Shown: positions 1 to 59,375 of the stretch, one piece after another
How the letters are laid out: each line of letters begins with the position of its first letter
How positions within the stretch are numbered: the stretch's first letter is position 1
From: Lachnospiraceae bacterium
GTDB taxonomy: Bacteria; Bacillota; Clostridia; Lachnospirales; Lachnospiraceae
NCBI GenBank assembly: GCA_030524705.1
Contig: JAUNGD010000016.1
Location: forward strand, 1-59,375
Length of the DNA stretch: 59,375 nt
Reading direction: 5' to 3'
Notes under the pieces: generated by a model
What the model was told of the DNA's origin: nothing
The model's database searches: none
What the model saw: the letters and a program-made list of their open reading frames with translations, nothing else
Position numbers and translations under genes: made by a program

Positions 1-135
1 CTGTGTCTGCGCTTCTGTCGGAGCCTGCGTCTCTATTCCTGTCGGCATTTCCTCCGCAAATCCCTGCATACCGCTCTGTACCAGCATCGTCGATACCAGA
101 ATAACGGCTGCCAGTTTTTTGAATTTCTTATACAT
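1..135 (-). CDS. N-terminus of a secreted protein (partial)
   Basis: Forty-five codons are visible before the window edge. The product starts MYKKFKK, followed by a hydrophobic stretch of about 16 residues (LAAVILVSTMLVQSGM) and a small-residue region ending GFAEEM, which is a typical Sec signal peptide. After it comes a Thr/Glu/Pro/Gln-rich linker, as in cell-wall or lipid-independent secreted proteins. A GAAGGGAG ribosome site lies just upstream of the ATG. The function cannot be told because the mature domain is outside the window. Confidence 0.8.
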   Translation of the reverse strand, partial: MYKKFKKLAAVILVSTMLVQSGMQGFAEEMPTGIETQAPTEAQTQ

Positions 136-173
136 AAAATTCTCCCTTCTAAGCGCTATCTTAAATACTGAAT

Positions 174-202
174 ATCATATATCATTTTAAGTGACTACTC
201 AA
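174..202 (-). promoter_or_regulatory. Probable sigma-A promoter of the secreted-protein gene
   Basis: On the minus strand TTGAGT (197-202) and TATGAT (174-179) are separated by exactly 17 bp, about 40 nt before the start codon at 135. This is inferred from consensus match only. Confidence 0.55.
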
Positions 203-308
203 TAAAAACAGTATAGTACATTCTTAAAAATACGTAAACAAAAAGATTCTTAAGAAAAAATGATTTCCTTTATTACTATTTTGTCACCTCAAGAGTTGCC
301 ATTTTTAA

Positions 309-337
309 TTGACATTCTTTTACAGGACGATTATACT
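309..337 (+). promoter_or_regulatory. Sigma-A promoter of the DUF234-type ATPase gene
   Basis: A perfect -35 TTGACA (309-314) is followed after 17 bp by TATACT (332-337). The ATPase start codon is 50 nt downstream with an AAGGGGG ribosome site. This is one of the best consensus promoters in the window. Confidence 0.75.
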
Positions 338-386
338 GCTTTTATAAATAATTTTTTAACCATAAATACAAAAAAGGGGGCCGCAT

Positions 387-1778
387 ATGCACACCTTGTT
401 TGCCACAGATCTCCAAAAACTGAATACCTTGTACAACCGGCTTCAGTTTTCCTTCATTTTTCTGTATGGACGGTACAATACCGGAAAGACAAGCCTGATC
501 CGGGAATTCTGCAAAAACAAAAAAACTGTCTTCTTTTCCGCCCAGGAAACGGTGCCGGAACGGCAGCTTCAGGCCTTCTGGGAGGAATCCGTGCGATGGC
601 TCGCTCCCCGGAAGCAGCCTGCGAAATTCACTGACTGGGAACAGGCCTTTTCCTGGATTTCGGGATTCTCCTTTTCCCACCGTCTGGTGCTGGTTCTCGA
701 TGAATTCCAGAACCTGGCGGAGCACTGCCCCGGCTTTATGGCCGCCTTTGAACAGGCGGTACAGCATGACTTTCCTTCAGGAAAGGTGTTTCTGATCGTG
801 ACCTCCTCCTCCGTCTCCTACGCGCGGCAATTGATGCAAGAGACGACGACTTCTCCGTTTCAGGCAATTTCGGCCCGGGCCTTTTTGACCTCCGTTCCCT
901 TTTATACGTGCCAGCCGTATCTGGCCGGGTACGCTTCCCGGGAGCAGCTTCTCCTGTACGGAGCCACCGGCGGACTTCCTTCTTATATTAAGATGCTAAG
1001 CCAGAGCCATTCCGCCCGGGAAAATATTCTGGCGTTATTTTTTGAAAAGAGCTCTCCTCTTTTGTTTGAGCCGCTGACGTACCTGCACAGGGAGCTGCGG
1101 GAGATTTCCACCTACAATTTTCTTCTGGAGATCATCGCCTCAGACTGCAGCCGTCTGGCCGATATTGCCGCGCAGGCCTCCATCGGCACGAACAAATGCG
1201 CCAAATACCTGAATACTTTGATTGACCTGGGCATACTCCGCAAGGAATTTCCCGCCGCCGGAGAGCTTCAGAAAAAGGTCCGCTATGTATTCACAGATCA
1301 CATGCTGCGTTTCTGGTACCGCTTTGTCTACCCGAACATCAGCGGGATTCTGTTCGGCCGCGGAGAGGATATTTACGACCGGCAGGTGCTTCCGGCTCTG
1401 GAGGATTACCTGCTCCCGGTTCTGGAGACCGTATGTACGGAATATCTGGAGCGGCTTGCGGATACCGGACAGACGCCCTTTGCCTACCGTCATACCGGCT
1501 CCTGGTGGTGCGGCGGCACAAAACGGGAACCGTTTTTCCGCATTCCGCTGGTGGCCACGGACGAAAACCATACGGTGCTGGGAATCTGCCACAGCAGCGG
1601 CGAACCGGCCGGAATCCGGTATTTCACAGCACTGACCCAACCTCTGCCGCCCTTCGGCGATAAAAAACGGTATCTGTGTATTTTTTCTGTCTCCGGCTTT
1701 ACAGAGGAGCTCCGGGAGGCTGCTGCAGACGCCAAAAACGTATGGCTGATCGACCTCGAGGACATTACGGCTTTATAG
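387..1778 (+). CDS. AAA ATPase of the DUF234 (archaeal-type ATPase) family
   Basis: The 463-aa protein has a Walker A motif GRYNTGKTSL at residues 28-37 and a Walker B LVLVLDEF around 100-107, then a winged-helix-like middle region and a C-terminal part containing VRYVFTDHMLRFWYRFV, which is characteristic of the DUF234 domain. Members of this family are STAND-like P-loop ATPases often found as single genes. Their substrates are mostly unknown. The gene is monocistronic, with its own promoter and a hairpin downstream that faces the convergent YbjQ gene. The length is normal for the family and I see no frameshift. The exact role is not known. Confidence 0.85.
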   Translation: MHTLFATDLQKLNTLYNRLQFSFIFLYGRYNTGKTSLIREFCKNKKTVFFSAQETVPERQLQAFWEESVRWLAPRKQPAKFTDWEQAFSWISGFSFSHRLVLVLDEFQNLAEHCPGFMAAFEQAVQHDFPSGKVFLIVTSSSVSYARQLMQETTTSPFQAISARAFLTSVPFYTCQPYLAGYASREQLLLYGATGGLPSYIKMLSQSHSARENILALFFEKSSPLLFEPLTYLHRELREISTYNFLLEIIASDCSRLADIAAQASIGTNKCAKYLNTLIDLGILRKEFPAAGELQKKVRYVFTDHMLRFWYRFVYPNISGILFGRGEDIYDRQVLPALEDYLLPVLETVCTEYLERLADTGQTPFAYRHTGSWWCGGTKREPFFRIPLVATDENHTVLGICHSSGEPAGIRYFTALTQPLPPFGDKKRYLCIFSVSGFTEELREAAADAKNVWLIDLEDITAL

Positions 1779-1843
1779 AATTACTTTAGAGAATTATTTA
1801 CTTTAATTATTTTATAGAATTACTTTCACTTCAAAAAATAATT

Positions 1844-1903
1844 GACCGGTTCAAATATTTCAGACCTTTTTATAAAGGTTAGCCTGAGATACCCGAACCG
1901 GTC
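1844..1903. terminator. Nested hairpin between convergent genes, possible bidirectional terminator
   Basis: GACCGGTTC (1844-1852) pairs perfectly with GAACCGGTC (1895-1903). Inside the loop ACCTTT (1864-1869) pairs with AAAGGT (1874-1879). A short T-rich run follows on the plus strand. The element sits between the convergent ATPase and YbjQ genes. The long outer loop makes a classical terminator uncertain. Confidence 0.45.
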
Positions 1904-1932
1904 ATAATTTTCTTTATTTAATTGTGATAGGA

Positions 1933-2247
1933 TTATTCGATTATTTTCACGGCAGTTCCGTACGCAATGACCTCAGCCGCGCCCTGCATAACGGAGGAAG
2001 AGCTGTACCGGACATTCAGAATTGCGTCCGCTCCCAGCTCCTGCGCTTCATCCACCATACGCTTCACGGCGATCTGCCGCGCCTCATTCAGCATCTCCGT
2101 ATAGCTGACAATCTCGCCGCCTACCAGTGTCTTCATTCCCGCCATAAAATCCTTTCCGAAGTTCTTGGATTGTACGATGGTTCCCTTCACAATCCCCAGC
2201 GCCTCAACCTCTTTTCCCGGAATGTAATCAATATTTAGAAGCTTCAT
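1933..2247 (-). CDS. YbjQ/UPF0145 family protein
   Basis: The 104-aa product matches the small YbjQ (DUF74, 'heavy-metal-binding' ) family in length and in its typical features: an N-terminal IDYIPGKEV strand, the VKGTIVQSKNFGKD segment, and the ARQIAVKRMVDEAQELGADAI helix followed by VRY. The fold is a homopentameric beta-alpha protein; the metal-binding name is historical and the biochemical role is not settled. The start codon lies within the end of the upstream MerR-type regulator gene (20-bp overlap), so the two are translated from one mRNA and YbjQ may act with or under that regulator. Confidence 0.85.
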   Translation of the reverse strand: MKLLNIDYIPGKEVEALGIVKGTIVQSKNFGKDFMAGMKTLVGGEIVSYTEMLNEARQIAVKRMVDEAQELGADAILNVRYSSSSVMQGAAEVIAYGTAVKIIE

Positions 2248-2869
2248 ATTCTTCTCCTTTCTCTATCTCCTTCAGTCTCTGGCGCAATGCCGCCAGCACG
2301 CCTATCATCACCACAACCGGTATACATAATATGGCCATAAACAACCCTATCGGAAGAGGATCCTCCATCTCACCCCAGATAAATATAGCCATTAACAGTC
2401 CCATAAAAATCATCATCACGATTGTCGCTATCCAGGGACCTGCTTTTTTCTTTTTTGTATCCTGAATCTCAACATTCAAAAATCTCATGCCCTCCTTTTC
2501 AATTTGTTTCATTTCTGTCAGATACAAAATAGCATTCAAAGAGGCCAGATCGCTCTCCTGTTCCCGCATCCTGCCGCACATCTGATCTATAATCGCAAGA
2601 TTTTTTTCTTCATGGGACAGGTAGATCATGTGCCGCTCCAGACAGTCCGAAAGGCTCAGCTGATTTTCCTGAAGCTTTCGAATTTCGTCAATCGGTATAA
2701 GCAGCTTTCGAAGGAGCTTGATCCTGTGAAGAATCGCCACATCCTCCTCCGTATAATTCCGGTATCCGTTTTCTGCGCTGCGGGAGGGCTTCAAAAGCCC
2801 CTGCTGCTCATAAAACCGGATGTTTTTCTTGGTGATCCCCACCGCCTGTTCTACCTCATTAATCCTCAT
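2228..2869 (-). CDS. MerR-family regulator with a membrane tail
   Basis: The N-terminus has the MerR winged-helix DNA-binding domain: INEVEQAVGITKKNIRFYE, then GLLKP and the YRNYTEEDV segment, followed by the dimerisation coiled coil (about 75-115). Unlike ordinary MerR proteins it continues into two hydrophobic segments (about 147-165 and 172-192), suggesting membrane anchoring, and a basic/acidic tail. I chose ATG at 2869 (213 aa) because AGAGG lies six nucleotides before it; a TTG two codons upstream is possible. The gene overlaps ybjQ-like by 20 bp. A 9+9 bp dyad in a 19-bp promoter spacer upstream strongly suggests autoregulation in the MerR manner. Confidence 0.85.
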   Translation of the reverse strand: MRINEVEQAVGITKKNIRFYEQQGLLKPSRSAENGYRNYTEEDVAILHRIKLLRKLLIPIDEIRKLQENQLSLSDCLERHMIYLSHEEKNLAIIDQMCGRMREQESDLASLNAILYLTEMKQIEKEGMRFLNVEIQDTKKKKAGPWIATIVMMIFMGLLMAIFIWGEMEDPLPIGLFMAILCIPVVVMIGVLAALRQRLKEIEKGEEYEASKY

Positions 2870-2899
2870 ACGCAACCTCTTTTTCTGTTATTTGCAATG

Positions 2900-2930
2900 A
2901 ATTTACACCTTCCAGTGGCTGGAAGGTCAA
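2900..2930 (-). promoter_or_regulatory. MerR-type promoter with 19-bp spacer and operator dyad
   Basis: On the minus strand TTGACC (2925-2930) and TAAATT (2900-2905) are spaced by 19 bp, two more than sigma-A likes. The spacer lies within a perfect inverted repeat, ACCTTCCAG-N3-CTGGAAGGT (2907-2927). An over-long spacer with a centred dyad is the hallmark of promoters that MerR-family proteins activate by DNA distortion. It drives the merR-type and YbjQ genes immediately downstream. Confidence 0.8.
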
Positions 2931-3003
2931 GATATTTCTTCAATTTTTTCTCAAAAAGCTTCTATTTATTATACAAAGCTCCAAAAATACCCCTTAGCAT
3001 GGG

Positions 3004-3029
3004 AAAAGCCGGTGTCCAAAGGCACCGGC
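3004..3029 (-). terminator. Terminator after upp
   Basis: GCCGGTG/CACCGGC form a 7-bp GC-rich stem (3008-3014 with 3023-3029) with an 8-nt loop, followed in the minus-strand direction by TTTTCCC. It lies just after the upp stop codon. The U-tract is short, so termination may be partial. Confidence 0.6.
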
Positions 3030-3034
3030 CTGTA

Positions 3035-3664
3035 TTATTTCGTTCCAAAGATCCGGTCTCCGGCATCTCCCAATCCCGGTACGATATAGCCGTGATCGTT
3101 GAGATGATCGTCCAGAGCGCCAATGTAAATATCCACATCTGGATGTGCCTTCTTCATAGCTGCTACGCCCTCCGGTGCTGCAATAATACACATAAAGCGG
3201 ATATTTTTTACACCCTTCTCCTTCAGGAGCTCAATCGCTGCAATGGCAGAACCGCCCGTCGCCAGCATCGGATCAACGACGAATACCTCTCTCTCCTCTG
3301 AATCTGCCGGAAGCTTGCAGTAATACTCCACCGGCTTCAGGGTCTCCGGGTCGCGGTACAATCCGATGTGCCCTACCTTTGCCGCGGGAATCATTGCCAG
3401 CATACCGTCTACCATGCCCAAGCCTGCCCGAAGGATCGGAACGACAGCCAGCTTCTTGCCGCTGAGCTCCTTCACCGTCGTCTTGCAGATCGGAGTCTCA
3501 ATCTCCACATCCTGCAGCTTCAGATCTCTCGTCGCTTCGTAGCACATATACATGGCGATCTCACCAATCAGTGCCCGAAAATCCCTGGAGCCTGTCTCGC
3601 ATCTGCGGATCAGGCCGATTTTGTGCTGGATCAGCGGATGATCCATAATCATTACCTTCTGCAT
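3035..3664 (-). CDS. upp: Uracil phosphoribosyltransferase
   Basis: The 209-aa protein converts uracil and PRPP to UMP in pyrimidine salvage in the cytoplasm. It has the family length and its hallmarks: N-terminal [12 protein letters not shown], the [10 protein letters not shown]-like strand ([12 protein letters not shown]), the PRPP-binding loop [12 protein letters not shown], and the C-terminal PGLGDAGDR that binds uracil. Its start ATG overlaps the TGA of the ywlE-like gene by one base (TGATG), so translation is coupled. The ywlC - ywlE-like - upp order resembles the Bacillus/Clostridia arrangement. udk, another uridine salvage gene, lies 3 kb away. Confidence 0.97.
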
Positions 3665-4128
3665 CAGTTCATTAATTCCTCCTCGTTTAATTGTACTACA
3701 AGCTTTGTAATCAAAGCCTCAAGCTCTGCAAAACACTGCCCGTAATCGGCCAGTACGCCGCCGTATGGATTGCTCACCTCCTGCGCCTCCCCGACGTATT
3801 CGTTCAATGTTCGGATACTGACGTCCTCCGGCGCGACCTCCTTCTGCACCTTCTTCTTTACGCTCTCATTCACAGCCAGAATAAGGGTCCGGTCGTTAAA
3901 ATCCTCCTTCACCAGAGGATCGCTCATATGCTCTTTCATCGTCAGACCATTGCTGACAAGCACCGCCTCAGCCTTTGGATTGATCGGCTCCGGGAACAGC
4001 ACAATGACCCCCTTCGAGGTGATCTCAAGCTCCTCCAGCAGATATTTACTTTGCAGTATTGCCTCCGCCATAGGCCCCATGGCCGTATCACTGTTGCTCA
4101 CAAAAATCAGTTTGTCATATCGTCTCAA
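3664..4128 (-). CDS. Low-molecular-weight phosphatase-like protein with a degenerate active site (YwlE-like)
   Basis: The 154-aa product sits where ywlE (arginine/tyrosine phosphatase) is found next to ywlC and upp, and its first strand and helix resemble that family ([19 protein letters not shown]). In active enzymes the loop reads C-x5-R-(S/T)-P. Here the nucleophilic Cys is Ser and the Arg is Met, so the canonical P-loop chemistry should be impossible. The rest of the fold appears intact, including a late DP-like segment (SNPYGG) in altered form. I take TTG at 4128 as the start, with AAGGAG nine nucleotides upstream. It is probably a binding protein rather than an enzyme; this is inference. 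Confidence 0.75.
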
Positions 4129-4146
4129 TGGTATCTGCTCCTTGCT

Positions 4147-5193
4147 CTATACTGTAATGATCTGATGACCGGCCGCTTTGATCAGCCGATTCATGATCGC
4201 CTGTCCCATTTGAGGAGTCTCAAAGGATTCGGAATATATCACAGATACATCCATCTCGTCAAACTCTCTCAGGATACTGTACAAGTGCTGTGCAATCGTA
4301 ATCTCATCCTCCCGGGAGCCGATGGACTTCACGATACCGCTGCGGTAATACAGCAGGGATTCCTCCGTACCGATCACTCCGACTTCCCTTCCGGCTGCGA
4401 TATGTTCCGCTGCCAGCTCATTTATTTTTTCCCGCACACTTTTTTCTTCTCCCTCGACGATGAACAGCTCGGCCCTGGGCGCGTAATGACGATACTTCAT
4501 CCCCGGCGCCTTCGGCTTGATGTCTGCGTCCTCCGACAGCAGCGCCTTATCCGTCTCTACTCTGCCGAGAACCTTTTCCAGCATCTGCTGATTGATATAC
4601 CCCGGTCTGAGAATCGTCGGCATTCCCTCTGTCAGATCGACGATTGTGGACTCCAGACCGATCCCGGCAGCTCCGCCGTCAATAATCATATCAATCACGC
4701 CGTCCATATCCTCAGCAACGTGCTCCGCCTTCGTCGGACTCGGCCTCCCGGAGGTGTTCGCACTGGGCGCCGCAATGTATCCGCCGCCGGCCCGGATCAG
4801 CGCCCGGGCGATCTCATGGTCCGGCATCCGCACTGCAACGGTAGATAGTCCCCCCGTCGTGGTAAGAGGCACCGCGTCAGACTTCTTCAGTACCATGGTA
4901 AGCGGCCCCGGCCAGAACGCATCCGACAGCAGCTTCGCCTCCTTCGGAATATCCACGGCAATCCTTTCGATCGCTTCCCAGTCTGCAATATGAACGATCA
5001 GAGGATTGTCCGAGGGTCTTCCCTTTGCTCCGTATATCTTGGCCGAAGCCCTCTCGTCTAATGCATTTGCTCCAAGTCCATACACCGTCTCCGTAGGGAA
5101 AGCAACCAATCCGCCCCGCTTTATGATCTCACCCGCACGGTAGATTCCCTCCTGATCAACACCGTCACGCATATTTTCCATGACCGTTTTCAT
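4147..5193 (-). CDS. ywlC: L-threonylcarbamoyladenylate synthase (Sua5/YwlC)
   Basis: The enzyme makes threonylcarbamoyl-AMP from Thr, bicarbonate and ATP for the t6A37 modification of tRNAs. The YrdC domain (about 15-205) shows FPTETVYGLGANA, the KGRPSDNPL ATP/PPi-binding loop and the APSANTSG motif; the C-terminal Sua5 domain (about 225-348) includes MKYRHYAPRAEL. At 348 aa it is the long two-domain Sua5 form. I start at ATG 5193, which has GGGAGAAGG before it, rather than at the upstream GTG. The ywlE-like gene follows after 18 bp, so the two are in one operon with upp. Confidence 0.95.
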   Translation of the reverse strand: MKTVMENMRDGVDQEGIYRAGEIIKRGGLVAFPTETVYGLGANALDERASAKIYGAKGRPSDNPLIVHIADWEAIERIAVDIPKEAKLLSDAFWPGPLTMVLKKSDAVPLTTTGGLSTVAVRMPDHEIARALIRAGGGYIAAPSANTSGRPSPTKAEHVAEDMDGVIDMIIDGGAAGIGLESTIVDLTEGMPTILRPGYINQQMLEKVLGRVETDKALLSEDADIKPKAPGMKYRHYAPRAELFIVEGEEKSVREKINELAAEHIAAGREVGVIGTEESLLYYRSGIVKSIGSREDEITIAQHLYSILREFDEMDVSVIYSESFETPQMGQAIMNRLIKAAGHQIITV

Positions 5194-5219
5194 ACAGCCT
5201 TCTCCCACCTTTCTGAATT

Positions 5220-5248
5220 AGTATAACACTTTGGCCCTGGTTTTGAAA
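5220..5248 (-). promoter_or_regulatory. Probable promoter of the ywlC-upp operon
   Basis: Minus-strand TTTCAA (5243-5248), 17-bp spacer, TATACT (5220-5225), 27 nt before the ywlC start. The -10 is perfect and the -35 weak. Confidence 0.55.
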
Positions 5249-5317
5249 CCATTTTCTGCTTTTTTCACGTTTTTGCGGTATCCAAATGAATGGGGCTGTG
5301 TTAAAATAATCATAAAC

Positions 5318-5349
5318 TCCGGTGTTTTCGCTCATACAGCGACGCCGGA
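5318..5349 (+). promoter_or_regulatory. Leader hairpin upstream of the S1-domain gene
   Basis: Two stacked helices can form: TCCGG (5318-5322) with CCGGA (5345-5349), and TCGCT (5328-5332) with AGCGA (5338-5342), ending about 12 nt before the GGAGG ribosome site. S1-type genes are often controlled through leader structure bound by their own product. A regulatory role here is inferred. Confidence 0.4.
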
Positions 5350-5371
5350 AATTTCGAAAACGGAGGCAACT

Positions 5372-6352
5372 ATGAGCGAAGAAATTTTAACGACACCAGT
5401 TACGGAAGAAGAAAACGCTGCACCGGCTGAGGAAGCTGTTACGGAAGAGGCGGCCCCGGCTGAAACTATGGCGGATTATGAGGAGGCCATCAACGCATCC
5501 ATGAAGCCGATCCACGAGGGCGACATCCTGAACGGCACGGTAATCGGCGTATCCGATGAGGAACTGACCGTTGATCTCGGCATCTACACCGACGGCGTGA
5601 TCCGTCTGGAGGACGCCAGCGACGATCCGAACTTTACTTTCCATGACATCGAGGTGGGACAGCCTATTTCCGCCACCGTCATCCGCCGGGACAATGCCCA
5701 GGGCAGGATCCAGCTTTCCCTGAAGGCTGCAGCCGCAGTGCTGGGATGGGAGCGTCTGGTACAGCTTCTGAAGGATCAGTCCAACATCAAGGTAAAGATC
5801 AGCGAGGCAGTAAAAAGCGGCGTGACCACATACGTAGAAGGGATCCGGGGATTTATCCCTGCTTCCAAGCTTTCTTTGAACTACGTTGAAAATCTGGACG
5901 AGTGGGTCGGAAAAGAAATCGAGGTCCGCGTAATCACTGCTGACCCGGAGGAGAAACGCCTTGTCCTCTCCGCAAAAGAAATCCTGCGGGAAAAGGAAGA
6001 GGAGGAGCGCAAGACAAAAATTTCCAACGTACAGGTCGGCCTTGTGACAGAAGGTACGGTAGAGTCCCTGATGCCCTACGGCGCATTCGTCAATCTCGGC
6101 AACGGTCTTTCCGGTCTGGTACATATTTCCCAGATCAGCCAACAGCGCATCAAGCACCCTGGCGCTGTCCTGAAGGAGGGCCAGCAGGTCAAGGTCAAGA
6201 TTATTGCAGTCAAGGACGGAAAAATCAGCCTCAGCATGAAGGCTCTCGAGGATGTGGCTGCCAAAGAGATCGAGGAAGAGGTATTCGAAATGCCGGAGAC
6301 AGAGGCAGCGACCACCTCTCTGGCCTCCCTGTTCAAGAATATTAAACTGTAA
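5372..6352 (+). CDS. S1-domain RNA-binding protein (ribosomal protein S1-like)
   Basis: The start ATG at 5372 has GGAGG at 5362-5366, and the in-frame sequence upstream of it is not protein-like. The 326-aa product has an acidic Glu/Ala-rich N-terminus (1-35) and three S1 OB-fold repeats: about 46-115 (GDILNGTVIGVSDEE..GIYTDGVIRLED), about 130-205 (YVEGIRGFIPASKLS) and about 220-295 (GLVTEGTVESLMPYGAFVNL.. LSGLVHISQIS). The third is the most canonical. It probably acts in translation or RNA stability, as the short S1-like proteins of clostridia do. It is monocistronic, with a strong bidirectional terminator downstream. Confidence 0.9.
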   Translation: MSEEILTTPVTEEENAAPAEEAVTEEAAPAETMADYEEAINASMKPIHEGDILNGTVIGVSDEELTVDLGIYTDGVIRLEDASDDPNFTFHDIEVGQPISATVIRRDNAQGRIQLSLKAAAAVLGWERLVQLLKDQSNIKVKISEAVKSGVTTYVEGIRGFIPASKLSLNYVENLDEWVGKEIEVRVITADPEEKRLVLSAKEILREKEEEERKTKISNVQVGLVTEGTVESLMPYGAFVNLGNGLSGLVHISQISQQRIKHPGAVLKEGQQVKVKIIAVKDGKISLSMKALEDVAAKEIEEEVFEMPETEAATTSLASLFKNIKL

Positions 6353-6361
6353 GCAAAGCTC

Positions 6362-6399
6362 AAAATAAGGGCAAAGCCGTCTGGCCCTGCCCTTATTTT
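6362..6399. terminator. Bidirectional terminator between the S1 gene and udk
   Basis: AAAATAAGGGCA (6362-6373) is perfectly complementary to TGCCCTTATTTT (6388-6399), a 12-bp stem with a 14-nt loop and A/T tracts on both sides. It serves both convergent genes. Confidence 0.88.
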
Positions 6400-6414
6400 A
6401 TGGTCTGTTTACGA

Positions 6415-7038
6415 TTATTTTTCCTGCAAAAAGCTGCGGATATGGTTCTGGATCATCTGCATCGCAGCCTGATTGTAGCCTCCTTCCGGAACAATGATAT
6501 TCGCGTTCTTCTTGCTGGGCTCCACAAACTGCTCGTGCATCGGCTTTACCGTGTCGAGATATTGATTAATCACGGATTCCAGGCTTCTTGCCCGCTCCAT
6601 AACATCCCGCTGAATTCTCCGAATAATCCTCAGATCCGAGTCCGTATCGACAAAAATGCGGATGTCCATGAGATCGCAAAGCTCCTTATTTTCAAAAATC
6701 AGAATCCCCTCGACGATAATGACCCTTTCTGGAACAATGGTCAGCGTATTCTTGCTGCGGTTGTGAATCGTGTAATCATAGACCGGACACTCGATCGCCC
6801 GGCCCGCCTTCAGCTCCTTCAGATGATGGATCATCAGGTCCGTGTCAAAGGCGTACGGATGGTCATAATTCAGCCGGCTCCTGCTCTCATAATCCAGATC
6901 GTCATGCGCCTTGTAATAATTATCATGCTTGATCACGGTCACATGCTCCGGGAACTGCTCGATGATGCGGTTTGTCAGTGTCGTCTTTCCGCTGCCTGAG
7001 CCTCCGGCAATTCCTACAATTAAAACATTATCTGCCAT
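6415..7038 (-). CDS. udk: Uridine kinase
   Basis: The 207-aa enzyme phosphorylates uridine and cytidine with ATP or GTP. It shows the P-loop GIAGGSGSGKTTL near the N-terminus, KHDNYY with the catalytic Asp, YDHPYAFD in the substrate region, the lid-type IVEGILIFEN segment and the DSDLRIIRRIQRD helix. I start at ATG 7038 (MADNVLIVG), preceded by GAGGAG, because the 13 upstream in-frame codons are not conserved-looking. With upp it forms the uridine/uracil salvage capacity of this region. Confidence 0.95.
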   Translation of the reverse strand: MADNVLIVGIAGGSGSGKTTLTNRIIEQFPEHVTVIKHDNYYKAHDDLDYESRSRLNYDHPYAFDTDLMIHHLKELKAGRAIECPVYDYTIHNRSKNTLTIVPERVIIVEGILIFENKELCDLMDIRIFVDTDSDLRIIRRIQRDVMERARSLESVINQYLDTVKPMHEQFVEPSKKNANIIVPEGGYNQAAMQMIQNHIRSFLQEK

Positions 7039-7078
7039 AGTTTTCTCCTCATCCCCATGTGTATTTACACTTTTCATC

Positions 7079-7087
7079 AGTATAGCA
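7079..7087 (-). promoter_or_regulatory. Extended -10 promoter element of udk
   Basis: Minus-strand TGC followed directly by TATACT lies 40 nt before the udk start. I see no good -35, so the TGn extension probably compensates. Confidence 0.45.
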
Positions 7088-7151
7088 TATTGCTTGTGGT
7101 TTGGGTACTTTTTTCGACACTACGGTCTGATATTACCCACGGATCTCCGGT

Positions 7152-8663
7152 TCATTTATTCAGATATTCTTCCGCCCGCGCCTCGCCGCCTTCAAAGGCC
7201 AGCTTCATATAATAAGCCGCATCCTCTTCATCTGACAAAAGAGGATCATTCCGAAAGATCAGCCCCAAATAATAATGCGCCTCCGGCGTCCCTGCCTTTT
7301 CAAACCATTCTGCCGCATTGAGCATATTTTGCTTTAGCCCATACCGGCCATTATAATAGCCACGGGCAATCTCCATATACGACGCTATCCTTTCCTCGCC
7401 ATTTTCCCCACTTCTAAGCTGAAAAGCAAAATATTTTTTATACGGCAGAATCTCCATATAAAAATATCTTTTTCCACTCTTTTTATCATAATAGCTTTTT
7501 CTCGGAACCAGCTTACAGGTCTCTGGATCAATAATATATTTATAGTTTCCTTCCTCATTTGCCCGGAAAATCGTCATTTTGCTTCCTTTTTCCTCAATCG
7601 TCTTATACTCCATCGCCATCGGCTTCTTACCGATTTTTATAATGTCCTTATACATAAACCCTACATTAATTATAACGATATTTTTATTCGGCATAAAAGT
7701 AAGCACCTCCAGAGGATTCCCTTCATGATCCGGCTCCCGACAATAAAAGGTCCTTCTCCTGATCCCATTCCCGAGAATCTCCAATTCATCCTCCAGCTGT
7801 TCCGCATCAAAAATAACTCGGTATTCCGGCTCCAGGATTTTCTTGCTTACCATAAAAACCATTGTGTCCGCGCCCTCTGTTTCCGTCAGTGTAAAATATC
7901 TCTTCGCGTCATCCACACTATCTGACTCTTCTTCAGTATCCCAGTTTTCGCCATCCGGCTCTTCTTCGTCGTCCCAGCTTTCATGATCCGGTTCTTCTTC
8001 ATCGTCCCAATCCTCGTCCTCCTCTTCGCCGGATGCAAATATATCTACCACTCGTTCTGCGATGCGGTCGAGAAGCTTCCTTCGGAAAGGATTGAGTTCC
8101 TCCTCATTCTGCTCTGCGGCTCTGCTGCCAAATAATTCATCAAATTTTGCATCCAGCTCTTCATCTATGTTGAGCAGCCTTTCCCATCCCTCTTCTAATC
8201 CTTCCATTTCGGATCCTTCGAAATCGTCCCAATGTTCCGCTGTTTTTCCAAGGCCCAGAATATACTTTTCAACACGGGAAGCAAGCCTGCCGATTATCTC
8301 ATCACCCTGCATATTCGGTACCGTCAGTCCGTGGAGGTTTGACAGATAATAGTACAAAGACGCATTCGGCTCCGTTTCATCCAGCTTTACAGAAATAATT
8401 TTAACATCATTTTGCAGGGCGATATTAATTTCTTTTACCACCTGGGATGACCGGTTAGAATTCTGCGTAAAAATAAAAATCATTACCTTTGAGTTTTTGA
8501 TGGCCTCCGTAATCTCTCCCGCCCATTCCAACCCATAAGGAATATCCCGGGGTGCTATCCAGCAGCCCAGCGCTTCTTCTCTCTCAAATATCTCACACAA
8601 ATGCATCGCAAAATCTGCATCCTTACTGGAATGACTGATAAAAACATTCTTTTCTTTACTCAT
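7152..8663 (-). CDS. TIR-domain protein with acidic linker and Sel1-like tail
   Basis: The first 135 residues form a TIR_2-type domain: NVFISHSSKDADFAMHLCEI, the GCWIAPRDIPYG box, SKVMIFIFTQNSNRSSQVVKEI (with a Glu at the position of the catalytic Glu of TIR NADases) and IISVKLDE. Next comes a long, extremely acidic Asp/Glu/Trp linker (about 210-262) with near-repeats of DWDDEEEPD, then a beta-rich unassigned domain (about 265-420) and a C-terminal Sel1/TPR-like segment (YYNGRYGLKQNMLNAAEWFEKAG, EAHYYLGLIF). It is the last gene of the 26-kb block, overlaps the upstream 49-aa ORF by ATGA, and is a candidate NAD-consuming or scaffold effector. Confidence 0.85.
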   Translation of the reverse strand: MSKEKNVFISHSSKDADFAMHLCEIFEREEALGCWIAPRDIPYGLEWAGEITEAIKNSKVMIFIFTQNSNRSSQVVKEINIALQNDVKIISVKLDETEPNASLYYYLSNLHGLTVPNMQGDEIIGRLASRVEKYILGLGKTAEHWDDFEGSEMEGLEEGWERLLNIDEELDAKFDELFGSRAAEQNEEELNPFRRKLLDRIAERVVDIFASGEEEDEDWDDEEEPDHESWDDEEEPDGENWDTEEESDSVDDAKRYFTLTETEGADTMVFMVSKKILEPEYRVIFDAEQLEDELEILGNGIRRRTFYCREPDHEGNPLEVLTFMPNKNIVIINVGFMYKDIIKIGKKPMAMEYKTIEEKGSKMTIFRANEEGNYKYIIDPETCKLVPRKSYYDKKSGKRYFYMEILPYKKYFAFQLRSGENGEERIASYMEIARGYYNGRYGLKQNMLNAAEWFEKAGTPEAHYYLGLIFRNDPLLSDEEDAAYYMKLAFEGGEARAEEYLNK

Positions 8664-8809
8664 GGAAAAACCTCTCCGACACCCAAATTTTCAAAACGGC
8701 GATGAAGGCCTTCCGCTTCACGGTACATACTCTCCGCTTCATCTAACCGTCCCATCTCAGCTTCTTCCTTATACCTTTTAAAAAGCAGATCACAAGCTAC
8801 TAAGCTCAC
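8660..8809 (-). CDS. Small 49-aa TPR-like ORF bridging the DUF4062 and TIR genes
   Basis: A GTG-started frame (8807-8809) overlaps the last 20 bp of the DUF4062 gene, runs 49 codons and ends with a TGA that overlaps the TIR start (CCATGA). The product looks like real protein, with a helix-turn-helix repeat such as EEAEMGRLDEAESMYREAE, which resembles the TPR units ending the DUF4062 protein in the next frame over. It may be a separate coupled small protein, or the true C-terminus of the DUF4062 protein reached by a frameshift (natural, programmed or an assembly error). There is no strong ribosome site for the GTG. Confidence 0.5.
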   Translation of the reverse strand: MSLVACDLLFKRYKEEAEMGRLDEAESMYREAEGLHRRFENLGVGEVFP

Positions 8810-10373
8810 GGCTTATACGCAAAGATTCCCGATATAGTTTTACCGCCCCTTCTTTCTTATTCATTTTCTCCAAACACCTGGCCAAACCAACGCTATACAA
8901 CGCCTCTCCTTTTTTATAATCATCATTTGAGGAATCCGCTTCAACCAATATACGACATCTTTTTAACGCCCGGCATAGTAGCCTTGCTGTTTTTCTCAAG
9001 GTGCCCGAATCTCTTCGTAGGTCTGCAAAACTCAGATAAGCATAAGATAGCGCAATCATCTTTCCCTCATTCACTGCTGTTCCTTCATCCAACACTTTCT
9101 CATAATATTCCAACACTTCTGTTAATAATGCCTCTGCCTTTTCATCATTTGGACTCCATAGATAAAGCATTCCTAAAAAATACTTTGCCCAAACAAGATC
9201 GAATTGCTCAATCGCCTCCGAATCCTGATATTTTGCCAATCGTTCTAATATATTGATTGCCTTTTCATCTTCATGCTGCCGCCACAAAAAATCCGCATAC
9301 CATAACAGCACATCCAACTCCACCCGATACTTTTCCGCCAGCCTTACGCTTTCTTCATAGCACGCCTGAATCTCCGGAATTGTCTCCAGTGTAATTCCCC
9401 GGGACTCCAGCGCAGAGATACGCATCCTGTTCTCTGAAATATATCCCCGGATCCGCTCTTTTCCGTTCTCCACGATTTTCTCCGCATGGGCCAGCTCCTT
9501 TTGGCGCTCCTCATCCCTGAGAATCGCCAGCGCCCCTTCATAGTCTCCCTGGTCCAGCAGCCGGCCCGCCATTTTTTCCCGCCGGGTCATCGGCCGGTCT
9601 CCGCTCCTGAGCTCTGCAATGGTTGTATACAGATTTAAAATATTGCTTTCCATCTGCCGTATCTGCTCTGACAGCTCATTCCGCTGCCGGGATACCTCCA
9701 TCAGCCGTCCAAATATCTCCTCGTCTTCCGGAGCTTCTATACTGGCACGCCGCAAACGCACAAACTCCTCCTCCAGCCGTGCCTTTTCCTCGCTCCTTCG
9801 CTGCAGCTCTTCATTCTGGCTGTATATCGGCACATGCTCCAGAGAGAGGAGCTTCCTGCCGTCAAGCACAGCCTGTCCATTCTCGAACTGAAGCTTGCCG
9901 GATATTTCTTCTCTGCGGGTCAGCTCAATCAGAATATTCAGCTTAATAGAATCAAGATGCGTGAACATGCTGAAATAATGTCCTATCTGCTTATCCAGCC
10001 GCTCCATAAAGTTCAAAACGCTTTCTGACGCCTGTTCTCCCCCGGGAAGCTGCTTAAAATACGTATAAATATGAGGCGCTCCGCTTTCTCTGAATTTTTC
10101 CAGAGCCACATCAAACTCCTCTATCGTGTATTCTCCGGCTTCTTTTCCCAAAAGAATATAGAAAAACTGGCTTTCTCTGATTTTTTCGTTGTATTCCTCC
10201 TGCTTGCGCTCCTTTGCAACCGCATTCGACAGATCCTCGCAGATCGTCAATTCAAAATAGATCCCCCGCTGTACGTAAATATCATTCAGCGCCCGAATGT
10301 AATTGCCAAGCTCTTCACGCTCATGTTTAAATTCAACAATAGATGATGCAAGAAAAAATTTGATAACCTTCAT
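8790..10373 (-). CDS. DUF4062 protein with coiled coil and TPR region
   Basis: The 527-aa product begins MKVIKFFLASSIVEFKHERE, the DUF4062 signature (a Rossmann-like/SIR2-TIR-related domain seen at the N-terminus of prokaryotic conflict proteins). It includes YFELTICEDL and SQFFYILLGKEAGEYTIEEFDVA. A long charged coiled coil follows (about 175-320), then a TPR-like helical repeat region to the end. I chose ATG 10373 because GGAG lies seven nucleotides upstream; the longer frame to 10619 reads into low-complexity, non-protein-like sequence. The gene is in the middle of the block, between Sel1 and TIR genes, which suggests a sensor/scaffold role. Confidence 0.8.
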   Translation of the reverse strand: MKVIKFFLASSIVEFKHEREELGNYIRALNDIYVQRGIYFELTICEDLSNAVAKERKQEEYNEKIRESQFFYILLGKEAGEYTIEEFDVALEKFRESGAPHIYTYFKQLPGGEQASESVLNFMERLDKQIGHYFSMFTHLDSIKLNILIELTRREEISGKLQFENGQAVLDGRKLLSLEHVPIYSQNEELQRRSEEKARLEEEFVRLRRASIEAPEDEEIFGRLMEVSRQRNELSEQIRQMESNILNLYTTIAELRSGDRPMTRREKMAGRLLDQGDYEGALAILRDEERQKELAHAEKIVENGKERIRGYISENRMRISALESRGITLETIPEIQACYEESVRLAEKYRVELDVLLWYADFLWRQHEDEKAINILERLAKYQDSEAIEQFDLVWAKYFLGMLYLWSPNDEKAEALLTEVLEYYEKVLDEGTAVNEGKMIALSYAYLSFADLRRDSGTLRKTARLLCRALKRCRILVEADSSNDDYKKGEALYSVGLARCLEKMNKKEGAVKLYRESLRISRELSSL

Positions 10374-10411
10374 ATCCATTCTCCTTCGCCACTCTGCCAT
10401 TCCAAAGCACC

Positions 10412-10807
10412 CTACAGATCCATTTCCACGGCCAGGCCGGAAGCATAACAGAAATCCAGCTCTGCCTGTGCATCCTCTATCCCGTTTTCCGCCGCCAGCC
10501 GCAGCCATTTTATTGCTGTCTGCAGATCCCGTTTCAGTCCTGGGCTGCCCCAGAGGTAATGTATCCCGAGAATCCACTGGGCTTCTCCGTCCCCCTGCTC
10601 TGCCGCGCGCTGATACCACTGAAATGCCCTGGCCTTATTTTGCTCTACGATACACCCGTAATAAAAGGCGTCGCCCACGCTTCGCTGGGCCTTTGGATCT
10701 CTCTTCTCTGCTTTTGCAAATGCCTCCTCTTCCGTCAGCCTTCTGAAGAGCTCCTTAAAGCTCTTTTCCTGCATTTTCTTGTAAAGCTCTTCTTTCCGTT
10801 CATCCAT
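10412..10807 (-). CDS. Sel1-repeat protein
   Basis: The 131-aa protein contains about two and a half Sel1-like repeats: DPKAQRSVGDAFYYG, ARAFQWYQRAAEQGDGEAQW and TAIKWLRLAAENGIEDAQAE. Such alpha-helical solenoids mediate protein-protein contacts and commonly occur near TIR and DUF4062 proteins in bacterial conflict loci. It is 12 bp downstream of the metallophosphoesterase gene, in the same transcription unit, and has no signal peptide. Confidence 0.85.
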   Translation of the reverse strand: MDERKEELYKKMQEKSFKELFRRLTEEEAFAKAEKRDPKAQRSVGDAFYYGCIVEQNKARAFQWYQRAAEQGDGEAQWILGIHYLWGSPGLKRDLQTAIKWLRLAAENGIEDAQAELDFCYASGLAVEMDL

Positions 10808-10819
10808 CTTCTTTTCCCT

Positions 10820-11719
10820 CTATACGATTTTGATAAGCCGGTCACAGATCACTGTTTCCTTTTCTCCCATGGAAAAGTCTTTGTGATAATGACCGAAAAA
10901 CCATTTCTGATACTCACATCTTTGCTTAATGCCTTCCAGATATTCCGTGAGGGCATTTTCTGCATATTCTGCCCCAAAATACTGGCGCTGCGTACTGCCC
11001 GCGCAGCAATGGCTGAGTATGAAATCCACGTTCCATCCATTTTTTTCCAGATTCTGCAGCCCCTCATCCATTTCTTCCTGCGAGGGCAGTTCCCGTTCCC
11101 ACCAGCTCACATTTCTTATACGGTATGGAATTTTTCGTTTTCTCATCCTGTAGATTTTTTGCTTCAGCATAGGATCCTTCTCCTCCAGAATCACCTCTGC
11201 ATCGTGGGAAGCGGCTCCGCCAAAGACAAAAAATCTCTTTCCGGCGATCTCGTACACCTGCCCCCGCATAAGATGAATAACCGAGGGGGATAGGAACTGC
11301 ACCTTGCCCCCATGCCAGGAGGTGACCGGAAGCTGATCCAGTAAAGCAAAATTCTCATGGTTTCCGTCCAGCCACAGAATCATAAAGGGACGCTCCTCCA
11401 GCCAGCGCAGCCAATATTGCTGCTCCTTTGACGAAGGATCCCAATACCCGAAATCACCTGTTATGATTACGCAGCCGTTTTTTTCTTCCCGGCCCTGCTT
11501 CTGGCCGCTCCGGCTGCTCTGTATCTCTTCCCGGTTCTGCTTCTGGCCGTTCCGGCCCCGGAGCATTTCACGCTGTTCTGGAAAAGAACGATTGCTTAAT
11601 TTTCTGAAATCCCCGTGACAATCCCCGGTCACGTAAACCTTGGAAATAGTACGCTCAGTTTTTTCTATGCACTGTCCGTCCTTAAACGCCTGATTCTCAG
11701 GATTTCCTTTTCCGGTCAT
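10820..11719 (-). CDS. Calcineurin-like metallophosphoesterase
   Basis: The 299-aa protein has the phosphoesterase metal-site motifs in order: VTGDCHGDF (about 29-37), ITGDFGYWD, DGNHENF, a downstream SHCC and the final FFGHYHKD. It is closest in style to PrpE/ApaH-type enzymes, whose substrate could be a phosphoprotein or nucleotide. Between the first and second motifs is a hydrophilic insertion (about 45-80) made of repeated GQKQ(N/G)REE units, absent from ordinary members. The ATG overlaps the stop of an 18-codon frame and has GGGAG nine bases upstream. With a kinase encoded upstream in the block, it may be its antagonist; this is inference. Confidence 0.85.
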   Translation of the reverse strand: MTGKGNPENQAFKDGQCIEKTERTISKVYVTGDCHGDFRKLSNRSFPEQREMLRGRNGQKQNREEIQSSRSGQKQGREEKNGCVIITGDFGYWDPSSKEQQYWLRWLEERPFMILWLDGNHENFALLDQLPVTSWHGGKVQFLSPSVIHLMRGQVYEIAGKRFFVFGGAASHDAEVILEEKDPMLKQKIYRMRKRKIPYRIRNVSWWERELPSQEEMDEGLQNLEKNGWNVDFILSHCCAGSTQRQYFGAEYAENALTEYLEGIKQRCEYQKWFFGHYHKDFSMGEKETVICDRLIKIV

Positions 11720-11749
11720 TCTGCCTCACTCCCTGCTCCTTTTCCTCGC

Positions 11750-11789
11750 TCCTTCTGCGCCTCTTTCTTCATTCCTCCTGCGCCTCTTT
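11750..11789 (-). repeat. Tandem 23-nt repeat containing Shine-Dalgarno-like sequence
   Basis: On the minus strand AAAGAGGCGCAGGAGGA and AAAGAGGCGCAGAAGGA occur 23 nt apart just before the metallophosphoesterase gene. Both contain AGGAGG-like cores. Confidence 0.6.
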
Positions 11790-11837
11790 TCGCTTCTTCC
11801 GGCTCATCTCTTAACTCTCCGACTCATCGCAGCTTCT

Positions 11838-12203
11838 CTATCCTGCGTCCTCACCCTGCGGCAAAAATTTCACCTGCATCCGCTCTCCTTCAGGAACCAG
11901 ATAATATCGTTTTCCACCTGAAATAAATATAACATACATTCGTTCAAGATTCACTTCCTTATACAAATTCTGCAGCTCCTGGGCGCTCAGTTTATCAAAA
12001 TTTGAGGAATCCACCAGAAAATAGTATGTATCCTCATATTTTCCCAAAATCTGAACCCGCACATCCTCCAAATACGTCCCTACCCTGGAGGCCATCTCAT
12101 AGCTTAAATCGCTGCGCTGCAGGTGTCTTGTCCCCAGCAGAACCAACACCAGTGCTGCAATCGTCAATATTACCATGCATCCTATTTTATGTAGTTCCTT
12201 CAT
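11838..12203 (-). CDS. Small membrane-anchored protein of unknown function
   Basis: The 121-aa product has one N-terminal transmembrane helix (about 8-25, CMVILTIAALVLVLLGT) and an outside or inside soluble domain of about 90 residues rich in beta strands (VRVQILGKYEDTYYFLV, MYVIFISGGKRYYLVPEG). I do not recognise the family. It is co-directional with, and between, kptA and the metallophosphoesterase gene; GGGGGAAAG lies before the ATG. Confidence 0.7.
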   Translation of the reverse strand: MKELHKIGCMVILTIAALVLVLLGTRHLQRSDLSYEMASRVGTYLEDVRVQILGKYEDTYYFLVDSSNFDKLSAQELQNLYKEVNLERMYVIFISGGKRYYLVPEGERMQVKFLPQGEDAG

Positions 12204-12214
12204 CTGCTTTCCCC

Positions 12215-12330
12215 CATTTTACTTCCTTCTTCCTGTTTTACTGCCTCTTTCCCTTCTACTTTCTCTCGTTTTATTCCTTCCTCCCTGTTTTACTGCTTCT
12301 TTCCCTTCTACTTCCTTCCTCTCATTTTAC
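12215..12330 (-). repeat. Purine-rich tandem repeat, 52-nt period
   Basis: Two nearly identical 52-nt units begin at 12215 and 12267, with a third partial unit from about 12323. On the coding strand they are almost pure purine (AGGAAGGAAG, GAAGGGAAAGA) and fill the kptA-to-next-gene spacer, overlapping the end of kptA. Confidence 0.6.
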
Positions 12331-12865
12331 CTTTTTCCAAATACTCCGCCGGAACCTCCTTCGTCAGCCAGACGCCGTTGACCGACCGGTAAAAAGCATA
12401 GCCCGCCTCATACATCTCTCTGCTGCGGATTTTGTAGATAAAGGGCCTGCCGTGTCTCGCTCCTACCTTGTACGCCGTAATTTCATCCGGCGACAGATGT
12501 ACGTAAAGCCTGCTCATCGCCTTTATTCCTTCGCGGTCTATCGAGGGCACGTTCCTGACTGCCGTTCCGTGCCAGAGATACTCCGGCGGCACGGCGGCCT
12601 CCAGCTCCACGTCCACCGGAACGGAATGCCCCTGGTTTGCCCGGATCAGAGTTTTGTCCCCATTGAAGGAATATCTCTGCTTGCTGTCATTTTCGACGAT
12701 ATACTCCAGCATCTCCTGGGTAAACGGTCTGGTCGCCGCGATCCCTTCCACCAGCTCTGTCACCTTCGCCCATCCATGCTCATCCAGGGTAATCCCGATG
12801 ACTCCCGGATCTGCCCTTAAAATCAAGCTGATAAATTTACTCAATGAAACACTGTTCTTATCCAT
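12308..12865 (-). CDS. kptA: RNA 2'-phosphotransferase (KptA/Tpt1)
   Basis: This family moves the 2'-phosphate of an RNA splice junction to NAD+, giving ADP-ribose 1'',2''-cyclic phosphate. The 185-aa protein has the expected length and motifs: LSKFISLILRADPG, LDEHGWAKVTEL, the IRANQGHS segment, LWHGT, and RLYVHLSPD followed by VGARHGRPF. In most family members the first motif reads LRH; here the His after the Arg is Ala, so activity may be reduced or altered. I use ATG 12865 with GGAGG upstream, overlapping the zincin gene's end by 8 bp. It is embedded in a conflict-like block, not near tRNA-splicing genes. Confidence 0.9.
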   Translation of the reverse strand: MDKNSVSLSKFISLILRADPGVIGITLDEHGWAKVTELVEGIAATRPFTQEMLEYIVENDSKQRYSFNGDKTLIRANQGHSVPVDVELEAAVPPEYLWHGTAVRNVPSIDREGIKAMSRLYVHLSPDEITAYKVGARHGRPFIYKIRSREMYEAGYAFYRSVNGVWLTKEVPAEYLEKGKMRGRK

Positions 12866-13940
12866 TTTTTTCCTCCTCCCCATTTTCCTCCAGATATTCA
12901 AAAATCCTGTCATAATAATCGCAGACTGCTTTTTCGGCGTATTCCCGGGCGTCGTTTTCGCACTCCTGGTCATAGTACCCGCAGAAGTCTTCCGTCCCGT
13001 CTATGTAGCTGCCAAATTCCTCCGCATAACGGCCCGCCTTTTTGAACATCCGCAGGCCCCTCGTCCGGGCGTCCGCGCCGTTGTATGCGTCCACAAGCCT
13101 GTGCTGGTATGCATGGTAAGCTTCATGGCACACCGTTTCCAGCAGCTCATACGCCTGAGTCTCTGAGATCTGGTCAAGATTAAGGATAATCTCATGGGTA
13201 TTGTCATTATAATAGCCCAGAAGGCTTTCGTCCAGATTGGCGGCCCCCACATTCAGCTCATGGGGCAGCCCCAGGTACGTTCTTTCTATATTCGCCGCCG
13301 TCTGCAGGACGTCCAGCCGTTCCTTTACGGACAATTCTCTCCATTCCTTCTCCTGCAGCAGAAGCACCGTATCCATGCTGTTGGAAATATTCTGGGCATC
13401 TGTTGTCACCGCCATTTCCATTGTCCCGGAGGGCCTCAAAACTGCGGAGCCGAAAAGCACGCCTGCGCCAAGCACCAGCAGCATGGCGGCCATACCGGCT
13501 GCACAAGCCGTCTGTATCAGCTGAAGCTCCCGGTTGAGCAGCCTTTTGAACAGCCCCTTTCTCAGACGGCCGTCCCGGATTCTGATCCCCAAAGTCGCTG
13601 CTATACTCCAAAAGGAAAACGTAGCGGCCGGGAAAAAGGCCAGGGCGACCAGCTCCGGCCTGACGTCACGGTAAGCAAGAGCCGTATACCCTCCGTAGGC
13701 AATCAAAAGATTCATGGTCACACTGTAGGCGTTTCTCCGTCTTTTCCTTTCCAGAAGTATGCCTGCCGCCGAGCAGGCCGCCACCATTCCCCAGAGAAGC
13801 TGCTTCGACTGTATGAGGCTAAAGCCCTTCACACACCGAAAGAGCAGATTCTTGTACCAGATCATGGCAATAAGCGCCCAGATGATATGCTCCGTCACAA
13901 ATCTTGTCTGCCCCATTGTATTATAGCTCCGTTTCTTCAT
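12858..13940 (-). CDS. Polytopic membrane protein with a HExxH zinc-peptidase domain
   Basis: The 360-aa protein has about four to five hydrophobic segments in its first 175 residues (for example WALIAMIWY, LLWGMVAACSAAGILL, LVALAFFPAATFSFWS, AAGMAAMLLVLGAGVLFG), then a soluble domain containing HEAYHAYQH at 272-280, a HExxH zincin motif, and later ENDAREYA (about 328-335), whose Glu could be the third zinc ligand. It resembles gluzincin-type membrane proteases but I cannot name the family. It heads the most downstream transcription unit of the block, behind a copy of the shared promoter motif. Confidence 0.75.
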   Translation of the reverse strand: MKKRSYNTMGQTRFVTEHIIWALIAMIWYKNLLFRCVKGFSLIQSKQLLWGMVAACSAAGILLERKRRRNAYSVTMNLLIAYGGYTALAYRDVRPELVALAFFPAATFSFWSIAATLGIRIRDGRLRKGLFKRLLNRELQLIQTACAAGMAAMLLVLGAGVLFGSAVLRPSGTMEMAVTTDAQNISNSMDTVLLLQEKEWRELSVKERLDVLQTAANIERTYLGLPHELNVGAANLDESLLGYYNDNTHEIILNLDQISETQAYELLETVCHEAYHAYQHRLVDAYNGADARTRGLRMFKKAGRYAEEFGSYIDGTEDFCGYYDQECENDAREYAEKAVCDYYDRIFEYLEENGEEEKNG

Positions 13941-13966
13941 ATCAATCGTTCCCCCTTTTTTATTCT

Positions 13967-14016
13967 ATCCTATCATCCAGAATCCGCCCGCTGTAAGGGG
14001 GGAACGGCTTTCACCC
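13967..14016 (-). promoter_or_regulatory. Shared block promoter motif, copy Z
   Basis: On the minus strand GTGAAAGCCGTTCCCCCC is followed after 24 nt by TAGGAT (13967-13972); the C-tract is 13997-14002. The spacing and layout match the copies before the peptide gene, clpP and the kinase gene. Confidence 0.55.
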
Positions 14017-14029
14017 CTCTCACCTCTGT

Positions 14030-14413
14030 CTACGAAAATCCCCCCAATATTTCCTTTATCTCCATGGCCGGTATATACGTATCTCCTAATCCGCACTGAT
14101 GAAGCACTTCCATCAAACCATAAAGCTCCTCTTTTCTTTTTACAGTAACCCTCCCATTTTGCTTCTGCTCAATCGCGATCTGACTGACTTCGCTGATAAC
14201 GGAATAACGGATAAAATACTGCTTCAAGGCCGACGGTGAAATCCGTTTCAAATGGCGAAGCACATATTTTCTGAAATATGGGTTCTCCGCATCCTCTTCT
14301 ATTCCATTTTCCAGCAGATATAAAGAAATACCCTGCTCTATTTGCTGCTGTTCCGCTTCAGACACTGCATATACACCCTTTGTTTCCATATAATCCAGAA
14401 TAAACTCAATCAT
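14030..14413 (-). CDS. Hypothetical helical protein
   Basis: A 127-aa, mostly alpha-helical cytoplasmic protein (MIEFILDYMETKGVYAV.., RYSVISEVSQIAIEQKQNG, KRKEELYGLMEVLHQCGLG). I recognise no motif. Its ATG overlaps the TGA of the zincin gene (GCATGA), so the two are translationally coupled and may be partners, for example an immunity or chaperone protein for the protease; that is inference. Confidence 0.75.
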   Translation of the reverse strand: MIEFILDYMETKGVYAVSEAEQQQIEQGISLYLLENGIEEDAENPYFRKYVLRHLKRISPSALKQYFIRYSVISEVSQIAIEQKQNGRVTVKRKEELYGLMEVLHQCGLGDTYIPAMEIKEILGGFS

Positions 14414-15459
14414 GCGCTCTTGCCTCCCTCTTCATGCATTTTGGCCAGAATCCCCTGCGCTTCCTTCATCGCCGCCACCCGCTCTGCCCTGTCATCCGAA
14501 ATCGTTCTGTCCAGACATTCTCTCAGAGACTCAAAGCCCTTCTCCCCCGCCAGGGAATTCACTTTTTCCTCCAGCGCATCCAGCTTTCCTCCATAATAGG
14601 CTTCCTTTATCGTGTCCTGTCCGACTATTTCCTCCAACTGCTCGCAAAGCTCCGTCGCATGCGCATAGACAGCCTCCCGTTTCGCCGCTTCTCCGCTTTT
14701 AGGATTCAATTCCGTTAGCTGCTGGTTCGTATACATCGTTGTGATCCCCTCATTCATGCCACGTCCGGTCTCCGTATAGCCGGAATTTTCTCCTGTCCTC
14801 GTAGAGTGGAACCAGCTTGCCTGCCGTGTTCCCACGGTCTTGTGAACCGTATAGCCATGCTGATCCGGCTGAGGCACAATGATCTCTCTGTTTTTGCTGG
14901 CAAAATGATTTGTCTCGTGCTTCGTTGACCGTTCCAGCTGCTGGGAATTGATGTTGGCTACTGTGATGCCGCTCTTACCCTCCGAGAATCGGTAACCGCC
15001 TGTTTTACCACTGTTTGGCTCGTATTCTATAGCCTTTATATTGTCCACTCCATTCGCAACCCTCTCCCGGTCGGCCTCCGACATATACTTTCCATTCATA
15101 TCCAAAATCTGTGCAACAGACTGGTTATGAAGCAGCTCCACATTTTCCTGTGCATACTCCGCCGTGTGCGGCACCTCCAGGATCTGGTTAATGCCCGCAT
15201 AGGTCTCATTGGGGTTTATATTTATTTCTGAGGGTGACATGCCGTGTCCAGACACAGAACCCGTCCCCTCCGCAGGTGCAGAAGCAACCTCTGCTTCCCC
15301 CGGGAGGCCTGAACTCTCCGGGGACGTTTCCCCTCCGCAGGACAGGTTCATCTCTCCTGCCGCACTGCTTTCTTCACGTTCTCCTTCAGATGACGCCGAC
15401 ATACCTTCTCCACTGTCGTCAACAGTAAGGCCGTCATCAAAATCTCCGCCTTCTCCCAT
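14410..15459 (-). CDS. Soluble HExxH zincin with disordered N-terminus
   Basis: The 349-aa protein begins with about 85 residues of Ser/Gly/Glu-rich disordered sequence, then a folded domain. It contains KHETNHF (HExxH, H181-E182-H185) and about 50 residues later GRGMNEGITTMYT, where the Glu of NEG is at a fitting distance to be the third zinc ligand, as in gluzincins whose NEG-x-T segment follows the motif. No signal peptide is visible, so it should act inside the cell or be delivered by a dedicated route. I chose ATG 15459 with GGAGG before it. It lies just below the HerA-like ATPase gene. Confidence 0.75.
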   Translation of the reverse strand: MGEGGDFDDGLTVDDSGEGMSASSEGEREESSAAGEMNLSCGGETSPESSGLPGEAEVASAPAEGTGSVSGHGMSPSEININPNETYAGINQILEVPHTAEYAQENVELLHNQSVAQILDMNGKYMSEADRERVANGVDNIKAIEYEPNSGKTGGYRFSEGKSGITVANINSQQLERSTKHETNHFASKNREIIVPQPDQHGYTVHKTVGTRQASWFHSTRTGENSGYTETGRGMNEGITTMYTNQQLTELNPKSGEAAKREAVYAHATELCEQLEEIVGQDTIKEAYYGGKLDALEEKVNSLAGEKGFESLRECLDRTISDDRAERVAAMKEAQGILAKMHEEGGKSA

Positions 15460-15546
15460 TTTATTTCCTCCTCTTTCATCATTTGAACTACAATTCCTTC
15501 TCTGCACGATCCAACCCGTTTTCCATCAGGTCGTCCGGCCCGCAGT

Positions 15547-18027
15547 CTACCTCTGCCCCGCCAGATAGCCCGCATACGAACTCACAATTGTCCGGGAGTC
15601 CTGAAATGAAATATCGCCGCACCTCACTAAAACCGCCCCCAGGAAGCAAAGCTTTGTCGTATCGGAAGCTGTCACATGCAGATCCCGCAGCATACTGCTG
15701 ATGTTCTCCGAAAGCAGCCGGACATTATAAAGATCCGTCCGCACCTTTGACAGGTGAAATCTGACCTGCTCCGGCTCCATCTCCTGAATCAGCCGTTCTA
15801 CTGCCTCCTTCTGGCACCGGAACCGTCTGGTACAGATATGGCACGCCGCATTGCTGATCCTTTCATCTGGAAGCGCAGTTATGGCAGCGTGCTGGACTCC
15901 GTAATTGCCCCGGATACCGATGATACACTCCCCCTTCGCCAGCTCCCTTATTTTATCCGTCTGAAACTCGCTGAGATTGATGGCCTCCCCCACCAGGCTC
16001 CGGTCTGCCGCATCATCCATGGAATGCACAATCTTCACAGCGGTATTCGCCATGACCGCATCAGACATGATCCCTGGCCGCTGGTCACTCAGGATCAGCC
16101 CGGTGCCCGAGCTTCTGATCTCTGCCAGCATCCGTTCAAAATAATTGTTGTTCAACGCCCGGCCGTTTTCTTCCATAAGCGTTCTTCGAAATACGTTGTG
16201 TGCCTCCTCCACCACAATGACTCGTTTCAATACGCCGCAGGAGGGTAGTCTTGAGAGATAGCTGTGAAACTTAAACATCAGAATATTCATCAGAAATTCC
16301 GTAGAGCTATCCGAAAAATCTGCCAGCTCAATGACCGCAGGCGTCTCCAGAAGCTCCCGGGCAGTCAGCCCGAAGGGGCTGGAAAAAAGCTGTCCCAGTG
16401 CCCCGGAATCCATATGCTCTGCCCGGATAGTCAGCGCACCCTCAAGATTTTTCCTGACCTCCGGGCCGTACCGTCCGTGCTTTGCTATGTATTCTGGAAT
16501 ATTTGCCAAAGCATCTGCAAAGGTAGGAAACGGGCGTTCCCTGTCGTGATAAGCCATCGTGCCATACTGCCAGCCGGCCTTTTCATAGGTCTGCTTCAGC
16601 AGCCCGGTAAATGCCTCCGGAATCGGATGCTCTCCGCCGTTTGAAGCAATAACTGCCCGGGCCACCGCATCGACATGATTTTCTATCAGCACGCCGTCCT
16701 CGGGCTGCAGCGGGTTGATAAACAGCCGCTGCCCGTCAGTCCCTGGAGTATAGATTTTGAGCTCCGGTATCAGGGGAAGAAGACCAATGTATTCCTTTTT
16801 TGCCGCCTCTATCACAGTAAACGAAATGTCCTGCTCATACAATTCCTTCAAAAGACGTTTTATGGTCGTAGTCTTTCCCGTATTTGATGCGCCGGAGGCA
16901 AAGCTGTGGGCCAAAAGCGCCGAATGCGGAATTACCGCATCCCAATCCGCCGTTTTTATTTTTCCCACCGCTGCTCCCCTCTCTGTGACAGGCTTTGTCA
17001 GAGGAAATACCTGTACAGAAGCTTCATTCACATGATAATTTCTGACGTAGAACCCTTTGCAGGAATTCAGCGGCGGAACACAGAAATTCGCCACATTTGT
17101 AACCGCTTGCCAGGAAAGCGGATAGACAGCTCCCCCTTCAAACTCCACCCGGGGAACCGCAAGACAATCCTGCCATCCGCGATGCTCTCCCCGGATCCCA
17201 AAGCTGCGTACCGGTTCAAAGCCCTGCTGCACTTCCTGATCCTGATGCAGGCAGGCCAGCAGCAGAGATTCCAGCCTTCGGTAGGAAGAAGCCTCCGGGG
17301 CGCCGAACCGAACCGCGCTGCGGACGAAGCCCTGTCCCATATTCCGCAGGAGATATTCATTTTCCTCCTTCAGAAGTGAAATAGCCCGTACTACCTCGGG
17401 AATCGGTACCTCCTCCACTCTGCGGCTTCCTGTTCCGTAAACCCGCTGAAATGATTTATAATCATTCAGATAAGAAAGAATCGTCTCATTTTCTGCCAGT
17501 TTTTCCTGAATCTCCTCATCCGCTGCCGGAATAACGACACAGGATACATAATAATCCGTGATTTCTGAAGCCGCCGCCATGTCTGCTATATGCTCTGCGT
17601 CCGCAGAGCCGAGAAGGATTCCATTGTATGCAAAAGCGGCGCCCTCCCACCGGCCCAGACATCCTTCACACTCCGGCAGCATTGCTCCGAACATTCCAGA
17701 AAGCTCCGTACTACCTCCGTTTCCATAAAAAATATTCAGCTCTCCCTCCTCTCCTGACAATACGAAGGCCGCCGCTCCGCCTCTGCTCCTTGCACTGCGC
17801 AGCCACTCCGCCGCCGACTGTCTGAGGGTTCTCATCGTCTGTTCCTCATCAGTCTGCATCCGAAACCCTTTCAGATGATACCATTTTCTGATAGAAGGCA
17901 CGTAAGCGGTGGCATCCAGACGTATGGAATCAGCCGGAACCGAGCTGAGGTACTGGTTCTTTTTCATTTGGATCACCTGTCCGGCCAGCCTCTGTGCCTC
18001 AAGAAAATGCTGTCTGTAAAAATCCAT
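15547..18027 (-). CDS. HerA/VirB4-like P-loop ATPase (DUF87 type)
   Basis: The 826-aa protein has an N-terminal region of about 350 residues without known motifs, then a HerA-FtsK-type ATPase core: Walker A GASNTGKTTT at 379-388, INPLQPEDG, Walker B RVIVVEEAHN at 602-611 and the downstream arginine-rich helix region LAEIRSSGTGLILSDQRP. A late CHICTRRFRC (729-738) is a possible zinc-binding cluster. Such ATPases form hexamers that move DNA or protein and recur in defence loci beside nucleases. It lies seven bases after the zinc-ribbon membrane protein gene; AGGAGG is seven nucleotides before its ATG. Confidence 0.9.
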   Translation of the reverse strand: MDFYRQHFLEAQRLAGQVIQMKKNQYLSSVPADSIRLDATAYVPSIRKWYHLKGFRMQTDEEQTMRTLRQSAAEWLRSARSRGGAAAFVLSGEEGELNIFYGNGGSTELSGMFGAMLPECEGCLGRWEGAAFAYNGILLGSADAEHIADMAAASEITDYYVSCVVIPAADEEIQEKLAENETILSYLNDYKSFQRVYGTGSRRVEEVPIPEVVRAISLLKEENEYLLRNMGQGFVRSAVRFGAPEASSYRRLESLLLACLHQDQEVQQGFEPVRSFGIRGEHRGWQDCLAVPRVEFEGGAVYPLSWQAVTNVANFCVPPLNSCKGFYVRNYHVNEASVQVFPLTKPVTERGAAVGKIKTADWDAVIPHSALLAHSFASGASNTGKTTTIKRLLKELYEQDISFTVIEAAKKEYIGLLPLIPELKIYTPGTDGQRLFINPLQPEDGVLIENHVDAVARAVIASNGGEHPIPEAFTGLLKQTYEKAGWQYGTMAYHDRERPFPTFADALANIPEYIAKHGRYGPEVRKNLEGALTIRAEHMDSGALGQLFSSPFGLTARELLETPAVIELADFSDSSTEFLMNILMFKFHSYLSRLPSCGVLKRVIVVEEAHNVFRRTLMEENGRALNNNYFERMLAEIRSSGTGLILSDQRPGIMSDAVMANTAVKIVHSMDDAADRSLVGEAINLSEFQTDKIRELAKGECIIGIRGNYGVQHAAITALPDERISNAACHICTRRFRCQKEAVERLIQEMEPEQVRFHLSKVRTDLYNVRLLSENISSMLRDLHVTASDTTKLCFLGAVLVRCGDISFQDSRTIVSSYAGYLAGQR

Positions 18028-18033
18028 ACTTAT

Positions 18034-18771
18034 TTACCTCCTGTTTTTACGGAAAAACGCACTTTTAACCGCATACCATATGCCAAAGAGAATGATGATT
18101 TCCGGCAGAAATGCAAGGATCAGCGTCATCAGCCCGTTCATTACCGCCCCCGTCTGAACCATCTGCACAACATCACTCACAAACAGAATCAAGGCAATTA
18201 CAAGAAAGCCCAGAATTCCTCTCACCAGCCAGGCCGGTATCTGCAAACCGGGGCGCACAAAGGAACCCGTCGTTGTGTTATAGATTGATTTCACAACCCT
18301 GCGGCTGCCGCGATTCTTCGCTTTCACAATTACCTCATCTCCAATCTGCAGTCTGCCCATATAGCTTCCGTACAGGCAGAAATCCGTTACCTCGGTGGGA
18401 AAACCGTTCGTAAGATTCTCCACCCTTATCGCATATTCTACCGTCTGGTGCGAGAACTGATACGGCTCTCCCCGCAAAAGCGTGCGAAACATCTTATGTC
18501 CGCCGGAAAAAAACAATTCCTGATGATCTATTTCCGTAATCCTTCCATGACATTCCATGCAGCCCATACGTTCGCGGATAAATTCTGATGCATTTTCCTG
18601 CACATCCCGAAGCCTGATCCTGTCGGCTGGAATTATGCGGGGTTCCTCATCTCCGGCCATACCTGTACCGCTTCCGTTTTCCGCCAACGGTCCATGGCAG
18701 AACGGACATACGGTCTTATCATCGCCGAACAAAAATGCAGATTCACAGTTTGGATTCAAACAACGCTTCAT
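18034..18771 (-). CDS. Membrane protein with N-terminal zinc ribbons
   Basis: The 245-aa product begins MKRCLNPNCESAFLFGDDKTVCPFCHG, a zinc ribbon of C-x4-C...C-x2-C type, with a further CMECHG at about residue 70. A beta-rich OB-like stretch follows (YGSYMGRLQIGDEVIVKAKNRG), then two transmembrane segments near the C-terminus (about 182-203 and 214-236) and a basic end. I start at ATG 18771 with GGAGG eight bases upstream. It may tether the HerA-like ATPase, encoded directly downstream, to the membrane; this is inferred from gene order only. Confidence 0.75.
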   Translation of the reverse strand: MKRCLNPNCESAFLFGDDKTVCPFCHGPLAENGSGTGMAGDEEPRIIPADRIRLRDVQENASEFIRERMGCMECHGRITEIDHQELFFSGGHKMFRTLLRGEPYQFSHQTVEYAIRVENLTNGFPTEVTDFCLYGSYMGRLQIGDEVIVKAKNRGSRRVVKSIYNTTTGSFVRPGLQIPAWLVRGILGFLVIALILFVSDVVQMVQTGAVMNGLMTLILAFLPEIIILFGIWYAVKSAFFRKNRR

Positions 18772-18840
18772 CACAAACACCTCCCGTTATCTTTTTCCGC
18801 TGAAACGGTACCTTCCCGTCACTTAATCTTCCTGTCTTCT

Positions 18841-19482
18841 TTATCCAAATTTCTTTCCCGTCGCAATATATTCCTGGATACAGTCCGCCCACAGCTTTGA
18901 CACAGTCTGCATTTCCCTCAGAGTTTCAATCTTTGTATCCCAGCAGACATATGGCCTGCCATGGTCGTACAGCCTGTGGGTTACCGTGCCGCTCTGGTCT
19001 CTTTTTCCGAACCCCGGCGTCCGCAGGATATACGCACGCCAGGATCCATTCACAAATTTATAATTGAACCGGTACTCCCGGTCCTTCCCTCTATGCTTAT
19101 CATTTGCAAAATATACCATAGGCCCCGTTTCCGTATCATTTCTGTCCGTATCATCCAGGGCAGCCCGAACCGCTGAACTGGCAGAAGATCCAGAGTGATC
19201 CGCAGCCGTATGTCCGTCGGAAACAGATCTGGCAGAGGAAGCTGCCGTATATCCGCCGGAAGCAGATCTGGCAGAGGGAGCCGCCGTATGTCCGCCGGAA
19301 GCAGACCCGGCAGCGGGGGCCGCCGTATGTCTGACAGAAGCAGATCTGGCAGAGGCCCCCCGCGAAGCCGCGGACGATACGGAGCTCCTTTCTGCGCGAT
19401 GCTTTTTCCGCAGCAGAGAAATTATTTTCCCCAGTGTCACACCCGCTATAAGAACTATAATTCCCAGTGTCCATCCAATCAT
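18841..19482 (-). CDS. Single-pass membrane protein with Ser/Ala repeat linker
   Basis: The 213-aa product has an N-terminal transmembrane helix (2-22), a basic stretch, a low-complexity region (about 35-95) built of 13-aa repeats of the type SARSASGGHTAAP, and a folded C-terminal domain of about 115 residues (YFANDKHRGKDREYRFNYKF, WRAYILRTPGFG, VCWDTK). The C-terminal domain resembles small E2-like or beta-grasp-sized folds only in length; I do not recognise it. It is 12 bp downstream of the 100-aa Cys-domain gene, with GGAGG before the ATG. Confidence 0.75.
   Translation of the reverse strand: MIGWTLGIIVLIAGVTLGKIISLLRKKHRAERSSVSSAASRGASARSASVRHTAAPAAGSASGGHTAAPSARSASGGYTAASSARSVSDGHTAADHSGSSASSAVRAALDDTDRNDTETGPMVYFANDKHRGKDREYRFNYKFVNGSWRAYILRTPGFGKRDQSGTVTHRLYDHGRPYVCWDTKIETLREMQTVSKLWADCIQEYIATGKKFG
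19208..19363 (-). repeat. Four in-frame 39-nt tandem repeats in the membrane-protein gene
   Basis: Units at 19208, 19247, 19286 and 19325 are 39 nt each (13 codons) and differ by a few bases. They encode the Ser/Ala/Gly linker, whose length could vary between strains. Confidence 0.8.
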
Positions 19483-19494
19483 TTTTCCCCTCCA

Positions 19495-19797
19495 TCAATA
19501 CAGGCATTTCAAGCTCTGCAGAAAGACCTTCATATCCGTAAATTCCAGGAACCTCACAGTACCTGCCGCAAGCCAATCCCGAAACAGCAGCGGTGCCCTG
19601 GAGTCTGAACAGGTGATCCCTTTGTCAATAAACAATGCATAGGTGCCGCCGGCCTCCTGCTCAAATCCTATCCGCGCCGTCGCCTTACTGCAGCAATCTG
19701 GCAGACGGCATCTGGGATATATATGACATAAAGAATCTTCCAATGATTTTTTCAACATATCATATTGAGCATTCGTGCCCTGAACGAATTCTCTCAT
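19495..19797 (-). CDS. Stand-alone Cys-rich domain, paralogue of the unfoldase N-domain
   Basis: This 100-aa protein begins MREFVQGT and contains CHIYPRCRLPDCC, ARIGFEQ and ALFIDKGITC. The N-terminal 100 residues of the Clp-like unfoldase encoded 1.8 kb upstream start MREFVFGT and have CHIYSDCVLPGSC, ARLGFEK and IMYIDRGICTDC at matching positions. The two are therefore homologous, one as a lone domain and one fused to AAA+. The conserved cysteines suggest a metal-bound or disulfide-stabilised fold. Lying between the JAB-E1 gene and a membrane-protein gene, it could act as adaptor, competitor or a substrate-presenting unit. There is no Gly-Gly C-terminus. Confidence 0.75.
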   Translation of the reverse strand: MREFVQGTNAQYDMLKKSLEDSLCHIYPRCRLPDCCSKATARIGFEQEAGGTYALFIDKGITCSDSRAPLLFRDWLAAGTVRFLEFTDMKVFLQSLKCLY

Positions 19798-19807
19798 CCT
19801 GCATTCC

Positions 19808-21616
19808 TCACTTTTTTCCCGTCAATCTTCCGTATTTTCTTCTCCTGTACAATACTGCTCTGCGTGATACTTTTCCATTTTCCCTCCGGGAATGCCTTTT
19901 TCTGTTCCGGTACCGGATGACAGGCTGTTTGCAGTCCTCTTTATGGCACCATTCCGGCTGATCCGCTCTGGCCGGCGGGCATATTTTTTCTGTGGGAGCA
20001 CTCATATCTATACAACGTGTATCCGGCCACTTCATGCGAAGACTCTCCAGGTGTCCGGTGCCGCCGCAAAGCCTGCATGTCTCGTATCCGTTGGATGGAT
20101 GATCCGGCTTTTGCGGAATCCAGACGGTTTCATCCATGTACGTATATCTCTGTGCCCCTGCAAATGCCCGGTCAAAAATTCCGATGCCAAGACTGTCCTT
20201 CACATGTGGATCGAGACGTATCTGCACAAAGTTTCTGTCCTTCACCTCATCCAGCATACTGCTGAAGACGCTGGACGGATCCTCCCGGTACATCAAAAGC
20301 ATCAGGGCAATATATCCTTTGAGCGCATTCATTCGTTCTGTCGCAAAAATCGTACAGCCCGAAGAGTCCACGTCATTTTCAAAACCATTTTCATATTTCT
20401 CAAACCGGCTTCCAAGAAGACAGCGCGGACAGCTTGACGTTACTCCTGGATATACAAAGATCAGTTCTGCAGCCGCACCTCTCTGATACATCATAGCCGC
20501 CAGATACGGTATTCCGTATTTCAGTGCCAGAATAGAGCTGCGTTTCTGCGCCTCAAAATTGTCAGTGCAGCCAAGAATCAGATAATCCGTTGGCTTTTTC
20601 CCCGGAAACTGATCCAGATAACCCTTAAATTCTTCATCCGTCATATTATCATCCAGGAACCGGTCTACACAGATCACCCGGGCCTCCGGGTTGATATCAA
20701 GGATTCTTTCTGCGATAACGTCAACCTTTTTTCTGCCCATTTCACTGATAAACACCCCCTGAGTCGCCACATTGGTGCTGCTTATAATATCCTGATCTAC
20801 TAGGATATAATTGCGAAAGCCGCTTCTTGCAAAATTTTCCAGAGAGCTTCTTGCCCCTCCGGTGCCGATGCAGACGATCACCTTGTCCAGCACTTTTTTC
20901 GGATAAAGCGACTGTACCTTGGCAAAATATGTACGGGACGGCGTACACTCTCCGGCCTTCTCCCCGGGGCACTGTTCTTCGATACCTGCCCGGTAAGCAT
21001 CCAGCGCCTGCACGGAATACTCCTTCTGCCATGCGGTAAACCTCACATATTCATATCCCTCCTTTGTAGCTTCCAGCACATAATGCAGCTTCACCAGCAG
21101 GTTTTCTTCCTGCTTGTACACCACATAAAAATACATAGTATACAGCCCTCTCCGATTACTCTGGAATATAGGAAGGTAGAAATAATCCAGCTCAAAGAAT
21201 CGGATATGCAGAAGTGCAGTTGAAATATCATGATCAGAGGGACGTATACTGTATCTCGGATGAGAGTGGGCTATGCCGTGGGTTGTATACCCTTTTTCCT
21301 TCCATTCTCTGTACACCCTGGACATACTCTCCACATCGTAATAAAACGTACCCGGTGAATTTTGAGAATTTGTGTCAAAGCAAAACCGGTCGATCAGGTG
21401 AGTATCGCCGGTGGATGCCAGCATGCCTCCCGTCTCTGGATGGAAACGCCCCACATTATTTCGAAAATCATCCAGAACCTCCCGGCTGAACCTGACAGAA
21501 TCATCCATCACTCCTTCAGCGTCATCCCACTGCGTTATAAGCTCTTCTTCCGTTTCACAGGGCAAAGCCAGATAATCAACAACCGCATTTACCGCTCTTT
21601 TCATCATACGCATCAT
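19808..21616 (-). CDS. JAB-E1 fusion: isopeptidase plus ubiquitin-like activating enzyme
   Basis: The 602-aa protein joins two domains of ubiquitin-like systems. Residues about 35-200 are a JAB/MPN+ metalloprotease: a catalytic Glu in HPETGGML and the full JAMM motif HSHPRYSIRPSDHD (H-x-H-x7-S-x2-D). Residues about 225-470 are a ThiF/E1 adenylation domain with the nucleotide loop CIGTGGARSS, ILVDQDII, TNVATQG, a SCPRC zinc knuckle half, and SSGCTIFATERMNAL, whose Cys is a candidate thioester site. A second CRLCGG cluster sits near the C-terminus. JAB and E1 occur together in bacterial ubiquitin-like and CBASS type II systems. Here no E2 or ubiquitin-like partner is obvious. Start ATG 21616 has GGAGG seven bases upstream. 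Confidence 0.9.
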   Translation of the reverse strand: MMRMMKRAVNAVVDYLALPCETEEELITQWDDAEGVMDDSVRFSREVLDDFRNNVGRFHPETGGMLASTGDTHLIDRFCFDTNSQNSPGTFYYDVESMSRVYREWKEKGYTTHGIAHSHPRYSIRPSDHDISTALLHIRFFELDYFYLPIFQSNRRGLYTMYFYVVYKQEENLLVKLHYVLEATKEGYEYVRFTAWQKEYSVQALDAYRAGIEEQCPGEKAGECTPSRTYFAKVQSLYPKKVLDKVIVCIGTGGARSSLENFARSGFRNYILVDQDIISSTNVATQGVFISEMGRKKVDVIAERILDINPEARVICVDRFLDDNMTDEEFKGYLDQFPGKKPTDYLILGCTDNFEAQKRSSILALKYGIPYLAAMMYQRGAAAELIFVYPGVTSSCPRCLLGSRFEKYENGFENDVDSSGCTIFATERMNALKGYIALMLLMYREDPSSVFSSMLDEVKDRNFVQIRLDPHVKDSLGIGIFDRAFAGAQRYTYMDETVWIPQKPDHPSNGYETCRLCGGTGHLESLRMKWPDTRCIDMSAPTEKICPPARADQPEWCHKEDCKQPVIRYRNRKRHSRRENGKVSRRAVLYRRRKYGRLTGKK

Positions 21617-21627
21617 AAACAACCCTC

Positions 21628-22947
21628 CTAAGCAATCTCAAATTCAATATTTTCTATCGTTCCCTTCAGGAATACCGACTTGTCTTTCAGCGATTCTAAC
21701 TGACGTTTGTAAAGAAGCTGTTCCCCCAGTGAATCGCTCACCAGCTCGCGGATAGCCCTGGCTCCGTACTTTGTCTGGTACTTCAGAAAATCAACCATGA
21801 GCCGTTCATCAATGTGCGTCAGGCGCAAATCATAATCCAGCAGCTCTTCTCTGATAAATTTTGCCGCGATGTCCAGCGTAGCTTCATCCGTCAAAGGCTG
21901 AAACACCACAAAATTTCCTATTTTTCCGCTGATTTCCGGTCTTTTGCAATGCTTCGTAAACGTATCTCTGCACAGCTCCGGCCGTTCAAATCTGGACATT
22001 GCCTGGTATTGCTTCATATCGACAGGAATATTCGATGTAAAAAGCATGATACACTGGTTCAGATCAATCGGATCCGAATTGTCTGCCATACCGAGATAGC
22101 CTGTATCAATCGCCTCCATTAGCCCGGTGATCAGTTTTGCATGCCCCTTCTCAATCTCATCAATGACAATAACATGGTAAGGATTCTGCCTCACCGGCTC
22201 CAAAACCGTTTTGTTTCCGTATCCTACATAGCCGGGAGGCGCGCCAAAAAACCTGCTCACCGTGTGCTCCTCCAGATATTCATTAGCGGCTACCTTGATA
22301 AAACCATACTGCCTCCCTGTCACCGATGTAAGTATCTCCGCCAGGGATTTGGCGGTTTCCGTTTTACCAGTGGCAGTCGGCCCCAGGAGTGCTATAACCA
22401 GAAGCTTTTTTCCCTTCTTCAGACAGCTTTTTGATATTTTGGACGCTATTTCATCAATAGCCATATCCTGTCCGTATATCTTTTTCTTCAGTGGCTCCGC
22501 AATCTCCTCCGGCCACACGATTTTCTGCTCCTGCGCTTCCTCTCTGAGTTCCTGCACCCGTTCTCTGTTATAAACTTTCTCAGTTTCCGTCGCAGAGGAT
22601 GCCTCCGGAATGCCGGCCTGCCGCACAGCCTCCCCTGCGGCCTCTAAGCTTCCAAACAGTGGGCGCAGGGAGCCAAGAAAGGCAGTCATATCCTCCAGAC
22701 AGGTGAATTTCGTCTCTCCGTTTTCCAAAAAATCTTTAAAATCCTGATTAGTGCAATCCGTACAGATGCCCCTGTCTATATACATGATGTAATATCCTTC
22801 CGCAGTCTTCTCGAATCCCAGCCTTGCCTTCTGGGGCCTGCAGGAACCGGGCAGAACACAGTCAGAATATATATGGCACCGATGATCGTTCAGAAGACTA
22901 TCCAGCTCCGCAAACTGTTCCTCCGTTCCAAACACAAATTCTCTCAC
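21628..22947 (-). CDS. Clp/Hsp100-type AAA+ unfoldase with Cys-rich N-domain
   Basis: The 439-aa protein has a Cys-rich N-terminal domain (1-100), a charged linker, and a single AAA+ module of ClpA/ClpB D2 type: ALLGPTATGKTETAKSLAE (Walker A), FFGAPPGYVGY carrying the substrate-gripping GYVG pore loop, VIVIDEIEKGH (Walker B), LFTSNI (sensor) and the C-terminal small domain YGARAIRELV. I see no clear IGF/IGL loop for ClpP docking, so pairing with the ClpP encoded upstream is likely but unproven. GTG 22947 is the start, with GGAGG seven bases before it; it gives an N-terminus that aligns exactly with the paralogue. The JAB-E1 gene starts right after its stop. Confidence 0.88.
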   Translation of the reverse strand: MREFVFGTEEQFAELDSLLNDHRCHIYSDCVLPGSCRPQKARLGFEKTAEGYYIMYIDRGICTDCTNQDFKDFLENGETKFTCLEDMTAFLGSLRPLFGSLEAAGEAVRQAGIPEASSATETEKVYNRERVQELREEAQEQKIVWPEEIAEPLKKKIYGQDMAIDEIASKISKSCLKKGKKLLVIALLGPTATGKTETAKSLAEILTSVTGRQYGFIKVAANEYLEEHTVSRFFGAPPGYVGYGNKTVLEPVRQNPYHVIVIDEIEKGHAKLITGLMEAIDTGYLGMADNSDPIDLNQCIMLFTSNIPVDMKQYQAMSRFERPELCRDTFTKHCKRPEISGKIGNFVVFQPLTDEATLDIAAKFIREELLDYDLRLTHIDERLMVDFLKYQTKYGARAIRELVSDSLGEQLLYKRQLESLKDKSVFLKGTIENIEFEIA

Positions 22948-22960
22948 TCCAATCCCTCCT

Positions 22961-23194
22961 TTAATCAAAAAATATCCCGGTAAAGCAGGTTACTGCGATC
23001 ACGGACGGAACCGCCCAGCAAATAATCGTTGCTGCGGCAATCGCCGCCTGTATGACCACAGCCCCTCCGCAGAGAAACAGGACAGAAGCGCCTATGCTTC
23101 CCCAAACCGTCCTCCGTCTGCATATGACCCAGATTGCCCATCCAATATAGACAAGAACCAATATGATAGCCACATAATGAATGAATCTTTCCAT
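22961..23194 (-). CDS. Small membrane protein of unknown function
   Basis: A 77-aa protein that is almost entirely hydrophobic with two transmembrane helices (about 6-24 and 33-73) split by CRRRTVWGS. No family recognised. Its stop lies in the ribosome-site region of the unfoldase gene, and AAGGAG precedes its ATG. Confidence 0.7.
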   Translation of the reverse strand: MERFIHYVAIILVLVYIGWAIWVICRRRTVWGSIGASVLFLCGGAVVIQAAIAAATIICWAVPSVIAVTCFTGIFFD

Positions 23195-23241
23195 TTTATG
23201 CTCTCCTTTTCGAGTGGTTTACCGCAGCTCTCCGTCCTTTC

Positions 23242-23274
23242 CAGGTACAGCTCTCTATAAGAAGGCTGTACCTG
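23242..23274 (-). promoter_or_regulatory. Intercistronic hairpin
   Basis: CAGGTACAGC (23242-23251) and GCTGTACCTG (23265-23274) form a perfect 10-bp stem with a 13-nt loop between the Gly-rich peptide gene and the membrane-protein gene. No U-tract follows, so an RNA-processing or partial-termination role that sets the peptide:downstream ratio is more likely than full termination. Confidence 0.5.
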
Positions 23275-23297
23275 AATAAGAACTCAAGCTGCTGTCA

Positions 23298-23474
23298 TCA
23301 GAAAACGTGTACCTTCGGCAGCCGCTTCTGCCGTTCGCCTCCGTGGAAGCCTCCTCCCGGCAGTGTCTCCTGCTGCTCGCCTCCATGGAAGCCTCCGGGG
23401 CAGCCACCGCCAAATAAAGCTGCAAAATTATTGGTTTTCATTGTTTTTGTATTTACGTTCATATTTTTCTTCAT
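23298..23474 (-). CDS. Gly/Cys/His-containing 58-aa peptide, first gene of its unit
   Basis: Starts at ATG 23474 (AAAGGAG just upstream) as MKKNMNVNTKTMKTNNFAAL, a leader-like half, followed by a C-terminal half FGGGCPGGFHGGE plus a second GGGFHGGE copy and KRLPKVHVF. Two near-repeats of (P)GGxFHGGE(Q/R)Q are visible in protein and DNA. The leader-plus-repeat-core design recalls ribosomally made peptides, but there is no maturase in the window. It follows the shared block promoter motif directly. Alternatives are a structural or metal-binding peptide. Confidence 0.6.
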   Translation of the reverse strand: MKKNMNVNTKTMKTNNFAALFGGGCPGGFHGGEQQETLPGGGFHGGERQKRLPKVHVF

Positions 23475-23658
23475 AAGATTTTCTCCTTTTCTTCTTTTCA
23501 TTTTTAATTGATTTTGTTTCTGTACGGATCTGTTCTTACATATTCCGCTGTCTATGGTTTACGGGTAACTAATACATGAATATTTTTTCCTGCCGCCTCC
23601 CTCCCTCTTTCTTATCTGACACTTTTCTGTTACCTCCTTTCCTTTTTTATCTAATACC

Positions 23659-23712
23659 ACTCTATCACCTCCTTCCTGGGCTAAAGAGGGGGGGAACCCC
23701 TTTTTTCCCACC
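23659..23712 (-). promoter_or_regulatory. Shared block promoter motif, copy P
   Basis: Minus strand: GTGGGAAAAAAGGGGTTCCC leads into a C7 tract (23688-23694), then 23 nt to TAGAGT (23659-23664). It starts the unit peptide to zincin, 185 nt before the peptide ATG, and overlaps the end of the TraG-like gene region. Confidence 0.55.
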
Positions 23713-23717
23713 CTGTC

Positions 23718-24980
23718 CTATTTTTCCCTTATCGCCCTGCTCCGCTTCTGCATTTTCATAACCGCCTGATAAACCTCATCCCGGTATATATCGTATCGCT
23801 TCGCCGTGATGGGCTTCTGTCCTCTGCGGAAGACGTATACCTGATTCACCGGCATGTAAAGCACATCCTCCAGCGGCAGATTGATCCGCTCGCTGATGTG
23901 CCGGGCCGTTGTAAGATCCATGCTCCCAAAGAAAATGTAGGTGTCGCAGTTGTTGATGATCGTTGTGGCGTCCTCCCGCGAATACATGCTGGCAAGCTGT
24001 GACTCGCTCTGGATCAGAAGACACATGGAAATTCGCTTTTCCCGCAGAATACTCATATATTCCGCGCAGTTCATGACGCGGCCTCCGACGGCGAAATCGT
24101 CATAAAGCATCCGCACCGGAAGCGGGAGCTGGCCGGAGGGCTGCTTTTCCGCAAATTCAAACAGCTGCTTAAAGGCCTGGGCGTAAAACATACTAATGAA
24201 GCTGTGCAGCGCCGGATTGACTGCGGAGGCAGTGATGAAAAGCGCCGTTTTGCTGCTGGCCAGCTTTTCGAAATCCACGTTCTTGTTCCGGGCGATCATT
24301 CTGCACAGCTCGGGGCTGAAAATCGTATCAATCGTCGTATTCAGCGTGCCGAACACCGATCCCGCCGTCCTCACGGGCAGCAGCCGAAAGGACCGCCAGC
24401 AGGATACCGCGAAGCACTTGGGATCCTGCTTTGCCAGGCTGTCAAATTTCCGGTCCAGCGTCGTTTCGATCTGCCCGCTCTCCCCTGTGAAGCTAAGCTC
24501 GTTCAGAAGATCCAGGACATCGGCAAAGGTCCCGTCTCTTTTCGTCATCATGGTGTAGGCGATCAGCGCCGACAGAAGAGAGATGGCCGCCTCGTCCCAG
24601 TAGGGATCTGCATTGGATCTGTCCTTTCTGGGATTCGCCTTTACGATGGACTGGGCGAGAAACCGGATGTCCGTATAGCTCTTCACGTATTTCAGAGGAT
24701 CAAAGGTCACGGTACTTCTCTCTGGATAGGCAAAATTCATGTCCTCCACCACATAGCCCCGTTTCCGAAACATCGGCTTATATTGGTCCACCACTCTTCG
24801 TTTCACCACCGTGACAATCACACTGGATTCAAAGGTCTCAAGAAGGCACGGCTCCAGGAATGAAAGCGTTTTTCCGGTTCCGCTGCCTCCGCAGACTATG
24901 ACATTGTTGTTCAGTCCTGTCTTCTCACAATCCGTACTGACCATCACATTTTCTGCCAGAATCATTTTATCTGCCGCCAT
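23718..24980 (-). CDS. VirD4/TraG-like coupling ATPase, lacking the membrane part
   Basis: The 420-aa protein has VIVCGGSGTGKTLSFLEP (Walker A at about 31-40), VVKRRVVDQYKPMF, the NPRKDRSNADPYWDEAA segment, Walker B RMLYDDFAVGG (about 292-302), then LIQSESQLASMYSREDATTIINNCDTYIFFG, all typical of T4SS coupling proteins. Family members normally have two N-terminal transmembrane helices and about 550-650 residues; this one starts at the P-loop domain. No relaxase or mating-pore genes occur in the block, so it was probably recruited as a cytoplasmic motor. It lies four bases after clpP in the same unit. Confidence 0.88.
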   Translation of the reverse strand: MAADKMILAENVMVSTDCEKTGLNNNVIVCGGSGTGKTLSFLEPCLLETFESSVIVTVVKRRVVDQYKPMFRKRGYVVEDMNFAYPERSTVTFDPLKYVKSYTDIRFLAQSIVKANPRKDRSNADPYWDEAAISLLSALIAYTMMTKRDGTFADVLDLLNELSFTGESGQIETTLDRKFDSLAKQDPKCFAVSCWRSFRLLPVRTAGSVFGTLNTTIDTIFSPELCRMIARNKNVDFEKLASSKTALFITASAVNPALHSFISMFYAQAFKQLFEFAEKQPSGQLPLPVRMLYDDFAVGGRVMNCAEYMSILREKRISMCLLIQSESQLASMYSREDATTIINNCDTYIFFGSMDLTTARHISERINLPLEDVLYMPVNQVYVFRRGQKPITAKRYDIYRDEVYQAVMKMQKRSRAIREK

Positions 24981-24983
24981 TTG

Positions 24984-25571
24984 CTATCCCTCCATTATTT
25001 TGTCAAAACCCACAATCCTGTCCGCCAGTCCGAAGGAAATACTCTCCTCTGGGCTGTAGTAGTGATCAAAACGGGTTGCCTTTTCAATCTCCTCCTCCGT
25101 CCTTCCGGTATGCTTCGCCAGAATCCGGTTGATTTTGGTTTTTGCCTCTGTGAGGCTTTCCGAAATCGACTGGATGGAGGATGCGCTGCCGCCCACCTGG
25201 CTTCCCAGCAGCGGCTCATGAAGCATCAGCTCACTGTGGGGAAGCATGTACCGTCCATGGCTGCCGCTGGCGAACAGCACAGCCCCCATACTGTACGCCC
25301 GGCCCAGACAGAACATGCGAAGAGGCGCTGTGCTGGCCTGAATCACATCGTATATCAGCAGGCCTGAAAGAATATCGCCCCCGGGCGAATTGATCAGGAC
25401 GTCAATGGGCTTTTCCTGATCCTCCCGGGTCAGCACCATGATCTCCTTCGCAAATTCGCAGGCGCTTTCCTGATTAATTTCTCCTTCTATAAAAATCTTC
25501 CGGGCGTTCATCAAATGGACATCCATTGGGACAAGGGTAATTCCGCTGCTGGATCTTACCTGTACTTGCAT
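24984..25571 (-). CDS. clpP: ClpP-family serine peptidase
   Basis: The 195-aa product has the ClpP fold and an intact catalytic triad: Ser94 in RAYSMGAVLF, His118 in LMLHEPL and Asp169 in TRFDHYY. It has the oligomerisation strands INSPGGDILSG and the helix SSIQSISESLTEAKTKINRIL. It lacks the usual SRIM and the MAA after the Ser, so it is a divergent, non-housekeeping ClpP. It is co-transcribed with the TraG-like ATPase and lies 2 kb upstream of a Clp-type unfoldase gene. The translation start is preceded by four tandem SD-like repeats. Confidence 0.93.
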   Translation of the reverse strand: MQVQVRSSSGITLVPMDVHLMNARKIFIEGEINQESACEFAKEIMVLTREDQEKPIDVLINSPGGDILSGLLIYDVIQASTAPLRMFCLGRAYSMGAVLFASGSHGRYMLPHSELMLHEPLLGSQVGGSASSIQSISESLTEAKTKINRILAKHTGRTEEEIEKATRFDHYYSPEESISFGLADRIVGFDKIMEG

Positions 25572-25668
25572 TACGTCCTACCTCCTTCGTCTTGCATTGC
25601 ATTTTGCCTCCTTCGGCCTGCATTACGTTTACATCTTTCGTCTTGCATTGCATTTTTCCTCCTTCGAT
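25566..25668 (-). repeat. Four tandem 26-nt SD-plus-start repeats before clpP
   Basis: Units 25566-25591, 25592-25617, 25618-25642 and 25643-25668 each carry, on the coding strand, a CGAAGGAGG-like ribosome site followed by AATGCAA. The third unit is 25 nt with a mutated SD, and a partial fifth begins at 25669. The unit nearest the gene provides its real SD and ATG. Upstream units present decoy starts, some in frame with each other. Confidence 0.8.
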
Positions 25669-25723
25669 TTGCATTGCTCTTCTCAATATTCTGTTTTCAA
25701 GGTGCGCTGCTTTTCTTAATAAC

Positions 25724-25775
25724 ACTATAACAGCCCCTCCTCGGGCTGATTGAGGGGGGAAGGCTATTTTCCGCC
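25724..25775 (-). promoter_or_regulatory. Shared block promoter motif, copy C, before clpP
   Basis: Minus strand: GCGGAAAATAGCCTTCCCC leads into a C6 tract (25754-25759), then 24 nt to TATAGT (25724-25729). It lies just after the terminator of the kinase-RyR unit and about 150 nt before clpP. Confidence 0.65.
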
Positions 25776-25805
25776 GGATGATCCCCGGATTTTACGAAAA
25801 TCACG

Positions 25806-25860
25806 AAAAAAAGAGACCTGCTTGAATTAGCTTTTGCTAACTCCCGCAAATCTCCTTTTT
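25806..25860 (-). terminator. Rho-independent terminator of the kinase-RyR unit
   Basis: In the minus-strand direction a long imperfect stem (AGTTAGC with GCTAATT and flanking GAGA/TCTC segments; arms 25836-25854 and 25813-25832) with an AAAA loop is followed by a seven-T run. It lies 50 nt after the RyR gene and before the clpP promoter. Confidence 0.8.
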
Positions 25861-25910
25861 CTTACCGTACAGGTATGGTTATTCCCGCACCGCATCCGGT
25901 ACAAATACTT

Positions 25911-26216
25911 TTATGCGTCTCTTTTCTTGATCACGTATCCCATTTTAACGATCAGCTTCAGCGTCTCCAGCGCTGTATTCCGGTCATATTCCTTTTCGCT
26001 TTCCGGCAAGTCCCGGTAGGGGAGCAGCAGCGGAGTCGTTTTCTTTTCCGCATCCTTCACCGGGCCGTAGGTCCATCCCTCTGCCATGCGGCCCACCGCC
26101 CATACATCGTGGACATTCTCTGCGATCCGTTCCGTCAGCTTCAATAAATTCTCTGGCAATAACACGTCCCTTGTATCGATGGGCGTCGGTCTGTAATTTT
26201 TCTCCATTTTTGTCAT
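25911..26216 (-). CDS. Stand-alone RyR domain protein
   Basis: The 101-aa protein is one complete RyR (ryanodine-receptor repeat) domain: YRPTPIDTRDVLLPENLLKL, then ENVHDVWAVGRMAEGWTYGP, LLLPYRDLPESEKEYDRNTA and MGYVIKK. In animals these domains flank the ryanodine receptor channel; prokaryotic versions occur in predicted signalling and conflict systems, possibly binding a nucleotide or phospho-ligand. Its ATG overlaps the TGA of the kinase fusion gene (GCATGA), whose last codons hold its AAGGAGG ribosome site, so the two proteins are made in coupled amounts. Confidence 0.92.
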   Translation of the reverse strand: MTKMEKNYRPTPIDTRDVLLPENLLKLTERIAENVHDVWAVGRMAEGWTYGPVKDAEKKTTPLLLPYRDLPESEKEYDRNTALETLKLIVKMGYVIKKRDA

Positions 26217-29200
26217 GCCTCCTTCATAAGCTCCACCAGCACGACGCCGATATTTTCAATTTTGCTCTGTGCCGATATGGTTTTAATATTCAGCTGCGCG
26301 CCCCGGCTGCGCTGTATCCGGTTCACATCATTTACGTTCTCGTCTCCGTGCCTGTAGGTATTTCCCACCAGCACCTTCACCGTCCCAATGCCGAAATGCT
26401 CCGCTATGCTGTCCAGCTTGTAATAATACGCCGCTTCCAGCTTCTGCACCGCCTTGCACTCCACGATCATAGAGCGGAAGCCCTTTGTCAGGATGAGATC
26501 CAGCTCGTTTTTCACGCCTCCGTCCTCCCACCGGAATTCATAGCCGCAGGCCACATCATCGAAATACCCGGTCTTAAGCACCTGGTCATAAATGTAAACC
26601 TCCAGAATTTCTCCGGCAGAGGTAAGAAGTCTCTTTATCCCCTGAAAAACGTATGTAAAGCTGGCCAGCTTCGGATTCTGCGGATCCCGGGTAAGACGGC
26701 TGATATAACCGGCCTCCTGCAGCTTCTGCAAAACAAGATACGAATAGTCCTGCATTCCCCTTCTGTCCGGGTCAAGATTGACCCCCGTCACATCGGGACT
26801 GCTGCACCGGATTTCGACGTACTCCTCATTATAATTCCTTCTTTTTGTCACCTCGATCCCGTAATACCCAAGCAGAAGCTGAGGCTGCGAAAACAGGCGG
26901 CCAAGCGGTTCCGCCAGGGAAGCATCCACCAGAAGCTCCAGCCTGCAGGTCTCATTCGTATAGCAGACCAGCTCCGAGCTGTCCTCCACCGCCCCGAAGG
27001 CGATCAGCTTTGCAAGGATATCCTTCACCGTCTGAAACGTATATTCCGGCAGGAAATAACGCAGCTTTTTCTTTACACCGGAACGGGACGTACCCAGCGG
27101 AAGCAGAGCCAGGGGCTCCCGGGACTCCTCATACGCTTCCAAGGCGTCACAGAGCCGGTTCCAGTTGCCGACCCCCTCCTCGAATTGATTCGCAGGCAGA
27201 TAATTTCCCGTATAGATTCCCCACAGGGTTTCATAATCCTCCGCGAATTCAGGGAACCGCATCCTGGTATCCGCAGCGTTCATCAAAGAAAACATATCGC
27301 TGATACGGATATGGGAATTATCCTTTATGAACTGCAGATAATCGCAGGAAATATGCTTCGTAAACGTCTTGCGCTTCCAGTCAAACTCAAAGTACGGCAC
27401 GCCGTCTCCGGTAAGCCTGCCGATCCATGCGGCATTGTCCAGGGCCGCGGGAAACAGCCGGGTACTGCCGTCGTACAGATCCGGCCTCCATTGTCCAAGG
27501 CGGAGGAAAAATTCTTCGGAGGCGTCGCTGCCGTCCTCGCAGTCAAACAGCTCATACTCCGTCAGCGCCGCATGGGTGCGGTCCGAATCACTGTTTTTTT
27601 GCTGCTCCAGCGCCTTTTTCAGCTCCTTCCTCCGGCCCTCCTCCACATCTCTCTGGCATGCGGCCGTAAAGGTAACCTTGCATTGGATTCTGCGTTTATT
27701 CAGATAATTCAGCACTGCAGAAATTTTGTGAATCAGCAAATCAACGTCCGTGCTCCGGTCAAAATAATACAGGTAACACAATTTCTCAGGACTGAGTACG
27801 GTGGCCGCCCCCACATCAGCAAAGGCCGCCTCATTGCGCCCGTTCTGATACTTCCCATCTTCAAAGGCCATAGCGATGCAGGGACGCAGGCGGCAGGTCA
27901 GAATGAAAGGAAGCTTCTCTACCAGCACCTGGTCGTTCGCTTTATAATCCCGGTACAGGTTGGCTTCTATCACCGGATAAAACGCCCGGAATATCAGAGG
28001 CAGTCTCTCCTCTGCCTGATTTTTTATTTCAACGGACGTCCGCTCCAGAGAATCCCGGAGCATTCCCTCATAATAGTGATACTGCCTTGTATAGCCCTCT
28101 GACCCGTTCAGAATGTTTTTCAGGCAGAACCGAAACTGCCGGTATGCCCGGATTACCTCCTCGTCCTCCTCCGAGATCAAATGCCAGAGGGCTTCCAGAT
28201 CCTGACTCTGCAACGGGTTTGTTTTTTTGAATTTCTCCGCGTAAAGCCGGCAGCACTGATGCAGCTCGACAGACATACGGTCCAGCTCGTCAAGGCCCGG
28301 ATCAATATTCGGATCGTCCCATTTTCTGCGCCCGTCCTTCTGATACTCCGGTCCGCTAAGGGGAGTGGCCTCTGTCCCGAAGAGAATACACAGATGCGTC
28401 AGAAGGTCAGGATTTCTTAAGCTTCTGTTTATGACGCACTCCTCCAGCTTCAGGCGCCCCTTATCATCCCGGGGAGCCGTCCAGCCATCCGTAATCTTGC
28501 TAAGAACCCAGCGCCGGTGCTCCAGCGCCGCCAGTGTGTTAAATTTTTTCTTTGCTTCCGACGCCTTCGGATCAATTTGGGGATCGGCATTTTGGTGCTC
28601 CAAAATCTCTGCCGAAAACAGTCTAGCAGCCTCCAGATTATCCTCCGCCTTAATCCCGACGCTGCGAAGCTTGTATTTGATGGATAATGCGTAATCCAGG
28701 GACGAAACATAATTATACTTATCCTCTCGGAATTTCTGCAGCTCCTCATTCACATCGATATTCAGCGAACTGTTCCAGGAAAGATGCGTATGAAAGGCAA
28801 GCTGTTCCAATTTCAGATCGACATTCTCCGATGTAATTGGTTCGTTGATACACACAGGATACAGCCTGGCGGCCTGGTCTTTTTTCGTCAGTCTCTTTCC
28901 CCGCTGGCTGATGTAGCAGACCGGACACGGATTTTTCGGTTCCCACCCCCGCACTGCCTCCGCAAAGAATTTCGCTGCGCTGTAATTCAAACGGTCGCTA
29001 CCAAGCGCAACAAAAATATAATTGTACGGCCGTTCCTGCACCGCCGCCTGATCGACCAGGGCGGATATTAATTTTTTGTTTTTCTCCGTATCCGACTCGC
29101 AAAGCTCCGTTTCTTCCTCAAGGTCCGCAGCCTCCGACAGAGAAATAAAGTTCAGTGTGCCGTATGCCTTTTCTTCTTTTCCTTCCATGGAGCCGTCCAC

Positions 29201-30586
29201 ATTGACAAATTCGCTTACCGCGGGCCGGCTCTGAAGATAGCTCTCCCGATCCTCTCCCGGCGCTTCGGACACTGCCTGGATGTGCAGCGAAACTCCCTTC
29301 ATCTGTCCTGCCTGAAGGCAAAGATCAATAAATTTCTGTCTGTAAGGCCCTGAGCCCGCCACCAGCACATGGATGGCTTTCGCATCCTCCGGCAGCGCTT
29401 CATACAGCGGATGCTCATACAGCAGCTTCTGCATCACGATCACAGGATCGGCGCTTCCCCTCTTATTTTTTTCCACAATAGCCAGTTTTTTATTCGGCCC
29501 GATCAGCTTTGGGCTGACCGCATACTGCTTCGCCCGGATTTCTGCGGATTTCAGATCCTCCAGCAATGCGCTGCAGCTTTCGTATCGGTTTTTCGGACTT
29601 CGCGCCAGACATTTTTTCAAAATATTAGTCAGCTTTGTCATCAGGCCGACGTCCGCGCCGGCCTGCGAAGCGGCAATCAGCCTGGAATGTCTCACAAGCC
29701 GGCCAATCTCTTCAAAATACGCATCGCAATATACGCCCTCCGGTATATCCTCTGAAATTACAATGGCGTTGAAAAGCATCGCCCCGATGGAATAAATATC
29801 CGAACGGTTGTCCACTTTTCCCTTCAGGACCTCCGGGGCCTGATAGCCCGGGGTTCCCGCCGCCGGCAAAACGCCGCTCTTTACAGAATACAGCGTATTA
29901 ATATCAAACATCGAGATACTGTTTGCATTCATGCCGTATTCGCTGTCGTAGAGCACGAGAAAATTCGACGGTTTAATGTCCAGATGCATAAGTCCCGCCG
30001 TATGAAGGGCTTTCACGCAGTCAGCCACAGTGACCGTTGTCTGCAGGATCTCATGCAGACGATAATCCGCCTTTCTCTCCGGCGCGCCTCTGACCTCCTC
30101 CAGGTACCTGTCGAAGCCCTGCCCCGCCAGTCCCGGCGACCAGACATATACCGTCGCCCTCTTTGTCTCTTCCCCGGAGCACCCATACAGAATTTCCCCA
30201 TTTTGGATATAATTCTTCAGCACCTGATTGTAAGGGTTGTCCGCCATCACTTCATTTAAAAGGCGGTATGTATCCAGATACTCCCGGCTCATAGCCTCAA
30301 AATCAGAGGTATCCTTCTCATCCAGAACGAGCTGCCCATTGTCCAGCCGTCTCAGCAGAGGACAGCGGCCCGGATTGGCAGCGCTTTTCATTGGGTAAAA
30401 CTCCTTCAGCTTACCGGTCTGTCCGTCCCTCTCCCGCACCGCCTCATAGCAGACCGAAGAGCTGCCCTCGCCCACAAAGGAGCGTATGATGTATTTTTCC
30501 GGTATACTGCCCTCCGGCCTGACCGACAGAAAAACTGACCGGCCGTTTTCCAGATAACTTCTCTTTTCTTCCATAAATACTCTCAT
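26213..30586 (-). CDS. Ser/Thr kinase - Rossmann - RyR-like - PD-(D/E)XK nuclease fusion
   Basis: A 1457-aa cytoplasmic protein. An N-terminal Hanks-type kinase (about 35-355) has G-loop VGEGSSSV, the Lys in LKEFYP, the catalytic loop HLDIKPSNF, a metal loop FDINT (Asp kept, Phe/Gly changed) and APEVL. Then comes a Rossmann/TrkA-N-like domain starting IHVLVAGSGPY (about 410), and an RyR-like segment LAALEHRRWVLSKITDGW (about 690). A long unassigned middle follows, and the C-terminus is a PD-(D/E)XK nuclease of Card1/DUF1887 type: ELDLILTKGFRSMIVECKAV and YYKLDSIAEHFG. ATG 30586 is chosen because the promoter motif overlaps the longer start at 30631. It heads the kinase-RyR unit. Confidence 0.88.
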   Translation of the reverse strand: MRVFMEEKRSYLENGRSVFLSVRPEGSIPEKYIIRSFVGEGSSSVCYEAVRERDGQTGKLKEFYPMKSAANPGRCPLLRRLDNGQLVLDEKDTSDFEAMSREYLDTYRLLNEVMADNPYNQVLKNYIQNGEILYGCSGEETKRATVYVWSPGLAGQGFDRYLEEVRGAPERKADYRLHEILQTTVTVADCVKALHTAGLMHLDIKPSNFLVLYDSEYGMNANSISMFDINTLYSVKSGVLPAAGTPGYQAPEVLKGKVDNRSDIYSIGAMLFNAIVISEDIPEGVYCDAYFEEIGRLVRHSRLIAASQAGADVGLMTKLTNILKKCLARSPKNRYESCSALLEDLKSAEIRAKQYAVSPKLIGPNKKLAIVEKNKRGSADPVIVMQKLLYEHPLYEALPEDAKAIHVLVAGSGPYRQKFIDLCLQAGQMKGVSLHIQAVSEAPGEDRESYLQSRPAVSEFVNVDGSMEGKEEKAYGTLNFISLSEAADLEEETELCESDTEKNKKLISALVDQAAVQERPYNYIFVALGSDRLNYSAAKFFAEAVRGWEPKNPCPVCYISQRGKRLTKKDQAARLYPVCINEPITSENVDLKLEQLAFHTHLSWNSSLNIDVNEELQKFREDKYNYVSSLDYALSIKYKLRSVGIKAEDNLEAARLFSAEILEHQNADPQIDPKASEAKKKFNTLAALEHRRWVLSKITDGWTAPRDDKGRLKLEECVINRSLRNPDLLTHLCILFGTEATPLSGPEYQKDGRRKWDDPNIDPGLDELDRMSVELHQCCRLYAEKFKKTNPLQSQDLEALWHLISEEDEEVIRAYRQFRFCLKNILNGSEGYTRQYHYYEGMLRDSLERTSVEIKNQAEERLPLIFRAFYPVIEANLYRDYKANDQVLVEKLPFILTCRLRPCIAMAFEDGKYQNGRNEAAFADVGAATVLSPEKLCYLYYFDRSTDVDLLIHKISAVLNYLNKRRIQCKVTFTAACQRDVEEGRRKELKKALEQQKNSDSDRTHAALTEYELFDCEDGSDASEEFFLRLGQWRPDLYDGSTRLFPAALDNAAWIGRLTGDGVPYFEFDWKRKTFTKHISCDYLQFIKDNSHIRISDMFSLMNAADTRMRFPEFAEDYETLWGIYTGNYLPANQFEEGVGNWNRLCDALEAYEESREPLALLPLGTSRSGVKKKLRYFLPEYTFQTVKDILAKLIAFGAVEDSSELVCYTNETCRLELLVDASLAEPLGRLFSQPQLLLGYYGIEVTKRRNYNEEYVEIRCSSPDVTGVNLDPDRRGMQDYSYLVLQKLQEAGYISRLTRDPQNPKLASFTYVFQGIKRLLTSAGEILEVYIYDQVLKTGYFDDVACGYEFRWEDGGVKNELDLILTKGFRSMIVECKAVQKLEAAYYYKLDSIAEHFGIGTVKVLVGNTYRHGDENVNDVNRIQRSRGAQLNIKTISAQSKIENIGVVLVELMKEA

Positions 30587-30626
30587 CCTCTTCTTCCGTT
30601 TCCTCCTTTTCTTCTCTGATACGACA

Positions 30627-30678
30627 ACCATATCAGATACTTTTTTCTCAGAGAGAGGGGGGAAGGTGTTTTCCGCCT
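30627..30678 (-). promoter_or_regulatory. Shared block promoter motif, copy K, before the kinase gene
   Basis: Minus strand: GCGGAAAACACCTTCCCC leads into a C6 tract (30657-30662), then exactly 24 nt to TATGGT (30627-30632). If used, transcription starts downstream of the long-frame ATG at 30631, so translation must begin at 30586 or later. Confidence 0.6.
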
Positions 30679-30706
30679 CTTATTTTTAGCAGGCAGAGAA
30701 AAATTT

Positions 30707-33175
30707 TTATTTTCCATTTTCGACAATATAAAAATAAAGAGACAGCAGCACATACATATCAAGGATATTTTTTTCGCTCAAGGGCTGAAAACGGCATTCC
30801 CTCAGAATCGGATTGACAGAGGAAGTAAAATCATCGTACAGCTCCGAAAAGCTCTCTATTTCCTCGTCCTGAAGCTTCACAACGTAATAGCTCATGCAGG
30901 CCGCAATGAGGGTGCTGCGGCTGACCCTCCTGCTCTGGGGCAGCTCCGCTTCCATTATTTCTCCCATTTGCCGCAGAAGAACCGCTTCATCCGGTCCTTT
31001 TATACAGGAAATCCTTTGCATCACACGATTCAGCCTTTCGTCCTGATACCTTCTGCTTCCCAGATAAAACATGCTGTCCCCGTTTTTGTCCGGTATCTGA
31101 TGAACGTCAAATCCCATCTGCCAGAGCTGCTTCGCTCCCTTCAGGATCATCAGCCCGTCTATGGTGACATCCGTTTTTTTCACAATATTTTTCAATGCTT
31201 CTATTTTGACAGGGTAATCGGCGGACGAATTATAATACAGGGCATAAAGAAGAGCCGCAAAAAACTTCTTTTTTCTGATCCCGAGCCAGTTTATCTCGGC
31301 CGAAAGCCTCGCATCAAGATTGTTGACCACACGGATAAAATCTTTTTCCTCTGCGTATTCCCTCCGCAGCGCATCCGCCAGCTTCCAGTCAACCGCGAGA
31401 TTATTTACAAATGCCGCTTCCTCTGTATAATCGTCTGTCGGGTAATCCGAATCCAGAGCAAGTGTCTGAGCAATATTCACAGAGTCCGCGTAAACCTCCT
31501 CCAGCTCCTCCATGATTTTCTTTATCCGCTTATTGGCTGTGTTTGTTTCAGCCGAAATCCTGGTTCTGGAACCAGACAGAGTCCCGGAAGGCACCCTGAC
31601 CAGATAATTTTTCAGAATGTAATCCGGCAGTTTTTTTTCTGGAAGCCGAAGCACCTCCGTGACATATCTTTCTTTATACGTTAGGGTAGACCCCGGCAGA
31701 GCTTCCGGCAGTAGCGCTCCCGGCTTCTGCGCCCGGGCGATGCACCTGTCAATCATCCTCTCCGCCCGGGCGATCCGCTCCCCGGGCGTCAGCTTCCATT
31801 CTTTATGGTACAGATAATACAGATACACAGCTTCAGCAAAGTTTTTGTAATTTATGCCATCCCCTGTCGGTTCCCTCTCGTAGCTGCTGGCATACTGCGG
31901 ATCGGCATATTCTTCCCGCAGGAAACGGATAAGGTTATCATTGTAATAGTCCTCAAACAGATTTTTTTCTATATCGGTTTCCAAATTTCGGCCGTCTTCT
32001 TCCGAGTCATATGCCTCCATTCTCTGAAGCGACACCGACATGTCGAACATGATTGCAAAATAGTAGAGATACACCCTTGTCTGCCCGTTGTTTGTCTTAA
32101 AATTCCCGGAGGCAAGATCATCGCAGAGCCGCAGCAGCTTCCAATCCTCCCGCTTTTTTTTGCGTACATCCTTTTTGCTCTGTTCATACAGCTCTGCAGC
32201 CTTTTTCACTGTGCCTTTGCTGTTCAGATAGTATGTATTTCCCGCCTGCAGCATAAAATCCGCCTGCAGCAGCTCAAAGAAGGATTCCATCTGCATTTCA
32301 GCCTCTGCCTCCGGCAGCTTTCCTTTTTCATACGCCTCTGCAATTATCCTTAAAATATCAGTTATACCGTATTCCTGAAAAACCGGCAGCCTGTATTTCC
32401 AGCAAAAGCCATATAATGCTTTCTCTGTCTTTTCAGTTATCTGCAGACCCGGAAATCCGCAGCTTTTTCCCTCCGCATCTACTATATCCAGATCAGACGC
32501 CCAGCGCTCCAGCAGCTTTATCATAATCCGAAGAATATCCAGCCTGTTCAGTTCTATCTCCATATGTTCCTTACTAAATATGCCGTCCTCCAGCTTCGAT
32601 ACAGCCAGCGCCAGTTTTTGTTCTTCATCGGAGTCCGCGTATTTATTCCTTTCTTCCTCCGACATTTGTCCTACGGCCCAGGCAAGGATTGCCTCCGTCC
32701 TAAACACTTTCCGCTGAACCCCGCCGCCCAGGACAAATTTTTTTAAGATTGCAGTTCTCACGGTATCTTCTTTATATTCCGGCGCCAGACGGCGTACAAT
32801 CCTCGTCATATAATCTGACGAATCCGGGAAGCTCCTGTACACGTCATGAAAAATTTCCAACAGTTCCTTTTTCCGTTCCGCCCGGTTCGGAACGGCATAC
32901 AGAAGATTCGGATTCTTCAAAAGCGCGTCCGCATCCAGGCCCACCGCCCTGCAGATCTTGACCAGATCATTTTTTCGAAACCTCACATTGTCTTTTTTCG
33001 CCCTTTTCACCGCATCAAGAGCCGTCTTTACATCCTCCCGGCAGTATAAATATTTCAGACCGGAGGATTTCTCCCGGAACTGTTTTTTCATATTTATCGT
33101 AAGATTATCGTTTACCGCAGCGTTTCTGTTCACAGCCCTCTTACCTTCAGCCTCCGCCATTCCTTTGCTTCTCAT
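30707..33175 (-). CDS. Large helical protein of unknown function, first gene of the block
   Basis: The 822-aa product is predicted almost entirely alpha-helical and charged, with no signal peptide or membrane segment. It begins with a Lys/Glu-rich stretch, then KYLYCREDVKTALDAVKRA and FRKNDLVKICRAVGLDADALL, which looks like an HTH or helical-bundle entry, and VYRSFPDSSDYMTRIVRRL. I recognise no family. It is followed by 76 bp and the kinase gene, in the same direction. ATG 33175, nine bases after GAGGGG, is the best of several starts (TTG 33196, ATG 33184). A consensus promoter precedes it. Confidence 0.8.
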   Translation of the reverse strand: MRSKGMAEAEGKRAVNRNAAVNDNLTINMKKQFREKSSGLKYLYCREDVKTALDAVKRAKKDNVRFRKNDLVKICRAVGLDADALLKNPNLLYAVPNRAERKKELLEIFHDVYRSFPDSSDYMTRIVRRLAPEYKEDTVRTAILKKFVLGGGVQRKVFRTEAILAWAVGQMSEEERNKYADSDEEQKLALAVSKLEDGIFSKEHMEIELNRLDILRIMIKLLERWASDLDIVDAEGKSCGFPGLQITEKTEKALYGFCWKYRLPVFQEYGITDILRIIAEAYEKGKLPEAEAEMQMESFFELLQADFMLQAGNTYYLNSKGTVKKAAELYEQSKKDVRKKKREDWKLLRLCDDLASGNFKTNNGQTRVYLYYFAIMFDMSVSLQRMEAYDSEEDGRNLETDIEKNLFEDYYNDNLIRFLREEYADPQYASSYEREPTGDGINYKNFAEAVYLYYLYHKEWKLTPGERIARAERMIDRCIARAQKPGALLPEALPGSTLTYKERYVTEVLRLPEKKLPDYILKNYLVRVPSGTLSGSRTRISAETNTANKRIKKIMEELEEVYADSVNIAQTLALDSDYPTDDYTEEAAFVNNLAVDWKLADALRREYAEEKDFIRVVNNLDARLSAEINWLGIRKKKFFAALLYALYYNSSADYPVKIEALKNIVKKTDVTIDGLMILKGAKQLWQMGFDVHQIPDKNGDSMFYLGSRRYQDERLNRVMQRISCIKGPDEAVLLRQMGEIMEAELPQSRRVSRSTLIAACMSYYVVKLQDEEIESFSELYDDFTSSVNPILRECRFQPLSEKNILDMYVLLSLYFYIVENGK

Positions 33176-33224
33176 ACACTTCATCCCCTCAGGCAAATTT
33201 TCATGCCGCTTGTTATTGTATTAA

Positions 33225-33253
33225 AGTATAGCATTCCAAAATACTGCTATCAA
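33225..33253 (-). promoter_or_regulatory. Sigma-A promoter at the head of the 26-kb block
   Basis: Minus strand TTGATA (33248-33253), 17-bp spacer, TATACT (33225-33230), about 50 nt before the start of the 822-aa gene. It differs from the C-tract promoters inside the block. Confidence 0.75.
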
Positions 33254-33272
33254 CTTTTTCCGGCGTTTTTCC

Positions 33273-33830
33273 TTAGCTCTTTCCCTCCAGGTACCGCAAA
33301 ATTCCGTCACAGATGGCCCGCGCCGTCTTATCCTGGTACTCCTCCTCCTGCAGCCTTGCCTCCTCCGCCGGGTTCGTCAGGAAGCCGCACTCCACGATGA
33401 CGGTGGTGCTGGCGGAACGCTTCAGAATATAATAAGAGGTATTTCCCTTATGTACCCGGGGCCGGGCGATCTCAAGCTGCTCGTTCATACAGGTCTGGAT
33501 ACTCTCTGCCAGACGCTCCCCCTCCGCCGAATGCTCATAATAAAACACCTGGGGGCCGCAGACCGAAGCGTCCTGGGGATAGCTGTTCTGATGGATACTG
33601 ACTGTAAGAAGCGGCTGCTCCTGCTCGATCACCGCCACGCGCCGCTGCATATCCTGGGCCTTTTTGTGGGTTTCATCCGCATCATACAATCCGGCCTCCG
33701 TCGCCCTGGTCTGCACGACCCGGTAGCCCGCATCGGTCAGCAGCGCCTCCAGCTTTTTTGCATAGATAAGATTCAACACCTTTTCCGAGATCCCGCTGGC
33801 GCCAATCATGCCCGGGTCGTCTCCGCCGTG
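33273..33830 (-). pseudogene. 3' part of a split N-acetylmuramoyl-L-alanine amidase gene
   Basis: The fragment encodes most of an Amidase_3 catalytic domain: it enters at HGGDDPGMIGASG, keeps TVSIHQNSYPQ (zinc His) and VIVECGFLTNPAEE (catalytic Glu), and ends normally. There is no start codon, signal peptide or first strand in this copy; the reading frame upstream of CAC-GGC is closed by TGA within the mobile element. The missing 5' half lies at 52.48-52.86 kb, same strand. Joined at the shared CCGTG the frame is intact and about 313 codons long. An ATG at 33809 could give a truncated, signal-less protein. Confidence 0.9.
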
Positions 33831-33870
33831 GGCCGGATGCCAGGTGCGCCAAAATATTCAGTTGTATTTA
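33800..33870. other. Left attachment junction of the mobile element (attL/attR type)
   Basis: Amidase sequence ends at the core CCGTG (33826-33830) and element sequence starts at 33831 with GGCCGGATGCCAGGTGCGC. The right junction has the same five bases. An arm CAGGTGCGC lies ten bases inside the element. Confidence 0.75.
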
Positions 33871-33890
33871 CGATAATATCATGATAAAAT
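33862..33890 (+). promoter_or_regulatory. Promoter of the toxin-antitoxin pair
   Basis: TTGTAT (33862-33867), 17-bp spacer, TAAAAT (33885-33890). ATGATAAAAT is repeated at 33881 and 33892, which could be an operator for the antitoxin. Confidence 0.55.
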
Positions 33891-33922
33891 TATGATAAAA
33901 TAAATGAAAAGGAGTGTTTCAT

Positions 33923-34183
33923 ATGATGCAGATTCGTCCTGTTTCAGACCTTAGAAATAAATTCACAGAAATTGAAAAGACTGTCAATGAGGGACAGCCC
34001 GTTTACCTTACCAAAAATGGCTATGGCGCTATGGTAGTCATGAGCCTTGAACAATATTCCCTGCTGACCGACAGCATTGAAAAAAGGCTGGATGAAGCAG
34101 ATTGGATGGCACAGATGAATGAGGAACGGCTTTCTCATGAAACTGTATTTCAGAATATACGGGGTGCGATACATGGAAAATAA
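33923..34183 (+). CDS. Phd/YefM-type antitoxin
   Basis: The 86-aa product starts MMQIRPVSDLRNKFTEIEK and continues TVNEGQPVYLTKNGYGAMVV, the usual DNA-binding Phd/YefM fold, with a C-terminal toxin-wrapping tail (DWMAQMNEERLSHE). AAGGAG lies eight bases before ATG 33923. The toxin gene overlaps its end by 11 bp. Antitoxins of this class repress their own promoter together with the toxin. Confidence 0.93.
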   Translation: MMQIRPVSDLRNKFTEIEKTVNEGQPVYLTKNGYGAMVVMSLEQYSLLTDSIEKRLDEADWMAQMNEERLSHETVFQNIRGAIHGK

Positions 34184-34487
34184 AAAGTACCGTCTCCGCT
34201 ATCTTCCGTTGTTTCAACAGGATTTGATGGAAGCCGTCAGCTATATTACGAACGTCCTGAAAAATCCTGATGCCGCCCTTCGTCTGGTCGATGATGTGGA
34301 AAACGCTATTCTTGAACGCCTCAATCACCCGGTTTCTTTTGACCCGTATCGTTCCACCAGACAAAGACCATATCCCTACTATCGCATTTATGTAAAAAAC
34401 TATGTTGTTTATTATGTGGTGATAGATGATATTATGGAAGTGCGGCGTTTTCTGTATGGTGCAAGAGACAGGGAAAAATTTTTGTAA
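34173..34487 (+). CDS. RelE/ParE-type toxin
   Basis: The 104-aa protein has the RelE/ParE fold features: YRLRYLPLFQQDLMEAVSYI, then a helix ALRLVDDVENAILERL, DPYRSTRQRPYPYYRIYVKNYVVYYVVIDD and the end VRRFLYGARD. ParE members poison gyrase and RelE members cut mRNA in the ribosome; the pattern here (YRIYVKNYVVYY and an Arg-rich tail) does not settle which. It follows its antitoxin with overlapping frames, as usual for type II modules, and a strong terminator follows. Confidence 0.92.
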   Translation: MENKKYRLRYLPLFQQDLMEAVSYITNVLKNPDAALRLVDDVENAILERLNHPVSFDPYRSTRQRPYPYYRIYVKNYVVYYVVIDDIMEVRRFLYGARDREKFL

Positions 34488-34515
34488 ATAAAATAATCTT
34501 AGATGCTTTACGGGA

Positions 34516-34567
34516 AACAGCCTGCCAATCCCGCTTTATTTCGCATGGGATTGACAGGCTGTTTTTA
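34516..34567 (+). terminator. Terminator of the toxin-antitoxin unit
   Basis: AACAGCCTGCCAATCCC (34516-34532) pairs with GGGATTGACAGGCTGTT (34547-34563) with one mismatch, followed by TTTTT. Confidence 0.9.
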
Positions 34568-34667
34568 ACTTGATGGATTTGGAAACCAACGGAGCTCTTT
34601 CCTGAAAGTTATACCATTCAGGAAAAAGAACAGGCCCAAAGCGGCTCTTCCAAAAAGCAAAAAAGCA

Positions 34668-35555
34668 TTACTCCTGAAATTCCTGCACATCCTCTTCGTC
34701 TCTCAGCTTCCTCGCAATGACGACAAACCGGCCGTTCTCCCGCTGGTACGCGCACGTCGAGAGCGTCAGGAATTCGTCTCCGAAACGGCAGTCTATCCCG
34801 GTGTCATAAAGCTGATTCTCGCGAACCTGGCGCATCCAGTCCTCATACCCGTCCTCCTCTTCAAAGACAACGTAATACCGAAATCCGGGCTCTGAGGCCG
34901 CATAATCCGCAGAATAAAACGCGGCTGTCACCACGTAAGTTCCCTCCTGCATCAGCGTATCGAATTGAACCAGCTTATGCCCGCGCCAGAATTCCTCCTC
35001 CTGGTAATCTATGATCTTGCCGAACATTGCGCCGCTTCGCATGTGGTGCCCTGCAATGATCAGATTATAGCTCGGCGTATAGGCGTCGCACATATTATCC
35101 AGCAGCAGCTCCCCGTTCGCATTGCTCCTTTTGTAAAAATCGTGGTTCAGATAATACGCATTGTCCTCACTCTGCATCACAGGATAGTCAATGATCGTGT
35201 CAGGAATCGTCAGCCAGCCGATAAAATCATGATTCAATTCATAAATTTCACGATATTGCGGCAGGATTCTGTCGGTATCCAGAACCTCCTTCTTTTTTTC
35301 CGAATAAGGCAGGGCCATGCCCGCTTTTTCCTCTGCCTGATTGTCCGATAATGCGGAACGGCCGGCGCTTTCCGGCGCCGACCCCTCCTGTGCAGGGCTA
35401 TCCGTTTTCTGATAGCCCCTCCGTATTGCACGCAGCTCCTCGATCTCCTCCTCATTGGAATGCTTTTCCATGAGATAGTGGATCGGGTAATATGCCGCGC
35501 CCGCAAAACAGACAATCACAACTGTCACTAAAAAGATTGTCAGTTTTTTATTCAT
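34668..35555 (-). CDS. srtB: Class B sortase
   Basis: The 295-aa transpeptidase has an N-terminal membrane anchor (about 4-25, LTIFLVTVVIVCFAGAAYY), a linker, and the SrtB catalytic core: FIGWLTIPDTIIDYPVMQ, YYLNHDF, the His in IIAGHHMRSGAMFG, the Cys in TLSTCAYQ and the Arg in GRFVVIARK. Class B enzymes of Clostridia attach (N/S)PxTG-type proteins to the wall. The adjacent gene encodes a protein ending NPKTG, an obvious substrate 22 bp upstream in the same operon. I start at ATG 35555 with AAAGAGG before it. Confidence 0.93.
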   Translation of the reverse strand: MNKKLTIFLVTVVIVCFAGAAYYPIHYLMEKHSNEEEIEELRAIRRGYQKTDSPAQEGSAPESAGRSALSDNQAEEKAGMALPYSEKKKEVLDTDRILPQYREIYELNHDFIGWLTIPDTIIDYPVMQSEDNAYYLNHDFYKRSNANGELLLDNMCDAYTPSYNLIIAGHHMRSGAMFGKIIDYQEEEFWRGHKLVQFDTLMQEGTYVVTAAFYSADYAASEPGFRYYVVFEEEDGYEDWMRQVRENQLYDTGIDCRFGDEFLTLSTCAYQRENGRFVVIARKLRDEEDVQEFQE

Positions 35556-35577
35556 TGAAACCTCTTTCTCAATTCCG

Positions 35578-38500
35578 TCAGCTCTGTTTCTGCTTCTTCT
35601 TCCGGCTGCCAAGCAGGAGGATCAGAAGAGCGATCACACCGATTCCGCCAAATACGAACGGATATACCGGGATCTCGTCGCCTGTCTTCGGATTGGAAGC
35701 TGCAGAGCCCCCTGACGATCCGCCGGATGTACCGGAAGCTCCGCCGGACGGCTTGCCCGGTGTCTTGTTCGGCTCGGCAGGACTCTCCGGTTTGGAAGGC
35801 GTAACCTTCGTATCCACCGGTGTCTCGACCTCGCCAGGCGTAACGCCTGGCTTCGCAGGATCGTCTGGATTGTTCGGATTAAATACCGTACCGTCAGCCG
35901 TTGCCACGTTGACCACGCTGCCCGCCTTGGCATCCGCTTCCTTCACTACATAGACGGCTTTATACGCCGCACTGGTCTGTCCCGGCTTCAGCGTGCCCAC
36001 CGTAAACGCATTGCCGGTCAGCGCGTCGGTGATCACCACATCCTTAATGGTCATATTTCCGTCGTTTGTTACGGTGATCTTGTACGTGATTGTCTCTCCG
36101 ACGCCGTATGTCTTGCCGTTCTTCGGTGTGCTGGTGGTCACCTTCTCAACGGTCAGATGCGGATTGTGCTTCTCGATCACGACATCCTCATCGTCTCCGT
36201 CCTCCACCGGCTTGTCGGGATTCTCCGGGTCTATGCCGGAGGCCGCCGCCGTATTCTTCATCAGAGACAGCTCCTTGCCGAGATCCTTTTCCTTCACCGT
36301 GTAGCTGTACCGGAATTCCACAGACTCACCCGGAGCGAGCTTTGCGATGGATGCAGGCAGCTTGCCGCTTCCCTCCAATGCTTCCTCAAAGTGATCATCC
36401 GTCACCTTAATATCCGTCAGCGTCACATTGCCGGTATTTGTGACAGTCACCTTGTACTCGATCCTGTCGCCAAGTACGTACTCTACCTTCTTGTCACCGG
36501 CTTTCTTGATGACTTCCTTCTCCACCTTCAGCTGCGGCAGTCTTCCGCCAGTGGTGATCGTCTCGTCATCCTCATGTTCCACCGGATTGTCAGGATCCTT
36601 CGGATCCTCGCCCTTAGCAGCTGCTACGTTCGTCAGTGTCTTCTCCTCGTTCAGGTCACTTTCCTTTATCGTATAGGTGTACCGGAACTCCGCAGACTCA
36701 CCCACAGCAAGGGTCTCGATCGTTGCCGGCAGCGGTTTGCTTCCTTCCACAGCTTCACCAAAGTGATCGTCTGTCACAGTGATATTCACCAGATCGATGT
36801 TTCCGTCGTTCGTCACCACCAGCTTATACTCAATGGTATCTCCCAGCTTGTACTCGCTCTTGCGGTTCACGACGTCCTTCTTCACCTTGATGTGCGGATA
36901 TTTGGTGGGCTCCTCGTCACTGCCCGGCTCCGGCGTCGGCGGATTGTCAGGATCATTCGGATCCTCTGCCGTCGCCGTCGCCACATTCAGTACCGTTCCG
37001 GCCTTGGCATCCTCCTCCGTCACCACGTACTCAACAGATTTGGTCTCGCTATTTCCTACGGCCAGAGCATCAATCGTCCATGCAAAGTCTTCGATCAGCT
37101 TATCCTCTACCCTGACATTTTCCAGATCTATGTTTCCATCATTTGTCACGGTAATTTCATACTTGATCGTCTCTCCGGCCGCATACTTCTCGCCGTCCTT
37201 CGGTGTGCTGACAGCCTTCTTTGTCACCGTCAGATGCGGATACTTCGTCGGCTCCTCATCCTTGCCCGGCTCCGGCGTCGGCGGATTGTCAGGATCATTC
37301 GGATCCTCTGCCGCTGCCGTTGCCACATTCAGTACCGTTCCGGCCTTGGCCTCGTCCACGGTCACGGTATGACTGGTGGTAAACTTCTCAGACTGGATCG
37401 GATCCAGCGCTTTCACCGTCCATTTATCTCCGGTCAGCTCATCCTCCACGCTTATATTTTTCAGCGTCACGTTGCCGTCGTTCGTCACCGTGATCTCATA
37501 TTCGATCGTCTCTCCGGCTGCGTACCTCTTGCCATCCCCCGGCGTACTCGTAGTCACCTTCTTGACGGTCAGATGCGGACTGCGTTTTTCAATTACAACA
37601 TCTTCATCGTCCTCGTCTTCCACCGGGTCATCAGGATTCTTCGGATCCTTGCCGGAAGCCTTTGCCGTATTCTTCATCCAGCGCAGCTGTTTGCCCAGAT
37701 CCTCTTCCTTCACCGTGTAGCTGTATCGGAACTCCTTGGACTCACCCGGAGCAAGCGTCTCGATCGTCGCAGGCAGCTCGCCGCTTCCCTCCAGGACTTC
37801 CTCAAAGTGATCGTCTGTCACTTCGACATCTGTCAGGGTCACATTGCCAGTGTTCGTCACGATGACCTTGTACTCAACCTTTTCGCCCAGGGAGTATTCG
37901 ACCTTCTCCTTGTCGTCCCGTTCGATGACTTCCTTCTCCACCTTTATCTTCGGCAGTCTTCCGCCTGTGGATACGGTCTCATCATCCTCGTCCTTCACCT
38001 CATTGCCCTCCGGGTCTTCTCCGGTGGCCGTCGCCGTATTCGTCAGTGTCTTATCGTCGTTCAGATCGCTTTCCTTTATCGTGTAGGTATATCGGAAGGT
38101 GACGGAATCGCCTACGGCAAGCTTGTCAATCGCTGCAGGCAGCTCCTTGCTTCCTTCCGCAGCTTTTCCAAAGTGATCGTCTTCCACCTTGACATCCGTC
38201 AGGTCAACGTTTCCGTCATTCTTTACCGTCAGCTTATACTCAACGGTGTCGCCCAGACCGTACTCGCTCTTGCCGTTCTCAACCTCCTTTTTCACACTGA
38301 TGTGAGGATTCATCACGTCTTCATCGTCTTTGCCCTCGTCCTCGGGGCCGTCAGGTACCTTTGCGGTGGCCACATTCAGAACATGGCCGGCTTCCACATC
38401 AGCTTCTGTTATCTCATATTCTGCCTCATATACCTTGTTACTGCCAGGAGCCAGCGTTTCAATTGTCCACCTGTCACCCGTCAGCTTATCCTCCACGGAT

Positions 38501-41500
38501 ATATTTTCCAGCGTCACATTGCCCGTATTCGTCACGGTGATCTCATACTTGATGGTCTCTCCGAGCCTATACTTGCCGTCATGTTTCGCCTCGCTGACCG
38601 TCTTCTTCTCTACCTTCAGGTCGGGATACTGATCTTCTGTCTTTGTTTCCGTATGGTCTGTTACCTTGCTTGTCTCATTAGAATCCGCCGTCGCGGTATT
38701 CGTGATCTTGCCCGCCTTGATGTCAGCCTCGGTTGCCTCGTAGGTGTATTCATACGTGAAGGACGCTCCTGAAGCAAGCTCTGCTTCTGCACGCAGCGGA
38801 ATTTCGTTTTCATCCTCGTCGTATTCCTTCACAAGGCTGTCGTACAGCGTGACATTGGTCAGCGCCGTGTTGCCCGTATTTGTCACAACGACCTTATAAC
38901 AAATCTGGTCGCCCAGACGTGCCACACCATTGTTTCTTACCGTGCCGTCCTTGCCGGTGACGGATACGACCTCCTTCTTGATGGAGAGCTCTGGAGCTTT
39001 CTCTACCGTCACTTCATCCTCATCTTTATCGGAGCATCCGTCCTCATCCGTCGCGGTCGCCGTATTCAGCAGATGGGTCTCGGTCGTTCCGATCACATAG
39101 CTGACAGTGAACTCCTGGCTCTGGCCAGCCTCAAGATCAAAGCTCTCAGGGGCAACGCCTGCTGCATTCTTTGGAATTGTCAGCTCCTCTAATGTCTTCT
39201 TCGCGGGATCCTCCTTTGTCACTGTGATCTTATCAGTCAGCTTGATTCCCTTCAGCTGAGTGTTGCCTATATTCTCCACCTTGATAAGGAATTCAACGGT
39301 ATCACCCGGCTTATATTCCTTATCCTCATCGTGGGTCTTTGTCACCCGCAACGCATGATTTTCGCCGACAATGACCTTCGCATCATCGCTGCGCTCCAGC
39401 GGAGCTTCACCTTCGCCCTTCGGATTGGCCGCCTTTGCGGTAACGGTGTTGTTTAGCTCTTTTACGCTGCCCTGAATATTTTTCAGTTCATATGTAAAAG
39501 TATAGGTATTGTCACCCTGGCCCGCCTTCACCACAAAGGGAGCAGAATCCAAATCTTTCAGCGGATAAGCAGCGTCGCCTGTCGTCTGCGTGCCATTGGC
39601 AATCGTAGTCGTCAGGACGTCCGTAATATCCTCTGTCTTAAAGGTCAGATCCATATTTCCGGTGTTCGTGATCGTCACCTGATAGCTGGCTGTGTCGCCG
39701 GCTGCTGCATGGGCCACATCAGCAAAATCATCCTCACTGTTTTTGATCTTGACCAGCTTGGTTATCCTGAAATTGGGATTCTTCTCCTCTGTAGGATCGG
39801 TGACTTCAGCCTCATCCTCCAAAATATTTTCCTCCGGATCCTGACCAGAAGCCTCTGCGGTATTATGTACCTGTCCCTTTATAATGTCCGCCGCGGTTAC
39901 CTTGTGTGAATAGTAGACCGTCTTCGTCTGATCCGGAGACAGCTCGCCGATATTGAAGGACCGCTGGTCTCCATTCTCAACGGTATCCTCCACCGTCACA
40001 TTAGTCAGCTTCACATTACCGGTATTCGTTACTGTGATCTTGTACTTGATCCATTCGCCCAGCGCAAACGGAGCTTCCTCCGCATTTGTGGTCGTCTTGT
40101 CAACGGACAGCCCCGGAATATAGTCTCTGCCGTTCGTGAAGGTCACACTGCTTCCCTTTCCTTTATTGTAGGCGATGGAACCAGAGAAAGCATTTCCATC
40201 ACGGCTGCCGTTCGAGCCTTCGATCTTTTCCACAAGATACTGAAGCGGCTTTGCATCCTGAGCGTTTTCCGCTACATTCTCACCAGTCTCAGTAATCGTA
40301 TAATCCGTGCCGACCTGCAGCCCTTCGATCGTAATGCTCTGGCCGCCCTTCAGGGTCACTGAAGCGTTGCCGTTGTCGAAGCTCACCAAGGTCGGTGACG
40401 TGCTGCCGGTCATTGCATCTGCAATCTCAGCCTGGAAGTTTCCGTCAATCGCTTTGCTCATATAATTCACGCCTGAAATTACAAATTCAAACTCATCCTT
40501 CGCGTCAAAGTTCGGATTTGCCTCAGAAAATTGTTTTGTGATCCTCAGAGGCTGCTTCCAGGGACTGTTCGTAAAGGCCGCTATGACGTCTGCGCCCTCT
40601 GCCACCGTCTCCTGCTCCGTGGAAAGCGCCGTATCACCGGCGGTATTCTCATCTTCATCACAGCTAAACATGGACTTTCCGTTTTTATCCTCCAGCTTAT
40701 AGCCTGCGACGTAGGAATCGGATTTGTCCTCCGTCACTCTGTAGGTCACACCCACCGGGATACCGGTAAAATCAGCAGCTTCTCCATTTTTCAGGGTGAA
40801 GGGCAGACTGAGTGTACCATCGTCACCGCACAGAATCCGGCCAAAACGATTCGAATAGATCACATCATTTTGCTGCAGGCCGCTGAATTCAATTGTGAAG
40901 CCAAACTCCAGAGCATTTTCAGGATCTGTATTATTTGCAGAATTTTCCTGTACGCCGCTGATCTTCTTTGTCACGGTGACGTTTCCGGCCCGGGACAGCG
41001 TATTGATAAATGTGACCTTGACGGCCTCACCCTGGTCAGCTGTCTCCTGAGCCGTGGCAAGCGGCTTTCCTTCAGCTGCAGAGCCGCGCGAAGAAAGAAT
41101 TTTTCCCGCCTGATTCTCGTCTGTCACCTCATAGGCCGCCTGATACTCGCCGCCCGCCTCCGTAAAAGCGTAGACCGCGCCAACGGGAATACCCCTGAAC
41201 ACTGCCGTATCCCCCGAAGCAAGCGTAACCTGAGGATATGCCTCGCCGTCATTGGCCACAAAGGTCTGCTCCTCTGCTTCCTCGGAACCGCTGCGTCTGA
41301 TCTCACAAGTATACGTGATATTATCTGTCAGACCTTTAAAGCTGGCATTTACGGTGTATGTGCCGGGTTCATCGAACCGTCCGGTCTCCACCTTTGTCAG
41401 CGTAACGTCTACAAACTGAGGCTCATTGGGTTCGTCTCCTCCGGGCCCCGGCCCCGGTCCGGGATCTGTATGATACGTATTCGTAAACTCCGCTGCCGCC

Positions 41501-42180
41501 GTTTTGCCTTCTTCTATGCTGCCGCTGGCCGCCGTCGGACTGGATGTAAAGTTCGGCTTTGCATCCTCCTCCACCGCGTATGACGTACCCGCCGGAAGAC
41601 CGCTGATTTCGCAGCTCTCACCGTCTCTCAGCGTAATTTTCCCGACGCCGTCGTAAAACGACGTATCGCCGAAGATCTGTGAGCCGCCGATACCGTCGCC
41701 AGTGAGCGTGACAGTAAAGCTAAAGTCAAATTGACTGACGTCTTCCTTATCATATCCCTCAACCTTTTTGCTGATCCTCAGAGTACCGAAGTCATCGGAA
41801 GCGGTATTGATAATGGTGCCGCTCTTGACATTCTTTCCCTCCGCATCATTAATCTCGATGGGATCCGATGCATCCGCATTGGAGGAATAGCCCGGAAGCA
41901 GATCCTCCCATAGATAATACAGCTGGCTGTCATCAAACACGTCGAAAATATATTGCCAAGTATCTTCATCTATTTGCGTCCATTTCCCCGGATCATCAGC
42001 GGAGGAATAGACATTTTTATCTTCTATCTCATTTCCATCAATATTTCCGCCGTCGGTGACGGTACTGCCGCCGGCGCCTCCCCCGACATCTCCTTCTGCG
42101 AGGGCTCTGACCGAGAACATCGACATGAGCAGCGTCAGCATTATCAGCATTGCCAGCCATGTCCTATGATTTCTTCGCAT
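35578..42180 (-). CDS. Sortase-anchored repeat surface protein (DUF11/DUF7507-type repeats)
   Basis: The 2200-aa protein has a signal peptide (MRRNHRTWLAMLIMLTLLMS), several prealbumin-like pilin-type domains in its first 700 residues (FGTLRISKKVEGYD, VTLTKVETG, VTVTKKISGV), twelve roughly 115-aa DUF11/DUF7507-like repeats with the core YKITVTNTGNVTLTNV and a T-N-x-A-x-A end, and a wall-sorting signal NPKTGDE followed by a transmembrane segment and KKKQKQS. The last eight repeats form a four-module unit repeated twice. It is a long stalk adhesin. ATG 42180 is the start, eight bases after GGAG. Confidence 0.93.
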   Translation of the reverse strand: MRRNHRTWLAMLIMLTLLMSMFSVRALAEGDVGGGAGGSTVTDGGNIDGNEIEDKNVYSSADDPGKWTQIDEDTWQYIFDVFDDSQLYYLWEDLLPGYSSNADASDPIEINDAEGKNVKSGTIINTASDDFGTLRISKKVEGYDKEDVSQFDFSFTVTLTGDGIGGSQIFGDTSFYDGVGKITLRDGESCEISGLPAGTSYAVEEDAKPNFTSSPTAASGSIEEGKTAAAEFTNTYHTDPGPGPGPGGDEPNEPQFVDVTLTKVETGRFDEPGTYTVNASFKGLTDNITYTCEIRRSGSEEAEEQTFVANDGEAYPQVTLASGDTAVFRGIPVGAVYAFTEAGGEYQAAYEVTDENQAGKILSSRGSAAEGKPLATAQETADQGEAVKVTFINTLSRAGNVTVTKKISGVQENSANNTDPENALEFGFTIEFSGLQQNDVIYSNRFGRILCGDDGTLSLPFTLKNGEAADFTGIPVGVTYRVTEDKSDSYVAGYKLEDKNGKSMFSCDEDENTAGDTALSTEQETVAEGADVIAAFTNSPWKQPLRITKQFSEANPNFDAKDEFEFVISGVNYMSKAIDGNFQAEIADAMTGSTSPTLVSFDNGNASVTLKGGQSITIEGLQVGTDYTITETGENVAENAQDAKPLQYLVEKIEGSNGSRDGNAFSGSIAYNKGKGSSVTFTNGRDYIPGLSVDKTTTNAEEAPFALGEWIKYKITVTNTGNVKLTNVTVEDTVENGDQRSFNIGELSPDQTKTVYYSHKVTAADIIKGQVHNTAEASGQDPEENILEDEAEVTDPTEEKNPNFRITKLVKIKNSEDDFADVAHAAAGDTASYQVTITNTGNMDLTFKTEDITDVLTTTIANGTQTTGDAAYPLKDLDSAPFVVKAGQGDNTYTFTYELKNIQGSVKELNNTVTAKAANPKGEGEAPLERSDDAKVIVGENHALRVTKTHDEDKEYKPGDTVEFLIKVENIGNTQLKGIKLTDKITVTKEDPAKKTLEELTIPKNAAGVAPESFDLEAGQSQEFTVSYVIGTTETHLLNTATATDEDGCSDKDEDEVTVEKAPELSIKKEVVSVTGKDGTVRNNGVARLGDQICYKVVVTNTGNTALTNVTLYDSLVKEYDEDENEIPLRAEAELASGASFTYEYTYEATEADIKAGKITNTATADSNETSKVTDHTETKTEDQYPDLKVEKKTVSEAKHDGKYRLGETIKYEITVTNTGNVTLENISVEDKLTGDRWTIETLAPGSNKVYEAEYEITEADVEAGHVLNVATAKVPDGPEDEGKDDEDVMNPHISVKKEVENGKSEYGLGDTVEYKLTVKNDGNVDLTDVKVEDDHFGKAAEGSKELPAAIDKLAVGDSVTFRYTYTIKESDLNDDKTLTNTATATGEDPEGNEVKDEDDETVSTGGRLPKIKVEKEVIERDDKEKVEYSLGEKVEYKVIVTNTGNVTLTDVEVTDDHFEEVLEGSGELPATIETLAPGESKEFRYSYTVKEEDLGKQLRWMKNTAKASGKDPKNPDDPVEDEDDEDVVIEKRSPHLTVKKVTTSTPGDGKRYAAGETIEYEITVTNDGNVTLKNISVEDELTGDKWTVKALDPIQSEKFTTSHTVTVDEAKAGTVLNVATAAAEDPNDPDNPPTPEPGKDEEPTKYPHLTVTKKAVSTPKDGEKYAAGETIKYEITVTNDGNIDLENVRVEDKLIEDFAWTIDALAVGNSETKSVEYVVTEEDAKAGTVLNVATATAEDPNDPDNPPTPEPGSDEEPTKYPHIKVKKDVVNRKSEYKLGDTIEYKLVVTNDGNIDLVNITVTDDHFGEAVEGSKPLPATIETLAVGESAEFRYTYTIKESDLNEEKTLTNVAAAKGEDPKDPDNPVEHEDDETITTGGRLPQLKVEKEVIKKAGDKKVEYVLGDRIEYKVTVTNTGNVTLTDIKVTDDHFEEALEGSGKLPASIAKLAPGESVEFRYSYTVKEKDLGKELSLMKNTAAASGIDPENPDKPVEDGDDEDVVIEKHNPHLTVEKVTTSTPKNGKTYGVGETITYKITVTNDGNMTIKDVVITDALTGNAFTVGTLKPGQTSAAYKAVYVVKEADAKAGSVVNVATADGTVFNPNNPDDPAKPGVTPGEVETPVDTKVTPSKPESPAEPNKTPGKPSGGASGTSGGSSGGSAASNPKTGDEIPVYPFVFGGIGVIALLILLLGSRKKKQKQS
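35815..40120 (-). repeat. Twelve about 345-nt in-frame repeats in the surface-protein gene
   Basis: Each unit encodes one about 115-aa module. Two neighbouring stretches, 36893-37009 and 37235-37351, are nearly identical and 342 nt apart. Modules 5-8 and 9-12 match in order, showing a block duplication of four modules. Boundaries are approximate. Confidence 0.8.
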
Positions 42181-42201
42181 AAGCGTGACTCCTTTCGGTG
42201 T

Positions 42202-42228
42202 TTTCTTCACCCGCAGGGGGTGAAGAAA
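42202..42228 (-). promoter_or_regulatory. Hairpin in the leader of the repeat surface-protein gene
   Basis: TTTCTTCACCC (42202-42212) pairs with GGGTGAAGAAA (42218-42228), an 11-bp stem with a 5-nt loop, just before the SD of the 2200-aa gene. No U-tract follows, so it may protect or tune the downstream mRNA. Confidence 0.55.
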
Positions 42229-42333
42229 GAAGTTAGATCGCAATAGCCGCGCGGCTATCGCCGCGGTATCCCCTGCCGGACCGGTGATGAGCCCTCCGGC
42301 TCATTTTCGCCCACCGATCCGCCGCAGGAAATA

Positions 42334-45300
42334 TTACGGGGTGTCATTCGGGGTGTAATCCGGCTGATAGGTAACTCTCGCATAGCCGTCGCCGGTATGG
42401 CCGGTCTCCTCGGAACCATTCTGATCCAGGAAAACAGTATTACCGGCAATTGTTTCGCCCTCCAGCAGTTCGCTGCCGACAAAGCCGGAGCCGCCTCCGC
42501 TGTTTGCAAAACGCGAGTTTACTATTCCAGCACTGACAATTGTATTCCACTGACCAACCAGTTGCTTATCGTACACATAACCGCCGTAGTAGCCGCCTCC
42601 GCCGCCGCCTTGTCCGGTATATGTATCAAAGCTCTGCCGTCCCCAGGCATCGGCGCCCTTGCCGAACATGCCGCCATACTGGCTCGCACCCGTACCGCTC
42701 TGTCCGGCCTTCGGAATGTTCACACTCGCTGTTCCATACAATGCACCGCCTTGCTCTCCGCCGCCGTAGCCGTCCTCGCTGTTCGGATTAGTAAATCCAG
42801 CGCCTCCGCCGCCTCCGGCCACCAGAATACGGGACAACAGGCTCTCATCGGATGCATAACTTGCATAATCCGTAGAACCTTCCGGGACATCGCACCAAGC
42901 ACTCTCTGATGAAGCATCTATCCTTCGGAAGTCGGTAGCTCCGCCTCCGCCTCCGCCGGCCTCATTATCATTCCGGTCATGGGTTCCGTGGCCTCCGCCG
43001 TTCCAGCCGCCTTTCGCATCTGGAATTTTGTTATTCCAATTTATACATTTGGCACTCTCGCCGGCGCCGCCGACATACACGTACAGCACCTCGCCCTTCT
43101 TTAGCTGAACGATACCGCCGCTGTATCCTCCCTTTGAACCATTTGTCGGTTTTGGCGTCAAGTTATCATTACCAGCGCCGCCGCCCTGTGCGCCCCAGGC
43201 CTCCAGCTTATAGTAGCCGTCGAAGGGAGCTGTAAATACCGCTCTGCTTCCTGTATAATCATAATTCCATTTTGCAGTCCATGCGGCATAGACCGTAACG
43301 TTGTGGTCCAGATTCTTTGGATCCTCCTCAGGATTGAATGTAACACTCTGGCCGTCTTTCTCCCAGTACCAGTGATTAAAGACTACGTTCGGATCAGACG
43401 GAACCGTCGGTTCTATATACTGGCCCTCTTTTACGGACAGTTCTGTTCCATCTGATTCTTTTGCCACGGCATACCGTACTACATTCGAAGCATACTGCGT
43501 GTCATTGAGAGTAAAGCTGCCGCCGTTTGCCTTGTAGGTCACCGTATAGCCCCGGCCAACAGCCTCATCTTTGTCTGTTGCCAGATGGATTACAGGGGTC
43601 GGACGCTCCGCATCGTTCTTCGTGTCGTCCCACTTCTTCGTAATGACGATCTTTCCTTCCAGCGCACGGGCATTGGTCCAGCAGTATCCGCCGTCATCCT
43701 CCTCCGGGCCGCCGGCCTTTGCTGTGTCATTGTCGTCTGAAGGATCACTGCCCTCCGTTGTCCCGCCGCTATTTGCCGTATCATCATCGTCAGAGGAATC
43801 GTCATTCTTTTCCTTTGCCGCCTCCAATACTTCAACATACTTTTTCAGGCCGTCTATCGTCACCGTACCGTCGCCGCCAATATGTACAACGTGAGGCGTC
43901 TCGTCAAGAATGTAGCTGCGGTTGAAGCCTCCTCCTTCACCCGTTTGTCCCTGGTCGTTCACATTCTGCGGGGCTTTGAGCTCCCTCAGCGTGTACGTTC
44001 CCTTTTCGATGTGATCAAATTTCACCAGACCCTGTGCATCGGATTCCACCGTCTGATCGTAGGCGTTTCCAAGGTCAGACGTACCGGTGAGCCGGAAGCT
44101 TGCGCCCTGCAGCCAGATGGTAGGCTCTTCCTCGTCTGCCTTGCGGAAGGAGACCTCCCAGTACCGATGTTCATTCCATACCGTATAGACATTGTTTTCA
44201 TCGCTTACCCACCTGGCAATATCGGAATCCTTCAGATTCTCCTTATCCGCCGGCTCAGGAATTGTGATGCTGGCCTTGCCGTTGTCCCCGATGACGACTT
44301 TCGGCTCCACCGGAAGCTTCAGATAATTTTCATCAGGATCAAGCTCCTTCAGCGTATACGTGCCCTTTTCGACGTCGTTAAACTCCACCCGGCCCTTCGC
44401 GTCTGAAACAGCGTACATTTCCACAAAATTACCATAATCTGTCTTACCCTCTCCGGTGGTCAGCAGGAACCGGACGCCGGAAACAGGTTCACTCTCGTAA
44501 TTTCCAGCAGCCTCTGACATCTTATAGAACACAAGATTTCCGTGGATACGCGGTTCATTCGTCACCACGATTGGGGACTCCTGAGCGCCGGCGCTTTCAT
44601 CATCCACCGTAATACTGCCGTCCGCGCCAATCACAACCTCATGAGGAGTCGTATCAAGCAGCCAATCGCTGGTGGTCTCATACTCCTGCAGAGCGTATTT
44701 TCCCTTCTCCACACCTTCGAAGATCAGAACACCGCTGCTGTTGGTCGTGGAGAACATATCCGTTTCGTTGCCGTAATCGGACGTACCCCACAGCCGGAAC
44801 GTGATATTCGGAATTGCCTGTGAAGAATTCTGCTGACTTACCTTTTTCAAATATACATCCGCCTTCACGGTATACCGTACCGTGGTATGGCCGTTGAAAT
44901 AATACAGAGGAACTTCTTTTTCCTCTTTTTCCTCTTCTTCATACTCGGAAACCTGCGTGCCAAACAGAGATACGCCGTTGTATGTCTCCGCATAGGTATT
45001 TCTCGGTTCGGCGTTTTCCGGCAGAGACTTCGGAGCCTGCATGTGCACAATCACGCTCACGCCGGAATTGGTGCCTCCGGTCAGAACGAATTCTCCGCCG
45101 TCCTTCGTCCTGCTCATGTCAACTGCTATGGCCTTCACCTCAGAAAGCTCTCCCGTGTATTCATCCGCTTTAATCCAACTGCCGCCGTTTAATAAAGCCT
45201 GAATCTCGTCCTTACCGCTGGTCGGAGTCTGGGGCACCGCATTCACGTCTGTGCTGTAATATACTACAGGAGCAATGCCCAGCATCTCCAGCTGAGATAC

Positions 45301-48300
45301 ATCCACAGCAGTGAGCGTACCGTGCCATTCACTTGCCTGGCCCTCTGCCGTATCATTTTCCAGCGCATCGAAGAATACCATATCCTTCAGTGTCATAGCA
45401 TTGAGCACGGCGTAACGCAGCTGATAGCTGTATGCCCCGCCCGAATTTACAGACGTATTGGAGGAATAACCGGGATCCTCCAGCGCCTTGGTGCGCTTCG
45501 TCAGACCAGATGCACCGGAAACAATAGCGCTGATGTCATATAATGCGCTTGCATAGATGAAACGGTCCCCGGTTGAAGCCGGGTCCAGACCGGACATCAG
45601 CTCCCGCTCGGATTCAGGCAGGTCGCCGCCATTATCTGGATAGCCGTTCGCAATGTCCTCATTACCGGTCTGATACGCCACTGGATTCAGCACGCTGCGG
45701 CCCAGATCGTTGATTGTATCCCAGCCGTGCTTTGTCTGATAATACAGTACGTAGTTATCGCCCGGTTCATCCACCGTGACAGTCAGCAAGGTACGTCCGC
45801 TGCCCCTGTAGTTGGATTCCTGCGAAACCCTGTAGGCATTACTGGGCAGGAATTCCCCGGAAGCAGTCACAGCCACACTCTTTGCATCCAGGGACGCGCT
45901 CTTCGGAAGCAGATCATAAAATACACCGCTCTGCTGTCTCTTAATGGAATAATCGCCGCTCTCGCTGCCGTCCTGCACTGTCTCTGTCTGAGAAACGCGC
46001 CAGTAAATCGTAAACTCACGCTGCTTTGTATTGTTAACGCCGGATGTGATCTCCTTTCTCAGAGATGAATCCCTGTGGGCCGTCCTTGCATAATCGGAAT
46101 CCTGAGCCGGGATACTCCAAAGCAGTACATAGCCGTCTGTATCCCCCTGCGTGTCATCTTCTGCCTTCCGGTAAAGATTCCCTGCCGCCGTATTATGAAC
46201 CGTGATTTCACTCTGCTCCTGGATGAAGTTTTTCACCTTGTTAGAGTCCTTCAGAGTAACAGAAGGCACCGTTCCCAGATTCGTGTTATAGTACGCATTC
46301 TCTGTTACTACCTTATAGCCAATGCAGCCTTGGCCCTCCAGATTCAGCGTGCGGCCATTGAATGAACCTTTCCTGTTCTCAGTCTCGCCGGTAAAGGGAT
46401 TTGCCTTTCCCAGATATTCCCATTCACCATTCTCAGAAAACTTGCCATAGAATGTAATCACGTCCCCACTGTGATCTGTGACACTGCCGGGTCTGAAGGA
46501 CTGAGTTTCCTCATTAAACTGGAAACCGGATACCTCCTCATTGAACTGGATCGAGCTGAACTCGAAGTCACCCTCGCCTAAAACCAGTTCTTTTCCATTA
46601 TCCAGAATAATCCGAACATCCTCATCCACCAGCTCATATCTGACATTGGTTCTGCCGTATTTCTCGTATTCTTTCTCTTCCTCCAGATCATCCTCGTCTG
46701 TGGAATCTGAATCATCAGAATCGGCGGGCTTTTCCCCCTTCGTCAGAATGTTGGGCTGACCCGACAGCCAGAGAGCATAATCAAATCCGCCGTAGGTATT
46801 CAATTTGTCGTTCTGAAACGCTTCCAGATCATAGCGCGTATACTCATCTGTCCGAATATTCAGACTGTTGACCACACTCCAACCAGAGGTATCTTCAAAA
46901 ATAGTCTTATGTACAGGCGCATAGGTACGATATGCCCCGTCTGCGCGCTTAAAAGCATCAAACTGTCCGCTCGGATCCTGGAACCACGGCTGTTTATAGG
47001 TATAGTCTCTCGTGCTGGCAGCGCCAGACGGCTTCTCCGTTCCTTCCTGCCCCTCTCTGTAATCGGCCGGACTCACCGTTACGTCTACCTTGTTGTACAC
47101 CGTCCACTGAAGCTCCAGCTCCGCTTTTTCATCCTCTGGCGTATCCTCTGGAATCTTAGAAGCAAGAAATTCCTCGCTGTCCTCTATGCTTACACGGGTA
47201 ATCACGCTGTCATACCGATTTCCACTCAGGATCTGCCCGCTGACCGTATTCCAGCTCTTGTCCTGTTCCGTAAACTCTTCCTCTAACTTTGTAAGTCCCG
47301 GATTCCAGGTAATCTTCTTGCCTCCTGAGAAAACGATGCCGACAACCTGCTGATCAAGATCAGAAGCAGCTGCCGTCTCATCCGTATCATCATCTCGTTT
47401 TTCAACCGGCTGATCATTCAAAGTGATGGAATAAGCCTGCGTCGAGCCTTTGTCAATGACGGTCTCCACCGTCCAGAGCAAATACCAATACTCGCCCGCA
47501 TCATCAGGCGCAGCTCCCCAGTCCTCATTCCATTTTTTGTACATCTTGGGGTAGCGTTTTTCCACACTCGTCATAGAAACCTTCGTATTAATATACGTAG
47601 GAATCGGATCCGTGCTCTTTTTCTCTATCCCTGACATCTCCAGAACAGCAGCGAATGACGCCGCTCCACCTTCGAGAGCTGCCGTCTCATAGTCCTTATA
47701 GTAATAAGGTTTCTTGGTGGTAGAGTAAGCCATCTCAATATAGCCCTGGTCGCTGGTGCTGTCGATCTCCCGGAAGTTATAAATAACAATGCTGTCTCCC
47801 TCTTCGTAATACGCAAACTGCACCTGGGCGTCAATCGCATTCGGATCGTCTTTGCCCTTCTCAGCCTCCTCGCGCGACGGAATCGACATCTCATATTTAT
47901 CCGCTTTTACGCCGCTGCGGTCTTTGAACAGGGTAAGCGGTACTTTTATCTTGATCATTCCCGGTTCAATCTGGTCTTCGCCGCGAATATCAAAATCATA
48001 GTTGATCCGATAGCTAAAACGGTGTTCGTCTGCAGTATTCGTGGCATTCCACACGTAATCGCCATTCTCCTGCCTTACAGCGCCGGAAAACAGCTGAGCA
48101 GAAAACTTCATATTCTGGAAGCTTTCATCATCATCCTGGGAGGAAAGCAGCATAGCGTAGATGCTGAAGGAATCCGCAGCAAAATCCGCCACCTCCGCCG
48201 CGGTATCTGCGGCAGAGATGACTTCGACATTTTCATCCTCAATATGGTAAATGGTAAGAGAGCCCTCATAATCCTCCGGCAGCGGGAGCTGTACGTTCAC

Positions 48301-50166
48301 GCTGGCCACCGGCTCGAAGGCTTCTCCTGAAGCGCCGTCGATCAGGGTAATGTCATAGGCGATCAGTCTGGAGGCATCTCCCTCCGGCGTCAGCTGCAGA
48401 CGGTAGCTCTCGTTTTCTTCTTCAGAAAGAGGCGTCACAGCGATCTGCACATTTTCCAGCAGCACGCCCTCCGGCAGTGCGTCCTCAGAGATCGTGACGG
48501 AGACTCCCGTGTTTTCATCGGAAAGAATCGCTGTCCTTACCTCTGTATGGTAGTTGGGGTCGTAGTCCTCCATAGCCTTACGCATGCTGGCATAGCCCAC
48601 GATGGAAGCGTCGCTTCTTGCATAGGAACGCTCCCGGACAGCCTTGTCCGAATTGCCCTCGATGGTGTATACGGTATCGCCCTCTGTACCGGTGACAATA
48701 CCTATATGGTTCGGATCGTTTGCGTCCTTTGAATCCTCCTCATCGTGATGGAAGAAAATCAGGTCGCCCTGCTCCGGGGTGTAAGCGTCCTCGTCGTCGA
48801 TGTAGCGTCCGCCAAGAGCTTCCTTCATACTCCTGCAGTCCGCAGACTGCGGCACTGCACTCTCGGGAATCTGCGCGTAATGCAGACAGAAGGAGACGAA
48901 CATAGCGCACCAATCCTCGTAGGGCATTCCGGCCCAGTCGCCGTAGCGTGTATAGCCCTTCTTCTCTCCGTCTTCCTCAATGATGAAGTTGCGCTGGCTT
49001 TCCTGATAGCCCAGCTGAGACTTCGCCACTGCGATCAGCTTCCCGGCAAATGTCATTCCATCTGCAAACGCCGGAATCGTACTCTCCCAATATTCCCGGG
49101 ACTCGGTTTCGCGAACGGCAACGGGCACCTCACAGACGGCGGTGGCTGCCGCTCCGTCGGCATCGGTCACAGTGACCTCCAGCGTATGTACGCCGAATTC
49201 CGCCGGCATATAGCTGATCTGGCTGTCCGTGGTCTCAGACGTATACACCGTATTGCCCTCCACCTTGACGGTATAAGCCGCTGTGTAGGGCTCTGCCCCT
49301 CCGGTAATATTCATATCAAATACAATGGTATCCTCATTCGCAAAGGCATAGCGCGCCGTGGTCGTCACCGCCGCGTTCAATTCGTCTGCCCGGACGGTCA
49401 CCGAAGCCGTGCGCTCTGTCTGCCGCTCTCCCAGATACGCCTTCACCGAGGCGGTATAAACGCCGCTTCTCTCAGGCGTGAAGCGGACCTCTCCCGACGA
49501 TGCGTCACCGGAGGCAACGATCATCTCATCTGACCCGCTGATCTCGTAGATCACGCTTTCTGCACCCTCATAGCTAAAGGTCCAGACCACTGTCTCACCC
49601 GGCTTGATTTCCGCAGCGCTGGCTGCCAGCTCCGAAATGAAAAGAGCGGTCTCTCCCGGCTCCGCGGTCTGCCCTTCGGTATGCTCCTCCGGTTGCTCCT
49701 CATTGGTGCCGGGAAGCTCTGTACCTGCCGGCTGCTCTGCGGCAGCTTCCGTCTGGGTCTCCGTAGCTGCCGTTGTTCCTTCGCTGGCACTCGGAGTTTC
49801 CGTTCCTGCCGGCTGCTCCGCAGCAGCTTCCGTCTGAGTATCCGAAGCTGCAGGGTCCGGCGCCGCTGGCTGCGCTGCCGGCGTTTCCTGTACCGGCGGT
49901 TCCTCCGCAGCAGCCGGTTCTGCCGGCTGTGCCGCGGGCGTTTCTTGTACCGGCGGTTCCTCCGCAGCAGCCGGTTCTGCCAGCTGTGCCGCGGGCGGTT
50001 CATTTATCGGCTCCGCTTCCTCCGCGGCCGGCGCCATTTCCTTCATTGCTTCACTGGCGTTTTCCCCTGCAGCCGCAGTGAGCGCAGATATGTCCACTGT
50101 GGTAAGCAGCATGGACATCACCAGCAGAAGCGAAAGAAACCGAGCCTTACGTTTTCTGTGTTTCAT
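42334..50166 (-). CDS. Giant secreted protein: CHAP, SpaA-type and glycine-rich (ALK-like) domains
   Basis: The 2610-aa product has a signal peptide (RFLSLLLVMSMLLTTVDIS), a Pro/Ala/Glu-rich repeat region (about 45-175), Ig-like domains (about 180-345), and a CHAP amidase-like domain with Cys in DWCAMFVSFCLHYA and His in PNHIGIV. A long beta-rich region follows, then three SpaA/Cna-B-like domains (for example GVLIFEGVEKGKYALQEYE), an InlB-type repeat (VTYKANGGSF) and a C-terminal glycine-rich domain (DGYYKLEAWGAQGGG, LYVYVGGAG, ILVAGGGGGAGF). It ends YTPNDTP with no sorting signal. It is upstream of the NPKTG protein in one operon. Confidence 0.9.
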   Translation of the reverse strand: MKHRKRKARFLSLLLVMSMLLTTVDISALTAAAGENASEAMKEMAPAAEEAEPINEPPAAQLAEPAAAEEPPVQETPAAQPAEPAAAEEPPVQETPAAQPAAPDPAASDTQTEAAAEQPAGTETPSASEGTTAATETQTEAAAEQPAGTELPGTNEEQPEEHTEGQTAEPGETALFISELAASAAEIKPGETVVWTFSYEGAESVIYEISGSDEMIVASGDASSGEVRFTPERSGVYTASVKAYLGERQTERTASVTVRADELNAAVTTTARYAFANEDTIVFDMNITGGAEPYTAAYTVKVEGNTVYTSETTDSQISYMPAEFGVHTLEVTVTDADGAAATAVCEVPVAVRETESREYWESTIPAFADGMTFAGKLIAVAKSQLGYQESQRNFIIEEDGEKKGYTRYGDWAGMPYEDWCAMFVSFCLHYAQIPESAVPQSADCRSMKEALGGRYIDDEDAYTPEQGDLIFFHHDEEDSKDANDPNHIGIVTGTEGDTVYTIEGNSDKAVRERSYARSDASIVGYASMRKAMEDYDPNYHTEVRTAILSDENTGVSVTISEDALPEGVLLENVQIAVTPLSEEENESYRLQLTPEGDASRLIAYDITLIDGASGEAFEPVASVNVQLPLPEDYEGSLTIYHIEDENVEVISAADTAAEVADFAADSFSIYAMLLSSQDDDESFQNMKFSAQLFSGAVRQENGDYVWNATNTADEHRFSYRINYDFDIRGEDQIEPGMIKIKVPLTLFKDRSGVKADKYEMSIPSREEAEKGKDDPNAIDAQVQFAYYEEGDSIVIYNFREIDSTSDQGYIEMAYSTTKKPYYYKDYETAALEGGAASFAAVLEMSGIEKKSTDPIPTYINTKVSMTSVEKRYPKMYKKWNEDWGAAPDDAGEYWYLLWTVETVIDKGSTQAYSITLNDQPVEKRDDDTDETAAASDLDQQVVGIVFSGGKKITWNPGLTKLEEEFTEQDKSWNTVSGQILSGNRYDSVITRVSIEDSEEFLASKIPEDTPEDEKAELELQWTVYNKVDVTVSPADYREGQEGTEKPSGAASTRDYTYKQPWFQDPSGQFDAFKRADGAYRTYAPVHKTIFEDTSGWSVVNSLNIRTDEYTRYDLEAFQNDKLNTYGGFDYALWLSGQPNILTKGEKPADSDDSDSTDEDDLEEEKEYEKYGRTNVRYELVDEDVRIILDNGKELVLGEGDFEFSSIQFNEEVSGFQFNEETQSFRPGSVTDHSGDVITFYGKFSENGEWEYLGKANPFTGETENRKGSFNGRTLNLEGQGCIGYKVVTENAYYNTNLGTVPSVTLKDSNKVKNFIQEQSEITVHNTAAGNLYRKAEDDTQGDTDGYVLLWSIPAQDSDYARTAHRDSSLRKEITSGVNNTKQREFTIYWRVSQTETVQDGSESGDYSIKRQQSGVFYDLLPKSASLDAKSVAVTASGEFLPSNAYRVSQESNYRGSGRTLLTVTVDEPGDNYVLYYQTKHGWDTINDLGRSVLNPVAYQTGNEDIANGYPDNGGDLPESERELMSGLDPASTGDRFIYASALYDISAIVSGASGLTKRTKALEDPGYSSNTSVNSGGAYSYQLRYAVLNAMTLKDMVFFDALENDTAEGQASEWHGTLTAVDVSQLEMLGIAPVVYYSTDVNAVPQTPTSGKDEIQALLNGGSWIKADEYTGELSEVKAIAVDMSRTKDGGEFVLTGGTNSGVSVIVHMQAPKSLPENAEPRNTYAETYNGVSLFGTQVSEYEEEEKEEKEVPLYYFNGHTTVRYTVKADVYLKKVSQQNSSQAIPNITFRLWGTSDYGNETDMFSTTNSSGVLIFEGVEKGKYALQEYETTSDWLLDTTPHEVVIGADGSITVDDESAGAQESPIVVTNEPRIHGNLVFYKMSEAAGNYESEPVSGVRFLLTTGEGKTDYGNFVEMYAVSDAKGRVEFNDVEKGTYTLKELDPDENYLKLPVEPKVVIGDNGKASITIPEPADKENLKDSDIARWVSDENNVYTVWNEHRYWEVSFRKADEEEPTIWLQGASFRLTGTSDLGNAYDQTVESDAQGLVKFDHIEKGTYTLRELKAPQNVNDQGQTGEGGGFNRSYILDETPHVVHIGGDGTVTIDGLKKYVEVLEAAKEKNDDSSDDDDTANSGGTTEGSDPSDDNDTAKAGGPEEDDGGYCWTNARALEGKIVITKKWDDTKNDAERPTPVIHLATDKDEAVGRGYTVTYKANGGSFTLNDTQYASNVVRYAVAKESDGTELSVKEGQYIEPTVPSDPNVVFNHWYWEKDGQSVTFNPEEDPKNLDHNVTVYAAWTAKWNYDYTGSRAVFTAPFDGYYKLEAWGAQGGGAGNDNLTPKPTNGSKGGYSGGIVQLKKGEVLYVYVGGAGESAKCINWNNKIPDAKGGWNGGGHGTHDRNDNEAGGGGGGATDFRRIDASSESAWCDVPEGSTDYASYASDESLLSRILVAGGGGGAGFTNPNSEDGYGGGEQGGALYGTASVNIPKAGQSGTGASQYGGMFGKGADAWGRQSFDTYTGQGGGGGGYYGGYVYDKQLVGQWNTIVSAGIVNSRFANSGGGSGFVGSELLEGETIAGNTVFLDQNGSEETGHTGDGYARVTYQPDYTPNDTP
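49881..49994 (-). repeat. Two 57-nt tandem repeats encoding the Pro/Ala/Glu linker
   Basis: Units 49881-49937 and 49938-49994 differ at a few bases and encode 19 residues each (EEPPVQETPAAQPAEPAAA). A second, looser repeat (TQTEAAAEQPAGTE) follows. Confidence 0.75.
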
Positions 50167-50194
50167 TTAAGCATCCTCTCTTTCTTTCCTGCGA

Positions 50195-50257
50195 AAACTT
50201 TAAATTTTATAATATACCTTCGTTGTCACATGGCTGTCACAGGCGCAAATTTTTGCG
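50195..50257 (-). promoter_or_regulatory. Presumed promoter/operator region of the adhesin operon
   Basis: Upstream of the 2610-aa gene the minus strand has an AT-rich TATATTATAAAAT, preceded by two direct TGTGAC repeats 11 bp apart and a CGCAAA-N2-TTTGCG dyad (50244-50257). No perfect -35/-10 pair is visible; a direct-repeat-binding activator may be needed. Confidence 0.35.
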
Positions 50258-50320
50258 GGCTGTCGGGAAAAATATGCCCCAAAAACAGCACTTACAAGAC
50301 GGCAAAATACATACCGGCTC

Positions 50321-50369
50321 TCCCGCTGTGGGCCTATCGCTGCAGATTGATGGGAGCGGGAATTTTTTA
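50321..50369 (+). terminator. Terminator-like hairpin before the recombinase genes
   Basis: TCCCGCT (50321-50327) pairs with AGCGGGA (50355-50361), followed by TTTTTT. It would stop or attenuate plus-strand transcription entering the recombinase unit. Confidence 0.5.
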
Positions 50370-50427
50370 ACATACGGAATTTTTCTCCCGCATATGCTTA
50401 ATCAAGAATTGAAAGAGGCTTTATAAT

Positions 50428-50544
50428 ATGAAGAAAGAGGAAAAGACGCGCTGCACTGTCGAACGAGAGTTTCTGAACAAATTAACCGCCCGGGAGCTTA
50501 TTGCCCGGATCATCCAGGCCCATCTGACCGCGCATGAAAAATGA
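50428..50544 (+). CDS. 38-aa recombinase-associated small protein
   Basis: A short ORF (MKKEEKTRCTVEREFLNKLT, ending LIARIIQAHLTAHEK) precedes the recombinase by 15 bp, with AAAGAGG before its ATG. Similar small helical ORFs commonly precede large serine recombinases in Firmicute elements; some are annotated as recombinase-associated or TnpW-like. A role in recombination directionality is possible but unknown. Confidence 0.6.
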   Translation: MKKEEKTRCTVEREFLNKLTARELIARIIQAHLTAHEK

Positions 50545-50559
50545 AACGGGGGAAAAATT

Positions 50560-52143
50560 ATGCGTGACAAACACAGCCAGCGGCCCTCCAACGCTGCCGT
50601 ATACATCCGGCTGTCAAGAGAAGATGGCGACAAGGAGGAAAGCGACAGCGTAGGAAATCAGAAAAAATTGATTTTAAACTATCTTACCGGCCGGGAGGAT
50701 TTTACTCTGCATGATATTTATATTGACGACGGCTATTCCGGCACAAATTTTAACCGTCCGGCATTTAAGCGGATGATTTCAGATATCGAGGCCGGAACGG
50801 TAAATTGCGTCATTGTCAAAGACCTGTCCCGGTTCGGCCGGGATTATATTGATACCGGCCGATATCTGGAACGCTATTTTCCTGACCGCGATGTGCGTTT
50901 CATATCCGTCACGGATCATATCGACAGCGCAAAGCAGGCATATGACATGCTGCTGCCCATCAAAAATATTTTTAATGAGCAGTATGCCCGGGACATCTCC
51001 AAAAAGGTGACTGCCTCTGTAAAAACAAAGCAGGAGGCCGGAGAATTTATCGGCGCCTTCGCCAGCTACGGCTATAAAAAATCGCCCGTCAATAAAAACA
51101 AGCTCGTCATCGACGAATATGCCGCAAACGTAGTTCGAAGAATTTTTTCTTTATATTTGCAGGGATTTGGAAAGCAGAGTATTGCAAAGAAATTGAACGC
51201 GGAGGGCATTCCCTGCCCCTCCGAATACAAAAAACTGAACGGTGAAAATTACAGAAATCCGAACCGCCTGGACACCACCTGTTACTGGACCTATTCTACG
51301 GTGCGTCAGATTTTACATAATGAAATGTACATCGGAAATATGGTGCAGGGCACCAGGCATCAGAGGCTGCGGGGCCGCCAGCAGCTTGTGGACCGTGAGA
51401 ACTGGATTGTTGTAAAAGCCACCCACGAACCCATCATTGATTCGGAAACCTGGGAGAAAACGCAGCGTCTTCTGGCCATACAGCACAGAGACCTTGACCT
51501 TGAAACAAACAAAAATATCTTTTCCGGGCTTTTAAAATGCGGTGACTGCGGCAGGTCGATGATCAAAAACGACTGGAGACTTGCAGACGGCAGCAAATCC
51601 TGTTCCTTTTACTGCGGCACATACAAGCGAAGCGGCAAAGGCTTTTGCAGCCCTCATACGCTTCCGTTTCGCGTACTGGAGCGCATTATTCTTGAAGACC
51701 TGAACAGAATCCTCCGGCAGGTAACAGATCTACAGGAGCTTGCAAAAGCCCGGCCAGCCGCAAGCGCCCCGCCGGAAAAAACAATAGATGCAGAATTACT
51801 CCGGCTGCAGTCTGAACTGGACAAGATACAGAAAAGGAAAAAGGCTTTGTACGAAGATTACAGGGAAGAGCTGATTTCCAAAGATGAGCTGATCGCTTAC
51901 CGCGAAGATTACCTGAAAAAGGAAGCGCAGCTTTCCCGGCAGCGAAAGGCTTTGGAAACCCGGAAAAACGAAGACACATGCCCCGACGCCATGAGCCACC
52001 CCTGGGTAAGGAGGCTGCTGGAATCCGGGCACATTGAGAAACTGGATCGGAATATCGTGGTGGAGATGATAGATGAAATCATTGTATATGAAGACCGCAA
52101 AATTAAAATTCGCTATAACTTTTCCAGTGACATTCAAGATTAA
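50560..52143 (+). CDS. Large serine recombinase (resolvase/invertase type)
   Basis: The 527-aa enzyme has the resolvase catalytic domain (about 8-155) starting AAVYIRLSREDGDKEE with nucleophile Ser in RLSRE, then GYSGTNFNRPAF and VKDLSRFGRDY (conserved Arg), a recombinase domain (about 175-275), a zinc ribbon beginning LKCGDCGRSM, and a coiled coil near the C-terminus (about 415-470). It should catalyse integration and, with help, excision of the surrounding element by the concerted double-strand mechanism of TndX/TnpX-type enzymes. It lies 330 bp from the right junction. Confidence 0.95.
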   Translation: MRDKHSQRPSNAAVYIRLSREDGDKEESDSVGNQKKLILNYLTGREDFTLHDIYIDDGYSGTNFNRPAFKRMISDIEAGTVNCVIVKDLSRFGRDYIDTGRYLERYFPDRDVRFISVTDHIDSAKQAYDMLLPIKNIFNEQYARDISKKVTASVKTKQEAGEFIGAFASYGYKKSPVNKNKLVIDEYAANVVRRIFSLYLQGFGKQSIAKKLNAEGIPCPSEYKKLNGENYRNPNRLDTTCYWTYSTVRQILHNEMYIGNMVQGTRHQRLRGRQQLVDRENWIVVKATHEPIIDSETWEKTQRLLAIQHRDLDLETNKNIFSGLLKCGDCGRSMIKNDWRLADGSKSCSFYCGTYKRSGKGFCSPHTLPFRVLERIILEDLNRILRQVTDLQELAKARPAASAPPEKTIDAELLRLQSELDKIQKRKKALYEDYREELISKDELIAYREDYLKKEAQLSRQRKALETRKNEDTCPDAMSHPWVRRLLESGHIEKLDRNIVVEMIDEIIVYEDRKIKIRYNFSSDIQD

Positions 52144-52242
52144 ACTTTTATAACACCAAAAGCTCCTTCCAGAAGATACATAAAGCTGCTGTCTCTGTAT
52201 CATGCAGTTTCAATATCACGGCTTGAATAAATGCCGTTCATA

Positions 52243-52362
52243 CTATCGTAAATGATATGATTTATAAGGTTCCCTGAGTTCCATGCCCTCCCCAAAAGCA
52301 CTCAGCAGGCGCACCGGATCATCTGCCAGGATTAAAAAAAGTAGACGCTCATTTCTGAACGT
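52243..52362 (-). pseudogene. Possible 39-codon coding relic
   Basis: An open minus-strand frame without a start codon reads TFRNERLLFLILADDPVRLL then SAFGEGMELREPYKSYHLR before a stop. Its composition looks like the C-terminus of a protein. It overlaps the hairpin 52334-52366. It may be the remnant of an older element gene; I do not know which. Confidence 0.35.
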
Positions 52363-52366
52363 CTAC
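52334..52366 (-). terminator. Terminator near the right end of the element
   Basis: GTAGACGCTCA (52341-52351) pairs with TGAACGTCTAC (52356-52366), with one G-U pair and a 4-nt loop. In the minus direction it is followed by seven T's (52334-52340). It would stop transcripts of the truncated amidase promoter entering the element. Confidence 0.8.
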
Positions 52367-52439
52367 AACTTGAAAAGCTTGTCCTCTCACACGTATTTAA
52401 TTTTGTTAGGTACAACAGTTGCCTTTCTTTAAATATTAT

Positions 52440-52500
52440 CGTTATCAATTTTACTTGCGCAACTGTGTTCCCCCGTGCCCGGCATCAAGGACGATAGTTC
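52440..52500. other. Right attachment junction of the mobile element
   Basis: Element sequence ends at 52472 and the CCGTG core is 52473-52477, followed by amidase sequence CCCGGCATCAAGG. An inner arm GCGCAACTG (52458-52466) mirrors the left-end arm CAGGTGCGC. Confidence 0.75.
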
Positions 52501-52861
52501 CCTTCTCCCCCGAACCGTCCTTTTTCCCCGCTGCTTCCTTATTCTCATTGCCCGGCTCTGTACCTGCTCCACCATTCTGTTCTGTGCCTGCGCCGCTGCT
52601 TTGTTCTGCTGCTGCACTGCCGCTCTGTCCTGCACTTGCGCCGCCGTTCTGTCCCGTGCCTGCGCTGCTGCTCTGTCCTGCCCCGCTGTTTTGCTCTGCA
52701 CCTGCGCCGCCGCTTTGTTCTGTGCCTGCCCTGGCATTTTCCTCCGCCTGCCGCTTCACGCCGTATGCAGGAAGAATAAACGCCAGCCCGAAAAAAACCG
52801 CCAGCATAAGATACTGAATCACTTTCACCGTTTTTCTTTCTTTTTCCTTCAATTTTTCCAC
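52451..52861 (-). pseudogene. 5' part of the split amidase gene
   Basis: GTG 52861 has GGAG seven bases upstream. The product begins EKLKEKERKTVKVIQY, has a membrane/signal segment (LMLAVFFGLAFILPAYG), an about 70-aa linker of Gly/Ala/Gln/Ser repeats (GTEQSGGAGAEQ), and reaches TIVLDAGHG, the start of the Amidase_3 domain. It then leaves the frame of the family at the element junction: GTQLRK and a stop at 52451 come from element DNA. The catalytic remainder is at 33273-33830. Alone, this fragment would be an inactive membrane peptide. Confidence 0.88.
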
Positions 52862-52953
52862 AAATTCGCTCCACACATATTTATTACTATCATATGTGCG
52901 CCACTTTGAAATAAAACACATATAATAAACCAAATCGTTCAAGGATTAAAGCT

Positions 52954-53853
52954 ATGTATCTGTTTTTTGGAATTTTATTTGCCCTGTGCATTTTCTTCTA
53001 TATCATTCATTACTGCCGGAAACGGCGGATCATCAAAAGAATCTGCAGCATGGATTTCCCGGAAAAATGCTGCCTTCTGAATGAATTGAGCCGGCCTTTC
53101 GGCTTTGAATACTTACCGGATCAGGATATTTTTACATCTGTCTCAAACGCCTGGCAGAGGGAGTTTGGATACCGTACATCCTTTGATCGGACGGCCCCGC
53201 ATTTGAATATTGTTTTTGACTGTGAACCGATATATTTTGATTACGGCGGCCAGACCTGGCTGATTGAATTCTGGAAGGGCCAGTACGGCATCAACGCCGG
53301 AGGCGAGATCGGTATTTATCACGCCGACGCCCTGCTCTCGCCGGAGCAATACGAAACCGCACATTTTCATTGCGTCTCGGACGACCAGCTTCTGCCTATG
53401 CGCATGGAATTGTTTTCCAATAACGAAAGCCTGTTTTCCATTGAGCGCTTCCACTGGTGGCTGACAGGCTTTCGCATGGGAGAATACCGCGAACCCAGTG
53501 ATCTGGAAATGCAGATTACCCTGGCTTTCCCAAACAGGGATATGCTGCAGAGCTTTTGGGAAGGGCTGCGTGGCGCAGGATACACAAAAATTCAGGCCTG
53601 TACCTGCAATCTCACGCTCTCTCTGACCTTCTCCATCCCCCATACGCTGCAGACCGGCTTTTTTCACCGGCTCTTCTGCCGGACGGCGCAATGGAGAAAC
53701 CGGCTGCTCTGCAGGCTGTTCCGGTGGATCACCCGCCCGTTTTCCTGCACCGCAGACCGTATGCTTTATCTGTACTACTTCCTGCCCTTTGCCTTCCGCC
53801 GCATGGTAAATTTCAGGAAATGCCGCCGTCCAAAAGCCCGGAGGCGATCATGA
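52954..53853 (+). CDS. DUF4474 family protein
   Basis: The 299-aa product has an N-terminal transmembrane segment (about 2-21) and a soluble domain with the DUF4474 hallmarks: FGFEYLPDQDIFTSVSNAWQ, YRTSFDRTAPHL, FDCEPIYFDYGGQTWLIEFW and GQYGINAGGEIGIY. The function of the family, frequent in Clostridia, is unknown. A basic, aromatic C-terminal stretch may form more membrane contacts. AAGGA is eight bases before the ATG. Its stop overlaps the first unit of a tandem repeat that leads into the metallophosphoesterase gene. Confidence 0.88.
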   Translation: MYLFFGILFALCIFFYIIHYCRKRRIIKRICSMDFPEKCCLLNELSRPFGFEYLPDQDIFTSVSNAWQREFGYRTSFDRTAPHLNIVFDCEPIYFDYGGQTWLIEFWKGQYGINAGGEIGIYHADALLSPEQYETAHFHCVSDDQLLPMRMELFSNNESLFSIERFHWWLTGFRMGEYREPSDLEMQITLAFPNRDMLQSFWEGLRGAGYTKIQACTCNLTLSLTFSIPHTLQTGFFHRLFCRTAQWRNRLLCRLFRWITRPFSCTADRMLYLYYFLPFAFRRMVNFRKCRRPKARRRS

Positions 53854-53910
53854 GCGCCGGAAAACACCTCTGGTCAAAAGCCCGGAGGCGGTTATGAGCG
53901 CCGGAAAACG
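53831..53910 (+). repeat. 44-nt tandem duplication of a gene start
   Basis: CAAAAGCCCGGAGGCG followed by ATGAGCGCCGGAAAAC occurs at 53831 and again at 53875, 44 nt apart, with three base differences in the matched part. The first copy's ATG (53850) overlaps the DUF4474 stop and opens a 15-codon frame ending TGA at 53895-53897, overlapping the real start at 53894 (TTATGA). Confidence 0.85.
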
Positions 53911-54781
53911 CATTTCCCAGGCTTTCGATGAGGCGCTGAAGCTCCCTCTGGATCAGAACTCCAGGTACATTCTCTTCAGCGACTGCCACCGCGGCGTCGG
54001 GAATGCGGAAGATAATTTTTTGAAAAATGAATTTTTGTATCTGGCGGCGCTGAAGCATTATTTTCGAAACGGCTTCACTTATCTGGAGCTCGGTGACGGC
54101 GACGAGCTCTGGGAGAACCGTTCCATCCGAAAGATCAAGAACGTCCACGAACAGAGCTTTGTCATGCTGTCACAGTATTATCACGCGGGACGCCTCTACG
54201 CGCTGTACGGAAATCATGATATCATTAAAAGAAATCCTGCATTTTGCCAGAAACATTTTGCCTCCTATTACTGCGCACAGCACCGGGAGCATCCGCTGTG
54301 TCCCGGCATTACCTTTTACTCTGGAATCGTCCTGCAGGACGCATTGCAAAAGAAGGACATTTACCTGACCCACGGGCATCAGGCGGATGTCCTGAACAGT
54401 ACCTTTTGGCGGCTTTCCCGTTTTCTCGTGCGCTGTGTCTGGCGGCCTCTGGAAAAGCTGGGCGTCCCGGATCCCACCAGCGCAGCCAAAAACAACACAA
54501 AAAAAGAAAAATCCGAAAGGATCTTGACGGAATGGGCGCGGCAGAATGACCATATTCTGATCACCGGGCATACCCACCGCCCCATGATCGGCACGAAGGA
54601 TTCTCCCTACTGCAACAGCGGAAGCTGCGTTCACCCCGCTGGAATCACGGGTATTGAAATTCAGAATCGGTGCATTACGCTGGTGAAATGGAGTGTGGGG
54701 ACGAGGCCGGATCTGTCGCTGTATGCGATGCGGGAGGTGCTGGGGGAGACGGTGTGTGTGGATGAGTACGCTTCACTCTGA
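53894..54781 (+). CDS. Metallophosphoesterase
   Basis: The 295-aa protein has the calcineurin-type motifs in order: YILFSDCHRGVGN, LELGDGDELWEN, ALYGNHDI, LTHGHQAD and ILITGHTHRPMI. It resembles the LpxH/UDP-diacylglucosamine-hydrolase branch in layout, but such lipid A enzymes are not expected in a Firmicute, so the true substrate is unknown. It starts at the second copy of a duplicated GGAGG-ATG segment and is coupled to DUF4474 through the 15-codon mini-ORF. Confidence 0.87.
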   Translation: MSAGKRISQAFDEALKLPLDQNSRYILFSDCHRGVGNAEDNFLKNEFLYLAALKHYFRNGFTYLELGDGDELWENRSIRKIKNVHEQSFVMLSQYYHAGRLYALYGNHDIIKRNPAFCQKHFASYYCAQHREHPLCPGITFYSGIVLQDALQKKDIYLTHGHQADVLNSTFWRLSRFLVRCVWRPLEKLGVPDPTSAAKNNTKKEKSERILTEWARQNDHILITGHTHRPMIGTKDSPYCNSGSCVHPAGITGIEIQNRCITLVKWSVGTRPDLSLYAMREVLGETVCVDEYASL

Positions 54782-54799
54782 CATTCTCTCATGCATAAT

Positions 54800-54857
54800 G
54801 GGGGTGCCGCAGAATGTGCGGAACAAAATCCCGTCAAAAGCAATCTGCGACACCCCC
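54800..54857. terminator. Inverted repeat between convergent genes
   Basis: GGGGGTGCCGCAG (54800-54812) pairs with CTGCGACACCCCC (54845-54857), with one mismatch and a 32-nt loop. The right half (AATCCCGTC...CTGCGA) recurs at 55679-55705 beyond the hydrolase gene. It could act as a bidirectional terminator or be a remnant of a small repeat element. Confidence 0.45.
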
Positions 54858-54865
54858 AGTCTTCA

Positions 54866-55609
54866 CTATTTTTCTTTCCCGAAAAATTCTAAAAATACCT
54901 GATTAAATTCTTTCGGGTTTTTATATGGGATATCATGCGCATGTCCTTTCCATACCTCGGCCTTACAGTTCGGGTTCATTTCTCCCAGCTTCAGCGTGGA
55001 GGCTATCATAACATCCCGGCTTTCTTTTTCTCCCACCAGCGCCAGCATGGGTACGGAGACCTCCGCAAACTGCGGATATTTTTCTATATCCACTCCGTCG
55101 TAGGAGTACGCTTCGTAATTGTCCTTCCGGTTCTGCTTCGACTGCCTGATATAGTCAGCCGCCGTCTGCGGATCCATATGCATATCCGCCGTTACTTTTT
55201 TTAACGCCCACGGAGAATTTTCCACATAATAGAAGAGCTTTTCCAGCCTGCATAGCCATTTTGTCTTTTTCGGATCCTTCAAAAGCCATGCGGAGATAAT
55301 AATCGCTCTGTCAATCCGCTCTTCTGCTTCACAGAGCAGGGCCACTGCAAGCTGCGCGCCCATGGAAAAGCCTGCGATGGATACTTTTTCCTTCCCGATC
55401 TTATCCATGATCTCCAACACGCCGTCAATATTCTCCCGCAGATTCCATAATTTTCCCGCTTCCTCCCCGGTTCCCAGCAAATGGACCTCAACCAGGTGAA
55501 ACCGATCTGCATACGCATACTGGCAATAAAACGTCTGCGCCATCCCTGCTCCGGGAAGCAGCAGAATAGTCGGATTCTTTGAATCCCCAAATTCCTTATA
55601 AAACAACAT
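54866..55609 (-). CDS. Alpha/beta-fold hydrolase
   Basis: The 247-aa protein has the alpha/beta hydrolase order: oxyanion region LLLPGAGMAQTF, nucleophile elbow VSIAGFSMGAQLAV (Ser in G-x-S-x-G), an acid residue near the third quarter (ALVGEKESRD) and the late catalytic His in WKGHAHDIPY. No signal peptide is present, so it is cytoplasmic. Its substrate cannot be predicted. It is a single gene converging on the metallophosphoesterase. Confidence 0.88.
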   Translation of the reverse strand: MLFYKEFGDSKNPTILLLPGAGMAQTFYCQYAYADRFHLVEVHLLGTGEEAGKLWNLRENIDGVLEIMDKIGKEKVSIAGFSMGAQLAVALLCEAEERIDRAIIISAWLLKDPKKTKWLCRLEKLFYYVENSPWALKKVTADMHMDPQTAADYIRQSKQNRKDNYEAYSYDGVDIEKYPQFAEVSVPMLALVGEKESRDVMIASTLKLGEMNPNCKAEVWKGHAHDIPYKNPKEFNQVFLEFFGKEK

Positions 55610-55677
55610 TCACATGTCCTCTTTGTACAAGCCATGATGAAACAATCCGTATAGTATCCTTATGATGTGTGATACGG

Positions 55678-55713
55678 AATCCCGTCGGAAGCATTCTGCG
55701 ATCCCCCCTGACG
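55678..55713. repeat. Second copy of an about 33-nt imperfect repeat
   Basis: The sequence AATCCCGTCGGAAGCATTCT with the following GCGATCCCCCC matches the repeat at 54828-54857 (AATCCCGTCAAAAGCAATCT) at most positions. The two copies flank the alpha/beta hydrolase gene. Confidence 0.5.
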
Positions 55714-55725
55714 GCTGAATAGTTA

Positions 55726-57084
55726 TCACATATTATCCAGCGCTATAAATGCGCATTCCAGCTGGACAGCCACCAGCTTGCGTATCGGAATGACCTCATA
55801 TTGTACATGATCTGTGATATAGGCTTCCATTTCATCCAGCTTCTTTTGTCCCGCTCTTCTTGCATCCTCCAGAACCGCCGGCAGCGGATCCTTTGTATTC
55901 CTTTGCAGCTCATCGATCATATGCGGCAGTAATCCGACAAAATTCATCCATACAGAAGTCATTCCGTATAGATTGTCAAACGCTTCACTTTTCTTTGCCG
56001 GCTCCTGAAGCTTTGGATCCTGCTGAATTGCCTGCATGCGCAGCTCGTTTTCCGTGGTAAACATTTCAACCGTATTTTCAATCATGCGCCGGAACGGGTC
56101 GGACTCCGGAATGAAAGGACGGATCCGCTCCATCTGCTCTTTCAGAAATGTACAGCTGTCCTCGGTCCTCCTGCAATTGTGCATCATAGCATCCCTTTTG
56201 CTCATTTCAGAGGGCGACTCATCGTTTATCAGCTCATTGTAAAAATAGGGAAGCTCGCATACCAGGGATAACGTATCCCCCACACAATTGGCATATTCGT
56301 CGCTGGAGGCTCCGCCGCTCATAACGTTCTGCGGTTCTTCTATGCCCTTCGCTTCATAAAAATCATACATATCTTTTACAGACAGCATCTTATACACCGC
56401 CGGTGCCAGAGACACGCAGCAGGGCATTTCCGGTTCCCCCAGGGCAAGGGGGATCCCATATTTCCCCGGAACATCTGTTACTTTCCGGTAAATTTCCGGT
56501 CTGTCCTTTGAAATATACCAGAACACGCCTCCGAAGCCCGCATTATGAAGAGAATATAAGAAATCAGGCCGGATTTCCTCTATTAATTTCATAAGCGCCT
56601 GGGTCTCCGGAATCGGGCTGTGAAAATGCAGCTTCTTGTAGTCCACCGGAAACGTCCATTCCACCTGCTCTGTCATTGCGGGGCGGTAATAATGCTCTGC
56701 ATAATTCCGTAAAGTGAACGGGCCCGAAAACCAGCCCTCGTTCAATCTGGTCCCATCCGGATCCACGCATTTGATCAGATACCATGTACAGTCCATCTGC
56801 TTCAGAAATTCCTCATGCTCCGCCAGATATCTGGAGAAATACTCCAGCGTCATCGCGCCGATGGGCTCATTGGGATGCGGGCAGGCAAACGCCAGCACCC
56901 TGCGGGCTCCGGTGCCGATACGCAGGCAGCGGATCGGAGAGCCCTTTCTGGAATGACCGATCACCTTCATCGAAATACGGTCCGGATACTCCTTCGCCAG
57001 CGCCTCTGTGCTTTCGTCCAGTTCATCCACCGTGAGGAACCGGCTATACTCGGGAATCCCGTTTAATACTTCCTGATAATTCAC
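55726..57084 (-). CDS. M14-family zinc carboxypeptidase-like protein
   Basis: The 452-aa product has carboxypeptidase motifs: HSRKGSPI near the N-terminus, the zinc motif HPNE in ACPHPNEPIGAMTLEYF, the later SLHNAGFG (third ligand His), and CELPYF near residue 290 as a catalytic Glu candidate. No signal peptide is visible, so it may process peptides after uptake. I chose GTG 57084, with AAGGAG seven bases upstream, over the longer frame, which reads through a terminator hairpin. The peptide-binding chimera gene lies directly upstream on the same strand. Confidence 0.85.
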   Translation of the reverse strand: MNYQEVLNGIPEYSRFLTVDELDESTEALAKEYPDRISMKVIGHSRKGSPIRCLRIGTGARRVLAFACPHPNEPIGAMTLEYFSRYLAEHEEFLKQMDCTWYLIKCVDPDGTRLNEGWFSGPFTLRNYAEHYYRPAMTEQVEWTFPVDYKKLHFHSPIPETQALMKLIEEIRPDFLYSLHNAGFGGVFWYISKDRPEIYRKVTDVPGKYGIPLALGEPEMPCCVSLAPAVYKMLSVKDMYDFYEAKGIEEPQNVMSGGASSDEYANCVGDTLSLVCELPYFYNELINDESPSEMSKRDAMMHNCRRTEDSCTFLKEQMERIRPFIPESDPFRRMIENTVEMFTTENELRMQAIQQDPKLQEPAKKSEAFDNLYGMTSVWMNFVGLLPHMIDELQRNTKDPLPAVLEDARRAGQKKLDEMEAYITDHVQYEVIPIRKLVAVQLECAFIALDNM

Positions 57085-57110
57085 CCTTTTTCTCCTTATT
57101 GATTCCGGTA

Positions 57111-57150
57111 TCAAAAGCCCGTATATTTCATACTGGTATCGGGCTTTTGA
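57111..57150 (-). terminator. Terminator/attenuator between the binding-protein chimera and the peptidase gene
   Basis: TCAAAAGCCCG (57111-57121) is perfectly complementary to CGGGCTTTTGA (57140-57150), with an 18-nt loop. The stem's own T-run gives a U-tract in the minus direction. It lies in the leader of the M14 gene and can cut read-through from the upstream gene. Confidence 0.7.
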
Positions 57151-57165
57151 CACCCGGATTTTTCA

Positions 57166-58284
57166 TTAAAACGGGTTTCTTGTAAATGTAACGTAAGTAA
57201 ACTCAGTCTGTGCAGCGCTGTCTACCGCCGTATCATACGGAAGTCCGGTCAAATAATCCTTGTAGGCGTAAACGCTGATATCCTCGGCAACCGGTACAAG
57301 GATCATGTCTTCCGCACAAATCTCCTGAATTCTCTTATAGCATTCTGCACGCTCCTCCTGGTCGTTGGATGCTGCAGCCGTCGCGAACAGCTCATCTGCT
57401 TCTTCGTTGCTATAGTTTGAGAAGTTCATGATACCGCCGGTGCCGATCCGATGGAAGAACATAGACGGGTCAGGGCCCACCTGTCCGCCCATAGCGTACA
57501 TATCATATCCTTCGCCGCCGTATCCCAGCTCCATAAATGCGCCCGCATCCAGTGTATTGATCGTCAGGTCAACACCGATTTCTGCCAGATTTGCTTTCAT
57601 GATCTGAGAGAAATTCAAGAACGGATCAAGATTGAAGGTCGCCATGGACAGATGCAGATAGTATCCGTCGCTGTCCTTTTCAAGCCCTGCCTCCTGAAGA
57701 AGCTCTTCTGCCTTTTCTTTGTCACACGCCGGAATCACTGCATCCTCATTGTATGCCCATTCCACCGCCGGCGTATAGTATCCTTCTGCCAGAACGCCGC
57801 TCTCACCGAATGCCTTGTCCACGATTTCCTGACGGTCGATGGCTGTAGTCAGCGCTGTGCGGACATTTACATCTGCCAGAGCTTCTGATTTAAAGTTGTA
57901 TCCGTAGTAATAGCGTCCGAAGTTCGGTATGCTGGTTACGACTGTATCCGCCATATTTTTCAAAGTAGCAATCTGGGAGCCTGCCGGCATTACGCCCAAT
58001 ACATCAATCTCACCATTGCCGAAGGCCTGAATCGCCGTGTTGCTGTCCGGAATGATCTGATACACCAGCTTATCATAGGCCGGCACCTGTCCAAAGTAAT
58101 CCTGGTTCGCTTCCAGTGTAATAGAAACACCCTGTTTGTACTCCACCAGCTTGAACGGGCCGCTGCCGGCTAATATCTGTGTCGGATCTCCCGGCGCAAG
58201 ATGTATCAGCATGAAGTTGATGACCAATGCCACGGCAATCGTGATCATTGCCAGGAATACTCTTTTTATCATGTACCGCTTCAT
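57166..58284 (-). CDS. Chimera: DppB permease N-terminus fused to a peptide-binding protein
   Basis: Residues 1-40 (MKRYMIKRVFLAMITIAVAL, then INFMLIHLAPGDPTQILAG) are the first membrane helix and the conserved periplasmic-entry motif LAPGDP of DppB/OppB-type ABC permeases. From about residue 41 (SGPFKLVEYKQG) the sequence is the C-terminal two thirds of an SBP_bac_5 dipeptide/oligopeptide-binding protein (for example NFGRYYYGYNFKSEAL, VNVRTALTTAIDR). Such a join implies an in-frame deletion between adjacent operon genes. The product would be membrane-tethered and lacks the N-terminal lobe. It may still be expressed, behind a good TetR-controlled promoter. Confidence 0.8.
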   Translation of the reverse strand: MKRYMIKRVFLAMITIAVALVINFMLIHLAPGDPTQILAGSGPFKLVEYKQGVSITLEANQDYFGQVPAYDKLVYQIIPDSNTAIQAFGNGEIDVLGVMPAGSQIATLKNMADTVVTSIPNFGRYYYGYNFKSEALADVNVRTALTTAIDRQEIVDKAFGESGVLAEGYYTPAVEWAYNEDAVIPACDKEKAEELLQEAGLEKDSDGYYLHLSMATFNLDPFLNFSQIMKANLAEIGVDLTINTLDAGAFMELGYGGEGYDMYAMGGQVGPDPSMFFHRIGTGGIMNFSNYSNEEADELFATAAASNDQEERAECYKRIQEICAEDMILVPVAEDISVYAYKDYLTGLPYDTAVDSAAQTEFTYVTFTRNPF

Positions 58285-58334
58285 TGTACTCCTCCAGTTC
58301 TCTTTTATCGCACTTTTTCAATTTAAATCATTAA

Positions 58335-58380
58335 AATATGAACCGGTTCATATTATCGCACATTTTACATACATAGTCAA
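58335..58380 (-). promoter_or_regulatory. Promoter of the chimera gene with a TetR operator over the start site
   Basis: Minus strand TTGACT (58375-58380), 17-bp spacer and GATAAT (58352-58357). The perfect 20-bp palindrome AATATGAACCGGTTCATATT (58335-58354) starts at the -10 and covers the transcription start, a standard repressor position for the divergent TetR-type gene. Confidence 0.8.
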
Positions 58381-58392
58381 TGTATTTTATAT

Positions 58393-58421
58393 TTGCTTTT
58401 TGCAGGAAAAATGAATATAAT
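58393..58421 (+). promoter_or_regulatory. Promoter of the TetR-type gene
   Basis: TTGCTT (58393-58398), 17-bp spacer, perfect TATAAT (58416-58421), 41 nt before the start codon. The operator palindrome is 40 bp upstream of its -35, so it mainly controls the divergent gene. Confidence 0.7.
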
Positions 58422-58462
58422 CTACAGGGAATTGTTTCTCCGTATAGAAAGGAGCCGCCGTT

Positions 58463-59068
58463 ATGCCATTGCCGACATTTGACCGACTGCCGGAAGAGAA
58501 AAAGAACCGTATTCTACAGGCAAGCTATGAAGAATTTATTCTTTATAAAGACAATTATGAAAAAGCCAGCATTAAGCGAATCGCTAAAAATGCCGGCGTA
58601 TCGATCGGAAGCATGTACCAGTATTTCAAGGATAAGACTGATCTTTTCCTCTACCTGGCGCAGTATTATACGCTGGCTCCGAATCAGGATCCTGCGAATG
58701 ACACTCTGATCGAGCGCACTCAAAAGCAGGTAGAATTCCTGCACGATCTTCCACAGGACAGCCGGCACAATCAGTTAAACGGCGTCCTCCGCAAAAACGG
58801 TCATGCCATTCTGTATCCTCTGCTGGCCAATTATCTGATTGAAAATGCGATGTTCAAAGATATCTTAGGGTATTTGGAACGTGACAAAGAGAAAGGGCTC
58901 ATCCGCGATTCTGTCGACCTGGAAATGGCGGCATTTTTATATCTTGCCTGCGATGTGCTTGGCTACACTTACACAGAGCACATTCCGGAAAGCTCCGATC
59001 AGGACTTTGAAGATGCTATGCTGAAGCTTGGCGATCTCATCTTTCACGGCATCTATAAATCCTCCTGA
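58463..59068 (+). CDS. TetR-family transcriptional regulator
   Basis: The 201-aa product has the TetR N-terminal HTH: KKNRILQASYEEFILYKDNYE, then IKRIAKNAGVSIGSMYQYFKDKTDLFLYL, and an all-helical ligand domain (LDSVDLEMAAFLYLACDVLGY-like). It is divergent from the binding-protein chimera; the 20-bp palindrome between them is the likely operator. Peptides or a related small molecule may be the inducer; the family's ligands vary and cannot be read from sequence. AAAGGAG precedes its ATG. Confidence 0.92.
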   Translation: MPLPTFDRLPEEKKNRILQASYEEFILYKDNYEKASIKRIAKNAGVSIGSMYQYFKDKTDLFLYLAQYYTLAPNQDPANDTLIERTQKQVEFLHDLPQDSRHNQLNGVLRKNGHAILYPLLANYLIENAMFKDILGYLERDKEKGLIRDSVDLEMAAFLYLACDVLGYTYTEHIPESSDQDFEDAMLKLGDLIFHGIYKSS

Positions 59069-59170
59069 GCCCTGCGTACTCCGGCTTCATAAAAGACATT
59101 CATAAAACATGAACTGTTCTAAAATTCGAATTGTTTTTAAGATTCTGTATCCTACTTCTGATTGATGAAT

Positions 59171-59225
59171 AAAAGTGTGCTTCGCATCTTCCTACTCCTT
59201 TGGCTTTTTCAGGAAGCACACTTTT
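59171..59225. terminator. Bidirectional terminator after the TetR-type gene
   Basis: AAAAGTGTGCTTC (59171-59183) is perfectly complementary to GAAGCACACTTTT (59213-59225), a 13-bp stem with a 29-nt loop and A/T ends, between two convergent genes. Confidence 0.8.
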
Positions 59226-59268
59226 GCCGCTGTGAAATCATGGTAAAGCTCCTCTGAAATTCCTGAGA

Positions 59269-59375
59269 TCAAATCCTATACTCCCGATATAGCTGCCTCC
59301 GAAACTCATTATCCTCTGACGCCTTTTCCAAATCCTTGTATCTTTTATCCTGCAGCAGATGCCGGTTGAGCTTCC
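59269..59375 (-). CDS. C-terminus of a protein running off the window edge
   Basis: The last 34 codons (KLNRHLLQDKRYKDLEKASE, ending RRQLYREYRI) and a TGA are visible. The sequence is charged and helical, consistent with the end of a Rpn/transposase-nuclease-like or other hypothetical protein, but 34 residues are not enough to assign it. Confidence 0.55.
   Translation of the reverse strand, partial: KLNRHLLQDKRYKDLEKASEDNEFRRQLYREYRI

Follow-up and report, generated by a model that had tools for sequence, protein, structure and literature searches.

A defence-like island of separable cassettes in a Lachnospiraceae bacterium, with a Gly-Gly repeat peptide that may be a protein tag

In type II CBASS, E1 and JAB chemistry is provided by Cap2 and Cap3, while in the Pup system a disordered small modifier with a GG near its end is coupled to AAA+ unfolding, with PafA as ligase and with Dop. 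Bacterial ubiquitin-like operons of type 6e, as described in the part of the text available, comprise a polyUbl, a JAB-E1 protein and an E2/RWD-like protein (Iyer, Burroughs and Aravind 2006, PMC1779556). Here we describe a locus of a Lachnospiraceae bacterium (assembly GCA_030524705.1, contig JAUNGD010000016.1) in which a Gly-Gly repeat peptide stands where ubiquitin would be expected, beside a JAB-E1 fusion and an unfoldase, and may represent a novel type of protein tag. By "the window" we mean the whole stretch of DNA that was analysed, 59,375 nucleotides long.

The genes in question form an unbroken minus-strand run over positions 7152-33196 (Table 1). The original prediction counted 22 genes, and although the run itself was confirmed, our count is 21; recomputed gaps bear out that many of them overlap or are closely spaced. 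Gaps of 339, 243 and 103 bp interrupt the upper part of the run, and its last genes are spaced by 104-200 bp. Since neighbouring housekeeping-type genes (upp- and sua5-like, both named by eye, and udk-like, by Pfam) also lie on the minus strand, a one-strand run is unremarkable in itself. Most of the predicted domains scored above the Pfam curated cut-off: TIR_2, Metallophos and KptA, ThiF and Prok-JAB of the JAB-E1 fusion, AAA_2 of the unfoldase, CLP_protease of ClpP, T4SS-DNA_transf/TraG-D_C of the VirD4-like ATPase and RyR of the separate 101-aa protein. In the predicted kinase-RyR-nuclease fusion this was true of the kinase and nuclease, but the RyR part had no Pfam match at E<=0.1. DUF4062 and Sel1 are present but below cut-off, i.e. 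weaker than claimed, and so is the SprT-like match of one of two predicted zincins, the other having no supporting family in profile searches beyond an HExxH seen by eye. The HerA-like ATPase was likewise below the Pfam cut-off, but matched HerA/CedD profiles over part of their length. The 58-aa repeat peptide had been overlooked, as had the nature of the 100-aa protein p100, a copy of the unfoldase N-terminal domain.

Table 1. Genes of the minus-strand run, in order of decreasing coordinate
Feature	Positions	Strand	Evidence or remark
p829, first gene of cassette A	30707..33196	-	no family in Pfam search
1472-aa kinase / Rossmann-like + RyR-like middle / C-terminal Card1-like PDDEXK nuclease, cassette A	26213..30631	-	Pfam, by eye
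Standalone RyR domain, 101 aa, cassette A	25911..26216	-	PF02026 E 3e-34
Accessory ClpP, cassette A	24984..25571	-	PF00574 E 1.3e-47
VirD4-like ATPase, cassette A	23718..24980	-	PF02534 E 6.5e-35
58-aa micro-peptide with GGFHGGEQQETLPGGGFHGGE, first gene of cassette B	23298..23474	-	small ORF, Shine-Dalgarno-like AAAAGGAG
tm77, small membrane-type protein (by eye), lying within cassette B	22961..23194	-	8-bp overlap with unfoldase gene; no Pfam family
Single-ring Clp/ClpB-type AAA+ unfoldase, cassette B	21628..22968	-	AAA_2 E 8.3e-27; ClpA/ClpB profiles
JAB-E1 fusion, cassette B	19808..21622	-	Prok-JAB E 2.5e-6, ThiF E 1.1e-18
p100, standalone unfoldase N-domain copy, cassette B	19495..19797	-	45-46% identical to unfoldase N-domain
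tm213, cassette B	18841..19482	-	membrane-type segment (by eye), repeat linker, C-terminal domain with PY[VI]CW; no Pfam family
ZnTM248, zinc-ribbon-like N-terminus and membrane-type segments	18034..18780	-	by eye
HerA-like ATPase	15547..18027	-	CedD 2.8e-17, HerA_antiphage 5.5e-9, PADLOC HerA 5.7e-12
Putative zincin (HETNH by eye), low-complexity N-terminus	14410..15507	-	sequence by eye
p127	14030..14413	-	4-bp overlap with putative zincin gene; no family in profile search
Membrane-type zincin (HEAYH by eye)	12858..13940	-	SprT-like E 9.8e-5, below cut-off
KptA/Tpt1 RNA 2'-phosphotransferase	12308..12973	-	PF01885 E 1.1e-42; translation probably starts within the ORF
tm121, small membrane-type protein (by eye)	11838..12203	-	ORF; no Pfam match above cut-off
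Calcineurin-like phosphoesterase	10820..11719	-	PF00149 E 2.9e-9
TPR protein with weak DUF4062	8790..10619	-	TPR_19 E 7.4e-7, DUF4062 E 0.011
TIR protein with weak Sel1 repeat	7152..8663	-	TIR_2 E 5.3e-18

Comparison with relatives divides this run. One other species (G693) has cassette A (p829, kinase/Card1-nuclease, RyR, ClpP and VirD4-like genes) complete and in the same gene order, and three further species have parts of it. Both co-conservation, which the original prediction took as support for a system, and a split in close relatives, which it took as refutation, are thus seen: the five cassette-A genes keep together in G693, but the cassettes can be separated. The RyR-ClpP-VirD4 genes occur without the rest of cassette A at the locus in G685 and G694; in G694 they lie on contig C55 and the kinase/nuclease gene apart on C68, with a leftover kinase/nuclease end still ahead of RyR (57% over 56 aa, E 1e-16). 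Cassette B (micro-peptide, Clp-type unfoldase, JAB-E1, p100, tm213) was found in one congener, G694, where JAB-E1 is on C73, a contig that synteny with G685 places beside C68. G685, a close relative of G694, has an empty site at the matching position and no JAB-E1 elsewhere in its genome at E<=1e-20: only 15 bp separate the match to the G694 kinase/nuclease end from the match to the stretch beyond the G694 tm213, and the proteins flanking the site are 61-97% identical between the two. Cassette B was thus gained or lost as one unit. A variant of its core (peptide, tm213 domain, JAB-E1, Clp) is present in G260, a member of the Lachnospiraceae from a different genus, on a mobile-element-like contig with Replic_Relax, coupling-protein-type ATPase and methylase genes, and this element with its JAB-E1 core recurs on an IMG/VR contig. 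The G260 contig carries no cassette-A genes; the search of that genome's other contigs covered JAB-E1, the tm213 domain and ClpP. ZnTM248 falls within the tight run of cassette B in the window only, and neither it nor HerA, the putative HETNH zincin or p127 was seen beside JAB-E1 elsewhere.

Cassettes A and B are separable and separately inherited. Because their parts lie apart in G694, G685 and G260 and the HerA group was not seen beside JAB-E1 outside the window, we regard them as autonomous cassettes, and the block is a defence-like island assembled from such cassettes. The original prediction had joined all its genes in one integrated, multi-layer immune or stress-response complex of 22 genes and 26 kb. 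That reading could draw on the single strand and short gaps, on two species having whole B plus parts of A, on a 29% match of the membrane-type zincin (residues 195-357) in a ClpP-VirD4-kinase/nuclease locus of G720, and on a 60% KptA homologue in G693 (contig C104), which is followed at ~5 kb downstream by a relative of the middle and nuclease parts of the cassette-A protein. Yet the genes sit at separate loci in the close relatives G694 and G685, neither in G694 nor on the G260 contig is B accompanied by HerA and its neighbours, and the three internal gaps noted above break the run; a single uniting system is largely refuted and, to us, scarcely credible, though the original interpretation as a whole is supported in part. 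Any role in defence, including against phages, we infer only from domain content. The HerA-like ATPase itself has matches in 16 of the 47 genus genomes, its own included (E<=1e-10), the others among the matches listed being 25-35% identical.

Cassette A is most likely a sensor-kinase-nuclease conflict system. Its 1472-aa protein (Pkinase E 2.4e-16, Card1_endonuc E 1.3e-9) was found in five of the 47 genus genomes including its own (E<=1e-20), all five of which have a ClpP of accessory or variant type; its middle has RyR-like and Rossmann-like stretches by eye and weak BLAST matches to RyR-bearing proteins. In G685 and G694 the gene immediately upstream of kinase/nuclease encodes a p829 homologue (34-35%), and p829 has partial matches in G693 and G261. 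The standalone RyR copies ahead of ClpP-VirD4 in G685, G693 and G694 are 72.5-74.7% identical, and the accessory ClpP, with a Ser-His-Asp triad visible by eye, shares 66-67% with the copies in those genomes and 38% with the best other ClpP of its own genome (C47). VirD4-like copies (60-61%) adjoin ClpP in three congeners. The VirD4-like ATPase just passes NF045973 (251.2 bits, cut-off 250) and was rejected as a T4SS coupling protein: it begins at the ATPase domain with no membrane anchor seen by eye, and no relaxase or other T4SS genes were among the Pfam matches of the block proteins.

In cassette B, the JAB-E1 protein (Prok-JAB at residues 59-138, ThiF at 242-425) is 70% identical in G694 and 38% in G260, and all three sequences keep E63, H119-H121, S129, D132, G253-G256 and D354 as well as the cysteines C398, C401, C516 and C519. 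The usual E1 motif is NLxRQ; here its Arg is missing (NVATQ or NMSNQ instead), and the Cys close to the catalytic position of ThiF-type enzymes is absent from G260. Among the solved structures that the E1 part matches are MccB and PaaA (peptide-activating), TcdA, UBA5 and Cap2, and PADLOC E1-E2 profiles (best 25 of 28 families) match only within this part and its edge. The unfoldase is 66% identical to that of G694 and 24% to that of G260, and its Cys-containing N-domain has no Pfam match. Unfoldases that partner ClpP dock through an [LIVM]-G-[FL] (IGF-type) loop. No such tripeptide follows FTSN in the window, and in G694 it is absent at the loop position, with only a distant LGL outside it, whereas the G260 and IMG/VR unfoldases have KRKIGFA there; delivery to ClpP is therefore doubtful in the window. 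A 70% copy of p100 occupies the same place in G694, and none was found on the G260 contig. Identity of tm213 is 55% in G694 (residues 79-213) and 37% in G260 (residues 148-212), and the PY[VI]CW Cys is kept in four of four tm213 domains (two near-identical). The window and G694 copies of tm213 have a terminal Gly (...GK[KR]FG) and may thus hide a Ubl-like end. JAB-E1, Clp and the tm213 domain are under purifying selection (dN/dS 0.075-0.17 where computable). A Pfam search of the cassette-B proteins and peptides turned up neither a Ubl nor an E2 family.

The peptide gene opens all three JAB-E1 cassettes with a readable start (window, G694 and G260), each time with a Shine-Dalgarno-like sequence, and the peptides carry LPxGxF[HN]GG, whole or in part. 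The repeat unit is 14 residues; many repeats occur only in G694, where every difference among the three full units is synonymous, and the window and G260 peptides have unlike C-termini. The window peptide agrees with the G694 repeat peptide at 86% over 28 aa, and with the 27-aa G260 peptide there is a gap-free 21-residue alignment across lineages. Against the G694 unit this 27-mer ranks first of 282 small ORFs (score 52; runner-up 26), a score reached by none of 20,000 shuffles, the test being weaker with the window peptide as query (p 7.5e-4). LP.G.F.GG, picked after viewing the three loci, occurs among 820 distinct Shine-Dalgarno-led small frames only there. Within the genus, peptide (E<=1e-4) and JAB-E1 (E<=1e-20) co-occur in the same two of 47 genomes. 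Independent peptide loci number three, the IMG/VR contig beginning inside the peptide; in G694, an unread gap lies between the contig with the peptide and the contig with Clp. The 58-aa peptide has no Pfam family better than E 0.49, and a Pfam search, on sequence only, recognised no ubiquitin fold in the cassette-B peptides. One could argue for a non-functional frame sharing a GC-rich tandem repeat by chance, as tandem repeats also occur in the tm213, JAB-E1 and Clp linkers, but synonymous-only variation, the Shine-Dalgarno-like sequences, the constant position and the resemblance to a 27-mer from a different genus make this very improbable.

We favour, at rather less than an even chance, a composite island of separately inherited cassettes in which the cassette-B peptide is a dedicated JAB-E1 substrate and a tag for the unfoldase; the peptide is conserved with JAB-E1 at three loci, as are the catalytic motifs. 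In the (poly)peptide, the JAB domain would cleave behind the Gly-Gly that closes LPxGxF[HN]GG, and the E1 domain would adenylate the newly made C-terminus; the Cys-bearing domain of tm213 may relay the activated peptide, which would become attached to target proteins. The unfoldase N-domain would then recognise peptide-bearing targets for unfolding, with p100, its free copy, perhaps an adaptor or competitor. Points that count against this reading include the small number of loci (three), the missing IGF loop of the window unfoldase and the terminal Gly that tm213, too, has in two species. More doubtful is the further step of a ubiquitin-like conjugation system with a third type of architecture, next to ubiquitin folds and Pup: in place of a folded ubiquitin, the modifier would be a processed peptide of 14-15 residues whose end, LPxGxF[HN]GG, resembles a ubiquitin tail and which at least one species encodes as a poly-tag. 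JAB-E1 would activate it, and a dedicated Clp-type unfoldase would read it.

Short precursors with repeated cores are typical of RiPPs, and the main rival of the tag reading, which we consider unlikely, is that the E1 modifies such a precursor (adenylates, thiocarboxylates or cyclises it) and the JAB trims it to yield a free peptide that is bioactive or serves in signalling, with the unfoldase acting on the peptide or on the complex. The short repeat peptide has this form, its gene opens the cassette, and the E1 domain matches MccB and PaaA, activators of short ribosomal peptides according to the available part of a review of ThiF-type RiPP enzymes (PMC12250964). The review, however, contains "JAB" 0 times and "Clp" once and gives MccB and PaaA an N-terminal RRE, whereas the N-terminal half of the window enzyme is JAB; and none of the four core genes of G260 was recognisable as an exporter or immunity gene. 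Quite unlikely, too, is a conventional Ubl system whose Ubl or E2 went unrecognised in the tm213 C-terminal domain, p100 or the unfoldase N-domain, the peptide being a separate regulator or a JAB-E1 inhibitor. An N-terminal JAB on the E1 with a repeat protein recalls operon type 6e (PMC1779556, available part), and the tm213 domain is conserved, with its invariant Cys and a terminal Gly in two genomes; but that Gly is not kept in G260 or IMG/VR (...LRR), p100 ends in ...LY/MY and is missing from the G260 contig, and the candidate domains have no Pfam match at E<=5, with one exception, an unrelated family at E 0.2.

Should the peptide prove to be the substrate of JAB-E1, a modifier of ~15 residues could suffice for a complete tag-and-unfold pathway, the beta-grasp fold would be dispensable for E1 chemistry on protein tags, and RiPP-type and ubiquitin-type enzymology would be linked, in a four-gene core compact enough for easy reconstitution and testing. 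A lesson for annotation is that large defence islands of this sort need to be divided, through comparison of close relatives, before a system is named.

With type 6e, as far as the available text goes (PMC1779556), cassette B shares the JAB fused N-terminally to E1, a small partner with tandem repeats and a patchy distribution; it differs in its 14-residue unit, with no beta-grasp repeat found by sequence, and in including a Clp-type unfoldase. The tm213 domain, a candidate for the inactive E2/RWD-like protein of that type, has no meaningful Pfam match, and the C-x3-C-x35-38-H-x2-C pattern of the type 6e metal-binding protein was not seen by eye in p100 or the unfoldase N-domain, which have conserved cysteines. 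E1 and JAB chemistry in conflict-type loci recalls Bil (BilABCD; PMC11354881, available part), yet in contrast to Bil and type II CBASS the block has no recognised Ubl, E2 or CD-NTase, JAB and E1 form one protein, and an unfoldase is present. Neither assignment was kept: family searches, by sequence, did not find the BilA Ubl pair or BilB E2, and Pfam gave no CD-NTase or E2-E1 fusion in the scanned block proteins. A small modifier with GG beside an AAA+ unfoldase resembles Pup-proteasome, which was set aside as well, there being no PafA/Dop family among the 21 block proteins (Pfam), and cassette B having E1 and JAB. Like MccB/PaaA, cassette B combines an adenylation domain of E1 type with a ribosomal peptide of very small size, and like ThiF-type RiPP loci it has a precursor-like short peptide beside an E1-like enzyme, but no RRE was recognised in JAB-E1, whose N-terminal part is a JAB domain preceded by unassigned residues, and an unfoldase lies nearby (PMC12250964, available part). 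As in ClpAP/ClpCP, a Clp-type ATPase and ClpP occur within one island, but here ClpP belongs to cassette A, and the window unfoldase has no IGF-type loop and an N-domain of no known family. Cassette A, finally, resembles the Card1-like nucleases and PD-T4-6-like kinases of defence systems in having both domains, and differs in fusing them through an RyR-like/Rossmann-like middle and in its partner genes RyR, ClpP and VirD4-like ATPase.

The original prediction took the minus-strand genes of this island to be one 26-kb, multi-layer immune or stress-response complex of 22 genes. The run is indeed unbroken but contains 21 genes, and by itself it means little, since neighbouring housekeeping-type genes share that strand. 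Among the predicted domains, TIR, metallophosphoesterase, KptA, ThiF plus JAB, the Clp-type AAA+ ATPase and the VirD4-like ATPase were recovered with Pfam, as were ClpP, the standalone RyR domain, the kinase domain and the Card1-type nuclease domain, whereas DUF4062, Sel1, the SprT-like domain and the RyR segment within the large fusion protein were weak or recognizable by eye only. The close packing of genes holds from tm77 to p127 (nine genes with gaps of at most 60 bp), but three larger gaps break the run, namely 339 bp between ClpP and RyR, 243 bp between the micro-peptide and VirD4, and 103 bp between tm77 and the micro-peptide. An Rfam search of 6400-34000 gave 0 matches, and a promoter and terminator scan of 22900-26300 did no better than shuffles. 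The idea of one 26-kb system has to be rejected, because its cassettes are separable among relatives. The island is defence-like and built from modules, which is the ordinary part of the finding; what is unusual is that one cassette combines JAB-E1 and an unfoldase with a conserved micro-peptide in the place expected for ubiquitin. Elsewhere in the window, a 2221-aa protein with many DUF7507/DUF11 repeats adjoins a sortase gene, and a large serine recombinase lies past two giant genes.

Positions of features in the window and in fetched loci of other genomes
Feature	Sequence	Positions	Strand
Island	window	7152-33196	minus
HerA-like ATPase gene	window	15547-18027	minus
Tandem repeat, cassette B linker	window	19205-19355	
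Micro-peptide gene	window	23298-23474 (start at 23474)	minus
Gene for 2221-aa protein	window	35578-42243	
Large serine recombinase gene	window	50560-52143	plus
Tandem repeats, cassette B linkers	L099	3-100; 1226-1626	
Damaged kinase/nuclease gene end	L144 (G694:C55)	~1963-2131	
Genes downstream of kinase/nuclease gene	L060 (G720)	1-3247	
Standalone JAB gene and 63-aa frame	L150 (MT839708.1)	1932-2592	

The unusual cassette (cassette B: micro-peptide, tm77, Clp-type unfoldase, JAB-E1 fusion, p100 and tm213) recurs in the congener genome G694, where contig C73 has Clp, JAB-E1, p100 and tm213 in the window's order (66%, 70%, 70% and 55% identical, respectively) and contig C68 has a kinase/nuclease gene and then a small repeat gene at the contig end. 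Another congener, G685, is syntenic with both sides (flanking proteins 61-97% identical, DNA adjoining the site 77-83%), and there 15 bp separate the C68-matching end of the kinase/nuclease gene from the C73-matching stretch just beyond tm213. Given this synteny and the 15-bp junction, C68 and C73 are adjacent in G694, with an unread gap between them, and since the G685 site has only those 15 bp, the stretch from the peptide through Clp, JAB-E1 and p100 to tm213 was inserted or deleted as a single unit. The G694 unit showed no HerA, ZnTM248, zincin2 or p127, which argues against a joint system that includes them. The family of the HerA-like ATPase is broad and has members also in plasmid loci that carry WYL, dynamin and HNH genes; relatives lie within WYL-dynamin-dynamin-HerA-HNH loci of Lactococcus and Treponema plasmids (L077 and L079), and a viral scan with HerA as query gave no relative.

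A third locus was found in another member of the family, uncultured Lachnospiraceae hRUG856 (G260), where the peptide comes first, followed by the tm213 domain, JAB-E1 and Clp. Its contig, 18.7 kb long, also carries Replic_Relax, a methylase gene and an ATPase of the coupling-protein type. The G260 element is present on an IMG/VR contig as well, with 82-95% protein identity. Selection on JAB-E1, Clp and the tm213 domain is purifying where dN/dS is computable: 0.096, 0.126 and 0.167, respectively, between the G260 and IMG/VR copies, and 0.075 for JAB-E1 between the window and G694, a pair in which dS approaches saturation and, for Clp, is not computable. Tandem repeats in the linkers of Clp, JAB-E1 and tm213 vary by species. 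Searching plasmids with the tm213 domain gave no match, and matches to it in three other genomes (G221, G258 and G271; E 0.003-0.009) lack related genes nearby and seem to be chance matches.

That the micro-peptide belongs to the cassette is well supported at these three loci. In the window the small gene, with AAAAGGAG upstream, encodes a 58-aa product with GGFHGGEQQETLPGGGFHGGE; the G694 peptide, (LPGGGFHGGEQQET)n, runs off the contig, and its three full units differ synonymously only. In G260 a 27-aa frame, preceded by AAGGAGG and immediately upstream of the tm213-domain gene, aligns without gaps to the G694 unit over 21 residues (ILPGGGFHGGEQQETLPGGGF / LLPVGIFNGGREGQELPSGVF). This frame ranks first against the G694 unit among the 282 small frames of its contig (score 52, runner-up 26), and not one of 20,000 shuffles scored as high; p was 7.5e-4 in the shuffle test when the window peptide served as query. 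Among 820 distinct Shine-Dalgarno-led small frames LP.G.F.GG occurs at the three loci only, a descriptive count, as the motif was derived from these same peptides. Across 47 genomes of the genus the peptide (E<=1e-4) and JAB-E1 are confined to the same two genomes, a co-occurrence that involves two genomes only and a threshold set after the fact; the next matches, in G700 (E 1.7e-4) and G718 (8.7e-4), fall inside or straddle long frames that are unrelated. The three peptides gave nothing better than E 0.49 in Pfam, and a hit of the peptide DNA pattern on one IMG/VR contig contains an in-frame stop and is antisense to a proline-rich gene that is unrelated. On a gut phage-labelled scaffold (L150), a standalone JAB gene is followed directly by a Shine-Dalgarno-led, Cys-rich 63-aa frame that begins MKNETVAAVTLPEGTFNGN and whose LPxGxFNG echoes the peptide motif; against viral contigs, this JAB gave one chance match and its peptide none, i.e. 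no real relative.

All three sequences share the JAB residues E63, H119-x-H121, S129 and D132 and, in the E1, the ATP-loop residues, D354 and four cysteines of the zinc type, positions to which catalytic roles are ascribed. The E1 is without the Arg of the usual NLxRQ motif, and G260 has no Cys close to the ThiF-type catalytic position, which leaves thioester chemistry uncertain. Pfam gave no match to a Ubl or E2 family. The Gly-Gly seen to be common to all three loci is in the peptide; tm213, too, has a C-terminal Gly in the window and G694, but its G260 and IMG/VR counterparts do not. As a possible scheme, JAB would cleave the peptide after FxGG, the E1 would activate the new peptide end, and the activated product would tag proteins for the unfoldase, a role that we infer from sequence. 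The N-domain of the unfoldase matches no Pfam family and also occurs free as p100. KRKIGFA is found in the G260 unfoldase at the position of the ClpP-docking loop and is absent from the window and G694 forms; since the window form has no docking tripeptide, the island's unfoldase may work without ClpP, which belongs to cassette A.

One might suppose JAB-E1 to be a common family within Lachnospiraceae, as 283 of 299 genomes in the family sample match it at E<=0.001. We reject this, because the listed matches are mostly to the E1 region alone: both domains are spanned, among the matches listed, only in the window's own genome and G260 (1 of 298 others), and the remaining listed ones are confined to residues 207-413, which comprise the E1 region plus its edge. 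In these samples JAB-E1 proved rare, being present in 2 of the 47 genus genomes (its own and G694), in 0 of 390 others of the class sample (E<=1e-30) and in 0 of 397 others of the phylum sample (E<=1e-25). Its rarity overall is not proven, since the single genome-contig scan, run with two peptide patterns of little information, was poorly targeted and gave the G260 contig alone. JAB-E1 as query found no relative in a viral scan, and its conserved part matched one IMG/VR contig. In plasmid and phage searches no match covered 80% of the query, those listed (6 of 102 records in one search) falling on the E1 region or its edge and once on the JAB domain. Among the titles listed by a search of open-licence papers, outside which most subscription work lies, none names such a cassette.

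Cassette A (p829, kinase/nuclease, RyR, ClpP and VirD4-like ATPase) is a real co-inherited unit, able to split, as follows from its whole and partial arrangements in congeners and from ClpP identities. Its kinase/nuclease protein is present in 5 of 47 genus genomes, own included, and gave no relative in a viral scan. Co-conservation of the whole set is seen in G693, where all five genes, with a p829-like first member, stand in the window's order and adjoin a FeoB gene (contig C255), but not in G685 and G694, where they are parted. G685 has RyR-ClpP-VirD4 without p829 and kinase/nuclease between the same neighbours as in G693 (contig C132; FeoB 91% identical, ATP-grasp-like gene, named by eye, 98%), and in G694 the same three genes, on contig C55, adjoin that ATP-grasp-like gene. 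There, a damaged kinase/nuclease gene end directly before RyR (57% over 56 aa, E 1e-16) is a trace of a formerly whole cassette A. Both genomes have their p829-kinase/nuclease genes at a separate place, close to a gene that by eye is pheT-like and that a diverged arrangement in G720 also adjoins (ClpP-VirD4-p136-membrane zincin-dCTP deaminase-TatD-kinase/nuclease). The window ClpP is 66-67% identical to the G685, G693 and G694 copies, and 38-39% identical to the best other ClpP of these three genomes and its own; the search for accessory ClpP covered six genomes, picked for carrying cassette parts.

Beside the pheT-like gene, three congeners carry different conflict-type cassettes (G685:C58, G694:C73 and G720:C49; loci L057-L060 and L099), and this region suggests an integration hotspot. 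Downstream of the G720 kinase/nuclease gene are an HD protein, an NT5C-like protein and one that by eye resembles a Cas10/Cmr2-type palm domain, with no Pfam match. Seven other family genomes have standalone RyR proteins that closely resemble the one in the window (L066-L072; Pfam E below 1e-31), with no ClpP or VirD4 relative in the fetched stretches; one of these loci (L067, from G261) has relatives of p829 and kinase/nuclease. Within open-licence papers we found none on the RyR domain in prokaryotic conflict systems.

By the features tested, cassette B is not one of the Pup, Bil (PMC11354881) or CBASS systems. It is similar in architecture to the type 6e bacterial ubiquitin-like operons (PMC1779556), but judged by its sequence it lacks their polyUbl feature; in predicted chemistry it is also akin to peptide activation of the MccB/PaaA type (PMC12250964).
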